DNA from: Frigoribacterium sp. Leaf8
GTDB taxonomy: Bacteria; Actinomycetota; Actinomycetes; Actinomycetales; Microbacteriaceae
Direction: 5' to 3'
DNA length: 49,476 nucleotides
Assembly: GCF_001421165.1 (NCBI RefSeq)
Contig: NZ_LMKB01000003.1
Coordinates: 1 to 49,476, forward strand
In this document: piece by piece, positions 1 through 49,476 of the stretch
How positions within the stretch are numbered: position 1 is the stretch's first letter
Layout: each line of letters starts with the position of its first letter
The notes under the pieces: generated by a model
Told to the model about the DNA's origin: nothing
Seen by the model: only the letters and a program-made list of their open reading frames with translations
Databases searched by the model: none
Program-made: the position numbers and the translations under genes

Positions 1-57
1 TGGGCGCTGTCCGTCCCGCCGACACCCGACGCAGAGATCGAGGTGGTTCCTCGGTAG
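1..57 (+). CDS. C-terminal fragment of an unidentified protein
   Basis: Frame 1 is open from the window edge to a TAG at 55-57 and would encode the last 18 residues (WALSVPPTPDAEIEVVPR) of a gene that starts outside the window. The fragment is too short to assign to a family. Codon use fits coding DNA, but chance openness over 57 bases cannot be excluded. Bases 58-155 hold no gene that I can see. Confidence 0.35.
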   Translation, partial: WALSVPPTPDAEIEVVPR

Positions 58-155
58 AGGATCCCCTTTCGGACGAGCCCTGAGGCTTGAACACGCTCAG
101 AAAGTCGCTCGGAGCGGCCAGCCGGCCGGCAAATAACGCTGGCTAGGGTGAGCGC

Positions 156-1007
156 ATGCGTACATGGGATTTTTATCGTCCAGGTGAGGAGGTGGTGTCT
201 AACGCCTGGGGCTCGGAGGTGACGCAACAGTCCGCGATAGATGTGGATCTCCTCGAGGGACTGTTGGACGGCCCGAACCCGGCGCACGGAGACATCGAGA
301 TCGCGGTGCCGTTAGCTCGAGTCGTACACGACGAGTACGAGGCCTATGGCACCCATGGGTCGCCGCTGAGCAATGACGATTCGCGCCTACTTCTCCGTGC
401 GCTAAAGGCGGTCCTCGAGCGCCTTGGCATTGACACCTTCGATCCGCCGTTCCGGGACTACGAGACGTTCCGCAAGTACTGGCGGGCAAATGACGGTCAC
501 GGCAGCTGGCAGGCCAGACGCGACATGCTCCACGACAAATTCGACACGCTCCACGAGATGCTCGACGCTCGTGAGACAGATTCGCTTGCCGGTGCGCTGG
601 CCGATCCCATCTCGCCGCGGAAGGCCACCGGCTGGCAACGCGTGGACGAGGAGCTGAACGAGATGCGGCGACACTTCCAGGCTGCTCGAACAGAGCAGGA
701 CTATTCAAACGTTGGGAACGACGCCGTGGCCGCACTCGAGGCGCTCTCTTCGGCCTCATACGAGCACACCCGCCACGGCGAACCTGGCACCGATGAACCG
801 CCGGTGCCCAACACAAAGTCCCGCCTTGGCCGCGTGGTCGAGGTCGAGCTACCTGGGTCCGAGAACGCCGAGCTGCGCAAAGTCGTCCGCGCGGCAATCG
901 AGCTCGCGCAGGCTACGAAGCACCGCAGGAACGGTGATCGGCGCTCGGCAGGAATGGCGGCTGACGCGGTCCTGCTCGTTGTGAATCTGGTTCGCCGACT
1001 TCGGTGA
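156..1007 (+). CDS. hypothetical protein, possible Abi-like two-part protein
   Basis: A 283-residue soluble protein that I cannot assign with confidence. The central part contains aromatic and charged blocks (FRKYWRAN around 110 and GSWQARRDML just after). The C-terminal 50 residues form a helical block (LRKVVRAAIELAQATKHRR followed by AADAVLLVVNLV) that loosely resembles the C-terminal helical domains of abortive-infection proteins (Abi_C/AbiJ types). That resemblance is recalled pattern only. The GC content is lower than in the 14-49 kb genes, and the gene sits at the edge of an island with recombinases and a TIR gene, so a defence role is possible. No Shine-Dalgarno sequence is obvious before the ATG at 156. 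A short hairpin follows the stop. Confidence 0.7.
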   Translation: MRTWDFYRPGEEVVSNAWGSEVTQQSAIDVDLLEGLLDGPNPAHGDIEIAVPLARVVHDEYEAYGTHGSPLSNDDSRLLLRALKAVLERLGIDTFDPPFRDYETFRKYWRANDGHGSWQARRDMLHDKFDTLHEMLDARETDSLAGALADPISPRKATGWQRVDEELNEMRRHFQAARTEQDYSNVGNDAVAALEALSSASYEHTRHGEPGTDEPPVPNTKSRLGRVVEVELPGSENAELRKVVRAAIELAQATKHRRNGDRRSAGMAADAVLLVVNLVRRLR

Positions 1008-1035
1008 TCTCCAGCCGGGTCCTCGTCCCCGTAGT

Positions 1036-1051
1036 CGATCCCCTATCGGGC
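1036..1051. terminator. short repeated hairpin after the first gene
   Basis: CGATCCCCTATCGGGC forms a CGAT/ATCG stem around a CCCCT loop. The same 16 bases recur at 1343-1358, again just after a stop codon. The repetition and position suggest a small dispersed terminator-like element, but the stem is only 4-5 bp and no T-run follows. Confidence 0.3.
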
Positions 1052-1122
1052 CCCGCCCTTCCGCCTCGACCACGCTGTCGAAGTTCGCTAACTTCAGACA
1101 TCACTTACTTCTCGGAGGCGCC

Positions 1123-1341
1123 GTGCTCTCGATCGTCATCGCCCCAGTGGCCCTCATCATCGTGCTGGCCCTGCTCGGGATGGCCATCCTCGGGACTGCC
1201 AGAACCAGTCCTACCCAGAAGCGCCAGGATGCTGAGGCGAGAGAGCGTCGGCAGGCCCGTGCAGATCGAGGGAGGACAGGTGACGCGACCGCGAACACCG
1301 CTACGACCTTGGGCTCTCCAGGCGACGAGGCGGTCCGCTAG
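1123..1341 (+). CDS. small single-pass membrane protein
   Basis: A 72-residue protein starting at a GTG preceded by a good ribosome binding site (GGAGG at 1114-1118). Residues 2-25 are a strongly hydrophobic segment (LSIVIAPVALIIVLALLGMA). The rest is a charged cytoplasmic-type tail rich in Arg, Ala and Thr with no cysteines. It looks like a signal-anchor membrane protein of unknown function. It stands alone between two copies of the CGATCCCCTATCGGGC hairpin. I do not recognise a family. Confidence 0.6.
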   Translation: MLSIVIAPVALIIVLALLGMAILGTARTSPTQKRQDAEARERRQARADRGRTGDATANTATTLGSPGDEAVR

Positions 1342-1342
1342 C

Positions 1343-1358
1343 CGATCCCCTATCGGGC
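1343..1358. terminator. second copy of the short repeated hairpin
   Basis: Identical to 1036-1051 and beginning immediately after the TAG of the small membrane protein. At 1342-1356 the stem extends to CCGAT/ATCGG. Confidence 0.3.
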
Positions 1359-1442
1359 GCCGTGGAGGAGCCTGGTCGGCGCTCGCCCACGTCGACGGAT
1401 AGACAGATAGGAAATGAGCGTTCCATCCAGCATCCTGTTCTC

Positions 1443-1868
1443 ATGACCACACGGACGGAGGCTGACAGCAGCGTCGTGCTCTGGCGGCCCACGGGCCCGG
1501 AGGAACTCGAGCTCGTCGAGGCGAGTGGCTGGTCGCTGTGGCCCCCGAGACTGCCGGATCAGCCAATCTTCTACCCGGTGTTGAACGTGGACTACGCTGC
1601 GCGCATCGCCCGAGACTGGAATGTGAGGGCCTCGGGCGTTGGCCATGTCACTCGGTTCTCGGTGCGTCGAAGCTTCCTCGAGGGCTTCGATGTCCAGCAG
1701 GTGGGTGGGCGAAGCATCCTTGAGTACTGGATCCCGGCGGAACGCCTCGACGAACTCAACGCGAATCTCGTGGGGCCCATCACGCTCGTCAGCACGTTCC
1801 GTCGCGATGACGCCGACGGCGAGATCAAAGAGTTCCGCGAGGAGTCGCCCGCCCGTAATGCGCCGTGA
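1443..1868 (+). CDS. conserved protein of the LWRP/QPIFYPV type (unknown function)
   Basis: About 141 residues from the ATG at 1443 (MTTRTEADSS). The frame is open further upstream, but that part is low-complexity and lacks a plausible start signal. The body has a pattern I recall from widely distributed actinobacterial proteins: LWRPTGPEELELVEASG, then QPIFYPVLNVDYAARIARDWN, then a VTRF strand, an EYWIPAE block and NLVGPITLV. Database names for such proteins include ADP-ribosylation/crystallin J1, which is not functionally informative. It is soluble and single-domain, without a signal peptide. It is convergent with the DUF805 gene, with 43 bases between the stops. Confidence 0.75.
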   Translation: MTTRTEADSSVVLWRPTGPEELELVEASGWSLWPPRLPDQPIFYPVLNVDYAARIARDWNVRASGVGHVTRFSVRRSFLEGFDVQQVGGRSILEYWIPAERLDELNANLVGPITLVSTFRRDDADGEIKEFREESPARNAP

Positions 1869-1911
1869 GGAAGTGCCCGGGGAGCGGCCGTCTATTGGGA
1901 CGACGGGCGAC

Positions 1912-2418
1912 TCATCGCACCGCCTGTGCCCTATCGACTGAAGGCAGGGCGAGAAGGACCGCGAGCACGGCGTTGCCTAGCGGCACGGCAGCCAGGAGTA
2001 CCCACCACCCCGATCTGCCGGTGTCGTGCAGGCGTCGAACGCTGATCGCGATCCAGGGCATGAGTGACGCGAGCGCTAAGACGGTGAAGATGCCCAAGGC
2101 GATCTGTGCTCCGAGCGGCAGGATAGAGAGGAGGTAGCCCCACACTGGAAACGGGTTGAAGGCTTCGAGGGCTTGCTCGACCTGGAGCGGCGGTGCGGCT
2201 AGGCCTGACGGGTCCGTGAGCAACGTCAGCACACCTGCCCCGAAGGCGATGTTGGCGACGAGGCTGATGAGGAACCACCACAATGCCCAGAACCAGAACT
2301 CGGCCCGAGCTGCCTTACCTCGGAAGATGGCGTAGCCTCGCCAAAACCTGACGAAGGAAGCACCGAAGGTCGCCTGATGCCACGGCGTGCCTACGGGTGG
2401 CTGGGCAACAGAGTCCAT
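1912..2418 (-). CDS. DUF805 family membrane protein
   Basis: A 168-residue integral membrane protein. After a 35-residue polar N-terminus come the DUF805 hallmarks: FRGKAARAEFWFWALWWF, several hydrophobic segments, then the ISVRRLHDTGRSGWW motif and a final hydrophobic hairpin ending in ALPS. DUF805 proteins are widespread inner-membrane proteins without an established biochemical role. The ATG at 2418 is preceded on the minus strand by an AAAGGG ribosome binding site. A second member of the family lies at 8026-8514, so this small region carries two divergent paralogues. Confidence 0.88.
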   Translation of the reverse strand: MDSVAQPPVGTPWHQATFGASFVRFWRGYAIFRGKAARAEFWFWALWWFLISLVANIAFGAGVLTLLTDPSGLAAPPLQVEQALEAFNPFPVWGYLLSILPLGAQIALGIFTVLALASLMPWIAISVRRLHDTGRSGWWVLLAAVPLGNAVLAVLLALPSVDRAQAVR

Positions 2419-2544
2419 GGGCCCTTTCTACCGACATCGACTACTGAGCGCCCTGCCCAGCGCCAGGGGTCGCGTAGCCGGATCGGTTACTGCGACATGC
2501 CCATCTCGCGCTTCTGTCCTCTGCGCCTGCCCGGTCTTCTGGCG

Positions 2545-3108
2545 CTACTCATGCAAGGGCCCGGGCACGGCGAGCAAGTCGGCGGCCTCGGTGGCCATGA
2601 GATCCGCCCTCTCTTCTGGTGGTAGCTCGTCGACACGGCTCATGATCAGCAAGGCCTCGACCCCAGGCACCCACGTGTCATCCCTGAATCTGGAACTGAA
2701 TCCTCGCAAGGCTTCCGAAAGCTGCAGAAGCCTGTTGTTGCGGCCAGCGATCAAGCGCAGACTCTCGACAACCAGAGCACGCCGGCCCCCCTCGTCATCG
2801 TCGGTGGCCAACCCTAGATCGGTCCCGATCGCGAGGAGGTATCGAAGGTTCTCGCTGGGAGGCAGGCTCTTGGACTCTCCAGCGAGAAGGCGAATGTTCA
2901 AGCTGTCATGGCTCGCCATCAGCCAAGCGACGGCAAGCTCAGGGCCGCACCATTCATCGGCGTCTCGTGTGAGCGCGACGAGCAGCAGGATCGCGATCAC
3001 GTCCCGATCGGTCACCTCAGATTCCACAAATCCGCCATGGTCGACAACAGCGTCGTCTTCCGCGACCAACGGTCTCGTTCTCGCCTTGCCCGGCTTGAGG
3101 AACCACAT
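2545..3108 (-). CDS. hypothetical helical protein co-translated with the recombinase
   Basis: A 187-residue protein with no family I recognise. It is predicted mainly helical and acidic, with hydrophobic heptads such as VIAILLLVALTRDADEW and a terminal EERADLMATEAADLL block. There are no membrane segments, metal motifs or signal peptide. Its ATG overlaps the stop of the upstream serine recombinase by one base (TGATG) and an AGGGGAG ribosome binding site lies inside the recombinase end, so the two are an operon with translational coupling. That arrangement suggests a passenger or accessory of the recombinase. No paralogue is seen next to the second recombinase. Confidence 0.7.
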   Translation of the reverse strand: MWFLKPGKARTRPLVAEDDAVVDHGGFVESEVTDRDVIAILLLVALTRDADEWCGPELAVAWLMASHDSLNIRLLAGESKSLPPSENLRYLLAIGTDLGLATDDDEGGRRALVVESLRLIAGRNNRLLQLSEALRGFSSRFRDDTWVPGVEALLIMSRVDELPPEERADLMATEAADLLAVPGPLHE

Positions 3109-3677
3109 CAGGGCTGCTCCCCTCGTTGAACCGCACGATAGACAGTCGAGCGGGCCACGCCGAAGAGCTCAGCGATCTCGCTCGTCGTGTGGGCGCCGGT
3201 GCGGTGGAGCTGCACGAGGTGCTTCTCCTGCGAGGGGGTGAGCTTGGGCTTGCGGCCGCGGAGCTTGCCGGCGGCCTTGGCGATCGCCATGCCCTCGCGG
3301 GTGCGGGCACGGATCAGGTCGGCTTCGAACTCGGCCACCATGCCGAGGACGTTGAACAGGAGCCGGCCAACAGGGTCGGTGGGGTCGTAGACCGCTCCCC
3401 CGAGGTTCAGCGCGACGCCCTTCTTGGTCAGCTCGTCCGCGATGGCTGTCGCGTCGCGCAGTGAGCGGGCGAGGCGGTCGAGCTTGGTGACGACCAGGAC
3501 GTCGCCGGCACGGCACGCAGCTAAAGCTTCGCGGAGTCCGGGCCGCGCTCGAGTCGTGCCCGAGAGGCCGTGGTCAACATGGACGTGTTGCTCGTCAACG
3601 CCAAGTACTGCAAGACCGTCACGTTGTGCTGCGAGATCCTGCCCCGAGGTCGAGACGCGGGCGTATCCGATGAGCAT
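3108..3677 (-). CDS. serine recombinase (resolvase/invertase family)
   Basis: A 189-residue small serine recombinase. The catalytic domain starts YARVSTSGQ with the nucleophile Ser9. The TKLDRLARS active-site arginine block is near 65-75, and the EFEADLIRARTREGMAIAKAAGK E-helix is near 118-140. A Hin/Tn3-type helix-turn-helix follows (SEIAELFGVARSTVYRAV). Length and layout match resolvases or invertases of transposons and plasmids rather than large integrases. A TACAGT box lies 6 nt upstream of the ATG, consistent with a leaderless transcript. Inverted CGGGACA/TGTCCCG heptamers at 3721-3727 and 3793-3799 upstream could be part of its recombination site. Confidence 0.93.
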   Translation of the reverse strand: MLIGYARVSTSGQDLAAQRDGLAVLGVDEQHVHVDHGLSGTTRARPGLREALAACRAGDVLVVTKLDRLARSLRDATAIADELTKKGVALNLGGAVYDPTDPVGRLLFNVLGMVAEFEADLIRARTREGMAIAKAAGKLRGRKPKLTPSQEKHLVQLHRTGAHTTSEIAELFGVARSTVYRAVQRGEQP

Positions 3678-3720
3678 TCGACGACTGTAGCGTTCAGACC
3701 CCCGTCACCGGGCATTTTTG

Positions 3721-3799
3721 CGGGACAGGCATACGCGAATCCGCAGGCCAGGCGCCACTTGACCTCAACCGGCCCTGGACAGCTCTAGAAGGTGTCCCG
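3721..3799. other. candidate recombination-site half repeats upstream of the first recombinase
   Basis: CGGGACA at 3721-3727 and its inverse TGTCCCG at 3793-3799 lie in the gene-free stretch upstream of the resolvase. Resolvase subsites commonly begin with TGTC. The 79-bp span is in the range of res sites, but the arms are only 7 bp, so this is weak. The rest of 3690-3900 shows no gene. Confidence 0.2.
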
Positions 3800-3900
3800 A
3801 TGAACGACCGACTAACGGACGCCCGTGGTGCGGCCCAAGCGGTCCGTTTGCGGAAGGCAATGCCTCTCCCCGCTAATGCGAAGGGTCGGCTCCGTTTTGG

Positions 3901-4518
3901 CTACTTGCCGCGCATGCGGTCTATCTCCGCCTGCACCACGTAGTCCTCGGCCATGTCGTCCAGCAGCCCCTTCAGGCGGTCGGAGAGCTCGCGGGATAAA
4001 AGACGTAGCGCGTCGACGTCGACGAGCGCGAACAGCGGCCCGCCAGGATTCCAGGACTGCACAGACAGACCGCCAATCCTTTTGAGGCCCGTCTGGCGCC
4101 GGTCAATGGGATCCGTCACCGCGGTTCCGGTGTCGTCGAACAGTGCGCTGTCTAGGTGCTCGAGCGCGTCGCGCAGAGATTTGAGGAAGGGGACCTCCTC
4201 CGGCGGCTCTTCGCCGAGCTCCCGCGCAAGGCGGCGGAGCCACCGCTGCGCCTGATACCCCGTCCACACGACAGATGCGTTGGCCGCCCACATTCGCCGG
4301 AACGAGAGTGCGACGGCATCCTCAGACGGACTCCAGTCCTCCATGCGGCCGAAGGCACGATCATCCTCGACCAGTCGCGTGCTCGCCGATATCGCAGCCG
4401 GCAACTCGTCGGCGAGTCGTTCGGTCCATGTCCGCGCGAACAGCAGGACGTAATCGCTGGCCGCGGAGCCCGTAGAAAGGTTTCCACTGAGGCTCCCCGA
4501 AAGCATGCGGTTGCTCAA
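3901..4518 (-). CDS. HEPN-like protein with RX4H motif
   Basis: A 205-residue, helix-rich protein of unknown family. Its most informative feature is RDALEH at residues 116-121, which fits the RX4-6H motif (polar residue after Arg) of HEPN ribonuclease domains, inside a helix (FLKSLRDALEHLDSAL). Upstream is a Trp-rich helical stretch (WTGYQAQRWLRRLARELG), also common in HEPN proteins. The start is probably the TTG at 4518, overlapping the stop of the DUF4238 gene (TTGA), or the ATG at 4506 in the same frame; neither has a clear ribosome binding site. Overlap with DUF4238 suggests a two-gene toxin/partner or defence cassette. The HEPN call rests on one motif and context. Confidence 0.6.
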   Translation of the reverse strand: MSNRMLSGSLSGNLSTGSAASDYVLLFARTWTERLADELPAAISASTRLVEDDRAFGRMEDWSPSEDAVALSFRRMWAANASVVWTGYQAQRWLRRLARELGEEPPEEVPFLKSLRDALEHLDSALFDDTGTAVTDPIDRRQTGLKRIGGLSVQSWNPGGPLFALVDVDALRLLSRELSDRLKGLLDDMAEDYVVQAEIDRMRGK

Positions 4519-5276
4519 TCTGCGGAGGCGAGTTCTGGGTCGTCGGCCAGTACCGCCTCCACTTCGTCAACGGGGACGAGGATGCCCTTCCGCAGCGACC
4601 CCGGCCGACCAACTAGCCACCGTCGACTCTTGCTCGCAACGAGCGGATTTAGAGCCACCGGACCGTCGAACGGCTTCCCGATTAGGAGAAGTTGCGTCGG
4701 TGAAAGCGGGAACGCGACTGTGCACACCTCGGCACCCTCGGTCTCCCGAAACAGCAGGACGGCCCCGTCACCAGTGACGAACTCACCAGGAAGAATCTGC
4801 CACCCCCACGATTCGAGGCCGAGCGCTTTCAAGCGGATGACGTCTTCCATCGACTGAGAGAGCAGGAGCCGGTCTGCGACGTTAAACTCCACGTCCTCCG
4901 TCGTCCCGTCCGTTTTCAGAAGGACGGCCGGCGTGCGGACTTCCGTTTGATCGGCGTAGCGCCCACGGTCGAGGTGCATGTCGAGGAATGCCATCAAGGC
5001 GGCCACGGTCTCGTCGTCCATTGTGGGGTCCTCACCCCGGAGCTTGGCGATGGCCTGCATCCCCTTGCTCTCAATCACGGCGTATTCCTGCTCGAGATCG
5101 CGAGTCAGCACGTTCGGTTCGTACGCGAAACTGCGGACCGTGGCGTTGTTCACCGATGACGCATAGCCGTGCTTACGGCCCATGTCGATGACGTCCACTC
5201 GGTTGCGCCCGTCCGCCCACGCGCGGATGTAAGCCTTGGTCAACATGTGCGCGCGGCGCACCTCTTCTCGAGCCAT
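4515..5276 (-). CDS. DUF4238 domain protein
   Basis: A 253-residue soluble protein. The pattern RRAHMLTKAYIRAWADG, then the NRVDVIDM strand, an N..VRSFAYEPN segment and an EQEYAVIESKG helix matches the start of DUF4238 proteins, in which a conserved His and Tyr open the domain. The later strand GEFVTGDGAVLLF corresponds to their TSDNP-like turn. The biochemical function of the family is unknown; members are often found among phage and plasmid conflict genes. A TAGGGT box ends 6 nt before the ATG, indicating a leaderless promoter. It is the first gene of a two-gene unit with the HEPN-like protein. Confidence 0.72.
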   Translation of the reverse strand: MAREEVRRAHMLTKAYIRAWADGRNRVDVIDMGRKHGYASSVNNATVRSFAYEPNVLTRDLEQEYAVIESKGMQAIAKLRGEDPTMDDETVAALMAFLDMHLDRGRYADQTEVRTPAVLLKTDGTTEDVEFNVADRLLLSQSMEDVIRLKALGLESWGWQILPGEFVTGDGAVLLFRETEGAEVCTVAFPLSPTQLLLIGKPFDGPVALNPLVASKSRRWLVGRPGSLRKGILVPVDEVEAVLADDPELASAD

Positions 5277-5720
5277 GCTCGCACCCTACGGTCTGCGGAC
5301 GTTCCTAGCTACAGCCTTTAGAACCGATCATCACGGCAAGCAAGCATGCCCGCGCAATCGGGTCAGTGCTGGGCTTCAGCAAGCCCCTAGAAAAGGCGTC
5401 CGCCGGCCGTTCCTGCGCACCTTCGACACTCTCCATGCAGCTGCGGCCCGGACGGTCAGCACGAGGCGGAGATCCGCGTGCTGATCGAGCGCAGCTCGCC
5501 GGAGCCAGAAACGTGGCCTGGGACGGTTTAGTCGCCGGGGCTCGATGCGATACTGCCACCGTTCCAGTCGTAGGCCCCCCTCGGAACTGTAGTGGCGCAG
5601 CTCGTCGCAGTAAGCAACCGACTAAAGGGCAATTGAGTAGCAGCGCGCCAAACGAACACTTCGCCGCACAAGTGTCTTTACGCGTCTCGCAATGTCCGTG
5701 GCACGCGTTAGTCTCCGACC
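5277..5720. other. 444-base divergent gap between the two putative defence units
   Basis: This is the divergent promoter region of the DUF4238 unit (minus) and the TIR unit (plus). It holds the two leaderless -10 boxes (TAGGGT on the minus strand at 5283-5288, TAGTCT on the plus strand at 5709-5714) and a small hairpin GGGCTT-CAGC-AAGCCC at 5371-5386. A short open stretch around 5440-5531 has a coding look but no start. I see no complete gene, tRNA or attachment site. Confidence 0.5.
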
Positions 5721-6602
5721 ATGCCAACAAAGGTGTTCGTTGTCCATGGTCGGAACCTGGCCGCCCGGGACGCAATGTTTTCGTTTCTTCGTTCTCTCTC
5801 CCTGCAGCCCATCGAGTGGGACCAGGCGATCGCGGCGACGGGGCAGGGGTCGCCGTACGTAGGCCAGGTGCTCGATACAGCATTCGAGCAGGGCCAAGCT
5901 GTCGTCGTCCTCCTGACTCCAGACGATGTCGCCTACTTGCGGTCTGAGTACGCGCACGGCGATGCGGACCCCGAGGCAGAGCCCACCGGCCAAGCGCGGC
6001 CGAACGTTCTTTTTGAGGCCGGCATGGCGATGGGGCGTAATCCTGAGCGGACCATTTTGGTCGAGCTTGGGTCGCTGCGCCCCTTCAGCGATGTAGCAGG
6101 ACGCCATGTTCTGCGCCTCTCGAACGAGGCTCCATCCCGCAAATCCTTGGCAGAGCGCCTTCGGACTGCTGGTCTCGATGTCGATATGACAGGTTCGTCT
6201 TGGTTCAAGGAAGGTAATTTCGCTGCGCCCCCGGCTCCGGGCGGTGCATACCCCATGGGAAAACGCCTCCCGTCGACTGAGCGCCGCGGTGCCCACGTCG
6301 ACGGACGTTGGCACACAGGCAGTGGAAACAAGCTGGACGATGTGCGCCTCACGAATAACGGTGCCGTTCCGTTGTTTGATGTGGAGCTTCATGTCCCGGA
6401 CGAGCTCGAGGGCCACATTCAGCTGCAAGACAGTGGCCCTTTGAAGAAGCTTCCCGTCGGGAAAACTTTCACAGTCCGCGCCTGGACTACCAACAAGACG
6501 ATGGGCCCATCGGGACCTGCGCAGTTCGAATTGCCAGTGAGTGCCCGCTTGGAAGATGGCACCGCATTCCTTCAGGACGTCTACTTCGACACGGTGGGTT
6601 GA
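5721..6602 (+). CDS. TIR-like NADase effector (CAP12/PCTIR family, PF10137-type)
   Basis: A 293-residue protein. Residues 4-135 carry the signature of CAP12/Pycsar-type TIR proteins: KVFVVHGRN at the start, a LTPDDVAY strand-turn near 65-72, then RPNVLFEAGMAMGR with the putative catalytic Glu99, and SDVAGRHVLRLS. Related domains in CBASS and Pycsar cleave NAD+ when triggered. Residues 200-293 form a different, all-beta domain resembling an Ig-like sandwich (VRLTNNGAVPLFDVELHVP, then FTVRAWTTNKT) that may be the sensing part. No cyclase gene is adjacent. A TAGTCT box places the likely transcription start on the A of the ATG. It is coupled to the zinc-ribbon gene downstream. Confidence 0.87.
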   Translation: MPTKVFVVHGRNLAARDAMFSFLRSLSLQPIEWDQAIAATGQGSPYVGQVLDTAFEQGQAVVVLLTPDDVAYLRSEYAHGDADPEAEPTGQARPNVLFEAGMAMGRNPERTILVELGSLRPFSDVAGRHVLRLSNEAPSRKSLAERLRTAGLDVDMTGSSWFKEGNFAAPPAPGGAYPMGKRLPSTERRGAHVDGRWHTGSGNKLDDVRLTNNGAVPLFDVELHVPDELEGHIQLQDSGPLKKLPVGKTFTVRAWTTNKTMGPSGPAQFELPVSARLEDGTAFLQDVYFDTVG

Positions 6603-7069
6603 GGATGAACATCGAATACGAACTGCCTCTCGACGCTGATGGATATCTCCGGCGCGAGTGCCCGAACTGCGAGCAAGAATTCAAGTGGCACCACGGACAA
6701 ACCGAGAATGCGCCAGACGGATTCGTTTACGAGGACATCTACTGGTGTCCGCGGTGTGGGCGATCCGCTGCTCCGGACCAGTGGTTCACACAGGCCCAGG
6801 TTGAGCACCAAGAAGCCGTTGTCGCCGCAGCGGCGCCTGAAGCAGTAGCCGACATGCTCGCCTCCGCTTTCAAGAGCTCTCGGAAGAGTGGAATTACGTT
6901 CACCCGCAACGGGACCCACCACGCTCCGTTGCCACCTGACCCTCTAGTCGAGCCAGACGATATGGTCATCGTCGCTCCACCTTGCCACCCATGGGAACCC
7001 GTCAAGGTACCCGAGGATGCGGCGGTCCCACACCACTGTCTCCTATGCGGTGCCGGGTTCGCCGTGTAG
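6599..7069 (+). CDS. zinc-ribbon protein coupled to the TIR gene
   Basis: A 156-residue soluble protein with three CxxC pairs: C21/C24 (CPNC), C50/C53 (CPRC) and C147/C150 (CLLC). The first two pairs probably build one zinc ribbon around the conserved LPLDADGYLRRECPNC and YWCPRCG strands; the third pair needs a partner, possibly the nearby His pair. The middle (80-140) is Ala/Pro-rich. The TTG at 6599 overlaps the TIR stop (TTGA) and an in-frame ATG sits at 6605, so translation is coupled either way. I infer that it is an accessory or sensor subunit of the TIR effector. The family name is unknown to me. Confidence 0.75.
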   Translation: MRMNIEYELPLDADGYLRRECPNCEQEFKWHHGQTENAPDGFVYEDIYWCPRCGRSAAPDQWFTQAQVEHQEAVVAAAAPEAVADMLASAFKSSRKSGITFTRNGTHHAPLPPDPLVEPDDMVIVAPPCHPWEPVKVPEDAAVPHHCLLCGAGFAV

Positions 7070-7178
7070 AGCATCCCAACTGTTTCGGCGCTACCTGCGA
7101 GCGTCGCCTCGTGTTGCCGCCTGCCTTTCAAAGGCTCGGGGGGCGACGCGCCCGTCGCCCTGTAACGCGTGGGCCGCC

Positions 7179-7778
7179 CTACTCCCCCACCGGACCTACC
7201 GCAAGAGTCCGAGCAAGAGCCCGGTAGAGAGTCGTCCGGTCGATCTGGAAATCCCGGGCCACCTTGGCCTTTGGAACCCCGGACTCGATCAGCCGGCGCG
7301 CGTCCACCAGCTGCTCGGCGGTGAGCTTCTGTGCACGGCCCTTGTACTTGCCGGCCGCCTGCGCGAGACGAATGCCTTCCCGCTGCCGCTCACGAATCAG
7401 GGTCCGCTCGAACTCCGCGAACGCCCCCAGCAGGTTCAGCATCAGCCGGCCGATCGCATCGTCTGTGTCACGGCTGTAGGTCTGCTGCTCCTTGACGAAG
7501 ACCACTGAGGCGCCCTTGCCCGTGAACTCGTCCACGATCTCGCGAAGATCCCCTAGCGACCGGGCCAGCCGGTCCATCGACGCAACCTTCACGACATCGC
7601 CCTCGCGGACATACCGGATGCAGTCCGTGAGTGCGACCCGGTCCGATCGAGACCCACCCGACACCGTCTCGTCGAAGACCCTGTCGACGTCGCCGACGGC
7701 CTCGAGCTGCCGGCCAAGGTTCTGATCGACCGAGCTCACCCGGACATACGCCACTACCTGCGTTTTGTGCCGCACCAT
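7179..7778 (-). CDS. second serine recombinase (resolvase family)
   Basis: A 199-residue small serine recombinase from the ATG at 7778 (MVRHKTQVVAYVRVSS). An AGGG ribosome binding site lies about 8 nt upstream, and an alternative in-frame GTG is at 7796. The N-terminal catalytic domain has the YVRVSSVDQN nucleophile motif and SMDRLARSLGDL. The long helix is EFERTLIRERQREGIRLAQAAGKYKGR, and a C-terminal helix-turn-helix follows (KAKVARDFQIDRTTLYRAL). It is clearly different in sequence from the recombinase at 3108-3677, so the two represent separate elements rather than a duplication. Together they bracket the DUF4238 and TIR units. Confidence 0.93.
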   Translation of the reverse strand: MVRHKTQVVAYVRVSSVDQNLGRQLEAVGDVDRVFDETVSGGSRSDRVALTDCIRYVREGDVVKVASMDRLARSLGDLREIVDEFTGKGASVVFVKEQQTYSRDTDDAIGRLMLNLLGAFAEFERTLIRERQREGIRLAQAAGKYKGRAQKLTAEQLVDARRLIESGVPKAKVARDFQIDRTTLYRALARTLAVGPVGE

Positions 7779-7845
7779 TCCTAGACCCTGACACACACCT
7801 GTTGCGAAGGGTTCAAAGCACGCCCTAACGCCACGCGCGTCGTCT

Positions 7846-7886
7846 TGTCTACGGACTGTTGCACTGGGGTATACCTCAGAAAGACA
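7846..7886. other. candidate recombination or operator site upstream of the second recombinase
   Basis: TGTCT at 7846-7850 and AGACA at 7882-7886 form inverted ends around a near-perfect palindrome, TGGGGTATACCTCA at 7865-7878. TGTC-type half sites are typical of resolvase binding. The 41-bp spacing does not match a classical subsite, so an operator is an alternative. The rest of 7797-8025 shows no gene. Confidence 0.25.
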
Positions 7887-8025
7887 TTCTCGTGCGGTAG
7901 TTAGAGCCTGCGAGACTGCTCACCGGGATGGCCGGGACGCCACTAATTGTCGGCAGCGTTGCCAAGCTCAATTTCAAGCACCTCTAGGCCCTCCCTGACC
8001 GTGTTGGACTGGACGGAGGAATGAC

Positions 8026-8514
8026 GTGAGCCTGCCTGACCCCATCGGCTACGGAATGCACGAACAAGACCCCCTCGGCACGATCCCGCTTCGTTTGCCG
8101 CACTACGGAGCCTCGCTCCCCGTCGCGACGAGCCGGTTCTTCCGCAAATACGCCACGTTCTCCGGCCGTGCCGGCCGAGCCGAATTCTGGTGGTGGGGAC
8201 TCATCAACGTGGCCTTCAGCCTCGCCATGGGCCTACTCGGCGCCGCCCTGACCGGTGACGCCACCTACATCTACAACCAACCCGTCACTTGGGACGCACC
8301 CAACGTCCTGACAACGCTTTTCGGTCTCGCAACCTTGGTCCCGTCCCTCGCCGTGACCTGGCGCCGACTCCATGACGCCGACCTCAGCGGAGGCTGGTTC
8401 TTCCTGGCCCTCATCCCCATCCTTGGATGGGCCGCGCTGATCGTCATGCTCGCGCTCCCAAGCCGAGCCTCAGGCATCCGGTTCGACCAGACCAACTACC
8501 TCGAACACCCCTAG
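8026..8514 (+). CDS. DUF805 family membrane protein (second copy)
   Basis: A 162-residue membrane protein starting at a GTG with a strong GGAGGA ribosome binding site 5 nt upstream. A 40-residue polar N-terminus is followed by the DUF805 motif RAGRAEFWWWGLINV, hydrophobic segments, then VTWRRLHDADLSGGWFFLAL and a final hairpin ending in ALPS. It is shorter than and clearly diverged from the copy at 1912-2418 (RRLHDADLSGGW versus RRLHDTGRSGWW). The function of the family is unknown. It is convergent with the anti-sigma gene. Confidence 0.88.
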   Translation: MSLPDPIGYGMHEQDPLGTIPLRLPHYGASLPVATSRFFRKYATFSGRAGRAEFWWWGLINVAFSLAMGLLGAALTGDATYIYNQPVTWDAPNVLTTLFGLATLVPSLAVTWRRLHDADLSGGWFFLALIPILGWAALIVMLALPSRASGIRFDQTNYLEHP

Positions 8515-8588
8515 CAATCACACGGGGACGGCCGCGCAACCACCGCCCGGTCAACGACCGTCTAACGGGCGTCTCGTTCGCGAGGTAC

Positions 8589-9299
8589 TCAGGTGTCTAG
8601 CCGAGCCAACGCGACCGTGGATCCCTTCAAGCGGATTTCTACACTCGCGATCTTCAGGCTGGGAATGGCTGTCGACGCAGACAGATCTGCGGCACGCGAG
8701 CCGGCTGCGTCCCACGTCGCGACGGTGAGCGTGGTGTTGTCCGTTTGTGTGACCACGAGCTCGTATCCGGAGTTGTCTGGCGCGTCCGCGCCGTAGTCGC
8801 AGTTCCAATCGAGCCTCGTGCCCCAAGATTTCTCCTCGATCTGCAGACCCGCAGTAAGGGTGGTGGAGTCGGTTCCGGGGTCCATTGGCTGGAACGTCAT
8901 CTGGGCCGTCGCTGGGCCGACGTCGTTTCTTGCGCCTACGGCGAGCCCCCCGAAGACGGCGGCAGCAACAGCAGCGGCAACTGCGAGAGCCATGACTCCT
9001 CGGCGGCGGCGTTGACTCTTGCGGACGCGGTGGGCCATCAGCGACAACGTTTCTGATGGCGCCGGAGTGTCGTCCGAACCCAGAGGTGAATGGATGGCAA
9101 GGGCCTCTTCCGGCGAGATCTGGCTCAGGATGCCTGGGAGACCCGCAAGTTCCGTCACCGCTTCACGGCAGTTGGCGCAGGTACTGAGGTGCTGCTCGTA
9201 TTCGCGACGTTCATCGGTGGGGAGCGCTCCGAGGACGTAGGACGCGTCCCAGTCCTGGTAACGGTCCTCGTGAGCTTGGTGATCGGGATGCTCAGTCAT
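8589..9299 (-). CDS. RskA-type anti-sigma factor
   Basis: A 236-residue membrane anti-sigma factor. The cytoplasmic N-terminus carries a zinc anti-sigma motif, His37-x3-Cys41-x2-Cys44 (QHLSTCANC). One transmembrane helix spans about 101-121 (VMALAVAAAVAAAVFGGLA). Residues 125-236 are the extracytoplasmic RskA domain with the typical ATAQMTFQPM and LVVTQTDN strands. It would sequester the ECF sigma factor until proteolysis or a redox signal releases it. Its ATG overlaps the sigma stop by 4 bases (ATGA), so the two are co-translated. The neighbouring COG4315 lipoprotein is a plausible target gene of the pair. Confidence 0.92.
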   Translation of the reverse strand: MTEHPDHQAHEDRYQDWDASYVLGALPTDERREYEQHLSTCANCREAVTELAGLPGILSQISPEEALAIHSPLGSDDTPAPSETLSLMAHRVRKSQRRRRGVMALAVAAAVAAAVFGGLAVGARNDVGPATAQMTFQPMDPGTDSTTLTAGLQIEEKSWGTRLDWNCDYGADAPDNSGYELVVTQTDNTTLTVATWDAAGSRAADLSASTAIPSLKIASVEIRLKGSTVALARLDT

Positions 9300-9802
9300 C
9301 GTGTGACGCCCCTTTCTTGGAGGGCTAGCCTCAGCCCGCGCAACCCGTAGTGGAGCCGCGATTTCGCGGTTCCTTCTGGGATGCCAAGCCGTCTCGAAAT
9401 TTCAGGAATGCTCTGACCAGCGAAGTACGCACAGACGACGACTTGACGGTGCTGGTCGGAGAGCGACGCCAGCGCGTCCGCAACCATGATGCTGTCCAGG
9501 ACCGCATCAGTGCGATCGAGAGCAGCGCCTTCTCCCTCGCCAGGGGCTGCCACTTCTCGTCGACTCCGGGCAGATCGTGCGTCGTCGATGACGAGGCGCC
9601 GAGCGACGGTGAACAGCCACGCTTGAGCAGCATCCTTGTCGAGCTCCAGCACCTTGGGACGCTGCCATGCTCTCAGCATCGTCTCCTGAACGATGTCCTC
9701 GGTCAGCGCCGCGTTCCGAGTGAGGCTGTGTGTGTAACGGCGAAGCGCCCCGCCGTGGCACTCGAACAATGCCGACAAGAGCTCGTCACTGGCTCGGGTC
9801 AT
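9296..9802 (-). CDS. ECF RNA polymerase sigma factor (SigK/SigL type)
   Basis: 168 residues from the ATG at 9802; an in-frame GTG at 9811 is an alternative. Region 2 includes HSLTRNAALTEDIVQETMLRAWQR and the promoter-melting AWLFTVARRLVIDDARS. Region 4 contains LSDQHRQVVVCAYFAGQS and the helix-turn-helix IPEISRRLGIPEGTAKSRLHYGL. No extra C-terminal domain is present. It overlaps an RskA-like anti-sigma gene, the arrangement of mycobacterial sigK-rskA and sigL-rslA. Upstream, TGAACC at 9944-9949 (minus strand) with a CG-starting hexamer 16 nt downstream resembles the promoter before the adjacent lipoprotein, suggesting autoregulation. Confidence 0.93.
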   Translation of the reverse strand: MTRASDELLSALFECHGGALRRYTHSLTRNAALTEDIVQETMLRAWQRPKVLELDKDAAQAWLFTVARRLVIDDARSARSRREVAAPGEGEGAALDRTDAVLDSIMVADALASLSDQHRQVVVCAYFAGQSIPEISRRLGIPEGTAKSRLHYGLRGLRLALQERGVTR

Positions 9803-9921
9803 GACCTTCACCGCCTCGCGCCGGTGAAGTCCGGCCAGTGCCTGATCCAGGACCGCCTTTCATCGTGCCTGTAGCGAGCGCAACGGGAAACGCCGATGCG
9901 CACCAGCGGTCGAACCTCATG

Positions 9922-9949
9922 CCATCGACATGGCCAGGACATGGGTTCA
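9922..9949 (-). promoter_or_regulatory. possible ECF autoregulatory promoter
   Basis: On the minus strand, TGAACC (9949-9944) is followed after 16 nt by CGATGG (9927-9922). The -35 matches that of the lipoprotein promoter at 10665-10692 and the spacing is identical, but the -10 is only a partial match. It sits about 120 bases before the sigma start. The remaining bases of 9812-10100 show no gene. Confidence 0.35.
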
Positions 9950-10100
9950 CCGTCTGAGCGGAAGGAGTCGACGCATTCGCACCCACTGTCTCTGCTTTCA
10001 TGTCGATGAGCACTGCCTTGTGGCTCCTTTGCTCGGGTGGGGTCGTGGAGCTGCGAGGGCCTGCAACCCGGAGAGTTCTGTCCGGCAGGCACGCGCGCGA

Positions 10101-10619
10101 TCAGGACGCTGGGGTTGCTGAGCCCTCAGTGCCTGCTTCCATGTTGATCGTGCCGTCCGGCTGGAGGACGTACCAGGCATCCTTCACGCCCTGTCCGTTG
10201 ACCTGTCCCGGTTCGGTGTCCTTCGCGAACCGGTACACCGGCCAGCCGTCGACGGTCAGCTGGGTTGTCCCGTCCGTGCGGGTGAGGGAACCGATCTCGC
10301 CCGTGATGCCGTCTGGGGAGGACGTGTCGGAGGCTTCGACTGCCGGCCAGGTCATGGCGCATTCGTCGTAGCAGTTGCTGGTGCCCGAGTCCTGCTCGTC
10401 CATCTTGAACGTGTAGATCGTGTACCCGGCGTCGTCGGTGATGATTTCGCCCAAGGGAGACGTTGCGGTGCCGAGGACTGCCGCTGCCGCGGTGGTCTCG
10501 GCGGGGGCCGGCTCGGTGGAGTCGGTCGTCGTGGATGATTCGGCAGATGTGGCGCACCCGGAGAGAGCGGCCGCGGCCAAGACGGCCGTCGTGAGCGTGA
10601 TGGTCATTCGCTTGTGCAT
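10101..10619 (-). CDS. COG4315-type lipoprotein (Lipoprotein_15 repeats)
   Basis: A 172-residue secreted lipoprotein with signal peptide MHKRMTITLTTAVLAAAALS and lipobox LSGC (Cys22). A Thr/Glu/Ser-rich linker reaches about residue 50. Two copies of the secreted repeat of unknown function follow: the first around YTFKMDEQDSGTSNCYDEC with TWPAV, the second around TVDGWPVYRFAKDTEPG with DAWYVLQPDG. Proteins of this type are often placed beside ECF sigma/RskA pairs. A strong AGGAGGAA ribosome binding site precedes the ATG, and an ECF-type promoter lies about 45-70 bases upstream. The biochemical role is unknown; an envelope-stress or redox-related function is inferred. Confidence 0.9.
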   Translation of the reverse strand: MHKRMTITLTTAVLAAAALSGCATSAESSTTTDSTEPAPAETTAAAAVLGTATSPLGEIITDDAGYTIYTFKMDEQDSGTSNCYDECAMTWPAVEASDTSSPDGITGEIGSLTRTDGTTQLTVDGWPVYRFAKDTEPGQVNGQGVKDAWYVLQPDGTINMEAGTEGSATPAS

Positions 10620-10664
10620 ATTTCCTCCTGCTGGTACGCCGGCCCAGGTAGCCCGCTTACTACG

Positions 10665-10692
10665 AACACGACGCAGCTCATCCAGGAGTTCA
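10665..10692 (-). promoter_or_regulatory. ECF-type promoter of the COG4315 lipoprotein
   Basis: On the minus strand, TGAACT (10692-10687), a 16-nt spacer and CGTGTT (10670-10665) closely match the TGAACC-N16-CGTGTC pattern reported for SigL-type ECF factors. The hexamers are about 45 nt before the ATG at 10619, leaving a leader of about 40 nt with an AGGAGGAA ribosome binding site. The promoter faces the sigma/anti-sigma operon that probably drives it. Confidence 0.6.
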
Positions 10693-10911
10693 TCCGCGGC
10701 CGAAAAAGGCCGAAAAAGATCGGCGGTCGCAGGCAGCCGTCCTCACTCCCGGCGAAACGGGTGGCAGACGCGGGTGACGACCCTGTACCAAGGGCACCGC
10801 TGTCACACATCCGTCGTTCTTGGGATCGGCTAGTGAATGTCCCTCTGGCACGGCACGGTCGCGCGATGCCTACCCTGTGCTGATCGATCGGCTGGCCGCC
10901 CGAGACAGCGC

Positions 10912-10928
10912 ATACCCCCAGGGGGTAC
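10912..10928. promoter_or_regulatory. CsoR-like copper operator
   Basis: TACCCCC-A-GGGGGTA at 10913-10927 is a perfect palindrome of the kind bound by CsoR copper sensors (GC-rich TACCCC arms). It overlaps a TACAGT -10-like box at 10926-10931, so binding would block transcription toward the DUF6153-DUF305-permease genes. An equivalent site precedes copZ-copA at 48074-48090. No csoR gene is in the window. Confidence 0.65.
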
Positions 10929-11012
10929 AGTTCGATTCGGTCGACCTCGCAACGGAACGTGCTTCCGCTGCAGCCCGACGATCCCCCACCCCTCGTCCTG
11001 ATCGAAGAATCG

Positions 11013-11468
11013 ATGCTCGCCACCACCGCCTCCCCGCGTCGCCGGCTGCTGTTGCAGGTCACGGCGACGCTGGCGTTGCTGCTGCTGGTCGGGTTCACGG
11101 TCCTGATGCACACGATGGCCGGCCACACCGACGGCCACGAGCACCCGATGGCAGCTCCCGCCGCCACCACCGAGCACGTCCATGCCGTCGGAAACCGCCA
11201 CGGGGAGCATGCCGCTCCCGCGGCCGCGGTGCTGACGGTCCTCACCGACGCCGGCTGCGACAGCGGCCTGTGCGCGCTGATGTGCTCGCTGATGGGGATG
11301 GCGTGCGCGCTGACGATCGCCCTGTTCGCATGGGCGCTACTGCGCGCACGGACCGGCGGTGTCATCGCGCTGCTGTCGCGACTGCTTGCGCTGGCTGACC
11401 GGCTGCCGCGCCACATCGCAGCACCGAAACCACCGTCACTGACGGCACTGCAGATCATCCGCATCTGA
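11013..11468 (+). CDS. DUF6153-like membrane protein of a copper locus
   Basis: 151 residues from the ATG at 11013 (MLATTASPRRRLLLQV); the frame is also open from a GTG at 10959. Residues 9-33 form a membrane helix. The extracytoplasmic loop is unusually rich in His and Met (MHTMAGHTDGHEHPM, then EHVHAVGNRHGEH), a typical copper-binding composition. A second membrane region contains Cys and Met residues (CDSGLCALMCSLMGMACAL). A Pro-rich tail follows. The position downstream of a CsoR-like operator and before a DUF305 lipoprotein supports a role in copper handling. The DUF6153 name is by recalled pattern. Confidence 0.75.
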   Translation: MLATTASPRRRLLLQVTATLALLLLVGFTVLMHTMAGHTDGHEHPMAAPAATTEHVHAVGNRHGEHAAPAAAVLTVLTDAGCDSGLCALMCSLMGMACALTIALFAWALLRARTGGVIALLSRLLALADRLPRHIAAPKPPSLTALQIIRI

Positions 11469-11576
11469 TCCGCCCCCTGCGGGACCACACCGCCGCAGGG
11501 CGGCTCCCGCATGCCCAGAACCGGGAGGCATCCGCCTGCCCGGACCAGCTGACGCATCCACGGGAATGGACCTTCC

Positions 11577-12161
11577 ATGCACACCACCACGACCACGCGC
11601 ACCCTCGCGATCGCCGCCTCGCTCACCCTCGGCCTGACCCTCGCGAGCTGCTCCACGAACGACAGCAGCTCCGACGCGGGCTCGTCCGCCTCGTCGAGCT
11701 CGGCCGCGTCGGCGCACGACGACCAGGACGTGATGTTCGCGCAGATGATGCTGCCGCACCACGAGCAGGCCGTCGAGATGAGCGACGCGCTCCTCGCCAA
11801 GGGCGACGGTGTCGACCCCGACGTCGCCACCCTGGCGGAGCAGATCAAGGCCGAGCAGGGTCCGGAGATCATTCAGCTCGCCAGCTGGCTGCAGGGCTGG
11901 GGTGAGCCCACGGAGTCGGGGCACTCCATGTCCGGGATGATGTCCGATTCCGACATGACCGACCTCGACCAGGCATCCGCAAAGGACGCCGGAAAGCTGT
12001 TCCTGCAGCAGATGGTCCAGCACCACGAGGGCGCCGTCGACATGGCCAGGAGCGAAGTCGACAAGGGCATGAACACCGACGCGGTCGCGATGGCGAAGTC
12101 GATCGTGTCGAGCCAGACCGAGCAGATCACGCAGATGAAGGACATGCTCGCGTCCACGTGA
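11577..12161 (+). CDS. DUF305 lipoprotein (CopM-like)
   Basis: A 194-residue lipoprotein with a signal peptide ending in LTLASC (Cys25), then a Ser/Ala linker to about residue 47. Two DUF305 helical units follow, with the paired signature MLPHHEQAVEMSDALL and MVQHHEGAVDMARSEV. The intervening loop is Met-rich (GHSMSGMMSDSDM). DUF305 proteins such as cyanobacterial CopM bind copper through these His/Met residues outside the membrane. The gene follows the DUF6153 gene by about 110 bases and is probably in the same CsoR-controlled unit. A stable hairpin just downstream suggests that transcription can end here. Confidence 0.92.
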   Translation: MHTTTTTRTLAIAASLTLGLTLASCSTNDSSSDAGSSASSSSAASAHDDQDVMFAQMMLPHHEQAVEMSDALLAKGDGVDPDVATLAEQIKAEQGPEIIQLASWLQGWGEPTESGHSMSGMMSDSDMTDLDQASAKDAGKLFLQQMVQHHEGAVDMARSEVDKGMNTDAVAMAKSIVSSQTEQITQMKDMLAST

Positions 12162-12175
12162 CACCAGTCGAGGGT

Positions 12176-12201
12176 CGAGGCGGGCAACGCAGTCCGCCTC
12201 G
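12176..12201 (+). terminator. hairpin terminator after the DUF305 gene
   Basis: CGAGGCGG (12176-12183), a 10-nt loop and CCGCCTCG (12194-12201) form a perfect 8-bp stem 15 bases after the DUF305 stop. A pyrimidine-rich tract (TTCTTCCCCCCTTT) follows. This argues that the permease reading frame really begins downstream at 12263 rather than at the GTG overlapping the DUF305 stop. Confidence 0.5.
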
Positions 12202-12262
12202 GCCCGAGACCGGTTCTTCCCCCCTTTGTGACCACCCTGTCGCTGCAGAACATGCCCGCGAC

Positions 12263-13459
12263 GTGAAGAAGCAGGTGTACGTGTTCGTGATCAACGCAGT
12301 CGGTGACGCCCTGGTAGCAGCCGGCTCGATGGGGTGGGAGATCCTCTGGCCCCTCATCCTCGGCTTCACTCTCTCCGGCGTCATCCAAGCCGTCGTCCGC
12401 ACCGACCAGATCACCAAGCTCATGCGCGACGACTCCCCCCGAGCGATCAGCGTCGCAACCGGCCTGGGCGCACTGTCCTCGTCCTGCTCCTACGCCGCCG
12501 TCGCCCTCGCACGGACGCTCTTCCGCAAGGGCGCGAGCCTGTCGTCGGCCATGGCGTTCGAGGTCGCCTCCACGAACCTCGTCGTCGAGCTCGGCTTGAT
12601 CCTCGCGTTCGTCATGGGCTGGCAGTTCACCGCAGCGGAGTTCGTCGGTGGACCACTGATGATCATCCTCATCGCCCTCGGGTTCCGGCTCTGGATGCGC
12701 GGGAAGATCGTCGACGCCGCCCGCGAACAGGCCGACAAGGGACTCGCCGGCGCGATGGAGGGCCATGCAGCCATGGACATGTCCGTGCAGGGCGACCAGG
12801 GCTTCTGGCGGCGACTGTTCTCGAGGCCCGGGCTCACGAGCGTGTCGCAGTACTTCGTCATGGACTGGGCATCCGTCATCCGCGACATCGTCATCGGGCT
12901 ACTCATCGCCGGCGCCTTCGACGCCTGGGTCCCGAAGGCGTGGCTGCAAGCACTGTTCCTCGATGGACACCCGACGCTCGCGTTCCTGATCGACCCGCTC
13001 ATCGGGCCGATCCTGGCGATGGTGAGCTTCGTCTGCTCCGTCGGCAACGTCCCCCTCGCAGCGGTCCTCTGGAACGGTGGGATCAGCTTCGGCGGTGTGA
13101 TCAGCTTCATCTTCGCCGACCTGATCATCATCCCGATCATCATCATCTACCGGAAGTACTACGGCTGGAGAGCAGCCCTCCGCATCACCGGGATCTTCTA
13201 CGGCGCCATGGTCCTCGCCGGCTACGCCGTCGAACTGCTCTTCACCCCGCTGCACCTCGTCCCCACGAACCGGCACCTCACCATCGTGACGACCTCGATC
13301 AGCTGGAACTACACCACCTGGCTCAACATCGTGTTCCTGCTCGTCGCGGCGTTCCTGCTCGTCGTCTTCACCCGCAGCGGCTCATGGCCCATGCTCCGCA
13401 TGATGGGTGACCACCCCGATGCCCACGACCAGGCACACGCCGAGCACGGCAAGCCCTGA
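12263..13459 (+). CDS. permease of the PF03773 (DUF318/ArsP-like) family
   Basis: 398 residues from the GTG at 12263 (VKKQVYVFVINAV); the frame extends upstream to 12158, but a hairpin intervenes. It has about eight membrane segments in two similar halves. The first half begins GWEILWPLILGFTLSGVIQ and contains the conserved SSSCSYAAVALARTLFRKGAS motif with a Cys in the membrane. The second begins in DWASVIRDIVIGLLIAGA and contains FVCSVGNVPLAAVLWNGG with another conserved Cys. A His-rich tail follows (DHPDAHDQAHAEHG). Members export organoarsenicals or other thiophilic compounds; here the copper neighbours suggest metal or metal-adduct transport. The substrate is not determinable. Confidence 0.88.
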   Translation: MKKQVYVFVINAVGDALVAAGSMGWEILWPLILGFTLSGVIQAVVRTDQITKLMRDDSPRAISVATGLGALSSSCSYAAVALARTLFRKGASLSSAMAFEVASTNLVVELGLILAFVMGWQFTAAEFVGGPLMIILIALGFRLWMRGKIVDAAREQADKGLAGAMEGHAAMDMSVQGDQGFWRRLFSRPGLTSVSQYFVMDWASVIRDIVIGLLIAGAFDAWVPKAWLQALFLDGHPTLAFLIDPLIGPILAMVSFVCSVGNVPLAAVLWNGGISFGGVISFIFADLIIIPIIIIYRKYYGWRAALRITGIFYGAMVLAGYAVELLFTPLHLVPTNRHLTIVTTSISWNYTTWLNIVFLLVAAFLLVVFTRSGSWPMLRMMGDHPDAHDQAHAEHGKP

Positions 13460-13637
13460 CCCGACCGGCCACGCCGACAGGGCGAGCTAGGCCACACAGC
13501 ATCGTCGAAATCACGCCACACAGCGTTCCCAGCCACAACGTGTCGACGCTCACTCCTGCGGTGCTCGCCGGCGCCAGGACCCCGTTCCCCGTCGCGACGA
13601 CGGGGTCAGGTGCGGCCGATCGGCCGCCGCGACCTGC

Positions 13638-13675
13638 AGGAGGCGCGGTGCGCGGAATCCGGCACCGCGCCTCCT
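13638..13675. terminator. bidirectional terminator built from an inverted GGAGGCGCGG pair
   Basis: AGGAGGCGCGGTGC (13638-13651) and its exact inverse (13662-13675) form a perfect 14-bp stem with a 10-nt loop between the convergent permease and alcohol dehydrogenase genes. It is the first appearance of the dispersed GGAGGCGCGG word in the window. Confidence 0.75.
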
Positions 13676-13688
13676 CGGGGTGGTCGCG

Positions 13689-14732
13689 TCAGGGGACGAT
13701 GACGGCCCGGCCGCGGACGGTGCCGGCGGCGAGGGCCTCGTAGGCCTTCGGGCCGTCGTCGAGCGAGTAGCGCTGCGTCGCGACCTCGACCTGACGGGCA
13801 CGGGCGAGGTCGAGGACCTCGATCAGTTCGCTGCGGCTGCCCCAGTAGGGGATGCGCACGGCGACGTCGTAGCCGATCGTGCCGAAGCCGAGCTCGACGG
13901 TGCCGCCACCGATGCCGACGATGGTCACGTCGGCGTCCGCCGCGGCGACCGCGACCGCCGTGGCCATGGTCGGCTTCGCCCCGACGAAGTCGAAGACGGC
14001 CTGGACGCCGAGGCCTCCGGTGATCTCGCGGATCGCGTCGGCGGCGTGCTCGTCGCTGATCACCGTGTGGTGCGCACCGACGTGCTTCGCCAGCTCGAGC
14101 TTCTCGTCGGTGACGTCGAGCGCGATGATCTGCGCACCCGAGAGCGCCCGCAGGATCTGGATGCCGACGTGCCCGAGGCCTCCGGTGCCGATGACGACGG
14201 CGTAGGTGCCGGCGCCGAGCTTCGGCAGCGAGGTCTTGATCGCGTGGTACGGCGTGAGGCCGGCGTCGGTGAGCGACACGTTCTCGACCGGGTCGAGGTC
14301 GCCGAGCGGCACCAGGTGGCGGGGGTCGTCGACGATCATGTACTCGGCCATCGACCCGGGAGCGCCGAGCCCGGGAGGCTTGATGCCCTCGGCGGCGGCG
14401 TTGACGCAGTAGTTCTCCTTGCCCTGGGCGCACTGGTGGCAACGGCCACAACCCCACGGGCCGTAGACGGCGACCGCGTCACCGACCTGCAGGTGCTCGA
14501 CGCCCTCGCCGAGCTCGGCCACGATGCCGGCGCCCTCGTGCCCGAGCGTGAGCGGCAGCGGGTAGCCCTGCGCCGTGTAGTCCTCTTCACCGAGGCTCAT
14601 GACGTACTCGTCGGAGTGGCAGACACCGGCCGCCGTGACCTTCAGCAGCACCTGCCCGGGGCCGGGTGACGGCTTCTCGATCTCGACGACTTCGGGGGGC
14701 TGACCTACCTGGGCGTACTGGAGTGCCTTCAT
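13689..14732 (-). CDS. zinc-dependent alcohol dehydrogenase
   Basis: A 347-residue medium-chain dehydrogenase. Catalytic zinc ligands are Cys38 (GVCHSD) and His65-Glu66 (LGHEGAG). The structural zinc site has Cys95, Cys98, Cys101 and Cys109 (CGRCHQC then NYC). The nucleotide-binding turn is VIGTGGLGHVG, followed by an Asp that favours NAD over NADP (ALDVTDEK). It oxidises alcohols or reduces aldehydes, and the cytoplasmic family is close to bacterial AdhA/AdhT types. The ATG at 14732 begins MKALQYAQVG, matching the usual start. It is a stand-alone gene between a bidirectional terminator and a divergent gene. Confidence 0.93.
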   Translation of the reverse strand: MKALQYAQVGQPPEVVEIEKPSPGPGQVLLKVTAAGVCHSDEYVMSLGEEDYTAQGYPLPLTLGHEGAGIVAELGEGVEHLQVGDAVAVYGPWGCGRCHQCAQGKENYCVNAAAEGIKPPGLGAPGSMAEYMIVDDPRHLVPLGDLDPVENVSLTDAGLTPYHAIKTSLPKLGAGTYAVVIGTGGLGHVGIQILRALSGAQIIALDVTDEKLELAKHVGAHHTVISDEHAADAIREITGGLGVQAVFDFVGAKPTMATAVAVAAADADVTIVGIGGGTVELGFGTIGYDVAVRIPYWGSRSELIEVLDLARARQVEVATQRYSLDDGPKAYEALAAGTVRGRAVIVP

Positions 14733-14886
14733 GGGCCGCAGGCTACGCCCGACCGCTGGAGAACGCACGACAGGTGTCGCGTTACTGGAGGCGTCGGGGC
14801 GCGGTCGGGGTCGTGCCGCCGGCGGTGTCGGGGCGTGGTGGTGGCGGTGACCGACGGTGACGGTGGTCGGCCCTACGATCGACGGC

Positions 14887-15573
14887 ATGGCACACCTGCA
14901 CCGGGCCGGCATGAGCCCCTCCAAGATCGACCTGCTCGACGCCTGGGTGCCGACCCAGCCGTGGTTCGAGGGCCCACCCCGGTCCGAGGGCACGGCCGAC
15001 GAGGGCCTGCGCAGCGTCGCGGCCTTCCGCTTCGACGACCCGGCGGGCGAGGTCGGCGTCGAGACGATCATCGTCGCCACGCCCGACGGCGTGCAGTTGC
15101 AGGTGCCCCTCACGTATCGCGACGCTCCCCTGGCCGGTGCCGACGACCACCTCGTCGGGACGACCGAGCACTCGGTTCTCGGCACGCGGTGGGTCTACGA
15201 CGGCACGGCCGACCCGGTCTGGGCCGCGGCCCTCGCGACGGCCGTGCTGACCGGCGGCACCCAGGCCGAGGCCTGGTTCGAGGTCGACGGCGAGCGACAG
15301 GTCCGCGAGCCGAACTCGACCGTCGTCGGCAGCGGCACCCCGGGCACCCCCGTGCCCGACGTCGACCGCCTCACCGTCGACCAGGTCGAGGGCCGGACGG
15401 TCGTCACCGGCGCGGCGGTCCGCATCGTCGTCGCCCGCGTCCTCGGTCGACACGACGCCGGCGCCCTCGCCTCGACCGGCGGCCACAGCGGCGACCACGG
15501 GGTCGAGGTCCTCACCGGCACGTGGACCGGGCACGACCAGCCCGAGACGCTCGCCGTCGTGCTCACGGCATAG
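14887..15573 (+). CDS. MaK N-terminal-cap-like protein (CG0192 type)
   Basis: A 228-residue protein resembling the N-terminal cap domain of actinobacterial maltokinases and the CG0192 family. It has a start with a conserved Trp (LLDAWVPTQPWFEG), AAFRFDDPAGEVGVETIIV, VPLTYRDAPLAGADDHLVGTTEHSVLGTRWVYDG, and ATAVLTGGTQAEAWFE. No kinase domain follows, so it is an orphan cap domain. Such proteins are linked by genome context to alpha-glucan metabolism, but no activity is established. The ATG at 14887 is 7 nt after a TACGAT box, consistent with a leaderless transcript. It ends at two stacked terminator hairpins. Confidence 0.82.
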   Translation: MAHLHRAGMSPSKIDLLDAWVPTQPWFEGPPRSEGTADEGLRSVAAFRFDDPAGEVGVETIIVATPDGVQLQVPLTYRDAPLAGADDHLVGTTEHSVLGTRWVYDGTADPVWAAALATAVLTGGTQAEAWFEVDGERQVREPNSTVVGSGTPGTPVPDVDRLTVDQVEGRTVVTGAAVRIVVARVLGRHDAGALASTGGHSGDHGVEVLTGTWTGHDQPETLAVVLTA

Positions 15574-15581
15574 CCACCTGC

Positions 15582-15620
15582 AGGAGGCGCGGTGTGCGGT
15601 CGTCGCGCACCGCGCCTCCT
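15582..15620. terminator. terminator from an inverted motif pair
   Basis: AGGAGGCGCGGTG (15582-15594) pairs perfectly with CACCGCGCCTCCT (15608-15620) across a 13-nt loop, 8 bases after the MaK-cap-like stop. It is the same stem as at 13638-13675. Confidence 0.7.
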
Positions 15621-15632
15621 CGACGTCCGGGC

Positions 15633-15676
15633 AGGAGGCGCGGGTGGCGTCCTCGACGAACCGCCCCGCGCCTCCT
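15633..15676. terminator. second terminator-like inverted motif pair
   Basis: AGGAGGCGCGGG (15633-15644) and CCCGCGCCTCCT (15665-15676) form a 12-bp stem with a 20-nt loop. It lies directly downstream of the previous hairpin, so four motif copies occur within 94 bases. Confidence 0.6.
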
Positions 15677-15768
15677 CGTCTCGTCCCCAGACGGTCGCCG
15701 GGTGACGGGACGGTGAACGATCGTGCACGGGGCTTCGTCGGGAGGCACGCTGCCGCTACGGTGGCCCG

Positions 15769-16929
15769 ATGACGGCGATCGACACCTCCCCGACGACCGC
15801 GGCCCCCGCGCCCGGCACGCCCCTCACGGGCACGACCCCGACGAGCAGCGACCACCTTCGGTCGCCCCTGTCGGGCACCAGCTCCTCGGGTACGGATTTC
15901 TCGGGTTCGCCCCTCTCGGGCACCGTGCTCGCGACGCCGCCCACGGCCGAGCTGCACCTGCACGTCGAGGGCACGCTCGAACCCGAGCTCGTCTTCGCCC
16001 TCGCCGACCGCAACGACGTCGACCTGCCCTTCGCCTCGGTCGACAGGCTGCGCGCGGCGTACTCCTTCGGCTCGCTGCAGGAGTTCCTCGACCTCTACTA
16101 CGCGTGCACGGCCGTGCTGCAGACCGCACAGGACTTCCACGACCTCGCCTGGGCCTACCTCGAACGCGCCCACGCCCAAGGGCTGCGTCACGTCGAGATG
16201 TTCTTCGACCCCCAGGCGCACACCTCTCGCGACGTCGACGTCGACGAGGTCATCGACGGGCTGACCCAGGCACTCGGCGAGGCACGCGAGCGGTTCGGCA
16301 TCACGGGCGGGCTCATCCTCTGCTTCCTGCGGCACCTGCCGGTGGGCGACGCGGCCGCGACCCTCGAGTCCGTCGCGCACCGCGCCTCCGACCTGATCGG
16401 GGTGGGGCTCGACTCCTCCGAGGTGGGGTTCCCGCCCGCCGCGTTCGCCCGCGTCTTCGACCGTGCCCGCGCGCTCGGGCTGCACGTCGTCGCCCACGCC
16501 GGCGAAGAAGGCCCGCCGTCGTACGTCACGGACGCCCTCGACCTGCTGCACGTCGAACGCGTCGACCACGGGGTGCGCAGCCTCGAGGACGACGCCCTCG
16601 TCGCCCGCCTCGTCGCCGACCGGGTGCCGCTCACCGTCTGCCCACTGTCGAACCTGCGGCTCGCGGTGGTGTCCGACCTGGCCGAGCACCCGCTGCCCCG
16701 CATGCTCGAGGCCGGGCTGCTCGTCACCGTCAACAGCGACGACCCCGCCTACTTCGGCGGCTACGTCGGCGACAACTACGAGGCGCTGCGCGACGTGCTC
16801 GGGCTGGACGACGACATGCTCGCCCTGCTGGCGACGAACTCGGTCGAGGCGTCGTTCGCCGACGCCGGCCGCAAGGCCGAACTCACCGCCGAGGTGCAGG
16901 CCTGGCGCGAGGCACGTCGCGCGGCCTGA
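15769..16929 (+). CDS. adenine deaminase of the adenosine-deaminase family
   Basis: 386 residues. After an unusual 55-residue Ser/Thr/Gly-rich N-terminus with repeated LSGT blocks comes the deaminase barrel: H63 and H65 of HLHVEG, the FFDPQAH block (145-151) typical of adenine rather than adenosine deaminases, metal/catalytic HAGEE (H243, E246), DHGVRS, and the Asp pair D324-D325 in NSDDPAYF. The predicted reaction is adenine to hypoxanthine plus ammonia in purine salvage. A TACGGT box 6 nt before the ATG supports this start and a leaderless mRNA. The low-complexity head is unlike normal members (about 340 residues). Partial copies of the gene end, including the stop, follow. Confidence 0.88.
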   Translation: MTAIDTSPTTAAPAPGTPLTGTTPTSSDHLRSPLSGTSSSGTDFSGSPLSGTVLATPPTAELHLHVEGTLEPELVFALADRNDVDLPFASVDRLRAAYSFGSLQEFLDLYYACTAVLQTAQDFHDLAWAYLERAHAQGLRHVEMFFDPQAHTSRDVDVDEVIDGLTQALGEARERFGITGGLILCFLRHLPVGDAAATLESVAHRASDLIGVGLDSSEVGFPPAAFARVFDRARALGLHVVAHAGEEGPPSYVTDALDLLHVERVDHGVRSLEDDALVARLVADRVPLTVCPLSNLRLAVVSDLAEHPLPRMLEAGLLVTVNSDDPAYFGGYVGDNYEALRDVLGLDDDMLALLATNSVEASFADAGRKAELTAEVQAWREARRAA

Positions 16930-16972
16930 GGCTCGCTGCGTGAAGCGCGGGGCCTGAGGCGCGGGGCCTGAG
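16919..16972 (+). repeat. tandem near-copies of the adenine deaminase 3' end
   Basis: The gene end GCGCGGCCTGAGGC (with stop TGA at 16927) is followed by GCGCGGGGCCTGAGGC at 16945-16960 and an overlapping GCGGGGCCTGAGAC, each carrying the TGA. The units are short and irregular, so this is the weakest of four such cases. The remainder of 16973-17114 shows no gene. Confidence 0.4.
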
Positions 16973-17114
16973 ACACCGGGCACGGGGTGGGTGGGCGCCG
17001 ACGCACGCGAGGGCGGGCGAGTTCGTGCAGGACGGGCCGTTCCGATGGACCGGTGTCGACGAACCGGACGGACGGAGGTACCGTGCGTTCCGGTCGGTCA
17101 GGCGTCGCTGTTGG

Positions 17115-18368
17115 CTAGAGCGTGCGGCCGGCGTTGGCCTCGAGCCAGGCCTTGGGGTCGACCTGCGTCGTGCCGCCGAGCAGCACCTCGAAGTGCAGGT
17201 GCTCGCCGGTCGCGACACCACTGCGGCCGACCTTGCCGACCAGCTCGCCCACCTGGACCGTCTGCCCGGCGACCAGCGGGCTCGAACCGATCTGCATGTG
17301 CGCGTACAGGGTGCTGACGCGCTGCCCGTCGATCACGTGGTCGATCACGGCGTACTGACCGAACTGGCCGTGCATGCCAGACGTGCGCACCACGCCCGCG
17401 GCCGCGGCACCGATGGGGGTGCCGCCGCCGGGCGTCATGTCGAGGCCCATGTGCATGCTCGAGCACGCCGCGCACGGAGCCGCACGGGGACCGAAGCCCG
17501 AGCTGAGGACGACCGAGCCCGGGAACGGCCAGCGGATGTCACCGATGCCCGAGTTGACGATGGTGCCGGCCCCCGAGGAGGCGCGGTAGGAGTTCGTCGA
17601 CCCCGCGACGTTCTTCGAGGTGACGACGGGCTCGGGCTCGGGTGGCGGAGGCGGCGGCGGCGGTGCGTCGGTCACCCCGAAGGCGTCGCGGTCGGACACG
17701 GTCAGCACCACGAGCGACGCCGCGAGGGTCTGGGTCGGCATCGGCGCGGCACCGGCGGTCGGGATGTTCGACCCACCCAGGTCGCTCGCCGAGGCGGGGG
17801 TGAGGTTCGACGTGAAGAAGAGCATGACGGCGCAGACGCCGAGCACGGGCAAGGTCGCCGCACGGACGCGCGACGAGACGGCCCGAAGCCGCGAACGGCC
17901 GGGGGTCGCCCGAGGGCTCGGGTTCGGGCGGCCGGCCTCTCGGGTCCGACGGAGCACGGCCGGCACGGAGGGGCGCGGTCGGCGCGCGACACGGGTCGCG
18001 GGTGCCGCCTCGGTGGCCGTCGCACCCACTTCCGAACCATGCACCCGGTTGCTCGTGGGTGCATCGTTCGACACCGGGTTCATCGCCGGGCTGGTCGCAG
18101 GAGCAGCGGAGGACGGTGCGGAGACGGGCGCAGCAGGAGCGGCGGCAGCGACCGGAGCAGTCGGAGGCGCAGCGGACGACGGGGCGGAGACGGGCGCAGC
18201 GGACGACGGGGCAAAGGCAGAACCAGCGTCGGCAGCGGCGGCAGCGGCGCGCTCGAGGGCGCGGGCCTCGCGGCGGGTCAGCGGCACGGCGGCACCGGGC
18301 GTCTGCTCGACGGGCGAGGTCGGCTCGGCCGGCACCGCGGTCTCGCGGGTGTTCGAGGGGTCGGTCAT
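17115..18368 (-). CDS. M23 family metallopeptidase (membrane-anchored)
   Basis: A 417-residue peptidoglycan endopeptidase candidate. Residues 1-170 are a cytoplasmic-type Ala/Pro/Ser-rich stretch with repeated SAPSSAAP units. A membrane helix lies at about 171-188. An extracellular linker contains a run of eight Pro (236-243). The catalytic LytM domain spans about 280-410 with zinc ligands H306 and D310 (HMGLD) and H390/H392 (HLHFEV). The ligand set is complete, so it should be active, cleaving wall cross-bridges or stem peptides. AGGAAG precedes the ATG. One copy of the dispersed motif lies in the coding sequence at 17577. Confidence 0.92.
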   Translation of the reverse strand: MTDPSNTRETAVPAEPTSPVEQTPGAAVPLTRREARALERAAAAAADAGSAFAPSSAAPVSAPSSAAPPTAPVAAAAPAAPVSAPSSAAPATSPAMNPVSNDAPTSNRVHGSEVGATATEAAPATRVARRPRPSVPAVLRRTREAGRPNPSPRATPGRSRLRAVSSRVRAATLPVLGVCAVMLFFTSNLTPASASDLGGSNIPTAGAAPMPTQTLAASLVVLTVSDRDAFGVTDAPPPPPPPPEPEPVVTSKNVAGSTNSYRASSGAGTIVNSGIGDIRWPFPGSVVLSSGFGPRAAPCAACSSMHMGLDMTPGGGTPIGAAAAGVVRTSGMHGQFGQYAVIDHVIDGQRVSTLYAHMQIGSSPLVAGQTVQVGELVGKVGRSGVATGEHLHFEVLLGGTTQVDPKAWLEANAGRTL

Positions 18369-18664
18369 GAGCGCTTCCTGGGACGGACGGCGCGTCGACT
18401 CACGGTTCTCCTCGATGGGGCGGACCGACCCACCTTACGATCAGAGCCGCCCGCTGACCAGGGGTGGAGGCGAATTTTCAGGAGCTGCACCCTTCGTGGT
18501 CGACCGGCACCGCACCTCCTGACCGGGGTCGCTCGCCGTGATGCGGGTGACGCTACCGACCGTCCGGAGGGCCCGTCACACCCAGAACGCGGCACAGGCG
18601 GGGGTGCGGTCACCCCTCCTCGCGGGGCTTCCGCCGGGCAGGCGGCACCCCCTACCCTCGGGCC
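18369..18664. other. 296-base gap upstream of the M23 and PLDc_N genes
   Basis: The gap contains the divergent control regions of both genes and a one-mismatch copy of the dispersed motif (CCGCACCTCC at 18510-18519). A TACCCT box at 18653-18658 serves the downstream gene. I see no gene or stable hairpin here. Confidence 0.5.
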
Positions 18665-19051
18665 GTGACCTTCGTGCTGGCTGCCCTGCCCCTCCTGCTG
18701 ATCGTGGGGGCGCTCGTCGACATCGTCACGCGTCCCGACGGTGACGTGCGACACCTGCCCAAGGGCCTGTGGATCATGATCGTGCTGTTCCTGCCGCTGA
18801 TCGGCAGCATCGTCTGGTTCGCCGCGGGCCGCGAGTACGGCAGCCGCGTCGAGCAGATCGGACCCCGCGACCAGAGCCGATACCACGAGGCCGCGGCCCG
18901 CACGCTCGACCACCGCGTCCGCAGCACCGAGCAGCAGCTCGCCGACCTCGACCGCGAGGCCGAGCACTACGAGCGGCTCGCCCGTCTGGCGAAGCTCGAG
19001 GCCGAGGTCGAGCAGCGCCGCTCCACGGCCGGCGACGACGTCCCCGCCTGA
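18665..19051 (+). CDS. PLDc_N domain small membrane protein
   Basis: A 128-residue protein with two membrane helices (2-21 and about 34-54), the second in the phospholipase-D-nuclease N-terminal pattern KGLWIMIVLFLPLIGSIVWF. The rest is a charged coiled-coil-like tail (about 80-120, heptads such as LADLDREAEHYERLARLAKLEAEVEQ). There are no catalytic HKD motifs. Such proteins are common and uncharacterised in Actinobacteria. The GTG start lies 6 nt after a TACCCT box, so a leaderless transcript is likely. Confidence 0.85.
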   Translation: MTFVLAALPLLLIVGALVDIVTRPDGDVRHLPKGLWIMIVLFLPLIGSIVWFAAGREYGSRVEQIGPRDQSRYHEAAARTLDHRVRSTEQQLADLDREAEHYERLARLAKLEAEVEQRRSTAGDDVPA

Positions 19052-19086
19052 CCGGCCCCGCTCCTCCCGGCCGGCGGCGGCCGACG

Positions 19087-19158
19087 TCAGCCGCGCGGCC
19101 AGGCCGACAACAGCCGCGCAGCCCAGGCCGCCGTCAGCCGCGCAGCCAGGCCGCCGTC
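19087..19158 (-). repeat. three tandem copies of the alpha-glucosidase gene end
   Basis: The last 25 bases of the downstream GH13 gene including its stop (19134-19158) recur just beyond the stop at 19110-19135 and again at 19087-19108 with a few changes. The unit length is about 23-24 bases. The extra copies are non-coding because they lie after the stop codon. Confidence 0.6.
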
Positions 19159-20825
19159 TCGCCCGGCAGCTGCCCGGCATCCGTCAGCGGCCCGCTCGCG
19201 ACCAGCACCTCGCCCGAGCCCAGTCCGAGCGTGGCCAGGTCGACGGGCTCGGTGCCGAACACGCACACCACGTGCCATCCGCCGGGGCGGACGAGGTGCA
19301 ACACGTCGTCGCGGCCGTCGACGGGCAGCCAGTCGAGCGTCTCGTCGGTCTGCAGGTCGCGCCGCGCGGCGAGGGCCGCCCGGTAGAGCGCGAGCGTCGA
19401 CGTCGCGTCGGCTTCCTCGGCCTCGACCGAGTACTCGCCGAACCACGTGGGCTGCGGCAGGTGCGCCTCGCCCGGGCCGAAGCCGAACGACGGGCCCGAC
19501 CGGGTCCAGGGCAGCGGCACGCGGCAGCCGTCCCGACCGATGTCGACGCCGGGGTTGCGGAAGAACGACGGGTCCTGGCGCTCGTCGGCGGGGATGTCGG
19601 CGACCTCGGGCAGCCCGAGCTCCTCACCCTGGTAGACGTAGGCGGAACCGGGCAGGCCGAGCATGAACAGCGACGCGGCACGGGCCCGACGCAGGCCGGT
19701 CTCGACGTCGACCTCGGGCGAGGTGCCGCCCGAGAGCAGCCACTCGGCGCCCTGCTTGACGTCGCGACCGTCGAGGGCGGGCAGGCCGTACCGGGTCGCG
19801 TGACGGACGACGTCGTGGTTCGAGAACACCCAGGTCGTGGACGAGCCCGAGGCCTCGGCGGCGTCGAGGTTGTACGTGATGATGTCGTGGAACTGCGTGG
19901 CGTCGAAGTCGGCCTCGAGCAGGTCGAAGTTGAACGCCTGGCCCAGGCCCTCGGCGCTGGCGTAGCGGGCACGGCGCGACGGCTCGACCCAGGCCTCGGC
20001 CACGGCGATGCGCGGCGGGTCGTACTCGTCGAAGACCTCACGCCACGTGGCGTAGATCTCGTGCACCTCGTCGCGGTCCCAGAGCGGGTGGTCGCCGTCG
20101 GCCTTGGGCAGCGCCTCGAGCTCGGCCGTGGACGGCAGCACCTCGGGCAGGCTCTTCGCCAGCCCGTGCGCCACGTCGACCCGGAAGCCGTCGACGCCGC
20201 GGTCCGACCAGAAGCGCAGCGTGGTCAGGAAGTCCTCGCGCACCTCCGGGTTGTCCCAGTCCCAGTCGGGCTGCTCGCTCGCGAACGAGTGCAGGTACCA
20301 CTGGCCGTCGGCGACGCGGGTCCAGGCCGGGCCGCCGAAGATCGACGTCCAGTCCGAGGGCGGCAGCTCGCCGGTCTCGCCGAGACCGTCGCGGAAGATG
20401 TAGCGCGCCCGGGCGGGCGATCCGGCGGGAGCGGCCAGCGCCTCCTGGAACCAGACGTGCCGGTCGGACGAGTGGTTCGGCACGAGGTCGGCGATCACCC
20501 GGATGCCGACCGCGTGCAGCGCGTCGATCATCTCGTCGAACTGCGCGAGCGTGCCGATCTTGGGGTCGACGTCGCGGTAGTCGTCGACGTCGTACCCGCC
20601 GTCGGCGAGGGCCGACGGATAGAACGGGCTGAGCCAGACCGCGTCGACGCCCAGCCGCTGCAGGTAGGGCACCGCCGCCGTGATGCCGGGCAGGTCCCCG
20701 ATGCCGTCGCCGTTCGAGTCGGCGAAGCTGCGGGGGTAGATCTGGTAGACCGCCGCCTGGCGCCACCAGGTCGGGTCGTCGGTCAGCAGCTCGGTCGAGG
20801 GTGCGGTGCGGAGCGTGTCGGTCAT
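19134..20825 (-). CDS. GH13 alpha-glucosidase
   Basis: A 563-residue cytoplasmic alpha-glucosidase or oligo-1,6-glucosidase. The N-terminal AVYQIYPRSFADSNGDGIGDLPGI is diagnostic for the GH13 oligosaccharide-hydrolase group. Conserved regions include DLVPNHSS, FRVDVAH (nucleophile D217), VAEAWV (acid/base E277) and FSNHDVV (D338). It hydrolyses terminal alpha-linked glucose from short sugars brought in by the adjacent ABC importer. It is the last gene of a four-gene operon, 76 bases after the second permease. A copy of the dispersed motif sits in that gap. Confidence 0.94.
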   Translation of the reverse strand: MTDTLRTAPSTELLTDDPTWWRQAAVYQIYPRSFADSNGDGIGDLPGITAAVPYLQRLGVDAVWLSPFYPSALADGGYDVDDYRDVDPKIGTLAQFDEMIDALHAVGIRVIADLVPNHSSDRHVWFQEALAAPAGSPARARYIFRDGLGETGELPPSDWTSIFGGPAWTRVADGQWYLHSFASEQPDWDWDNPEVREDFLTTLRFWSDRGVDGFRVDVAHGLAKSLPEVLPSTAELEALPKADGDHPLWDRDEVHEIYATWREVFDEYDPPRIAVAEAWVEPSRRARYASAEGLGQAFNFDLLEADFDATQFHDIITYNLDAAEASGSSTTWVFSNHDVVRHATRYGLPALDGRDVKQGAEWLLSGGTSPEVDVETGLRRARAASLFMLGLPGSAYVYQGEELGLPEVADIPADERQDPSFFRNPGVDIGRDGCRVPLPWTRSGPSFGFGPGEAHLPQPTWFGEYSVEAEEADATSTLALYRAALAARRDLQTDETLDWLPVDGRDDVLHLVRPGGWHVVCVFGTEPVDLATLGLGSGEVLVASGPLTDAGQLPGETAAWLRG

Positions 20826-20901
20826 CGTGGAGCGAGGTCCTCTCGGGGGTGGTGGGTTGCCTTGGGGGTCAGGAGGCGCGGGTCGCGTCCCCGACGGACG
20901 C

Positions 20902-21828
20902 CTACTTGATCGCGCCCTGCGTCACGCCCGCCATCACCCAGCGCTGGGTGAAGAGGTAGACGACGATCGCCGGGGCCATCGCCATGAGGTACGAGGCGAA
21001 GGCGACGTTGTAGTCGTTGCTGAACTGCGTCTGGAAGATCTGTTGCAGCACGGGCAGGGTCTGCAGCGACGGGTCGGCGGTGATCAGCGACGGCATCGCG
21101 AAGTCGTTCCACGAGGCCAGGAAGGCGAAGATGCCGACCGTGGCGCTCATCGGGGCGAGCAGCGGGAAGACCAGGCGCCAGAAGACCTGCCAGGTGGTGG
21201 CGCCGTCGAGCCGCGCGCTCTCCTCCAGCTCTTCGGGCAACGACCGGAGGAACGCCGTGAACAGCAGGATCGAGAACGACAGCTGGAACATGACGTGCAG
21301 CAGCGCGACGCCGGCGGGGTTGTCGAGGCCGACGATGCCGGTCAACTTGATCTGCGACAGCGCGACGACCGGGAACGGCAGGAACATCGCGGCCAGCAGG
21401 TAGAAGAACGAGAAGCGGAACAGCTTGCGGTCCCAGTTGCGCGAGATCGCGTACGACGCCATCGAGGCGAGCACGACCGTGCCGACCACGGTCGCGGCCG
21501 TGACGAGGGTCGAGATGCCGAACGCCCGCGGGAAGTCGGTCAGCTGCCAGGCGGTCGCGAAGTTCGAGAAGTCGATCGGTGCCGGCAGGCTGAACGCGTT
21601 GCCGTCGACGGCCTGCGCCGACGTCTTGAGCGACATCGTGACGGTGACGTAGATCGGGATCAGCACGGTGATCGTGCCGAGCACCAGCAGCACGGTGACG
21701 AGGCGGTTCGGGCGTTCCCGACCGACGCGACCGCGTCGACGACGGGTGACGGCGTCGGCGTCGCGACCCGTGCCTCCTGGGGTGGGGGCCGCCGAGGCGG
21801 CCGGGGTGACGAGTGCGGTGTTCGCCAT
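20902..21828 (-). CDS. ABC sugar permease, MalG type
   Basis: A 308-residue inner-membrane permease with six predicted helices after a 35-residue polar N-terminus. The ATPase-contacting EAA loop is recognisable as ELEESARLDGATTWQVFWRLVFPLLAPM. The C-terminus is the usual QRWVMAGVTQGAIK of MalG-type subunits. With its partner it forms the channel for alpha-glucosides; no ATPase gene is in the operon, so a shared MsiK-type ATPase must serve it. The ATG overlaps the stop of the upstream permease by one base (TGATG). Confidence 0.93.
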   Translation of the reverse strand: MANTALVTPAASAAPTPGGTGRDADAVTRRRRGRVGRERPNRLVTVLLVLGTITVLIPIYVTVTMSLKTSAQAVDGNAFSLPAPIDFSNFATAWQLTDFPRAFGISTLVTAATVVGTVVLASMASYAISRNWDRKLFRFSFFYLLAAMFLPFPVVALSQIKLTGIVGLDNPAGVALLHVMFQLSFSILLFTAFLRSLPEELEESARLDGATTWQVFWRLVFPLLAPMSATVGIFAFLASWNDFAMPSLITADPSLQTLPVLQQIFQTQFSNDYNVAFASYLMAMAPAIVVYLFTQRWVMAGVTQGAIK

Positions 21829-22766
21829 CAGACGGCCGCCTTTCCGCGGGTGATCCGGAGTTGGACGAGCGCGATCGCGACGGCGATCACGAAGAAGATG
21901 GTCGCGTTGGCCATCTGGTAGGCGTAGTCGCCGCCGGTGAAGCCCGTGAAGATCGTCATCGCGATGCTGCGGGTCGACGTGCCGGGGCCGCCGTTCGTCA
22001 GGCCGACGATGATGTCGTACGAGTTCAGGAAGTTCTTGAAGCCGATGATCGTGTTGATCAGGACGTAGCCCGCCACGAGCGGCAGCGTGATCGACCGCAG
22101 CTGCTTCCAGCCCGAGGCGCCGTCGAGGCTGCTCGCCTCGTACACCTCGCCGGGGATCGCGAGCAGGCCCGCGATGTAGATCAGCAGCGTGCTCGGGATC
22201 GCCTGCCACGCGGTCACGACGACGATGCCGATCCAGGCGGTGTCGGCGTTCGCGAGGATGCTGTCCTGCAGCCCGGGGATGCCGAGCGAGGCGCCGAGGG
22301 CCGGCAACGAGTTCGAGAAGAGGAACTGGAAGACGAAGGCGATGATGATGCCCGAGATGACCATGGGGATCACGAAGACGGCCCGCAGCGCGGTCTTCGC
22401 CTTGATCTGCGAGGTCAGGCCGATCGCCAACAGCAGGGCGATCACGTTGACGGCGATCACCGTGACCAGCGCGAAGCCCATCGTGAAGCCGTACGAGCCG
22501 AGGATCGCCGGGTCGGTCGCCATCGCGAGGTAGTTGGTGACGCCGACCATGTCGAACTCGCCGAAGCCGATCGAGTTCGTGAAGCTGTAGAACACGCCCA
22601 TCACGGCCGGCAGGGTGATCGCCAGCGAGAAGAGGACGAGCGTCGGCACGAGGAAGAAGTAGAAGACCGGGTCGACGCGCCTGCCGCGGCGCCGCGGGTT
22701 GCCGGTCGTGCTGCCGCTCAGCGAGGTGCGGGCGCCTCGCGCGGCCGTGGGGGTGGTGGTGGCCAT
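21828..22766 (-). CDS. ABC sugar permease, MalF type
   Basis: A 312-residue permease with about six membrane helices and the EAA loop EVYEASSLDGASGWKQLRSITLPLV. A start at ATG 22766 has an AAGGAGA ribosome binding site. Another ATG at 22841 in the same frame overlaps the binding-protein stop (ATGA) and would add 25 residues, so both starts are possible. NGGPGTSTRSIAMTIF near the end is typical of the family. It is the heterodimer partner of the MalG-type subunit. Confidence 0.93.
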   Translation of the reverse strand: MATTTPTAARGARTSLSGSTTGNPRRRGRRVDPVFYFFLVPTLVLFSLAITLPAVMGVFYSFTNSIGFGEFDMVGVTNYLAMATDPAILGSYGFTMGFALVTVIAVNVIALLLAIGLTSQIKAKTALRAVFVIPMVISGIIIAFVFQFLFSNSLPALGASLGIPGLQDSILANADTAWIGIVVVTAWQAIPSTLLIYIAGLLAIPGEVYEASSLDGASGWKQLRSITLPLVAGYVLINTIIGFKNFLNSYDIIVGLTNGGPGTSTRSIAMTIFTGFTGGDYAYQMANATIFFVIAVAIALVQLRITRGKAAV

Positions 22767-22837
22767 CGGGTCTCCTTCGACTTGGGCGGTGGTCGGGGTG
22801 GCCGGGGCCGTGGTGCGGTCCGCGCCGTCGATCGCTT

Positions 22838-24124
22838 TCATGCGCGGAGTGCCAGGCGGCGCCAGTCGGCGTCCATGGTGCGCAGGGTGCCCTCGACGCT
22901 GGCGCCCGTGACGATGCCCTGCACGTAGTTCTCGGCGGGGATCGTCAGCGGGATCGCCTTGGACGCCCCCTGGTAGAACCGCGCGTCGTCGTAGTAGCCC
23001 TGCATGCCGACGATGCGCTCGTCGGTCACGGCGGGGGCCGACCTCGTGGTGCCGAACGCCAGGAAGTCGCGGTTGTAGGCGTCCTGGATCTCGGGCTGCA
23101 TCAGGTAGGTCAGGAACTCGCGGGCGGCGTCCTGCTTGCGCGACTGCTCGGGCACCCACAGGGCCAGGTCGAGGTTGACCCGCACCTTGCGGTCGGCGGG
23201 GTCGTCGGTCATCGGCAGGGGGAACGTCCCGACCTTCGCCTCGGGGTTGGCCTTCGTGATCTCACCGAGTGCCCACGGCCCCTGCATGAGCATCGCCGCC
23301 TCGCCCTGGGCCATGGCGAGGTTGCCGTCGCCGTAGCCGCGGCTGTTGCGGTTGGCGTTCGACAGCCGGCCGAGCTGCACCATGCGCTCGACGGGCTCGC
23401 GGAAGTCCTTCTCGAACGAGACCGAGCCGCCCTGGCCGACCCTCGTGCCCTCGGCGTTCATCTTCTCGTAGAAGGCCGCGACGTCGAGCGACCCGCCGGT
23501 CGTGTAGTCGAACAGGCCCTGCGCGACGGTCCACGGTTCGCGGAAGGTGCTGTAGATCGGCGTGACGCCGGCCGCCGTGAAGGTGTCGCACGCCGCGAGG
23601 AACTCGTCCCACGTGGTCGGCACCTCGACGCCCAGGTCGGCGAAGACCTGCTGGTTGTAGATCACCGACGCGGCGGTGATCGAGTACGGCAGCACGCTCG
23701 TCCGGCCGGGGTAGGTCGCGTACTGGTCGACCAGCTCCTGCACCTCGGGGCGGATCGTGCCTGCCTCGGGCAGGTCGCCCAGGTCGCTCAACGCCCCGCG
23801 CTCCATGAAGCGGGCCATCTCGAGGTTGTACGTGAAGGCCGCGACGTCGGGCGGGTTGCCCCGGACGAAGCCGGCCGAGATGCCCGAGGTCGAGTCGTGG
23901 ATCACCCGGATCGCCGACTGCGACTCGTTGAACCGCGAGACCAGGTCGGAGAAGTACGGGATCGCCTCGGGCTTGGTCGCGTAGAAGGTGATCTCGGTGC
24001 GCCCGCGGCCCGAGCCGGACGGGGCGCAGCCAGCGAGGAGGAGCGCCGCCCCGGCGGCACCGATCCCGCCGAGGAGGGTGCGTCGGCTGAGGCCGGCACC
24101 GGAGGGCAGTGGGGGTGTGGGCAC
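22838..24124 (-). CDS. sugar-binding lipoprotein of the ABC importer
   Basis: A 428-residue extracellular solute-binding protein (family 1). The signal has a twin-arginine pattern (SRRTLLGG, Arg14-Arg15) and a lipobox LAGC with Cys33. The mature part shows the usual ITFYATKPEAI start, PPDVAAF, PTTWDEFLAACDTF hinge-region block, and GEAAMLMQGPWALGEI. It captures alpha-glucosides for the MalFG-type channel. The GTG start is preceded by a GGGAGA ribosome binding site. It is first gene of the operon and divergent from a ROK repressor. Confidence 0.93.
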   Translation of the reverse strand: MPTPPLPSGAGLSRRTLLGGIGAAGAALLLAGCAPSGSGRGRTEITFYATKPEAIPYFSDLVSRFNESQSAIRVIHDSTSGISAGFVRGNPPDVAAFTYNLEMARFMERGALSDLGDLPEAGTIRPEVQELVDQYATYPGRTSVLPYSITAASVIYNQQVFADLGVEVPTTWDEFLAACDTFTAAGVTPIYSTFREPWTVAQGLFDYTTGGSLDVAAFYEKMNAEGTRVGQGGSVSFEKDFREPVERMVQLGRLSNANRNSRGYGDGNLAMAQGEAAMLMQGPWALGEITKANPEAKVGTFPLPMTDDPADRKVRVNLDLALWVPEQSRKQDAAREFLTYLMQPEIQDAYNRDFLAFGTTRSAPAVTDERIVGMQGYYDDARFYQGASKAIPLTIPAENYVQGIVTGASVEGTLRTMDADWRRLALRA

Positions 24125-24171
24125 GTCGTCGTCTCCCGGGTCGCGACCCCGACGACAGCGTCGGGACCGAG

Positions 24172-24205
24172 TTGATCTGGTGTGTAGATTTAGACCCTAG
24201 ATCAA
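24172..24205. promoter_or_regulatory. candidate ROK operator between importer operon and repressor
   Basis: TTGATCT (24172-24178) and AGATCAA (24199-24205) form an inverted repeat in an AT-rich patch, the only such patch in the divergent region. Location and symmetry suit the binding site of the divergently encoded ROK regulator, controlling both directions. Confidence 0.5.
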
Positions 24206-24285
24206 TTCGCGGCGTGGCACCATGGGTCGTCGTCGAAAAGATCCGCCGTGTCGCGAGGCACCGGCCACAGCACGAGGAGGCGCGG

Positions 24286-25548
24286 GTGGCGCTGAGCACC
24301 GGGGTGTCGTCGCCGAGCCTGCTCCGCCGCATGAACGCGGCCGAGGTGCTGCGGCACGCGTGGTCCGCGGACGCGGTCACGGCGAGCGACCTGATCGCCC
24401 TCACCGGACTCACCCGGTCCACCGTGCTCGGGGTCTGCGACGACCTCATCGACCACGGCTGGATGGTGTCGCTCGCCGACGCCCGCTCGACCGGCGAGTA
24501 CCGCAAGGGCCGCCCCGCGCGTCGCTACGCCCTGGCCCGTTCCGCCGGGCACGTCGTCGGCGTCGACGCCGGCCGCCACCACCTGACCGCCGTCGTGGCC
24601 GACCTGCGCGGCGACGTCGTGGCCCGCGTCGCACGGCGCATCGACCCCGACGGGACGGCGGACGACCGCCGCCGGACGGTCTCACGGCTGGTCGACGACG
24701 TCCTCGGCGAGGCCTCGCTGGGCGACGCCGACGTGCTCGCCGTGGCACTCGGAGTGCCCGCGCCGACCGACTCCGAGGGCCGGTCGCCGATCGAGGTCGG
24801 CGCCGACTTCTGGGTGCTGATGAACCCCGACTACACCGGGCTCTTCGCCGAGCGCGGCTGGGCCGTCGTCGTCGAGAACGACGCCAACCTGGCCGCCGTG
24901 GCCGAGGCGGCGGCCGCATCCCGTGCCGACCGCGAGGTCGACGGTGGTGCCGGCGCCGCCACGTCGTTCGTGACCCTGCTGGCGGGCGAGCGGTTCGGCG
25001 CCGGGTTCGTGCTCGACGGAGCCCTCGTGCGGGGCAGCCGCGGTGCCGCGGGCGAGATGCGCCTCCTCGACCTGGTCGAGGGCGTCGGATCGGCCGACGG
25101 CCTCGGAGCCCTGCTGCGCGACTGGGCCCGGGCCGCGCGCGAGCTCGGCACCGTGCCGGCCTCGTCGCCGCTGCGGGCGATCCCGCTCGACGAGCTCGAG
25201 GCCCCCGCCGTGCTGGCCGCGGCCGACGCCGGCGACCCGACCGCCCTGCGCCTGGTCGAGAAGGCCGCCGAACGGTTCGGACGCGTCTGCGCCATGCTCA
25301 GCGGCATGCTCGACGTCGACCGCATCGTCGTCGCCGGGGCCGTGGCGCCCTCCCTCGGACTGCTGCTCGACCGGACGACACCGTGGCTCAGCCGGTTCAC
25401 GCACCGGGCCGCGCCCGAGGTCGTCGCCTCGACGTTGGGCGACGCGGTCGTGACCACGGGCGCCGTCGAGCGGGCCCTGGCACACGTGCGCGGCCACGCA
25501 CTCGAGCTGACGCTGCCGGGTGCGGCGGACGCGACCCGCGCCTCCTGA
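24286..25548 (+). CDS. ROK family transcriptional repressor of the alpha-glucoside operon
   Basis: 420 residues from the GTG at 24286; the frame is open further upstream, but GAGGAGG 5 nt before this GTG decides the start. The N-terminus holds a winged helix (ASDLIALTGLTRSTVLGVCDDLIDHGWM). The ROK sugar-binding part follows: VGVDAGRHHLTAVVADLRGDVV, VENDANLAAVAEA, AGERFGAGFVLDG and RGAAGEMRLL. The cysteine-rich zinc loop typical of many ROK proteins is not evident. Divergent placement predicts repression of the binding protein-permease-glucosidase operon. The gene ends in a copy of the dispersed motif. Confidence 0.9.
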   Translation: MALSTGVSSPSLLRRMNAAEVLRHAWSADAVTASDLIALTGLTRSTVLGVCDDLIDHGWMVSLADARSTGEYRKGRPARRYALARSAGHVVGVDAGRHHLTAVVADLRGDVVARVARRIDPDGTADDRRRTVSRLVDDVLGEASLGDADVLAVALGVPAPTDSEGRSPIEVGADFWVLMNPDYTGLFAERGWAVVVENDANLAAVAEAAAASRADREVDGGAGAATSFVTLLAGERFGAGFVLDGALVRGSRGAAGEMRLLDLVEGVGSADGLGALLRDWARAARELGTVPASSPLRAIPLDELEAPAVLAAADAGDPTALRLVEKAAERFGRVCAMLSGMLDVDRIVVAGAVAPSLGLLLDRTTPWLSRFTHRAAPEVVASTLGDAVVTTGAVERALAHVRGHALELTLPGAADATRAS

Positions 25549-25590
25549 CGACTACTCGGCGTGCGATCGGACGGCGATGCACCCGGCCTC

Positions 25591-25650
25591 GAACCCCGTT
25601 CACGAAGTCGAACCCCGACAGAACGGGGTTCGACTTCGCAAACGGGGTTC
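25591..25650. repeat. 60-bp palindromic element, class C copy 1
   Basis: Outer stem GAACCCCGTT/AACGGGGTTC (10 bp), 2-nt bulges, inner stem CGAAGTCGAACCCCG and its inverse (15 bp), 6-nt loop: exactly 60 bases. It lies between the ROK gene and the GT2-like gene. A related 60-bp copy is at 42757-42816. Confidence 0.75.
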
Positions 25651-25719
25651 GCGGCCCCTGGCCGGCGGGGCGGCGCGGGAGGCGCGGGGCGGCCCGGCGC
25701 ACGCCGCTAGGCTCGCGGG

Positions 25720-26376
25720 ATGGTCACCGTCGTGCTCCCCTGGCGTCCGCAACCCAGTCGCGTCGCGGCGTTCGAGGTCGTCCGCGACTGGTACGCCGAC
25801 GCCCTGCCCGAGGCCGAGATCCGCACGATCGACTCCCCCGACCCGGTGTTCAACCTGGCCCAGTGCCGCAACCTCGGGATCGCCGGCCTGGCCGACGACG
25901 AGGTCGCCGTGATCGGCGACGCCGACACCCTGCCGCAACGCGAGCCCCTGCTCGCGGCGATCGAGGCGGCCCGCACGAGCGGCCGGGTGCACCTGCCCTA
26001 CACCGAGTACCACTGGCTGGGACGCGACGGCACCGCGCAGGCGGCCGCGGGCACCCCCCTCGAGCAGTGCGACTTCGAGCTCGTGCGCGGGGCCTGCTCG
26101 GGGGTCTACGTGACCCGCGCCTCCTCGTGGCGCAGCCACGGCGGGCAGGACGAACGCTTCCGGGGCTGGGGCTTCGAGGACGCGGCCTGGTACCTCGCCC
26201 ACACCACCCTGCTCGGCGAGGCCCCGCGACGGCACGAGGGCATGGTCTTCGCCCTGCACCACCAGGCCGAGGTGCGGGAGGGGCCGCAGTACGACGCCAA
26301 CGCCGCGCTGATGCAGCGGTACCGCGACGCGGCGGTCGGCGAGGACGCGATGCGCGCGGTCGTCTTCGGCGCCTAG
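25720..26376 (+). CDS. GT2-like glycosyltransferase with galactosyltransferase-type C-terminus
   Basis: A 218-residue glycosyltransferase. The nucleotide-sugar fold starts VTVVLPWRP. A DxD-type metal motif is present in VIGDADTLP. The acceptor-side motif RGWGFEDAAWYLAH matches the C-terminal galactosyltransferase pattern (WGxED). No membrane segments. Substrate unknown; an envelope sugar is likely. A TAGGCT box ends 6 nt before the ATG, so it is leaderless. A dispersed-motif copy is in frame at 26115 (read TRAS). Confidence 0.85.
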   Translation: MVTVVLPWRPQPSRVAAFEVVRDWYADALPEAEIRTIDSPDPVFNLAQCRNLGIAGLADDEVAVIGDADTLPQREPLLAAIEAARTSGRVHLPYTEYHWLGRDGTAQAAAGTPLEQCDFELVRGACSGVYVTRASSWRSHGGQDERFRGWGFEDAAWYLAHTTLLGEAPRRHEGMVFALHHQAEVREGPQYDANAALMQRYRDAAVGEDAMRAVVFGA

Positions 26377-26445
26377 AGCTAGGGGCGACAGCGCCGGAGG
26401 GCGACAGCGCAGGAGGCGCGGGGCACGTCCGGCGGACGACCCGCG

Positions 26446-27054
26446 TCAGTCGCGGCGGACGGTGTGCAACGGGCCGAGCGCGTGGTCGAGTGCGGCCTCG
26501 AGCGGCCAGCCCGCCCGCTCCGACTGGCTGAGCAGCAGTCCCCCCTGGATCGCGGCGATGATCGCGGTGGCGACGCGCACCGGATCGGCCGAGGCGTCGA
26601 CCGAGCCCGAGGCCTGCAGCCGCCGGATGCCCGCGGCCAGCTGCTCGCGCCAGGCGTCCCAGCTCGCCTTGACGCTGCGCTCGACCTCGGCGTCCGTGGC
26701 GGCGACCTGAGCGGCGAGCGTGCCGATCGGGCAGGCCCAGCGGCCGAGGCTGATGTAGTACTCGACCAGGGCGGCGCGCCAGCGCTCCCACGACTCCCAG
26801 GTGCCGAGGTCGTGGATCTCGGGCTCCTGCGCCTCGAGCAGCTGACGCCCCTCCCACCGGGCGACCTCGTGGATCAGCTCGGTCTTGCCGCCGGGGAAGT
26901 AGTGGAACAGCTGGCTCTTGCTGGTCAGCGTCGCGGCCCGCACCGTGTCGAGCGTCGTCCCGCCGATGCCCGCGGCGAGGATCTGCCGACCGGTCTCGTC
27001 GATGATCCTCTGGCGGGTGAGCCGCCCGCGCTCGGTGATCTTCGTCTCGTCCAC
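26446..27054 (-). CDS. TetR family repressor (LmrA/YxaF-like C-terminus)
   Basis: A 202-residue regulator. The N-terminal DNA-binding domain is RGRLTRQRIIDETGRQILAA, then TLDTVRAATLTSKSQLFHYFPGGKTELI. The ligand domain contains WACPIGTLAAQVA, a pattern of the LmrA/YxaF group that senses small aromatic compounds. A GTG start lies 6 nt after a TAAGAT box (leaderless). Three TGGAC-N6-GTCCA operators fill the gap to the divergent dehydrogenase gene, so it almost certainly represses that gene and itself. Confidence 0.92.
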   Translation of the reverse strand: MDETKITERGRLTRQRIIDETGRQILAAGIGGTTLDTVRAATLTSKSQLFHYFPGGKTELIHEVARWEGRQLLEAQEPEIHDLGTWESWERWRAALVEYYISLGRWACPIGTLAAQVAATDAEVERSVKASWDAWREQLAAGIRRLQASGSVDASADPVRVATAIIAAIQGGLLLSQSERAGWPLEAALDHALGPLHTVRRD

Positions 27055-27073
27055 GGAGAGATCTTACGACGAT

Positions 27074-27089
27074 TGGACCATTCGGTCCA
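27074..27089. promoter_or_regulatory. TetR operator O1
   Basis: TGGACCATTCGGTCCA, arms TGGAC/GTCCA with a 6-nt spacer. It lies just upstream of the TetR -10 box. Confidence 0.65.
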
Positions 27090-27096
27090 CGAACAC

Positions 27097-27112
27097 TGGA
27101 CTTGACGGTCCA
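27097..27112. promoter_or_regulatory. TetR operator O2
   Basis: TGGACTTGACGGTCCA, same arms and spacing as O1, extended outward to ACTGGAC/GTCCAGT. It overlaps a TTGACG -35-like hexamer for the dehydrogenase gene. Confidence 0.65.
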
Positions 27113-27126
27113 GTCCGTGCTAGCAA

Positions 27127-27142
27127 TGGACCATGCAGTCCA
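27127..27142. promoter_or_regulatory. TetR operator O3 overlapping the SDR start codon
   Basis: TGGACCATGCAGTCCA, same arms and spacing. The ATG of the dehydrogenase (27133) lies within it. Confidence 0.6.
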
Positions 27143-27930
27143 ATGAAGAAGTCCTCGACTCCCTGCCCACCGACGACCGCCTGGCCGGTCGCACCGCCCT
27201 CGTGACCGGCTCGACCAGCGGCATCGGCGAGGCGATCGCCCGCGTGCTCGCCGCCTCCGGTGCCACCGTCGTCGTCAGCGGCCGCGACGACGCCCGGGCC
27301 CGGCGGGTGGTCGACGCGATCACCACCCGGGGCGGCTCGGCCCACGCCGTGCCCGCCGACCTCGCCGGCCCGTACGCCGACCTCCGCGCCTTCGCCGCCC
27401 GGGCCACCGAGGTGCTCGGCGGCCGCATCGACATCCTGGTCAACAACGCCGGCGTCTACCCGACCATGCCGACCGACGCCCTCGACGACGCCGACCTCGA
27501 CGCCATCCTGGCGACGAACGTCCGGGCGCCGCACGTGCTCGTCGGTGCCCTCGCGCCGGCGATGGCCGACCATGGAGCGGGCTCGATCGTCAACATCGGC
27601 TCGTGGATGACCCGGGTGGGGGTGCCGTTCGGCGCCATGTACACCGCGTCGAAGGCCGCCGTCGAGCAGATGACCCGCACCTGGGCGGCCGAGTTCGGCC
27701 CCCGCGGCGTCCGCGTCAACAGCGTCGCACCCGGTGCGACGTCGACTCCGGGCAACGCCGGGTCGGCGGCCGTCCTCGACACCCTGACCGCGGCCACCCC
27801 GGCCGGTCGACCCGTGCGTCCCGTCGACATCGCCCACGCGGTGCGGTACCTGGCGTCGGACGAGGCGGCCTTCGTGCACGGGGCCCTGCTCGACGTCGAC
27901 GGCGGCATCCTCCACACCCGGACGATGTAG
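27133..27930 (+). CDS. short-chain dehydrogenase/reductase
   Basis: A 265-residue classical SDR. The cofactor motif VTGSTSGIGEAIA lies at about 26-38. VVSGRDDARA following it suggests NADP preference. NNAG is in ILVNNAG, and the active site is formed by the Ser of NIGSW and YTASK (Tyr/Lys). It ends with the usual LDVDGG strand. The specific substrate is unknown. It is controlled by the divergent TetR regulator. A dispersed-motif copy and an 18-bp hairpin follow the stop. Confidence 0.93.
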   Translation: MQSNEEVLDSLPTDDRLAGRTALVTGSTSGIGEAIARVLAASGATVVVSGRDDARARRVVDAITTRGGSAHAVPADLAGPYADLRAFAARATEVLGGRIDILVNNAGVYPTMPTDALDDADLDAILATNVRAPHVLVGALAPAMADHGAGSIVNIGSWMTRVGVPFGAMYTASKAAVEQMTRTWAAEFGPRGVRVNSVAPGATSTPGNAGSAAVLDTLTAATPAGRPVRPVDIAHAVRYLASDEAAFVHGALLDVDGGILHTRTM

Positions 27931-27980
27931 GCCGACCCGCGCCTCCTGCCGGTCGGCCCTCGGCCGGACGGACCAGACGC

Positions 27981-28022
27981 CACGACGTGCCGCTCGCCCG
28001 CGAAGGCGAGCGGCACGTCGTG
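27981..28022. terminator. strong bidirectional terminator hairpin
   Basis: An 18-bp perfect stem (27981-27998 with 28005-28022, reading CACGACGTGCCGCTCGCC on the left) with a 6-nt loop between the convergent SDR and glycosyltransferase genes. Confidence 0.75.
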
Positions 28023-28063
28023 ACAGCTCGAGAGGCGGGGCGAGCCGAGGAGGCGCGGGCCGG

Positions 28064-28169
28064 CTCGGTCAGTCGCGCCCGGTCAGCGCCGCGTGGGCTC
28101 GTGCCCGTCCGGGCGTCTCGGTCAGCTGCGCCCGGTCAGCGCCGCGTGGGCTCGTGCCCGTCCGGGCGT
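28064..28169 (-). repeat. 53-bp tandem duplication of a glycosyltransferase gene end
   Basis: Unit 28117-28169 contains the last codons and the stop of the glycosyltransferase. Unit 28064-28116 is a copy differing only at AGTCGCG versus AGCTGCG. Because 53 is not a multiple of 3 and the copy lies after the stop, it does not lengthen the protein. Confidence 0.75.
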
Positions 28170-29678
28170 CTCGCGCAGGGACGCCGCCAGCCCGGCCAGG
28201 CGTCCGGCCGCACCGGGGTCGCGCGTCGGCAGGTCGAGCACGTGCCGCAGCGCCTCCGCCAGTTCGTCGACCGTCGCCGTGTTCGGGGCGAGCGCCACGC
28301 CCACCCCGGTGCGCTCGAGGGCGGCGGCCCCGGCGAACTGGTCGGTCGAGAACGGCAGGACGACGACGGGCACGCCCGCGGTCATCGCCTCGGTCACGCT
28401 GTTGTTGCCGCCGTGCGTGACGGCCGCGGTCGCCGCGTCGAGCAGCGTCACCTGCGGCAGGAACTCGCGGACGAGCCAGTCGCTCGGCACCTCGCCGAGG
28501 TCGGCCCGGTCGCCCGAGCCGAGCGCGATCGCGGCCCGCACCCCGACCCGACGCAGGGCCTCGGCCACGCGCCCGAGCACGTCCGACCGCACCGAGAGGA
28601 AGCTGCCGAAGCTGACGTAGACGAACGGCGCGGGCGCGGGCGTGGGGTCGGGGTCGGACGTGGGGTCGAGGTCGGGTGCGGGGTCGGGGTCGGGGTCGGG
28701 GCCGCCGGCCAGCCAGGCGGCGACTTCGGCGTCCACCGGCTCGGCACGCACGGCCGATCCGAGCCAGACATGCGGGGGCAGCAGGGCCTCGCGCTCGGGG
28801 TCGGCCAGTTCGCCCGGGTAGTTGTAGAGCAGCAGGTCGCCGTGCTCGCCGAAGGCGCTCGTCGACGGCGGCAGGTGCGGAGCGAGCTCGGCCAACGCGG
28901 CGTTCCACTCGGCGGTGAACGAGGCGTCGACCCGCTCGCACAGCTCGCGCAGCCCGGCGACGCCGTCGGGCGCCGCGCCGGCGTCGGATCGCACCGCCGA
29001 CGCATCTCCGGCAGCTCGCACCACGCTCGCGTCGTCGAACCGCGTTCCGGGGTGGTTCGACGACTCGACGGTGGTGCGGCCTCCGGCCAGCACCGGGTCA
29101 GCACCAGCATCGGCACCCGCACGAGCACCGGCACCGGCACCGGCGCCGGCACCGCCGAACGCCGCGGGCCACTCGGGCGGGCAGCCGTACACCTCGTCGC
29201 CCACGGGCAGCGCGGTCGGGTGCCCCAGCACGACGTCGGCGAACGGCACGCCACCGGCCACGAGCGCGAGCCGGGCGCTGAACGCGAGGTGGTCCACGAC
29301 GATCTGGTCGGGCCGGACGGCGGCGACCACGTCGAGCACCGCCCGGGCCGTGGCGACCGGCTGCCACATGAGGTCGGTGAGGCGTTCGCGCGCCTGGTAC
29401 GAGAGCGTCTCGACCATGCCGAGCCGGGTGGCGTCGAAGAAGCCGCGCAGCGACGCGTCCTCCTCGGCCACCTGCTCCTCGGCACGGATCACCCCGGGGT
29501 TCGAGCCGCGCCCGAGCTGCAGGTGCACGCGCTCGAAGCCGAAGGACTCGACGATGGCGGCGGTGGCCGGGCCGGTCGCGACGACGACGCGCTCGCCCCG
29601 GTCGCGCCACTCGGTGGCCAGGGTCGCGAGCGGCAGCAGGTGCGACGCGTAGTCGGGGCTGACGACGAGCAGGGTCAT
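28122..29678 (-). CDS. GT1-type glycosyltransferase (MurG/UGT fold)
   Basis: A 519-residue two-domain glycosyltransferase. The N-terminal domain starts MTLLVVSPDYASHLLPLATLA. The C-terminal donor domain contains VYVSFGSFLS and the THGGNNSVTEAMTAGVPVVVLPF signature near 430-450. The ATG overlaps the upstream gene stop by 4 bases (ATGA), so the two are one operon. Between the domains lie Gly/Ala repeats, a 60-bp palindromic element (29018-29077, read as about 20 residues in GGRTTVESSNHPGTRFDDAS) and a (DP)n linker from GGGGTC repeats. The inserts make it longer than usual. Acceptor unknown; probably an exopolysaccharide or wall polymer with the pyruvyl transferase nearby. Confidence 0.87.
   Translation of the reverse strand: MTLLVVSPDYASHLLPLATLATEWRDRGERVVVATGPATAAIVESFGFERVHLQLGRGSNPGVIRAEEQVAEEDASLRGFFDATRLGMVETLSYQARERLTDLMWQPVATARAVLDVVAAVRPDQIVVDHLAFSARLALVAGGVPFADVVLGHPTALPVGDEVYGCPPEWPAAFGGAGAGAGAGARAGADAGADPVLAGGRTTVESSNHPGTRFDDASVVRAAGDASAVRSDAGAAPDGVAGLRELCERVDASFTAEWNAALAELAPHLPPSTSAFGEHGDLLLYNYPGELADPEREALLPPHVWLGSAVRAEPVDAEVAAWLAGGPDPDPDPAPDLDPTSDPDPTPAPAPFVYVSFGSFLSVRSDVLGRVAEALRRVGVRAAIALGSGDRADLGEVPSDWLVREFLPQVTLLDAATAAVTHGGNNSVTEAMTAGVPVVVLPFSTDQFAGAAALERTGVGVALAPNTATVDELAEALRHVLDLPTRDPGAAGRLAGLAASLRETPGRARAHAALTGRS
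29018..29077. repeat. 60-bp palindromic element inside the glycosyltransferase gene (class B copy 1)
   Basis: Outer stem GCACCAC/GTGGTGC (7 bp), 7-nt internal loops, inner stem TCGTCGAACC/GGTTCGACGA (10 bp), 12-nt loop: exactly 60 bases and so 20 codons. It matches intergenic copies at 39351-39410 and 39565-39624. Confidence 0.8.
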
Positions 29679-31939
29679 CGTGCGCTCACGCTCCACTCGC
29701 GCTGTTCGAGCTCGTCGTGGTGCACCGTGTCGTAGACGCCCGACAGCGACCGCGCCATGGCCTGGATCGTGAAGGACCGCTCGACGGTGTCGCGTGACCG
29801 GGCCGCGCGCGCCTCCGTCGTCTCGACCGAGGCCGCGGTGAGCGCCTCGCCCATCGCGAGGCGCAGGGCGTCGACGTCCCAGGTGCGGGTGAGCCAGCCG
29901 GTGTCGCCCTGGCGCACGTAGGTCGAGGGCCCGCCGCCCTGCGGCGCGACGACGAGCAGACCGGAGCCCATCGCCTCGAGCAGGGCGATGCCGAACTCTT
30001 CTTTCAGGCTGCCGCAGACGTAGACGCCGCGGGGCGCCGCGAGCCCGGGCAGGCCGAAGCGGGCCGCGGCGACCCACCGGGCGACCGTGTCGTTCGGCCG
30101 GTGGCCGGGCAACAGGAGTCCGGAGGCGCGGTGCCGGCTCGCGGGGACGATCGCGTCGATGAGGTCGAGCTGTTCGCGCTCGTCGGCGCTCGGGTGCTCG
30201 AGGTCGCCGCCGATCAGCAGGAGGTTCGCGCGGTCCCGCAGGGGTCCGTCGGCCCAGGCCTCGACGATCGTCGCCATGCCCTTGACCCGGTGCAGTCGTC
30301 CGACGCTGACCAGCAGCGGCAGACCGCGACGCTCGGGCGGCAGGGTCTCGAGCAGCGCGCCCAGCTCGGCGAGCGGCGGGGTCGCGGGCAGGCCCGCGGC
30401 GTGCTCGGCGGCCTCGGCGACCGAGCGGTCGACCACGCCGAGGTCGATGCCCTCGGGCACGATCGTGTGGCGCTCGGGGTGCGACGTGACGTCGATGCCG
30501 ACGAGCTCGCGCATGTCGCGCTCGAGCTCGGGCCGGGGGAACAGCACGGTGTGCGACGCGTTCGACGCGAGCTGCTGGACGAGCCGGGTGCGGAACCAGA
30601 AGTGCTCGACCTCGTCGACGTCGCCGAAGGTCTCGCGGGTCAGCGCGCCCGACAGGTCGAGCGACTGGATGACGGCGTGCGGGTCCGGTGCCACCGTGAA
30701 GACGACGGGGATGTCGAGCTCGCGGGCGACGTCGGCCGCCGCGAGGCTGCCCACGTCGGCCATCCGCAGGTGCAGCAGGTCGACGCCGCCCGCGGCGCGC
30801 AGCACCCGCCGGATGCCGCGCCGGGCCGCCACCCGCAGCGGCCACGCGGTCGCCGACGAGACGGGGTCGCTGAGCAGCGGCACGCGTCCGTAGACGTGTC
30901 CGGAGGCGCGGGTCGCCAGGTCGTGGACGCTCTCGACCGCAGCGTCCGCCGACCCGCGCGAGAGGGTGACCACCCGCTCGACGTGACGGTCGCCGAGGGC
31001 CTGCACCGCGCCTCCTGCGGGGAGCACGGCTCCGGCGGGGAGCACGCCGCCCGCGGCGAGCGCGTCGCCGAGCCGGACGAGCAGCGTCGCGATGCCGCCG
31101 TTGTCGCCGCTGCCGGCGTGGGTGAGGCCGGCGTCGATGTCGGCGTGCAGGAAGAGCTGCGCGATGGTGAGGCCGTCGCGCCCGGCGGGGTGGTCGCCGT
31201 CGGGTCCGTCCTCGACTCCGCGGTCGTGCACCCGGTGGCCGTCGGGCACCTCGTCCGGGGCGGAGAGGTCGATCGCGGACAGGCGCGCGACGTCGCCGAG
31301 GTAGCCGTCGTGGCGGGCGAGCTCGTGGACGACGGCGGCGACCGCCTGGTCGCCACGACGCTGGCCGAGGGCCGAGACGGCGGCGACGCGGACGTGCTCG
31401 TCCTCGCCCCGGTCGCGGGCGATCGTCAGCAGCGGGCGGGAGGTGATGCGGGCGCGCACGAGGCCCAGCGTCTCGACCAGGCGGTACCGGGCGTCGGGCT
31501 CGTGCACGCCGATCAGGGCGCCCTCGAGCGCGACGCCGACCACGGCGGGGGCGGCCGACGACCACTGCTCGAGCGTGCGCTGGGCGACCATGCCGGTGAA
31601 GCCCCCGGCGACGACGAGCCCGATCAGCCGACCGACCGTGTCGTAGCGGGGCAGCCGCTGGCTGAGCGCCGACGCGGCGTGCTCGCGGAGGAAGGTGCGG
31701 TCGCTCGACAGCAGGTCGCTCAGCACGACGTCGGCCTGCTCGTCGAAGACCTGCGCGAGGGCGTTCGTCGCCGCGATGGCGACGAGCTGGTCGGGGCTGC
31801 CGAGCGCGCCGCGCAGCACGCGGATCGTCCGGGCCCCGCCGGTGCGCGCGGCGTCGAGCGCGAGGTCGTCGGCGAGGCGCATCGAGTCGACCAGGCGGTC
31901 GGCCTCGTGGATCGCGTCGAGCGAGGTCTGGATGCCCAT
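29675..31939 (-). CDS. HEAT-repeat/GT4 fusion glycosyltransferase
   Basis: A 754-residue protein from the ATG at 31939, with GAGAGG 7 nt upstream. Residues 1-200 are helical HEAT-like repeats (LRGALGSPDQLVAIAATNALAQ, later VRVAAVSALGQRRGDQAVAAV). From about 245 a GT4 retaining glycosyltransferase follows: IAQLFLHADIDAGLTHAGSGDNGGIATLLVRLGDAL, IPVVFTVAPDPHAVI, SVGRLHRVKGM, and KEEFGIALLEAMGSGLLVVA with the E-x7-E catalytic pair. The fusion implies that the HEAT part recruits a partner or membrane complex. It is the first gene of an operon with the GT1 gene and divergent from the pyruvyl transferase. Three dispersed-motif copies lie inside the coding region. Confidence 0.87.
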   Translation of the reverse strand: MGIQTSLDAIHEADRLVDSMRLADDLALDAARTGGARTIRVLRGALGSPDQLVAIAATNALAQVFDEQADVVLSDLLSSDRTFLREHAASALSQRLPRYDTVGRLIGLVVAGGFTGMVAQRTLEQWSSAAPAVVGVALEGALIGVHEPDARYRLVETLGLVRARITSRPLLTIARDRGEDEHVRVAAVSALGQRRGDQAVAAVVHELARHDGYLGDVARLSAIDLSAPDEVPDGHRVHDRGVEDGPDGDHPAGRDGLTIAQLFLHADIDAGLTHAGSGDNGGIATLLVRLGDALAAGGVLPAGAVLPAGGAVQALGDRHVERVVTLSRGSADAAVESVHDLATRASGHVYGRVPLLSDPVSSATAWPLRVAARRGIRRVLRAAGGVDLLHLRMADVGSLAAADVARELDIPVVFTVAPDPHAVIQSLDLSGALTRETFGDVDEVEHFWFRTRLVQQLASNASHTVLFPRPELERDMRELVGIDVTSHPERHTIVPEGIDLGVVDRSVAEAAEHAAGLPATPPLAELGALLETLPPERRGLPLLVSVGRLHRVKGMATIVEAWADGPLRDRANLLLIGGDLEHPSADEREQLDLIDAIVPASRHRASGLLLPGHRPNDTVARWVAAARFGLPGLAAPRGVYVCGSLKEEFGIALLEAMGSGLLVVAPQGGGPSTYVRQGDTGWLTRTWDVDALRLAMGEALTAASVETTEARAARSRDTVERSFTIQAMARSLSGVYDTVHHDELEQREWSVSAR

Positions 31940-32128
31940 GGCGGTGCCTCTCGGGTGCGGCGGGGTGGTGGTGCGGTGCCCGGCCCGCGGAGCCCGGGGC
32001 CTGGTGGAGCCTATCGCCGCCCGGTGGCCGCCCGGTGGCCGCACGGTGTGCTCGGCGCCGCGGGGGTCCGGTACCGTCGTGGGCGGCATCGATCCCGCTG
32101 CCGAGTCCCGCAGCGAGAGGTCCCACCC

Positions 32129-33367
32129 GTGCGAATCGTCACCATCGGAGACGTCGGCGTGCTCGACGGCATGGTCCACATCGGCGACGAGGCGATGTTC
32201 CACGAGGCGACCGTGCAGCTGCGCGCCCGCGGCGCCACGATCACCGGCGTCTCGTCGAACCCGGCCGAGACCGCCGAGCGGTACGGCATCGACGCCGTGC
32301 CCGCGATCGGCTTCCACCCCGCGACGACCGGCGGCCGGCTCGGCCAGCGCGAGCGACGCGCCCGCGTGCTGTCGGCGATCGACGGAGGCGCGGGTCACCT
32401 CCCGCAGGACGACCCGGCCTGGCAGGTGGTCGAGGCCGTCCGCGAGGCCGACGGCGTGCTCGTCGCCGGCGGCGGCAACATGGCCTCGCTCTGGCCGATG
32501 CACGTCTACGAGCGGAACACGCTCGGGCTCATCGCCCGACGCTTCGACAAGCCGCTGGTCGTCAGCGGGCAGACCATCGGGCCGGTGCTCGAGGGCGAGG
32601 ACCGCGAGCTCGTCACCGAGCTGCTCGACGCCGCCGCACTCGTGGGCCTGCGCGAGGGCGCGTCTCTCGAGCTCGTGCGGTCGCTCGGCGTCGACCCGAC
32701 GACGACCGTGGGGACGGTGGACGACGCGAGCTTCCTCGGGTTCGAGGCCGCGCCTCCTGCCGGGGGTGCGGCGGGCGCGGCGTCCGTGGCGGGCGCGGCG
32801 GCGCCGTACCTCGCCGTCAGCCTGTCCGCGCACGTGGGCGACGCCGACCGGGGAGCCTTCGCCACGGCCGTCGCCCGACTGCTCGACCGGGTGGCGGGCG
32901 AGGCGGGGCTCGAGGTCGTGTTCCTCGCGCACTGGGGCTCGCTCGACCCGACCGAGGAGTGCGGCGACTCGCTGCTGCACCGGGCCGTGCTCGACCAGCT
33001 GACCGTGCCGGCGCGGGTCGAACCCACGACCGACTCCCCCGCGGCCGCCCGCTTCGCCCGCGGGGCGGCCCTCCACCTGACGAGCCGCTACCACCCGGCC
33101 GTGTTCGCCGTCGCGGGCGGCGTGCCGACGGTCGGGCTCGCGGTCGACGACTACACGACGATCAAGCTGACCGGGGCGCTCGGCAACTTCGGGCAGACGA
33201 GCGTCGTCTCGGCCGCGCAGCTGCTCGCGGGCGAGGCCGACGCGGTCGCGCTGGCGGCCTGGGCCGGACGCGACGCGGTGCGCTCGGCGTGGGCCGACCG
33301 CCTCGACGGGACCCGCGCGGCGTCGGCCGCCTGGTGGGACCGGGTCGCCGCCGCGCTGCGCGGCTGA
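32129..33367 (+). CDS. polysaccharide pyruvyl transferase
   Basis: 412 residues from the GTG at 32129, with GAGAGG 8 nt upstream and a TACCGT -10 box at 32072-32077. The domain has VRIVTIGDVGVLDGMVHIGDEAMFHEA, ADGVLVAGGGNMAS (Gly-rich turn), KPLVVSGQTIGPVL, and the late SRYHPAVFAVAGGVPTVGLAVDDYT motif of PF04230 proteins. It transfers enolpyruvate from PEP to form ketal-linked pyruvate on glycans such as wall polymers or exopolysaccharide. It is divergent from the HEAT-GT4/GT1 operon and most likely decorates the glycan those enzymes build. Two dispersed-motif copies lie within the gene. Confidence 0.9.
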   Translation: MRIVTIGDVGVLDGMVHIGDEAMFHEATVQLRARGATITGVSSNPAETAERYGIDAVPAIGFHPATTGGRLGQRERRARVLSAIDGGAGHLPQDDPAWQVVEAVREADGVLVAGGGNMASLWPMHVYERNTLGLIARRFDKPLVVSGQTIGPVLEGEDRELVTELLDAAALVGLREGASLELVRSLGVDPTTTVGTVDDASFLGFEAAPPAGGAAGAASVAGAAAPYLAVSLSAHVGDADRGAFATAVARLLDRVAGEAGLEVVFLAHWGSLDPTEECGDSLLHRAVLDQLTVPARVEPTTDSPAAARFARGAALHLTSRYHPAVFAVAGGVPTVGLAVDDYTTIKLTGALGNFGQTSVVSAAQLLAGEADAVALAAWAGRDAVRSAWADRLDGTRAASAAWWDRVAAALRG

Positions 33368-33503
33368 CGCGACCCGCCTCGCGCACCATCCGGCACAACC
33401 CGCGGTCCGCGACCCGCGCGCCGTCGGGCGCGACCCGCGTCGGGTGGCGACCCGCGCCTCCAGGGGGCTGCCCCGCGTCGCGCGCACGCCGCCGGGTGAC
33501 GGG

Positions 33504-33590
33504 CACCGCGCCAGGAGGTGGTCAAGGCGCAAGGACGTGGTCACGGCGCCAGGTTTTCCCGTGGCGCGGTGTCCACCTCCTGGCGTGGTG
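33504..33590. repeat. long imperfect hairpin in the pyruvyl transferase/AraC gap
   Basis: CACCGCGCCAGGAGGTGG (33504-33521) pairs with 33573-33590 with one mismatch, enclosing the pair GCGCCA/TGGCGC and a repeated GTGGTCAnGGCGC word. It lies in the 386-base convergent gap 33368-33753, which also holds many CGACCCGCG words and two dispersed-motif copies. No gene is seen in the gap. Confidence 0.55.
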
Positions 33591-33620
33591 GCTGGCGGGC
33601 TGGTCGCGCCACGCCCCATC

Positions 33621-33680
33621 CCGCCATGAAGTAAACAGTCCGCCACACAAAGACGTGGCGGACTGTTTACATCGTGGCGG
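33621..33680. repeat. 60-bp palindromic element, class D
   Basis: Outer stem CCGCCA/TGGCGG (6 bp), 4-nt internal loops, inner stem GTAAACAGTCCGCCAC and its inverse (16 bp, unusually AT-rich at the base), 8-nt loop: exactly 60 bases. No second copy is in the window. It may double as a terminator between convergent genes. Confidence 0.75.
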
Positions 33681-33753
33681 CGTGCCCGGCTGGCGGGACG
33701 TCCGAGGAGGCGCGGCGCGGCCTGCTCGCGCCGGCGCGGCTGACCGCCCGGGC

Positions 33754-34713
33754 TCAGCGCTGCAGCGTCGCGCTGGGGTACTCGCCGAAGCGTCCGACGT
33801 ACGACGCCGTGAAGCGGCTCAGGTGGGTGAAGCCCCAGCGCTGGGCGACGGCGCCGACGGTGGCCTCGCCCGGGGCGAGCTCGATCAGCTCGGCCCGCAC
33901 GTGGTCGAGGCGGATGGTGCGCAGGTACTCGGTGGGCGTCACGCCGAGCTGTCGACTGAAGGCCTGCTGCAGCCCTCGCGGCGTCAGGTGCACGGACTCG
34001 GCCAGCTGGGTCATGTTGACCGGCAGGTGCGAGTGCGTGTGCAGGTACTCGACCGCCTCGCGCAGCCGGGCGTTGCGCGGCACGAGCAGGGCGGGCGGCA
34101 GGTCGATCGACCGGTGCGAGAACGTGTCGAGCAGGGCGAACGCCGACTCGCGCTTGAGCTCGGAGCGCAGCAGCTCGGTCGACTCGCCGCCGAGGATGGT
34201 CTTCGCGGCGTTGGTGATGGTGGACTGCCAACGACGCAGGTTCGCCAGGTCGGGCACGGCCGTGTGGTCGAACTGCAACGGCCCGGCGAGGGCCCCTTCG
34301 TGCTCGGCGGCCATGCGCTCGAGGTAGGCGGCGTCGAAGTGCACCAGGTTCTGGCGGTACTCGCGCACCTCGAACTCGAAGGCCTTGCCGGTCGGGAACA
34401 TCAGCGGGCGGCCGATCTCGAACGCGGCCTCTTCGGCACCCACGTCGACCCGGCCCTCACCCGCGGTGATCCAGGCGACGACGTACTCGCGCTCGGGCTG
34501 GATGGCCCCGCGGATGTCCCCGAGGAACATCGCCGACCGCAGGGTCATGTCCTCGTCGCCCGCCGTCGTGTAGCGGTAGGCGAACGTCTCTTGCCGGGTG
34601 TCGGTGCGGAACCCGGCGCCGTTGTAGGTGTCCTCGAACAGGGCGCGCGCTTGGTCCATGTCGCGGCCGCCCATCTCGGAACGCACCGGGGGCAGGGTCT
34701 GTTCGGGTTCCAT
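33754..34713 (-). CDS. AraC family transcriptional regulator
   Basis: A 319-residue regulator from the ATG at 34713. The N-terminal part is a cupin-type ligand-binding domain (YVVAWITAGEGRVDVGAEEAAFEIGRPLMFPTG, then FEFEVREYRQNLVHFD). The C-terminal ~100 residues have two helix-turn-helix units: LHTHSHLPVNMTQLAESVHLTPRGLQQAFSRQLGVTPTEYLRTIRL and GAVAQRWGFTHLSRFTASYVGRFGEYPS. This is the activator-type AraC fold. The target is unknown; the next gene on the same strand is upstream and uncharacterised. Confidence 0.92.
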   Translation of the reverse strand: MEPEQTLPPVRSEMGGRDMDQARALFEDTYNGAGFRTDTRQETFAYRYTTAGDEDMTLRSAMFLGDIRGAIQPEREYVVAWITAGEGRVDVGAEEAAFEIGRPLMFPTGKAFEFEVREYRQNLVHFDAAYLERMAAEHEGALAGPLQFDHTAVPDLANLRRWQSTITNAAKTILGGESTELLRSELKRESAFALLDTFSHRSIDLPPALLVPRNARLREAVEYLHTHSHLPVNMTQLAESVHLTPRGLQQAFSRQLGVTPTEYLRTIRLDHVRAELIELAPGEATVGAVAQRWGFTHLSRFTASYVGRFGEYPSATLQR

Positions 34714-34798
34714 CACAGTGATCCTGCCATGACCGGGCCCCTGAAAGAACGTCCTGACCGGGCCGAAGCCCCGAAGCGGGGGCGGAGGTGCGCGGGGC

Positions 34799-35257
34799 TC
34801 ACGCGCCGGCGGGGCTCGTCGCCGGGCCGAAGGCCTTCGTGAACGCCGCCTTGAGCACGGCCTTGAAGCCCGTCGGCAGCCGCGTGCGGTGCAGCACGTC
34901 GGCCTCGACGACCAGCGCGAAGAACGTCTCGCCCTCGACCAGCCACCAGGCCCGCACCGTCTCGGTCGAGAACACGGCCTCGCCGTCGGGCTCGTCGGGG
35001 CTCTCGACGATGACGCGGTCCTCGTAGAGGGCCACCGCACCGTGTTCGCCGTTCATGGACGCCGAGCACTCGAAGACCAGGTCGGGGTCGAGCGGGGGCG
35101 CGAAGTCGCCGAAGAAGAGGTCGGCCGCCGCCGTGCGGGTCGCGTCGCCGATCTCGCCGAAGTCGCTGGCGACGTTGAAGTCGCCGAACGCCGCGTCGGA
35201 GGCGCCGGGAGCGTCGACCTCGGGGGCGCGGCGCGACATGTCGCTCTCTGCGTCCAC
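34799..35257 (-). CDS. hypothetical acidic protein
   Basis: A 152-residue protein of no recognised family. The start is either the GTG at 35257 or the ATG at 35239, which has a GAGAG 4 nt upstream. The N-terminal 50 residues are acidic and Ala/Gly-rich. The remainder looks like an alternating strand domain (MNGEHGAVALYEDRVIVES, AVFSTETVRAWWLVEGETFFALVVEADVLHR) ending with a Lys-containing helix (GFKAVLKAAFTKAFG). No signal, membrane or metal motif. Bases 35258-35424 show no gene. Confidence 0.65.
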   Translation of the reverse strand: MDAESDMSRRAPEVDAPGASDAAFGDFNVASDFGEIGDATRTAAADLFFGDFAPPLDPDLVFECSASMNGEHGAVALYEDRVIVESPDEPDGEAVFSTETVRAWWLVEGETFFALVVEADVLHRTRLPTGFKAVLKAAFTKAFGPATSPAGA

Positions 35258-35424
35258 TGGTTTCTCGACTCTCGTCCCGATCCGGTGCGTACCTTCTCAC
35301 CGCCGTGCATCTTCTGCACCGGCTCCATTAGAGCGCCTAGCTACTGTGAGTCGCATCCGGGGGCGACCACAGTTCGGTTTGTGGCCATGTCGAGCGGAAC
35401 CGCAGGAGGCGCGGCCGGCGACGG

Positions 35425-35979
35425 TCAGGAGGCGCGCGTGATGCGGTCCACGGCCTCGCGGGTCAGCGCACGACTCGGCGGGGACGGGTCGAGGGCACGG
35501 TGGATCGAGAGCCCCTCGATCAGGGCGTCGACCTGGCGGGCGGTGTCCGGGTCGAAGTGGCGCTCGAGCTCGACCCGGCTGCGGCGCATCCACTCGCGGG
35601 TGATCTCGCGGAACCTCGGCTCCCGCGCGGCCAGCGTGTAGAGCTCGTAGCTGAGCACCTGGTCGCGGACCGCGGCAGGGCCGGTCAGGTCGTCGTGGAC
35701 CAACGCGACCACCGCCTCCTTGGCGTCGTCGCGAGTGGTCGCGGCACCGAGCCGGCTCTCGAACCGCACGATGATCGTCTCGGCGAAGCGCGAGAACGCC
35801 TCGTACAGCAGTTCGTCCATGCCGTCGAAGTGGTACGTCATCGAGCCGAGGGGCACGTCGGCGCGCGCCGCGATCTTGCGGTGCGAGGCGCCGGCGACGC
35901 CGACCTCGGCCACGACGTCGAGCGCCACGTCGATGAGGCGGTCACGACGGTCGGGCTCGGTACGGCGAACGGCGCCCAC
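35425..35979 (-). CDS. TetR family regulator of the acetyltransferase/MFS locus
   Basis: A 184-residue TetR repressor. The DNA-binding domain is RRDRLIDVALDVVAEVGVAGASHRKIAARADVPLGSMTYHFDGMDELL; the rest is a helical ligand domain. It starts 2 bases after the acetyltransferase stop, so the two are co-transcribed from the divergent promoter region at 36567-36612. That region and the gap before the second MFS gene carry the same palindrome (GTACGAACGTACA core), making autoregulation and MFS control likely. The C-terminus (TRAS) is encoded by a one-mismatch dispersed motif. Confidence 0.9.
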   Translation of the reverse strand: MGAVRRTEPDRRDRLIDVALDVVAEVGVAGASHRKIAARADVPLGSMTYHFDGMDELLYEAFSRFAETIIVRFESRLGAATTRDDAKEAVVALVHDDLTGPAAVRDQVLSYELYTLAAREPRFREITREWMRRSRVELERHFDPDTARQVDALIEGLSIHRALDPSPPSRALTREAVDRITRAS

Positions 35980-35981
35980 GA

Positions 35982-36566
35982 CTAGATGCTCCTCAGCACG
36001 CGGGCCGGATTGCCGACCGCGACCACGTTCGCCGGGACGTCCTTCGTCACCACCGCCCCGGCGCCGATCACGCTGTTCTCGCCGATCGTCACCCCGGGCA
36101 GCACGATCACGCCGCCGCCGAGCCAGACGTTGTCGCCGATCGTGATCGGCTTCGCGGCCTCGAGCTTGTCGCGACGGGGCTGCGGCTCGACCGGGTGCGT
36201 CGGGGTCAGCAGCTGGACGTTCGGGCCGATCTGGCAGTCGGCCCCGATCGTGATCGGGGCCACGTCGAGCGCCGTCAGGCCGTAGTTGACGAACGTGCCG
36301 GCCCCGATGGTGATGGAGCTGCCGTAGTCGACGTACACCGGGGGCCGGACGTGGGCCGTCTCGTGCAGGCTGCCGAACAGCTCGCGCGCGACGGCCTGCG
36401 CGGCGTCGACGTCGTCGGCGAAGACCGCGGCGAAGCGCGCCTGCAAGGTGATCGCCCGCTGCTGCTGCGCCGCGATCTCGGGGTCGTCCGCGATGTAGAG
36501 GTCGCCCGCGAGCATCCGCTCATGGTTCGTGCGCGGGTCGCCGGCGAAGTGGTCGGTGGTGGTCAT
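35982..36566 (-). CDS. maltose/galactoside O-acetyltransferase-type acyltransferase
   Basis: A 194-residue left-handed beta-helix acetyltransferase. The N-terminal helical cap (MLAGDLYIADDPEIAAQQQRA) is the Mac domain. Hexapeptide repeats follow (ITIGAGTFVNYG, ITIGADCQIGPNV, ITIGDNVWLGGGVIVLPG, IGENSVIGAGAVVTKDVP). The catalytic His lies in LLTPTHPVE. It transfers acetyl from acetyl-CoA to sugars; with MFS exporters nearby this may be a detoxification pair. A TAGGGT box 7 nt before the ATG indicates a leaderless operon with the TetR gene. Confidence 0.9.
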   Translation of the reverse strand: MTTTDHFAGDPRTNHERMLAGDLYIADDPEIAAQQQRAITLQARFAAVFADDVDAAQAVARELFGSLHETAHVRPPVYVDYGSSITIGAGTFVNYGLTALDVAPITIGADCQIGPNVQLLTPTHPVEPQPRRDKLEAAKPITIGDNVWLGGGVIVLPGVTIGENSVIGAGAVVTKDVPANVVAVGNPARVLRSI

Positions 36567-36588
36567 GCACGACACCCTAGACGACGAG

Positions 36589-36602
36589 CGTACGAACGTA
36601 CA
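36589..36602. promoter_or_regulatory. TetR operator, divergent acetyltransferase/MFS promoter
   Basis: CGTACGAACGTACA lies between the leaderless -10 box of the acetyltransferase-TetR operon and the start of the first MFS gene. It shares 13 of 14 positions with the inverse of the site at 37831-37844. Confidence 0.6.
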
Positions 36603-36612
36603 CACTGGACCC

Positions 36613-37830
36613 ATGACCAACCGACCGCCGTTCAGCCCCGAGCTCGCCCGACGCCGTGCGGCGGTGTTCGCGTTCATGGCGGTCGTCGGCGTCTCGCTCG
36701 CCTCGTGGGTCGTGCGGACCCCGGCCATCCGCGACCTGCTGCAGGCGTCGACGGGCGAGATGGGCCTCGTGATCTTCGGCCTGTCCGTCGGGTCGATGGG
36801 CGGCATCGTGTCGTCCGCCCCGATCGTCCGGCGGCACGGAGCCCATCGCGCCGTGGCGATCGGCGGCAGCTCCTTGGTCGCCGGCGTGGCCCTGGTCGGC
36901 GTGGCCGCCTCGCTCTCGATCACCCCCGGCGTCTTCGTGGGCCTCGCCCTGGTCGGGGCAGGGGTCGGCCTGGCCGAGATCGCCGTCAACATCGAGGGCG
37001 CCGCCATCGAGACCGCCTCCGGCCGGTCGGTGCTGCCCGTGCTGCACGGCTGCTTCAGCCTCGGCACGGTCGCGGGGGCCGGCCTCGGCATCCTGCTGAC
37101 GGCGACGCACGTCCCCGTCCAGTGGCACCTGCTCGGGGTCGCTCTCGCGGGTGGCGCCGCACTGGCCTGGGCGGTGCCGATCGTGCCGCGCTCGACCGGA
37201 CGCTCCGACGAGCGGGCCGAGCGCGCCTCCGGGGTGCGGGCCCGGCTCGCCGGGTCGCTCGCGGTCTGGCGCGACCGCCGGCTCGTGCTGCTCGGCCTGA
37301 TCGTGCTCGCGCTCGCCCTGGCCGAGGGGTCGGCCAACGACTGGCTGCCGCTGCTCTTCGTCGACGGGCACGGGGTCTCGGCGACCGCCGGCACGGTCGT
37401 CTTCACGGCGTTCGCGGCGGCGATGACGGTCGGCCGCTTCCTCGGCGAACCGCTGCTCGCCCGCTTCGGGCACGCCACCGTGCTGCGCGCCAGCGCACTC
37501 GTCTCGGCGGTCGGCATCGCCCTCGTCGTGTTCTCGGACTCTGTCGTCGTCGCCGGCGTCGCCGTCGTGCTGTGGGGACTGGGTGCCGCCCTGGGCTTCC
37601 CGGTGACCGTCTCGGCCGCGGCCGACGGCGACGACCCGACGACGGCGGTCGGAGCCGTCGCGACGATGGCCTACGTGGCGTTCCTGGTCGGGCCGCCGCT
37701 GCTCGGCTTCGTCGGCGAGCACGTGGGCCTGCGCAGCGCGATGATCGTCGTGCTGGTGGTGGTCGCGGGCGCCTCGCTGATCACCTCGGCGGCGCGTCCC
37801 CGCGAGCGGTCCGCCGCCGCCCGACCTTAG
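36613..37830 (+). CDS. MFS transporter 1
   Basis: A 405-residue major facilitator with about 12 membrane helices; the start is the ATG at 36613 (MTNRPPFSPELARRR). Features include LASWVVRTPAIRDLLQASTGEMGLVIFGLSVGSM, a central Arg-rich loop (RSTGRSDERAERASGVRARL) and a late VTVSAAADGDDPTTAV loop. It resembles the YbjJ/FucP-like sugar or drug exporter branch. Its promoter overlaps the TetR operator at 36589-36602. The next gene is a second, more diverged MFS protein. Confidence 0.88.
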   Translation: MTNRPPFSPELARRRAAVFAFMAVVGVSLASWVVRTPAIRDLLQASTGEMGLVIFGLSVGSMGGIVSSAPIVRRHGAHRAVAIGGSSLVAGVALVGVAASLSITPGVFVGLALVGAGVGLAEIAVNIEGAAIETASGRSVLPVLHGCFSLGTVAGAGLGILLTATHVPVQWHLLGVALAGGAALAWAVPIVPRSTGRSDERAERASGVRARLAGSLAVWRDRRLVLLGLIVLALALAEGSANDWLPLLFVDGHGVSATAGTVVFTAFAAAMTVGRFLGEPLLARFGHATVLRASALVSAVGIALVVFSDSVVVAGVAVVLWGLGAALGFPVTVSAAADGDDPTTAVGAVATMAYVAFLVGPPLLGFVGEHVGLRSAMIVVLVVVAGASLITSAARPRERSAAARP

Positions 37831-37844
37831 TGTACGTTCGTACA
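37831..37844. promoter_or_regulatory. TetR operator before the second MFS gene
   Basis: TGTACGTTCGTACA (perfect TGTACG/CGTACA arms, TT centre) begins directly after the stop of MFS 1 and contains a TACGTT -10-like hexamer 8 nt before the ATG of MFS 2. Confidence 0.6.
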
Positions 37845-37846
37845 CC

Positions 37847-39256
37847 ATGACGTCACCGACGACCTCTCCCGCGGTGCCGGCCCGCACCGTGCCGACGCGC
37901 GAGGACCGCCGAGCCCGACTCGGCGTCGCCCTGCTCTTCTTCACCAACGGCGCCCTGATCGCGAACCTCCTCCCGCGCTACCCCGCGATCAAGGACGGCC
38001 TCGAGCTGTCCAACGCCGACTTCGGCCTGGCGGTCGCGGCGATGCCGGTCGGCGCGCTCGTCGCGGGGCTCGGCGCCGGATGGCTGATCCGCCGCCTCCG
38101 GTCGTCACGGGTGGCCGTCGTCGGCACGGTCGTCACCGGGGTCGCCGTCCTGCTGGCCGGCATCGCCCCGGTCGGTGGGCTGCTCGCCGCGGGCTTCCTG
38201 CTCGCCGGCGCCCTCGACGCCATCGTGGACGTCTCGCAGAACTCGCACGGACTGCGCGTGCAGTACCGCTACCGCCGGTCGATCCTCAACTCGTTCCACG
38301 CCGTGTGGAGCATCGGAGCCGTCCTCGGCGGGCTGATGGGCGGGGCGGCGGCGGGACTCGGCATCCCGATCGTCTGGCACCTCGGGGCCTCGGCGCTGAT
38401 CTTCGCCGTCGTGGCACTCGTCGCGTACCCGCTGCTGCTCGCCGGGCCCGAACCGGCCGAGGGGGCGGCCGAGGGCCCGTCCGAGACGGCCGACGCGGCG
38501 GTCCTGCCCGGCGACGACGTGACCGCGGGTGCCGGGGCGGCGGCCGCACCCGTGGCGACGGACGCCCCCGACGGCGGAGCGCAGGAGGCGCGGGCCGGCT
38601 CGGCGACCGGGGCGGGCTCCGTCGACGACGCGACCCGCACCTCCTCGGCTCGTGACCGTCGCCGCGTGTCGCCCGGGTTCGTCGCGAAGTGGGGCGTGCT
38701 GCTGGCCCTCGTCGTCATCGCGTCGTCGGGTGCCGTCGTCGAGGACGCCGGCAGCACGTGGGCCGCGCTCTACCTGGGCTCGCTCGGGGCCGGCGTGACC
38801 GTCGCCGCCCTCGGGTTCGTCTCGCTGCAGGGGGCCCAGTTCGTCGGACGACTGCTGGGCGACGGCATGGTCGACCGCTTCGGCCAGAAGGCCGTCGCCC
38901 GGGCCGGGGGCGTCTTCGTCGCGGTGGGCATGGGCATCGCCCTGGCGTTCCCGTCGGTGATCGGCACGATCCTCGGCTTCGCGGCGGCGGGGTTCGGCGT
39001 CGCGACCCTGATCCCGGCGGCGATGCACGCGGCGGACAACCTGCCCGGGTTCCGGGCCGGCACAGGGCTGACGCTGGTGAGCTGGCTGCTGCGACTGGGG
39101 TTCCTGGCGTCGCCGCCCGTCGTCGGGTTCGTCGCGGACTCGGCCGGGCTGCGGTACGGACTGCTGCTCGTGCCCGTGGTGGGCGTGGCCGTGGTGCTGC
39201 TCGCCGGGGTGCTCGAGGGACGTCGGGCCCGGGGGGCGGCACCGCGCGGCAGCTGA
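37847..39256 (+). CDS. MFS transporter 2 with long central loop
   Basis: A 469-residue major facilitator of the same YbjJ-like group (LLFFTNGALIANLLPRYPAIKDGLELSNADFGLAVAAMPVGALVAG). Between helices 6 and 7 lies an 80-residue Ala/Gly/Asp-rich loop that contains one exact dispersed motif (38584) and one variant (38635), which explains part of the extra length. The second half is EDAGSTWAALYLGSLGAG to the end. It is controlled by the TetR operator at 37831-37844. The substrate is unknown; two neighbouring MFS genes with an acetyltransferase suggest export of acetylated or toxic sugars. Confidence 0.88.
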   Translation: MTSPTTSPAVPARTVPTREDRRARLGVALLFFTNGALIANLLPRYPAIKDGLELSNADFGLAVAAMPVGALVAGLGAGWLIRRLRSSRVAVVGTVVTGVAVLLAGIAPVGGLLAAGFLLAGALDAIVDVSQNSHGLRVQYRYRRSILNSFHAVWSIGAVLGGLMGGAAAGLGIPIVWHLGASALIFAVVALVAYPLLLAGPEPAEGAAEGPSETADAAVLPGDDVTAGAGAAAAPVATDAPDGGAQEARAGSATGAGSVDDATRTSSARDRRRVSPGFVAKWGVLLALVVIASSGAVVEDAGSTWAALYLGSLGAGVTVAALGFVSLQGAQFVGRLLGDGMVDRFGQKAVARAGGVFVAVGMGIALAFPSVIGTILGFAAAGFGVATLIPAAMHAADNLPGFRAGTGLTLVSWLLRLGFLASPPVVGFVADSAGLRYGLLLVPVVGVAVVLLAGVLEGRRARGAAPRGS

Positions 39257-39263
39257 TCCGGTC

Positions 39264-39350
39264 CGTGCCGGGTCGGGTCGGGTCGGGTCGGGTCGGGTCG
39301 GGTCCGGTCGGTGCCGGATCGGGTCGGGTCGGGTCGGGTCGGGTCGGGTC
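39264..39350. repeat. pentanucleotide (CGGGT)n tract
   Basis: Two runs of CGGGT repeats, interrupted near 39300-39315, end directly at a 60-bp palindromic element. This is part of the 512-base gene-free stretch 39257-39768, which otherwise holds only the two palindromes and a G-rich spacer. Confidence 0.75.
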
Positions 39351-39410
39351 GCACCACCGTCGCGTCGTCGAACCGTGTTCCGAGGTGGTTCGACGACGCG
39401 AGCGTGGTGC
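39351..39410. repeat. 60-bp palindromic element, class B copy 2
   Basis: GCACCAC (39351-39357), inner TCGTCGAACC (39365-39374), GGTTCGACGA (39387-39396), GTGGTGC (39404-39410). Same layout and length as 29018-29077. Confidence 0.8.
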
Positions 39411-39564
39411 GGCCTCGGGGCACCCGCCGGTCACGGTGCGAGCCCGGGTGGCCGTGCGACGGCGACGCGGCACGGCCGGTCAGGGCAGGCCGAGTGGTTC
39501 GGGCTCGGGGGGCGGCGGCACGGTTCCAGCGGAGGGCGGACGATGCCCCGGGCCGAGTGAGGTC

Positions 39565-39624
39565 GCACCACCGATGCGTCGTCGAGCCACGCACGAGGGT
39601 GGTTCGACGACACGTCGGTGGTGC
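39565..39624. repeat. 60-bp palindromic element, class B copy 3
   Basis: GCACCAC (39565-39571), TCGTCGAGCC (39579-39588), GGTTCGACGA (39601-39610), GTGGTGC (39618-39624). The outer stem extends to GTCGCACCAC/GTGGTGCGAC. One inner-stem change (A to G) creates a G-T type mismatch. Confidence 0.8.
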
Positions 39625-39768
39625 GACCTGGTCGGGCGGGGACGTGGCCGAGACGCGGCGGGGACGTAGGAGCCGGGGTCGGACCTGTCAGCGCCCAGAA
39701 GTGGGGAGTGCGGCGGGGCGGGACGCCGTGCAGAATCGGTCCAGCCCTGAGCCCGAGGAGGCCCACCC

Positions 39769-40275
39769 GTGCTGTCCACCGTGTACGTCAGTCGATCGTC
39801 GTACCCCTTCACCGACGACGACCTGGCCAACCTGCTGATGACCAGTCGCTCGAACAACGCCCGCCTGGGCATCACCGGCATGCTGCTGCACCGCGAGGGC
39901 CGCTTCATCCAGGTGCTCGAGGGGCCGGAGGAGGCGGTCCGCGAGCGCCTCGCCGTGATCGCGCGCGACCCCCGGCACACGGCCGTGCACACCATCGTCG
40001 ACGAACTCGTCGAGGACCGGCTGTTCCCCGCCTGGACCATGGGCTACCGGGCCGTCACGGACGACCTGGCGACGGTCCTCCCGGGCTACGCCGACGTCTT
40101 CGACTCCGGCACGGGCACCGGCACGGGCTCCGCCTCCGTCGCGGGTGCCGGCGTCCACGACGACTTCAGCAACCTGTCCCCGTCGTCGTCGCACAAGGTC
40201 CGCACCCTGCTGCGCTGGTTCCGTGACCAGCCGACCGACGTGACCGACGGGCTGTTCTCGCCCCGCGCCTCCTGA
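39769..40275 (+). CDS. BLUF-domain blue-light photoreceptor
   Basis: 168 residues. Residues 1-97 form a BLUF flavin-binding domain; the positions equivalent to AppA Tyr21, Asn45, Gln63, Trp104 and Met106 are all conserved at Tyr6, Asn30, Gln48, Trp89 and Met91, so the light-sensing hydrogen-bond network should be intact. A Gly/Thr linker follows (GTGTGTG near 112), then a 45-residue helical tail (SHKVRTLLRWFRDQPTDVTDG) and a terminal PRAS encoded by a dispersed motif. There is no output domain such as EAL or cyclase, so it acts through protein contacts. The GTG start has a GAGGAGG ribosome binding site 9 nt upstream. Confidence 0.92.
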   Translation: MLSTVYVSRSSYPFTDDDLANLLMTSRSNNARLGITGMLLHREGRFIQVLEGPEEAVRERLAVIARDPRHTAVHTIVDELVEDRLFPAWTMGYRAVTDDLATVLPGYADVFDSGTGTGTGSASVAGAGVHDDFSNLSPSSSHKVRTLLRWFRDQPTDVTDGLFSPRAS

Positions 40276-40349
40276 TCGGGGCCCGCTGACCGGGGCCTCC
40301 CGACCCGCGGTCGGACCCCGCCGGGGTTGTGACCCCCGCTCGGCGTCGG

Positions 40350-40374
40350 AGATACTTTTCGGACGAAAGTATCT
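40350..40374. promoter_or_regulatory. ROK-type operator upstream of the alpha-galactosidase
   Basis: AGATACTTT (40350-40358), a 7-nt centre TCGGACG and AAAGTATCT (40366-40374). The long AT-rich palindrome stands out in this GC-rich DNA and lies 20 nt before the GTG. ROK regulators such as NagC/XylR-type proteins bind sites of this shape; a ROK gene lies downstream and convergent. Confidence 0.65.
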
Positions 40375-40393
40375 GCCGCCGTCTGGAGCACCC

Positions 40394-42724
40394 GTGTCGC
40401 ACCCCACCCCGTCGCCCACCGTCGTCGCGCCGTCCCGAGCACCCGACGCGTTCGTCCACCTGAGCAGCGCCGGCGTCAGCCTGCTGCTCGACGTCACCGA
40501 CGCGCGCCTGCCGGCGGTCCTGCACTGGGGCGCCGCCCTCGGCCGGCCGACGCTCGAGGACGTGCGGTCCCTCGCCGCCGCGGCGGTGCCGCCGTACGTC
40601 AACAACCTGATGGACGAACCGGTGCGCCTGGCGATCCTGCCCGAGCACCACGCGGGCTGGTCGGGCAAGCCCGGCGTCGGCGGCCACCGCTCGGACGGCG
40701 CCGACTGGTCGCCGCGGTTCATGGTCGACGCGCTCGACGTGACGGGCGAGGCGGAGGCGACCCGCGCCTCCTCGGGTCCCGAGCTGGTCGACGCCGGCGC
40801 CGCCGTCGTCACGGTCGAGGCGCACGACGACGTCGCCGGGCTCGCCGTCGTGCTCGAGATCGAGCTGACGGCGAGCGGGCTCGTCCGCACCCGGGCCGAG
40901 CTGACGAACGTCGCCGGGCGACGCGGAGGCGATCGGTCGACCCCCGGCGACGACCGGGCGGCGAGCACCGCGGCCGGCGCCGCGAGCACGGCGGCGGACG
41001 TGTACACGCTGACCGACCTGCACCTGGCCCTGCCGGTGCCGCCACGAGCCCGCGAGATCCTCGACTTCGCGGGCCGCTGGGGCAAGGAGCGCACGCCCCA
41101 GCGCCGCGAGCTCGTCGTCGGCGTGCACGAACGCGAGGGACGCAAGGGCCGCACCGGCCCGGACGCCGCGACCGTGCTGAGCGTCGGCGTGCCCGGGTTC
41201 GGCTTCGGCGCCGGCTCGGGAGAGAGCTGGGGGCTGCACGTCGGGTTCAGCGGCGGCCACCGGCACTACGCCGAACGCCTGTCGACCGGGGCGCAGGTGC
41301 TGGGCGGCGGCGAGTTGCTGCTGCCGGGCGAGCTGCGGCTCGAGGTGGGCGAGTCGTACCGCAGCCCGTGGGTCTTCGGCTCGTACGGCGACGGCCTCGA
41401 CGACCAGGCCCGGCGGTTCCACCGGTGGTTGCGCTCCCGCGAGCAGCACCCGACCCGCCCGCGCCCGATGACGATCAACGTCTGGGAGGCCGTCTACTTC
41501 GACCACGACCTCGCCCGCCTGCGCGACCTGGCCGACCGGGCCGCCGCCCTCGGCGTCGAGCGGTACGTGCTCGACGACGGATGGTTCCGGGGGCGACGCG
41601 ACGACCACGCCGGCCTCGGCGACTGGGTGGTCGACGGCGACGTCTGGCCCGACGGCCTGTCACCGCTGATCGACCACGTCACGGGCCTCGGCATGGAGTT
41701 CGGCCTCTGGTTCGAACCCGAGATGGTCAACGAGGACAGCGACCTCGCCCGCGAACACCCCGAGTGGATCCTGCAGACCGGCGACCGCCTGCCCCCGCGG
41801 TCGCGCGACCAGCAGGTGCTGAACCTCGGCATCGCCGGGGCGTTCGAGCACGTGCTCGGCCAGATGACGGCGATCCTCACCGAGTACGACATCGCCTACC
41901 TGAAGTGGGACCACAACCGCGACCTCGTCGACGCCGGCACCTGGCCGACCGGCGCCGCGGGCGTCCACGAGCAGACCCTCGCGGCGTACCGGCTGATGGA
42001 CGAGCTCAAGGCGAGGTTCCCCGGTCTCGAGATCGAGTCGTGCTCGTCCGGCGGCGCCCGCGTCGACCTCGGCGTGCTCGAGCGCACCGACCGCGTCTGG
42101 GTCAGCGACTGCATCGACCCGCTCGACCGGCAGCAGATGAACCGCTGGACCATGCAGCTCCTGCCGCCCGAGCTGCTCGGCTCGCACATCGCCTCGGGCG
42201 TCAGCCACTCGACCGGCCGCTGGCACGAGCTGTCGTTCCGGGCGGGCACCGCCCTGTTCGGTCACCTCGGCATCGAGTGGGACCTCGCCCGGGCCACCGA
42301 CGCCGAGAACCGCGACCTCGCCGGGTGGATCGCCCTCTACAAGGAGCACCGCCAGCTGATGCACACGGGGGACCTCGTGCGGGTCGACGAGGCCGACCCG
42401 TCGCTGCTGGTCTACGGCTCGGTCGCCGCCGACGCGAGCGAGGCCCTGTTCTTCCTCGCCTACGTGGGGCGGTCGGACGTCGCACCGCTCGGCCGCGTGC
42501 TGCTGCCCGGGCTCGACCCCGAGCGCCGGTACCGGGTCGCCCCCGTCACCGTCGGCGCGCCCGACCACGGCCTGACGCCCCCGCCGTGGTGGGGCACGGC
42601 GGACGAGGGCGGCGCGTACCCCGGGGTGGTGCTCGACGGGCGCGCCCTGGCGGTCGCCGGGCTGCAGGCGCCGTCGTCGTTCCCCGAGCGGGTCGTGCTG
42701 CTGCGGGTCACCGCCGCGGGGTGA
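40394..42724 (+). CDS. GH36 alpha-galactosidase
   Basis: A 776-residue retaining alpha-galactosidase. The N-terminal beta-sandwich ends near residue 330. The barrel follows: NVWEAVYFDHDLARLRDLADRAAALGVERYVLDDGWF, GLWFEPEMVN, YLKWDHNRD with the nucleophile D506, SCSSGGARVDLG, and WVSDCIDPLDRQQMNR with the acid/base D572. A short C-terminal sandwich closes the protein. It hydrolyses alpha-galactosides such as raffinose and melibiose; no signal peptide, so it acts in the cytoplasm on imported sugar. It starts at a GTG and is probably repressed through the palindrome just upstream. A dispersed motif is in frame at 40762. Confidence 0.94.
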   Translation: MSHPTPSPTVVAPSRAPDAFVHLSSAGVSLLLDVTDARLPAVLHWGAALGRPTLEDVRSLAAAAVPPYVNNLMDEPVRLAILPEHHAGWSGKPGVGGHRSDGADWSPRFMVDALDVTGEAEATRASSGPELVDAGAAVVTVEAHDDVAGLAVVLEIELTASGLVRTRAELTNVAGRRGGDRSTPGDDRAASTAAGAASTAADVYTLTDLHLALPVPPRAREILDFAGRWGKERTPQRRELVVGVHEREGRKGRTGPDAATVLSVGVPGFGFGAGSGESWGLHVGFSGGHRHYAERLSTGAQVLGGGELLLPGELRLEVGESYRSPWVFGSYGDGLDDQARRFHRWLRSREQHPTRPRPMTINVWEAVYFDHDLARLRDLADRAAALGVERYVLDDGWFRGRRDDHAGLGDWVVDGDVWPDGLSPLIDHVTGLGMEFGLWFEPEMVNEDSDLAREHPEWILQTGDRLPPRSRDQQVLNLGIAGAFEHVLGQMTAILTEYDIAYLKWDHNRDLVDAGTWPTGAAGVHEQTLAAYRLMDELKARFPGLEIESCSSGGARVDLGVLERTDRVWVSDCIDPLDRQQMNRWTMQLLPPELLGSHIASGVSHSTGRWHELSFRAGTALFGHLGIEWDLARATDAENRDLAGWIALYKEHRQLMHTGDLVRVDEADPSLLVYGSVAADASEALFFLAYVGRSDVAPLGRVLLPGLDPERRYRVAPVTVGAPDHGLTPPPWWGTADEGGAYPGVVLDGRALAVAGLQAPSSFPERVVLLRVTAAG

Positions 42725-42751
42725 GGCGGGGGCGGCTGCTCGGCTCGCTGC

Positions 42752-42821
42752 CCGATGAACCCCGTTCACGACGATGAACCCCGATGGATCGGGGTTCGTC
42801 TTCGCATGCGGGGTTCATCGG
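42752..42821. repeat. palindromic element, class C copy 2 (60-bp core)
   Basis: The core 42757-42816 is 60 bases and aligns over its whole length with 25591-25650. The outer stem is CCGATGAACCCCG/CGGGGTTCATCGG (13 bp including flanks), and the inner stem GAACCCCGAT/ATCGGGGTTC. It sits between the convergent alpha-galactosidase and ROK genes and may act as a terminator. Confidence 0.75.
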
Positions 42822-42902
42822 CGAACGGTCGGGTAGGAGGCGCGGGTCGGGCAGGAGGCGCGGGTCGCGTCCCGAGGGGCGCTCACGCGAGCGCGCGCGG
42901 CG

Positions 42903-44213
42903 TCAGCGACCGAGCGCGTGCATCTGGATGGCGACGGCGGCGGCGCCGCGGGCCCACTCGTCGAACCGGAACTCCTGGACGAGCAGGCGGGGCGGTGGGA
43001 CCGCCCGGTGGGCGTCGCGTGCGATCGCCGCGTCCACCGCGGCCCCGCCGACGGTCGCGAGCCGCACGCCCTCACCCGACATGAGGACCACCTCGGGGTC
43101 GAGCACGTTCAGCACGCCCGCGATCAGCTGGCCCAGGACATCGGCGGCGGTGTCGACGACGACCCGCGCCTCCTGGTGTCCGTCGGCGGCGAGGACGAGC
43201 AGGTCGTCGTAGGCGACCGGGCGGCCGAGGGCCCGGGCGGCGGCGGCCTCGACCGCGGCGACCGTGAGGAACGCGCTCGCGCAGTCGTGGTGGCCGAGGT
43301 CGCAGGTGGGGGCCGGCACGTCGGCGCGGGCCGCAGCGGCGGCCGACGCGGGCACGGGCAGCGGCACCGGCACGCGCACCGGCACGGGCACGGGCACGGG
43401 CACCGGCACGGGCACGGGCGCGGCCACGCCCTCGGACACCACGATCCGCTGGTGCCCGACGCTGCCCGCCGAGGAGTGCGCCCCGCCGAGCACCTCGCCC
43501 GCGGCGACGAGGCCGAGCCCCACGCCGGCGCCGATCGTGACCAGGGCGAACGAGCGCAGCCCGCGTCCCTCGCCGAACCAGAGCTCGGCCTGGGTCAGCG
43601 CGCGGACGTCGTTCTCGACCCAGGTCGGCAGGCCGGTCGTGGCGGTCAGCAGCTCGGCGAGGGGCACGTCGTCCCAGCCGAGGAACGGCGCGTGCCGCAC
43701 GTGGGCACGGTCGACGACCTGTCCGCCGACGGTGACGCCGACCGCGCGGATGCGGTCGTCCCGGCCGCGGGCCGAGGTCACGACCGCCGCGACCTGGGCG
43801 ACGACGGCGGCGGGCGACGGGTCGGGCAGGTCGTCGTCGTGGCCGTCCAGCACCCTGCCCCGCTGGTCGGCCACGACCACGAAGAGGCGGTCACGGGTCA
43901 GCTTGACGCCGACGAAGTGGTGGGCGTCCGGGTCGAGGTCGAGCGGGACCGAGGGGCGACCCGAGCCGGACGGCGCGAGGGACGCGCGTTCGACCAGCAG
44001 CCCGCTCTCGAGCAGGGGTCTGGTGATGCGCGTGAGGCTCGGGCCCGACAGGCCGAGCCGGGCGGCGAGCTCGGTCCGGGGGCGGGCGCCGTGCACGAGG
44101 ATGTCGAGCACCACGGCCTGCGCGCTGCCGGCCAGCGGGGACCAGCCGCCGTGGGCGTGGCCGAGGGAACCGTGAGCGGGAGCGGCGTGCCCGGGAGCGT
44201 GGGAGTCCGTCAC
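42903..44213 (-). CDS. ROK family regulator with a (PV)n insertion
   Basis: A 436-residue ROK repressor. The winged helix is around 30-80 (TELAARLGLSGPSLTRITRPLLESGLL). The ROK fold follows: HHFVGVKLTRDRLFVVVADQRGRVL, WVENDVRALTQAELWFGEGR and TIGAGVGLGLVAAGEVLGGAHSSAGSVGHQ. Between this block and the zinc loop (CDLGHHDC) is an unusual run of Pro-Val repeats encoded by GGCACG-type hexamers (43361-43427), roughly 25 residues longer than normal. A TAGGAT box 6 nt before the GTG indicates a leaderless gene. It probably controls the convergent alpha-galactosidase through the operator at 40350-40374. Confidence 0.9.
   Translation of the reverse strand: MTDSHAPGHAAPAHGSLGHAHGGWSPLAGSAQAVVLDILVHGARPRTELAARLGLSGPSLTRITRPLLESGLLVERASLAPSGSGRPSVPLDLDPDAHHFVGVKLTRDRLFVVVADQRGRVLDGHDDDLPDPSPAAVVAQVAAVVTSARGRDDRIRAVGVTVGGQVVDRAHVRHAPFLGWDDVPLAELLTATTGLPTWVENDVRALTQAELWFGEGRGLRSFALVTIGAGVGLGLVAAGEVLGGAHSSAGSVGHQRIVVSEGVAAPVPVPVPVPVPVPVRVPVPLPVPASAAAAARADVPAPTCDLGHHDCASAFLTVAAVEAAAARALGRPVAYDDLLVLAADGHQEARVVVDTAADVLGQLIAGVLNVLDPEVVLMSGEGVRLATVGGAAVDAAIARDAHRAVPPPRLLVQEFRFDEWARGAAAVAIQMHALGR
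43361..43427. repeat. in-frame hexanucleotide repeat in the ROK gene
   Basis: Imperfect repeats of GGCACG/GGCACC encode alternating Val-Pro residues in the ROK protein. A unit length of 6 preserves the frame when repeat number changes. Confidence 0.75.
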
Positions 44214-44344
44214 GCGACGATCCTAGGTGGCCGACCCGCGCCTCCTCGTCCCGACGTCGGGCTCCGCCCTGGCCGAGCCGGCGCCGCGTCGGGTCCCCCC
44301 GACGCCCGTCGCTGCGTACCCCGCCACCCGAAGTGGGGGACAAC

Positions 44345-44358
44345 CGAGGGGCCCCTCG
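44345..44358. promoter_or_regulatory. perfect palindrome upstream of a small zinc protein gene
   Basis: CGAGGGGCCCCTCG, a perfect 14-bp palindrome 29 bases before the ATG at 44387. It could be an operator or a short hairpin. Confidence 0.3.
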
Positions 44359-44386
44359 TGGCCGAACATGAGTCGTGGTGATCCTC

Positions 44387-44623
44387 ATGGACGAAACGCG
44401 CGAACTCCCCCTGTGCACGCTGTGCGCGTCGCCGACCCGTCTCGAGCCCAACCCGTTCTACGGCACGGCCCTCTCGGTGCACCGTCACGTGCTCGTCTGC
44501 ACCTCGTGCGCGACCGTCGGCTTCGCCCCGGCCGTCGCCGACGCCCCCGAGGAGGCGCGGCTCCGGTCCCGCCCCGTCGGCCTGCGTGCCCGCGTGGCCG
44601 GCTGGTACCGCGCGCTGCCCTGA
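44387..44623 (+). CDS. small CxxC zinc-binding protein
   Basis: 78 residues from the ATG at 44387 (MDETRELPLC); the frame is open 4 codons further. Two CxxC pairs (CTLC near 10-13 and CTSC near 39-42) build a likely zinc ribbon. The C-terminus is basic with RVAGWYRALP. No family is recognised. The dispersed motif lies within the gene at 44551, read EEARL. Confidence 0.6.
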   Translation: MDETRELPLCTLCASPTRLEPNPFYGTALSVHRHVLVCTSCATVGFAPAVADAPEEARLRSRPVGLRARVAGWYRALP

Positions 44624-44660
44624 CGCCGCGGCCGTGCCTCCCTGGGCGTCCCGTGTCGCC

Positions 44661-44730
44661 GAGCGGTCGGTCAGCCCTGCGGCCGGCCGCCGCGGGAGCG
44701 GTCGGTCAGCCCTGCGACCGGCCGCCGCGG
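44661..44730 (-). repeat. 35-bp tandem duplication of the zinc-ribbon gene end
   Basis: Unit 44696-44730 contains the final codons and stop (44706-44708) of the gene below. Unit 44661-44695 is a copy differing by one base, placed after the stop. Confidence 0.75.
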
Positions 44731-44978
44731 GAGGCCGCGGCATGCTCGGCGTCGGCCTGGAACCGGCCGGCCGCCTCGGCGTCGAGCTCGGTGCCCGCGC
44801 CGCAGTAGGCGCAGGTGTAGACGTGCTTCGTCGAGTACGGGATCACCGGGATGAAGAACAGCGTGAACCACCGACGGTGCTTGACCAGTCGCTGCGCGGC
44901 CTCGTTGCCGCAGACCCGGCAGACGAAGAAGAGGACGCCGAGCAGGGCGCTCGTGCCCTTGGTGCCGAAGATGATCAT
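44706..44978 (-). CDS. zinc-ribbon membrane-associated protein
   Basis: A 90-residue protein with CRVC near 20-23 and CAYC near 56-59 forming a zinc ribbon. Hydrophobic segments are SALLGVLFFV and RWFTLFFIPVIPYSTKH. This is the zinc-ribbon domain-containing type found widely in Actinobacteria; function unknown. A TAGGGT box ends 6 nt before the ATG (leaderless). A tail rich in Ala/Gly/Arg ends at a tandemly duplicated stop region. Confidence 0.8.
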   Translation of the reverse strand: MIIFGTKGTSALLGVLFFVCRVCGNEAAQRLVKHRRWFTLFFIPVIPYSTKHVYTCAYCGAGTELDAEAAGRFQADAEHAAASRGGRSQG

Positions 44979-45017
44979 GCGCTCACCCTAGGCGGCGTCG
45001 GAGCAGCCGGCGGGAGC

Positions 45018-45047
45018 GGGTCCCGGGGCCTGGTGGCCCCGGGACCC
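45018..45047 (-). terminator. terminator after the 36-residue gene
   Basis: GGGTCCCGGGGCC (45018-45030), loop TGGT, and its exact inverse (45035-45047): a 13-bp perfect stem 5 bases after the small gene stop. It probably also separates it from the convergent-facing zinc-ribbon promoter. Confidence 0.7.
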
Positions 45048-45052
45048 TGTTC

Positions 45053-45163
45053 CTAGCCCTTGCGCACCAGGTCGACCGCGAACCGGGCGACGGTCACGAC
45101 GAGAGTCGCGATCTGCCACCACGGCACGGTCTTCCTGGGCGGGCGGCGGTCGTCGTCGGACAT
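45053..45163 (-). CDS. 36-residue small protein
   Basis: The ATG at 45161-45163 (minus) is preceded by GAGGAGGGAG, an almost ideal ribosome binding site. The product starts MSDDDRRPPRKTVPWWQIA, continues with a hydrophobic-basic helix (TLVVTVARFAVDLVRK) and ends at TAG. It may be an amphipathic or membrane-associated peptide. The ribosome binding site plus a clean terminator 5 bases after the stop argue that it is real. No homologue is recognised. Confidence 0.6.
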   Translation of the reverse strand: MSDDDRRPPRKTVPWWQIATLVVTVARFAVDLVRKG

Positions 45164-45178
45164 CCGCTCCCTCCTCTC

Positions 45179-45200
45179 GGTGTTCGCGCCGGCGAACACC
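45179..45200. promoter_or_regulatory. 22-bp palindrome upstream of the small gene
   Basis: GGTGTTCGC, centre GCCG, and GCGAACACC: perfect 9-bp arms. It lies 16 bases before the ribosome-binding region of the 36-residue gene; operator or hairpin. Confidence 0.4.
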
Positions 45201-45237
45201 GCGAGAGAGCCAGGGACCCACCCCGTGGGATCGACGT

Positions 45238-45266
45238 TTGCACGTCGATCGTCATGGGATTACACT
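45238..45266 (+). promoter_or_regulatory. housekeeping-type promoter of a candidate small RNA
   Basis: TTGCAC (45238-45243), exactly 17 bases of spacer, TACACT (45261-45266). This is one of the best sigma-70-type promoters in the window, and the spacer lies in AT-richer sequence. The likely transcription start is near 45273. Confidence 0.55.
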
Positions 45267-45272
45267 TCCGAT

Positions 45273-45360
45273 CAGATGAAGCGGGATCTCTGTTGGGTCC
45301 CTGGTTCTCTTCACGGAGAGCACATCGAAGCCCGAGATCGGTTGGACGGTCTCGGGCTTC
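45273..45360 (+). ncRNA. candidate small RNA, about 90 nt
   Basis: Transcription from the promoter at 45238-45266 would start near 45273 and end at a hairpin GAAGCCCGAGA (45327-45337)/TCTCGGGCTTC (45350-45360), an 11-bp perfect stem. An internal small hairpin (TCTC/GAGA, 45306-45319) and a 5' segment complementary to upstream DNA (CCAGGGACCCA at 45209-45219 pairs with 45294-45304) add structure. There is no gene in this direction other than an ORF antisense to copA. No match to a known RNA family that I can name. Confidence 0.4.
45327..45360 (+). terminator. hairpin ending the candidate small RNA
   Basis: 11-bp perfect stem with a 12-nt loop. It is also placed to end copA transcription from the other side, 70 bases after the copA stop. 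Confidence 0.55.
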
Positions 45361-45429
45361 GCCATGCCCGGGGGTCGTTCCGGCGGTGCGACTCGAGCGG
45401 GCACGCGGGCACGCGGAGCCCGCCCCGCC

Positions 45430-47820
45430 TCACCCGGCGCGGAACCGCCGCAGGCGCAGGCTGTTCGTCACGACGAACACGGACGACGCCGCCATCGCCG
45501 CGCCGGCCAGCACGGGGTTGAGCAGCCCGAGCATCGCGACCGGGATCGCCGCGACGTTGTAGGCGAAGGCCCAGAACAGGTTGCCCTTGATGGTGCCGAG
45601 CGTGGCCCGTGACAGGCGGATGGCGTCGGCCACCCCGGCGAGCTCGCCGCTGACGACGGTCAGGTCGCCGGCCGCGATGGCCGCGTCCGTGCCGGTCCCG
45701 AGGGCGATGCCCAGGTCGGCGGTGGCGAGGGCCGCCGCGTCGTTGACGCCGTCGCCGACCATGGCGACGACGCGACCCTCGGCCTGCAACCGGGCCACCG
45801 CCTCCACCTTCTGCTGCGGGGTCGCCTGCGCCACGACGTCCGCCGCGGCGATGCCGACCTGCGCCGCGACGTGCCGTGCCGCGCCCGCGTTGTCGCCGGT
45901 CAGCAGCACGGGCGTCAGGCCCAGGCCGCGGAACCGCTCGACGGCCTCGCGCGCACCGGGCTTCACGGTGTCCGCGACGGTGACGACACCGCGCACCCGA
46001 CCGTCCCAGGCGACGGCGACGGGGGTCGCACCGGTCGCCTCGGCGGCGGCGAACGCCCTCTCGAGCCCGGGAGGCGCGGTGACCGACCACTCGTCGGCCA
46101 GCCACCCGGGGCGGCCGACCAGCACGAGCGTGCCGTCGACGAGGGCCTGCACGCCGGCCCCGGCGTGGGCGGTGAACTGCTCGGCGGCCGGGACGACGAC
46201 CCCGCGCCGGGCGGCCTCGGCCTCGACCGCGCGGGCGACCGGGTGCTCCGAGCCGGACTCCACGGCGGCGGCCCGGGCCAGGACGTCGTCGACCCCGGTG
46301 GCCGCGGCGTCGTCGAGGACGACCTCGCGCACGCTCATCCGCCCGGTCGTGACCGTCCCGGTCTTGTCGAGGACGATCGTGTCGACCGTGCGGGTGCGCT
46401 CGAGCACCTGCGGCCCCCGGATCACGATGCCGAGCTGCGAGCCGCGGCCCGTGCCGACCAGCAGCGCGGTGGGCGTCGCGAGCCCGAGCGCGCACGGGCA
46501 GGCGATGATCAGGGTGGCGACGGCGGCGGTGAACGCGGTCTGCAGCGACCCGGCGAAGAAGCCACCGCCCCCGGCACCCCCGACGAAGCCGCCGACCGCG
46601 AGCCAGCCGACGAAGGTCAGCACGGCCAGCCCGATGACGACCGGCACGAACACGGCCGAGACCCGGTCGGCCAGTCGTTGCACCTCGGCCTTGCCGCTCT
46701 GCGCCTCCTCGACGAGGCGACCGAGCCGGGCGAGCTCGGTGTCGGCCCCGACGCGGGTGATCTCGACGAGCAGGCGTCCGCCCACGTTGAGGGTCGCTCC
46801 GACGACGCGGTCGCCCGGGCCGACCTCGACCGGCACCGACTCGCCGGTCAGCATGCTCAGGTCGACCGCCGAGGTGCCCTCGCGCACGAGGGCGTCGCTG
46901 GCGATCGCCTCGCCCGGACGGACGACCACGAGGTCGCCGGGCACCAGACCCGCGGTGGCGACCCGCGCCTCCTGACCGTCGCGCAGGACGGTGGCCTCCT
47001 TCGCGCCGAGTTCGAGCAGGGCGCGCAGGGCCTCGCCCGAGCGGCGCTTGGCGCGGGCCTCGAGCCAGCGGCCGAGCAGGATGAACACGGTCACGGCCGA
47101 CGCGACCTCGAGGTAGAGCTCGGTCGGACCGCCGTGGGTGGCGACCAGGCTGAACGACATGTGCATGCCCGGCCGGCCGGCTTCGCCGAAGAACAGGGCC
47201 CAGAGCGACCAGGCGAAGGCGGCGACCACGCCGACGCTGACGAGGGTGTCCATGCTCGCGGCACCGTGGCGGAGGTTGACGGCGGCGGCGCGGTGGAAGG
47301 GCCAGGCACCCCACACGGCGACGGGGGCCGCGAGGGTCAGCGCGAGCCACTGCCAGTTCGTGAACTGCAGGGCCGGGACCATCGAGAGCACCACGACGGG
47401 CAGGGCGAGGGCGGCGCTGACGAGGGTGCGCCGGCGGAGGGCGTCGACCTCGGTGGCCCGGGCGTCCGGGGCGGCGTCGGACGAGCCGTCGGCCGCGCCG
47501 GTCGGGGACGCAGGAGGCGCGGGCACGGTGGCCCCGTACCCCGCGGCGGCCACCGTGGCGATGAGCGCGTCGACGTCGGGCACCCCGGGGTCGCCCTCGC
47601 GTGCGTCGTCGACGGCACCGGCCACGACCCGCACGTGCGCCTTCTCGGTCGCGTAGTTCACCGAGGCCTCGACGCCGGGCAGCTTGTTGAGCTTGCGCTC
47701 GATGCGGTTGGCGCAGGAGGCGCAGGTCATGCCGGTGATGTCCAACTGCACCGCATCGGGTGGCAGGGTGCCCCCGGTGACGCCCTCGCCCGGCCGACCC
47801 GCGCCTCCGGCGGTGGTCAT
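45430..47820 (-). CDS. copA: copper-exporting P1B-type ATPase CopA
   Basis: A 796-residue P-type ATPase with one N-terminal heavy-metal-associated domain (MTCASC, Cys33/Cys36), membrane helices, and a CPC ion motif in [14 protein letters not shown]. Phosphorylation site [17 protein letters not shown] (His-Pro motif), and hinge [10 protein letters not shown] are all present. The HP motif and CPC define copper(I) transporters. It exports copper(I) to the outside. The ATG overlaps the copZ stop (ATGA) and the operon lies behind a CsoR-like operator. Three dispersed-motif copies lie in the coding region, one close to the start (47799). Confidence 0.96.
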
Positions 47821-48044
47821 CGTGCGGAGAGCTGGTAGCCGGCCTCTTCGACGGCGGCGCGCAGCTGGTCGTGCTCGACGGTGGCGTCGGCCTGGACCGA
47901 GACGGTGGACGCGCCCCCGGGGTTGAGGTCGACCTCGACCGAGTCGACGCCGTCGACCTCGGAGAGCTCTTCGGTGACGCTCGCGACGCAGTGCTCGCAG
48001 GTCATGCCGTCGACCTGCAGGGTGGTGATGGTGGTGTCGGTCAT
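47817..48044 (-). CDS. copZ: copper chaperone CopZ
   Basis: A 75-residue heavy-metal-associated domain protein with the copper-binding MTCEHC motif (Cys16, Cys19) and the typical beta-alpha-beta pattern ([10 protein letters not shown], then VDSVEVDLN, then VEEAGYQL). It hands copper(I) to CopA, encoded by the overlapping downstream gene. A GAGAGGA ribosome binding site lies 7 nt before the ATG. Confidence 0.96.
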
Positions 48045-48073
48045 GCGCTGTCCTCTCGATCGGGCCTCAGCTT

Positions 48074-48090
48074 ATACCCCCTAGGGGTAT
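48074..48090. promoter_or_regulatory. CsoR-like copper operator of copZ-copA
   Basis: ATACCCC-CTA-GGGGTAT, a perfect 7-bp-arm palindrome; TATAAG on the minus strand at its edge serves as the -10 box. Binding of a CsoR-type repressor would block copZ-copA until copper(I) is present. The same type of site is at 10912-10928. Confidence 0.75.
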
Positions 48091-48219
48091 CCCTGCCAGG
48101 CCTGCCCGCCGGTTGTCCCCCACCTCCGAGATGCCTCCGAGACGGCCCGGCCCCCAGGGAGGCCGACTACTAACGGAGGGGTACCCGCCAGGACGGCGGG
48201 AGAGAGAAGGCACCCGACC

Positions 48220-49056
48220 ATGACCGAGATCACCGCACACCACGGCCTCTTCAAGGACACGAACCTGCACGTCGACGACACCGGCGGCACGGGTCGCACC
48301 GTCGTCCTGATCCACGGCTGGCCCCTGTCGGGTGAGTCCTGGAGCAAGCAGGTCCCCGCGTTCGTCGAGGCCGGCTACCGCGTCGTCACGTACGACCGCC
48401 GCGGCTTCGGACGCAGCGACAAGCCCAAGACGGGCTACGACTACGACCACCTGACCGAGGACCTGCACACCGTCCTCACCGAGCTCGACCTCGACGACGT
48501 CACGCTCGTCGGCTTCTCGATGGGTGGCGGCGAGGTCGCGCGCTACTTCAGCAGGTACGGCACCGAGCGCCTGCACAGCGTCGTCTTCGCCTCGGCCGTG
48601 CCCCCGTACCTGCTCAAGACCGACGACAACCCCGACGGCCCCCTCACCAAGGAGGCCGCCGCCGAGATGACGGCCGGCCTGACCAAGGACGAGGACTCGT
48701 TCTACGACGACTTCACGACCGGCTTCTTCTCGGTCGACGGCGTGCTCAAGGTGTCCGAGGCCGACCGCCAGGACGCCCTGCGCCTCGCGAAGCAGGCGGA
48801 CAAGGCCGCCGCGCTCGAGGCCATGGCCTCGTTCGCGAACACCGACTTCCGTGACGACCTGACCAAGGTCACCGTGCCGACGCTGGTCATCCACGGTGAC
48901 GGCGACGCGACCGTGCCGTACGAGGGCTCGGGCGCCCGGACGCACGCGGCGATCGCCGGGTCCGAGCTGCACGTGATCGCTGGCGCACCGCACGGCGCGA
49001 ACGTCAGCGACGCCGACGAGTTCAACCGCGTCGTGCTCGAGTTCCTCAAGAAGTAG
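48220..49056 (+). CDS. alpha/beta hydrolase (non-haem haloperoxidase/arylesterase type)
   Basis: A 278-residue alpha/beta hydrolase. The oxyanion-loop pattern HGWPLSG follows strand 3. The nucleophile elbow is GFSMGGG (Ser), the acid residue lies in HGDGDATVP (Asp), and the base in GAPHGANV (His). This layout is that of cofactor-free perhydrolases/chloroperoxidases, which are esterases in vivo. An AGAAGG ribosome binding site precedes the ATG. A 21-pair hairpin built from two dispersed motifs ends the gene. Confidence 0.92.
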   Translation: MTEITAHHGLFKDTNLHVDDTGGTGRTVVLIHGWPLSGESWSKQVPAFVEAGYRVVTYDRRGFGRSDKPKTGYDYDHLTEDLHTVLTELDLDDVTLVGFSMGGGEVARYFSRYGTERLHSVVFASAVPPYLLKTDDNPDGPLTKEAAAEMTAGLTKDEDSFYDDFTTGFFSVDGVLKVSEADRQDALRLAKQADKAAALEAMASFANTDFRDDLTKVTVPTLVIHGDGDATVPYEGSGARTHAAIAGSELHVIAGAPHGANVSDADEFNRVVLEFLKK

Positions 49057-49075
49057 AGCGGAACTAGACGCGACC

Positions 49076-49122
49076 GCAGGAGGCGCGGCGCCGGTCCTCG
49101 AGACCGGCACCGCGCCTCCTGC
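49076..49122. terminator. terminator from an inverted motif pair after the hydrolase
   Basis: GCAGGAGGCGCGG (49076-49088) pairs with CCGCGCCTCCTGC (49110-49122); the inner stem GCCGGTC/GACCGGC adds 7 bp around a 5-nt loop with one mismatch between. It lies 20 bases after the hydrolase stop. Confidence 0.75.
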
Positions 49123-49272
49123 GCACCGGCGTCGACCCCTCGGACACGACCACCCCTCGTTCGGGGGTGAAGGTCACGGGCGGGTAACGAAGTGACCGAG
49201 ATCCAAACCTTCTCGCCCTCGGTGGCGAACCCTGTACATCCCCACCGGGACCAACTGACAAGGAGCTTCACC

Positions 49273-49476
49273 ATGAACGCCTTCACTCGCAAGCGCATCA
49301 CGAAAGCCGCCTTCGGCATCGCCGCCTCCGGCGCCCTGATCTTCTCGCTCGCCGCCTGCTCGTCCAACTCGGGCACCGCGACCGACACCTCCTCGACGTC
49401 GTCGTCCTCCTCGTCCGAGCCCAGCGCCGCGTCGACGCCCGCCGCGTCGATCGCCGACCTCAGCAACGGCGTCGAC
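49273..49476 (+). CDS. lipoprotein, N-terminal part (runs off the window)
   Basis: 68 residues of a gene that continues beyond the window. An AGGAG ribosome binding site precedes the ATG. The signal peptide is basic at the start (MNAFTRKRITKAAFG), hydrophobic (IAASGALIFSLAA), with lipobox LAAC near residue 28. A Ser/Thr-rich linker follows (TDTSSTSSSSSSEPSAAS). The mature domain begins only at the edge (ASIADLSNGVD), so no family can be named. Confidence 0.8.
   Translation, partial: MNAFTRKRITKAAFGIAASGALIFSLAACSSNSGTATDTSSTSSSSSSEPSAASTPAASIADLSNGVD

Follow-up and report, generated by a model that had tools for sequence, protein, structure and literature searches.

A short word iterated throughout Frigoribacterium genomes, with counterparts in sister genera, as a probable DNA uptake sequence

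The window analyzed here, a 49,476-nucleotide stretch of contig NZ_LMKB01000003.1 from Frigoribacterium sp. Leaf8, contains 38 exact copies of the 10-mer GGAGGCGCGG, 21 on the plus strand and 17 on the minus strand, spanning 13639 to 49119 and lying both between genes and within them. One hundred dinucleotide shuffles gave a mean of 1.31 copies and a maximum of 4. The preliminary description of this DNA, which proposed that the word is an uptake sequence, had counted 37 copies (20 versus 17); our recount changes the number while leaving the balance between strands intact, and it returns the same 12 copies of a 14-mer form (GGAGGCGCGGGTCG) and three copies of a 19-mer form. The word differs from its own reverse complement, and is not palindromic. 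The features of the window are as follows.

1..13638, no strand: word-free stretch, 0 copies; G+C 64.4% (remainder of the window, 73.7%); contains two serine resolvases
13639..13674, no strand: hairpin A, copies 1 (13639..13648, +) and 2 (13665..13674, -) as left and right arms; between two called genes meeting end to end; -43.7 kcal/mol, z -6.2
15583..15619, no strand: hairpin B, copies 3 (15583..15592, +) and 4 (15610..15619, -); 9 bp past a gene end; -38.4 kcal/mol, z -5.6
15634..15675, no strand: hairpin C, copies 5 (15634..15643, +) and 6 (15666..15675, -); second pair past the gene of hairpin B; -38.4 kcal/mol, z -4.4
16380..16389, -: copy 7, in adenosine deaminase gene 15769-16929
17577..17586, +: copy 8, in M23 peptidase frame 17115-18368
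20872..20881, +: copy 9, 14-mer and 19-mer form, outside called genes
24276..24285, +: copy 10, outside called genes
25536..25545, -: copy 11, 14-mer and 19-mer form, in ROK gene 24286-25548
25678..25687, +: copy 12, outside called genes
26115..26124, -: copy 13, in called gene 25720-26376
26412..26421, +: copy 14, outside called genes
27937..27946, -: copy 15, 14-mer form, outside called genes
28049..28058, +: copy 16, outside called genes
30122..30131, +: copy 17, in glycosyltransferase gene 29675-33076
30902..30911, +: copy 18, 14-mer form, in the same glycosyltransferase gene
31006..31015, -: copy 19, in the same glycosyltransferase gene
32384..32393, +: copy 20, in the same glycosyltransferase gene
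32748..32757, -: copy 21, in the same glycosyltransferase gene
33452..33461, -: copy 22, 14-mer form, outside called genes
33706..33715, +: copy 23, outside called genes
35405..35414, +: copy 24, outside called genes
38584..38593, +: copy 25, in MFS gene 37874-39256
40263..40272, -: copy 26, in called gene 39769-40275
40762..40771, -: copy 27, 14-mer form, in melibiase gene 40394-42724
42836..42845, +: copy 28, 14-mer form, in tandem with copy 29 at 18 bp
42854..42863, +: copy 29, 14-mer and 19-mer form, in tandem with copy 28
43164..43173, -: copy 30, 14-mer form, in ROK gene 42903-44213
44236..44245, -: copy 31, 14-mer form, outside called genes
44551..44560, +: copy 32, in called ORF 44375-44623
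46070..46079, +: copy 33, in metal P-type ATPase gene 45430-47820
46963..46972, -: copy 34, 14-mer form, in the same ATPase gene
47513..47522, +: copy 35, in the same ATPase gene
47799..47808, -: copy 36, 14-mer form, in the same ATPase gene
49079..49119, no strand: hairpin D, copies 37 (49079..49088, +) and 38 (49110..49119, -); 22 bp past a gene end; -49.9 kcal/mol, z -6.9

Eighteen of the 38 copies lie inside genes as called by a simple gene caller, and because this caller leaves 21% of the window uncalled, the figure is compatible with the earlier one of at least 20. Inverted pairs are present at all three places where they had been described (13.6, 15.6 and 49.1 kb), as four pairs starting at 13639/13665, 15583/15610, 15634/15666 and 49079/49110, and folding gives very stable hairpins (-38 to -50 kcal/mol). 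No U-run follows the hairpin in any of the four folded sequences, however, and the label "terminator" originally attached to them is therefore not established. In the Leaf8 genome, 14 intergenic inward-facing pairs within 60 bp were found versus about 1.6 expected, and the spacing of inverted pairs peaks at 27 bp. Short tandem runs of the word, at 17-26 bp spacing, also occur. The absence of copies from 1..13638 has a Poisson p of 6e-4 at the word density of the sample, and this stretch is probably acquired DNA.

The word is not restricted to this locus. In the 3.33-Mb genome, GGAGGCGCGG occurs 1,578 times, compared with 68 for a reversed-pattern control, and is evenly split between strands (787/791); the corresponding counts are 1,106 and 7 for AGGAGGCGCGG and 328 and 1 for the 14-mer, and the 11-mer form was found 187 times in a 450-kb sample in which 1.6 were expected under a Markov model. 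Genes contain 138 of 246 sampled copies, distributed over all six frame and sense classes, compared with 15.0 +/- 3.7 under a codon-preserving null (largest of 200 shuffles, 27), such that abundance is far above both Markov and codon-preserving expectations. Word density is nonetheless 1.85/kb outside called genes versus 0.35/kb inside them, and among gaps it is 2.73 per kb where genes converge, 1.88 where they are in tandem and 1.29 where they diverge. One-letter variants of the word are scarce, more so than for known uptake words, which are less sharp, and the flanks show only slight preferences (+12 C, +15 G, +16 T).

The distribution of the word follows genus limits. All 15 Frigoribacterium genomes searched contain the 14-mer, at 93-442 copies each, whereas 22 other Microbacteriaceae genera contain 0-3, near chance, and among 395 other Actinomycetota genomes the highest count of AGGAGGCGCGG was 54, in a genome in which the control reached 30. 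Sister genera have words of their own: CGGATGCCGC occurs 1,179, 729 and 620 times in three genera (controls 20, 26 and 23), AGGATCCGA 612 times in one genus versus 1-55 times in 59 other genomes, and GGATGCGGTG 278 and 239 times in two genera versus at most 56 times in 23 genomes of other families. The codon-controlled null is also exceeded in the three CGGATGCCGC genera, G018, G034 and G035. Common to the Frigoribacterium word, CGGATGCCGC, AGGATCCGA and GGATGCGGTG is GGA. Inward-facing pairs within 60 bp were not seen in samples of G018, G020 and G034, and inverted pairs are few or weak in G008 and weak in G015 and G035. CGGATGCCGC was not in excess in four of the five family members whose genomes do not exceed 1.5 Mb, and only slightly so in the fifth (19 versus 5); two small-genome freshwater relatives are described as naturally transformable (PMC11577799). 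Comparison across the family suggests that the words of sister genera may be dialects of one system, like the uptake sequences of Neisseriaceae, and the existence of different words in sister genera adds support to the uptake-sequence interpretation.

Conservation of word position, a check proposed in the preliminary description, was examined in two near species and is favorable to that interpretation. In a 93%-identical species, the position is identical for 59 of 67 coding copies versus 59% of random 10-mers (p 3e-7), and for 33 of 37 intergenic copies versus 54.5% of random 10-mers (p 8e-6); the conserved footprint, about -3 to +9, is confined to the word. Enrichment in shared DNA was likewise found: DNA shared with G005 contains 0.508 words per kb and own-only DNA 0.128 (p 0.002), although depletion in own-only DNA is weak relative to G014 (0.432 versus 0.273 per kb).

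The genome encodes ComEA and ComEC and contains both a Tad/Flp pilus locus and a T4aP cluster. Of 60 genomes from the order, 58 contain ComEC, whether or not they have the word, and ComEA adjoins ComEC also in family members where no word is clear, G024 and G030 among them. In Neisseria, the receptor, ComP, is a minor pilin of a T4aP-type cluster; a ComP-type receptor was not found in Frigoribacterium. A T4aP minor pilin is less likely to be the word receptor, because three of the 15 genus genomes, with 14-mer counts of 343-442, have no pilM in the T4aP cluster, and because the pilin stretch of our genome fails to align with its counterpart in G005, a genome that shares the word. Literature searches returned no report of natural transformation of Frigoribacterium.

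We consider it probable, on the basis of genome comparison, that AGGAGGCGCGG is the DNA uptake sequence of Frigoribacterium and one dialect of a Microbacteriaceae word family. From its abundance, genus limits, strand balance in samples, conserved positions, mainly substitutional change, sister words and the machinery genes, we infer recognition, preferential uptake, a receptor and drive. A word-specific surface receptor would bind free DNA of lysed kin, the Tad/Flp pilus and ComEA would carry the bound DNA across the wall, and the DNA would pass ComEC as a single strand and then recombine. Because tagged DNA would be taken up preferentially, alleles that had acquired the word by point mutation would spread and be preserved; the word would therefore build up wherever proteins and RNAs tolerate it and remain rare in newly acquired DNA. 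A shift in receptor preference could then change the dialect of a genus. Counting against this reading are the variation of the T4aP cluster, the presence of ComEC and ComEA irrespective of the word, the lack of a clear CGGATGCCGC excess in most small family genomes, the paucity of inverted pairs in sister genera, the scarcity of one-letter variants, the gaps inside some words aligned with G018 and the weak contrast with G014. The initial uptake-sequence proposal is partly supported, by abundance, strand balance, conservation and enrichment in shared DNA, and its terminator component is not established.

Alternatively, the word could be recognized genome-wide by an intracellular protein that binds or modifies DNA, and be kept by selection for nucleoid organization, repair or methylation and not for uptake. 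This explanation would produce the same high density, conservation and variation between genera, but we regard it as unlikely: the word is not palindromic, it forms inverted pairs at gene ends, and a lower density in own-only DNA is not specifically predicted. For a methyltransferase site, moreover, an 11-bp non-palindrome would be long. Cyanobacterial HIP1, an iterated word tied to methyltransferases, provides a precedent (PMC4390886).

A Chi-type recombination signal for a RecBCD-, AddAB- or AdnAB-like nuclease would also be over-represented, lineage-specific and found in coding DNA. Chi acts in one orientation, however, and tends to favor the leading strand, whereas local 20-kb bins across 400 kb revealed no strand bias of the word (chi2 17.2, 20 bins, p 0.64) and its orientation shows no clear bias relative to local G skew (117/208, p 0.08). 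The five-fold higher intergenic density and the inverted hairpin pairs are not expected of such a signal either, making it improbable.

Insertion of copies by a small mobile or amplifying repeat of the REP or MITE type is very unlikely as a general explanation, even though intergenic enrichment, hairpins and tandem runs would suit it. Over half of the copies are genic, conservation ends at the word, and preference beyond it is weak. Differences in coding words consist of seven substitutions and one gap relative to G005 and eight and two relative to G014, and words of G018 fall in ungapped sequence of our genome in 39 of 46 aligned cases; change between near species is mainly by substitution. 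Intergenic differences relative to G014 are gaps in three of three cases, and a gap lies within the word in 5 of 18 of our words aligned with G018 (control, 19/908), so insertion could account for some copies.

A segregation signal of the KOPS or AIMS type, also a short genome-wide word, is scarcely credible, as it requires strand polarity along replichores and the counts are balanced in the window, in 400 kb (104/104), in the local bins and in the larger samples of sister genera (G015, G020, G034 and G035). Nor is there much to recommend a translational or compositional effect, in which a ribosome-binding core or codon and dipeptide preference would generate the word: the word contains the Shine-Dalgarno core AGGAGG and its frequent coding readings are TRAS, GGAG and EEAR, but the word is no rarer in antisense (78 copies) than in sense (60; p 0.15), the codon-preserving null falls far short, and AGGAGG is absent from the words of sister genera. 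An uptake sequence fits better than a strand-polar signal, a palindromic site, a Shine-Dalgarno effect or a mobile repeat.

Extending the uptake-sequence interpretation to the family is more tentative. Microbacteriaceae may label their genomes with genus dialects of one word (core GGA-N-S-C: GGAGGC, GGATGC, GGATCC) as self-recognition for transformation, similar to Neisseriaceae but in Gram-positive cells, by way of the Tad/Flp pilus, ComEA/ComEC and a new kind of receptor that is not a T4aP minor pilin. If the uptake-sequence interpretation is correct, self-labelled transformation arose independently in Gram-positives, without an outer membrane and probably without a T4aP receptor; the evolutionary cause of such words and the identity of their reader would become testable in a new setting, and the right word for each genus would be a practical key to laboratory transformation of Microbacteriaceae.

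To our knowledge, established uptake sequences come from only two families of Proteobacteria, and literature searches of titles and the opening parts of abstracts returned no report of one in Actinomycetota. The Frigoribacterium word resembles the Neisseriaceae DUS, as described there, in being a strongly over-represented word of 10-mer size, both genic and intergenic, with inverted pairs and permissive core-genome positions, and in having what may be dialects that follow phylogeny, with a short core that is CTG in Neisseriaceae (PMC3630211) and GGA in the words described here. It differs in that Frigoribacterium is Gram-positive and belongs to a high-G+C phylum, T4aP genes are missing in 3 of 15 genus genomes, and inverted pairs, a hallmark in Neisseria, are rare in sister genera. 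The Pasteurellaceae USS has AT-rich helical flanks, whereas the flanking preference in Frigoribacterium is weak. Like Microbacteriaceae, Pasteurellaceae are reported to have divergent words among members of one family, and their long-elusive receptor is now proposed to be a minor pilin (PMC12616744). HIP1 is likewise a highly iterated word across whole genomes, but is a palindrome linked to methyltransferases (PMC4390886), and REP/BIME elements, which have a longer palindromic unit and a cognate transposase, are extragenic, unlike the Frigoribacterium word with its 138 genic copies among 246. The term "uptake sequence" was absent from three papers on Micrococcus luteus, and in a review that treats this species the passage found concerns Neisseria. 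Transformation of M. luteus, which belongs to the same order, uses ComEA, ComEC and its Flp/Tad pilus (PMC4322843), and ComEA, ComEC and a Tad/Flp locus are found in the Frigoribacterium genome as well. What is new here is that sister genera possess words of their own.

The window contains 38 copies of the 10-mer GGAGGCGCGG, of which 21 are on the forward and 17 on the reverse strand. This is one more than the 37 counted in the preliminary description, and all copies fall between 13639 and 49119; in 100 dinucleotide shuffles of the window, the mean was 1.31 copies and the maximum four. As that description anticipated in reading the 10-mer as an uptake sequence, the word belongs to the whole genome and not to this locus. 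The 12 contigs (3,328,572 bases) contain 787 forward and 791 reverse copies, compared with 39 and 29 of the reversed pattern (the same letters in reverse order), and 157 and 171 copies of a longer 14-mer form, compared with 0 and 1. The count is also far above Markov expectation: in a 450-kb sample composed of the window and 400 kb of a second contig, C1, the most over-represented 11-mer was AGGAGGCGCGG (187 copies versus 1.6 expected, order-4 model), indicating that the word is the described 10-mer preceded by an A. One-letter variants were near expectation except at the ends (the first A and the last two G) and for a C-to-T change at the seventh letter (11 versus 1.2).

Of 246 copies in the window and C1, 138 are genic, 107 lie outside genes and one is on an edge, giving 0.35 per kb in called genes versus 1.85 per kb outside (genes missed by our simple custom caller, whose coding fraction was 0.88 in C1 and 0.79 in the window, would be scored as outside). 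When synonymous codons were shuffled gene by gene, the genic count was 15.0 +/- 3.7 (maximum 27 in 200 shuffles) versus the 138 observed, and outside genes base composition predicts 1.5 copies versus 107. Together, the shuffles and the Markov and codon-preserving nulls rule out chance or composition as the source of the word. Genic copies are read in sense (60) and antisense (78) and occupy six of six frame/sense classes, the commonest peptides being TRAS, HRAS, GGAG, GGAV, EEAR, QEAR and PRLL. In protein alignments to G018, a genome from another genus of the family, 19 of 32 words lay outside the aligned part or in gaps, compared with 71 of 960 random positions, suggesting that words tend towards variable parts of proteins. 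Between genes, density was 2.73 per kb in convergent, 1.88 in tandem and 1.29 in divergent gaps. Distances between facing neighbour copies peak at 27 bp (in 9 of the 23 cases within 150 bp), and four hairpins of facing copies in the window fold at -38 to -50 kcal/mol, a stability equalled in 0 of 200 shuffles; none of these four is followed by a U-run.

The lack of strand bias noted earlier was borne out locally. C1 carries 104 copies on each strand, 20-kb bins along it are homogeneous (chi2 17.2, 20 bins, p 0.64), and 117 of its 208 words lie on whichever strand is locally richer in G (p 0.08). The balance across C1 and its bins is evidence against a polar signal such as KOPS, AIMS or Chi; these readings, together with Shine-Dalgarno, palindrome and mobile-repeat readings, were judged unlikely.

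To measure conservation, C1 was aligned to two other Frigoribacterium genomes, G005 (93% identical, 204,911 bp) and G014 (89%, 134,332 bp), and in both near species the word's positions were conserved above background, as the preliminary description led us to expect. In G005, the aligned word was identical in 59 of 67 coding cases and in 33 of 37 intergenic ones, versus 59% and 54.5% of random 10-mers and 35% and 40% of permuted words of the same composition; in G014, 31 of 41 and 14 of 17 were identical, versus 43% and 45% of random 10-mers and 25% and 24% of permuted words (in binomial tests with random 10-mers as background, p was 3e-7 to 2e-3). The conserved footprint does not extend beyond about -3 to +9 relative to the word. 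Differences in coding words were seven substitutions and one gap (G005) and eight and two (G014), and in intergenic words three and one (G005) and zero and three (G014). In the more distant species G008, 39 words could be aligned with no gap inside them, and 14 of these were identical. Of the 208 C1 words, 104 (G005) and 150 (G014) have no aligned counterpart, in almost all cases because the stretches compared span just part of C1; three and four, respectively, are within the aligned span but in own-only DNA. Enrichment in shared DNA was evident with G005, with 104 words in 204,886 bp of the aligned span (0.51 per kb) versus three in 23,459 bp of own-only DNA (0.13 per kb; p 0.002); the G014 comparison gave 0.43 versus 0.27 per kb.

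Window positions 1-13638 contain no words (p 6e-4), are lower in G+C and look like acquired DNA. They encode two serine resolvases:
3108-3677, minus strand, serine resolvase
7179-7796, minus strand, serine resolvase
Two DUF805 proteins and one DUF305 protein are also encoded there. The 19 scanned window proteins from 13.7 kb on belong to metabolic, transport and regulatory families. Long word-free stretches of C1 include ribosomal-protein and RNA polymerase genes (both identified by eye) and pilus genes, as expected for constrained sequence. A local repeat with CGCAGCCCCGCA, unrelated to the word, is present in eight copies in L001-L002 (G000:C1:1-40000, G000 being the Leaf8 genome).

Frigoribacterium is placed in the family Microbacteriaceae, order Micrococcales, and the word is largely a property of the genus. 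Among 60 genomes searched, the 14-mer was present in 93-442 copies in 15 of 15 Frigoribacterium genomes (Leaf8 included), 0-3 copies in single genomes from 22 further genera of the family and 0-4 copies in 23 genomes from other families of the order. A 21-mer form matched 22 loci in named genomes (19 Frigoribacterium, two Curtobacterium and one unrelated MAG). In a draw of 396 Actinomycetota genomes in which Leaf8 was the sole member of its genus, AGGAGGCGCGG occurred 1,106 times in Leaf8 (control 7), and the next highest count was 54 (control 30). Among the titles and abstract openings listed in searches of open-licence papers, none reports such a word in Actinomycetota.

Sister genera carry words of their own, as judged against a null in which synonymous codons were shuffled and intergenic DNA was resampled. 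CGGATGCCGC was the top word in G015 (60 versus 3.8) and G020 (29 versus 2.4) in 140 kb and in G022 (14 versus 1.0) in 40 kb; GGATGCG forms were top in G034 and G035 (CACCGCATCC, 16 versus 1.9 and 19 versus 1.8 in 140 kb); and 200 kb of G018, with no copy of GGAGGCGCGG, contained AGGATCC 158 times versus 25.5 and AGGATCCGA 35 times versus 1.3. In 40-kb samples of G016, G017, G021, G025, G028, G030, G031 and G033, words were weak or none was clear. Whole-genome counts of CGGATGCCGC and its reversed control were 1,179/20 (G015), 729/26 (G022), 620/23 (G020), 412/48 (G023), 353/22 (G036) and 19/5 (G019). It was at least 3-fold over control with at least 80 copies in 11 of 22 genera of the family; for genera beyond G015, G020 and G022 the excess is seen in counts over whole genomes, the samples giving no clear codon-controlled result for this 10-mer. 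It was below 3-fold in 23 of 23 genomes of other families, and in the 15 Frigoribacterium genomes (24-44 copies) it was near or below control. Reversed AGGATCCGA contains CTAG and is low in all 60 genomes, and the reversed GGATGCGGTG control is low in some other families too (e.g. 50 versus 7 in G046), so these words were judged by other genomes and the codon-controlled null: AGGATCCGA occurs 612 times in G018 and 1-55 times in the remaining 59 genomes, and GGATGCGGTG 278, 239 and 136 times in G035, G034 and G025, at most 83 times in other genera of the family and at most 56 in other families. Sister-genus words are balanced in orientation, with few or no inward pairs, and GGA is common to all genus words (GGAGGC, GGATGC, GGATCC). 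At one site, a single case, AGGAGGCGCGG of Leaf8 aligned with AGGATCCGACG of G018. Words lay downstream of orthologous genes in both genomes in 9 of 29 cases versus 11 of 128 (p 0.003), a result confounded by gap length (p 0.14 for gaps of at least 60 bp; p 0.03 for at least 100 bp) and not used as evidence here.

Other repeats were found in these samples. G035 (L067-L068, L094-L098) has a second one with GACGGGAAAC and CCGTCAGTAG (9-14 copies per 140 kb versus about 0), probably a longer dispersed repeat. G018 (L163-L172) has one marked by ATTCGAAGGA, counted 11 times in 200 kb versus 0.1, and inverted next to an AGGATCC word at one place, and G022 (L053-L054) has repeated CTCCTCAACC and GGGTTTCGAGAC (6-8 copies in 40 kb).

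ComEC is present in 58 of 60 genomes, and in Leaf8 ComEA (SLBB and helix-hairpin-helix) immediately precedes it. ComEC and a DNA polymerase III delta C-terminal domain share one 1161-aa frame (L183:4699-8184, minus strand), which may reflect either a gene fusion or a run-on; a frame of equal length is present in G005. The Leaf8 Tad/Flp locus, adjoined by a gene that, by eye, is presumably topA, encodes a T2SSE ATPase, a T2SSF protein, a DUF4244 protein resembling the Flp pilin, and TadE-like proteins; in a TadE Pfam search the Leaf8 TadE-like protein scored 18.3 bits, under the 22.9-bit cut-off. A type IVa pilus cluster is also present:
about C1:314010-327752, pilM, pilB and prepilin-like genes (other gene names by eye)
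Its pilin part (G000:C1:318122-322223, L016/L017) is unalignable to G005, with flanking blocks 87-93% identical; these pilins may be either fast-evolving or exchanged. pilM was not found in G002, G003 and G006 and is present in the other 12 of 15 genus genomes; type IVa pilB was not found in the same three and is present in the other two of five genus genomes tested. Weak pilB-search matches, at least one in each of 20 genomes, were taken for the Tad ATPase. A necessary role for the type IVa pilus is not supported, since G002, G003 and G006 lack pilM and pilB yet are word-rich.

The main rival explanation is that the word is a HIP1-like site acting inside the cell. We favour a putative DNA uptake sequence with genus dialects, which explains more than the other readings do and which we consider fairly probable, because it covers the density, strand balance, placement and hairpins as well as the depletion in own-only DNA, the word-limited conservation and the change of word from genus to genus. 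Micrococcus luteus, of the same order, transforms via ComEA/ComEC and Flp pili (PMC4322843); thus, what word carriers have in common is machinery known to function in this order. Natural transformability is also described for Rhodoluna lacicola, a member of the Microbacteriaceae, and Aurantimicrobium photophilum (PMC11577799). In Neisseriaceae, uptake words are reported to share the core CTG, to form inverted pairs and to occupy permissive positions, and Frye and colleagues termed such clade-specific words with a common core dialects (PMC3630211). The words found in these Microbacteriaceae genera are likewise clade-specific with a common core, which is GGA here and CTG there.
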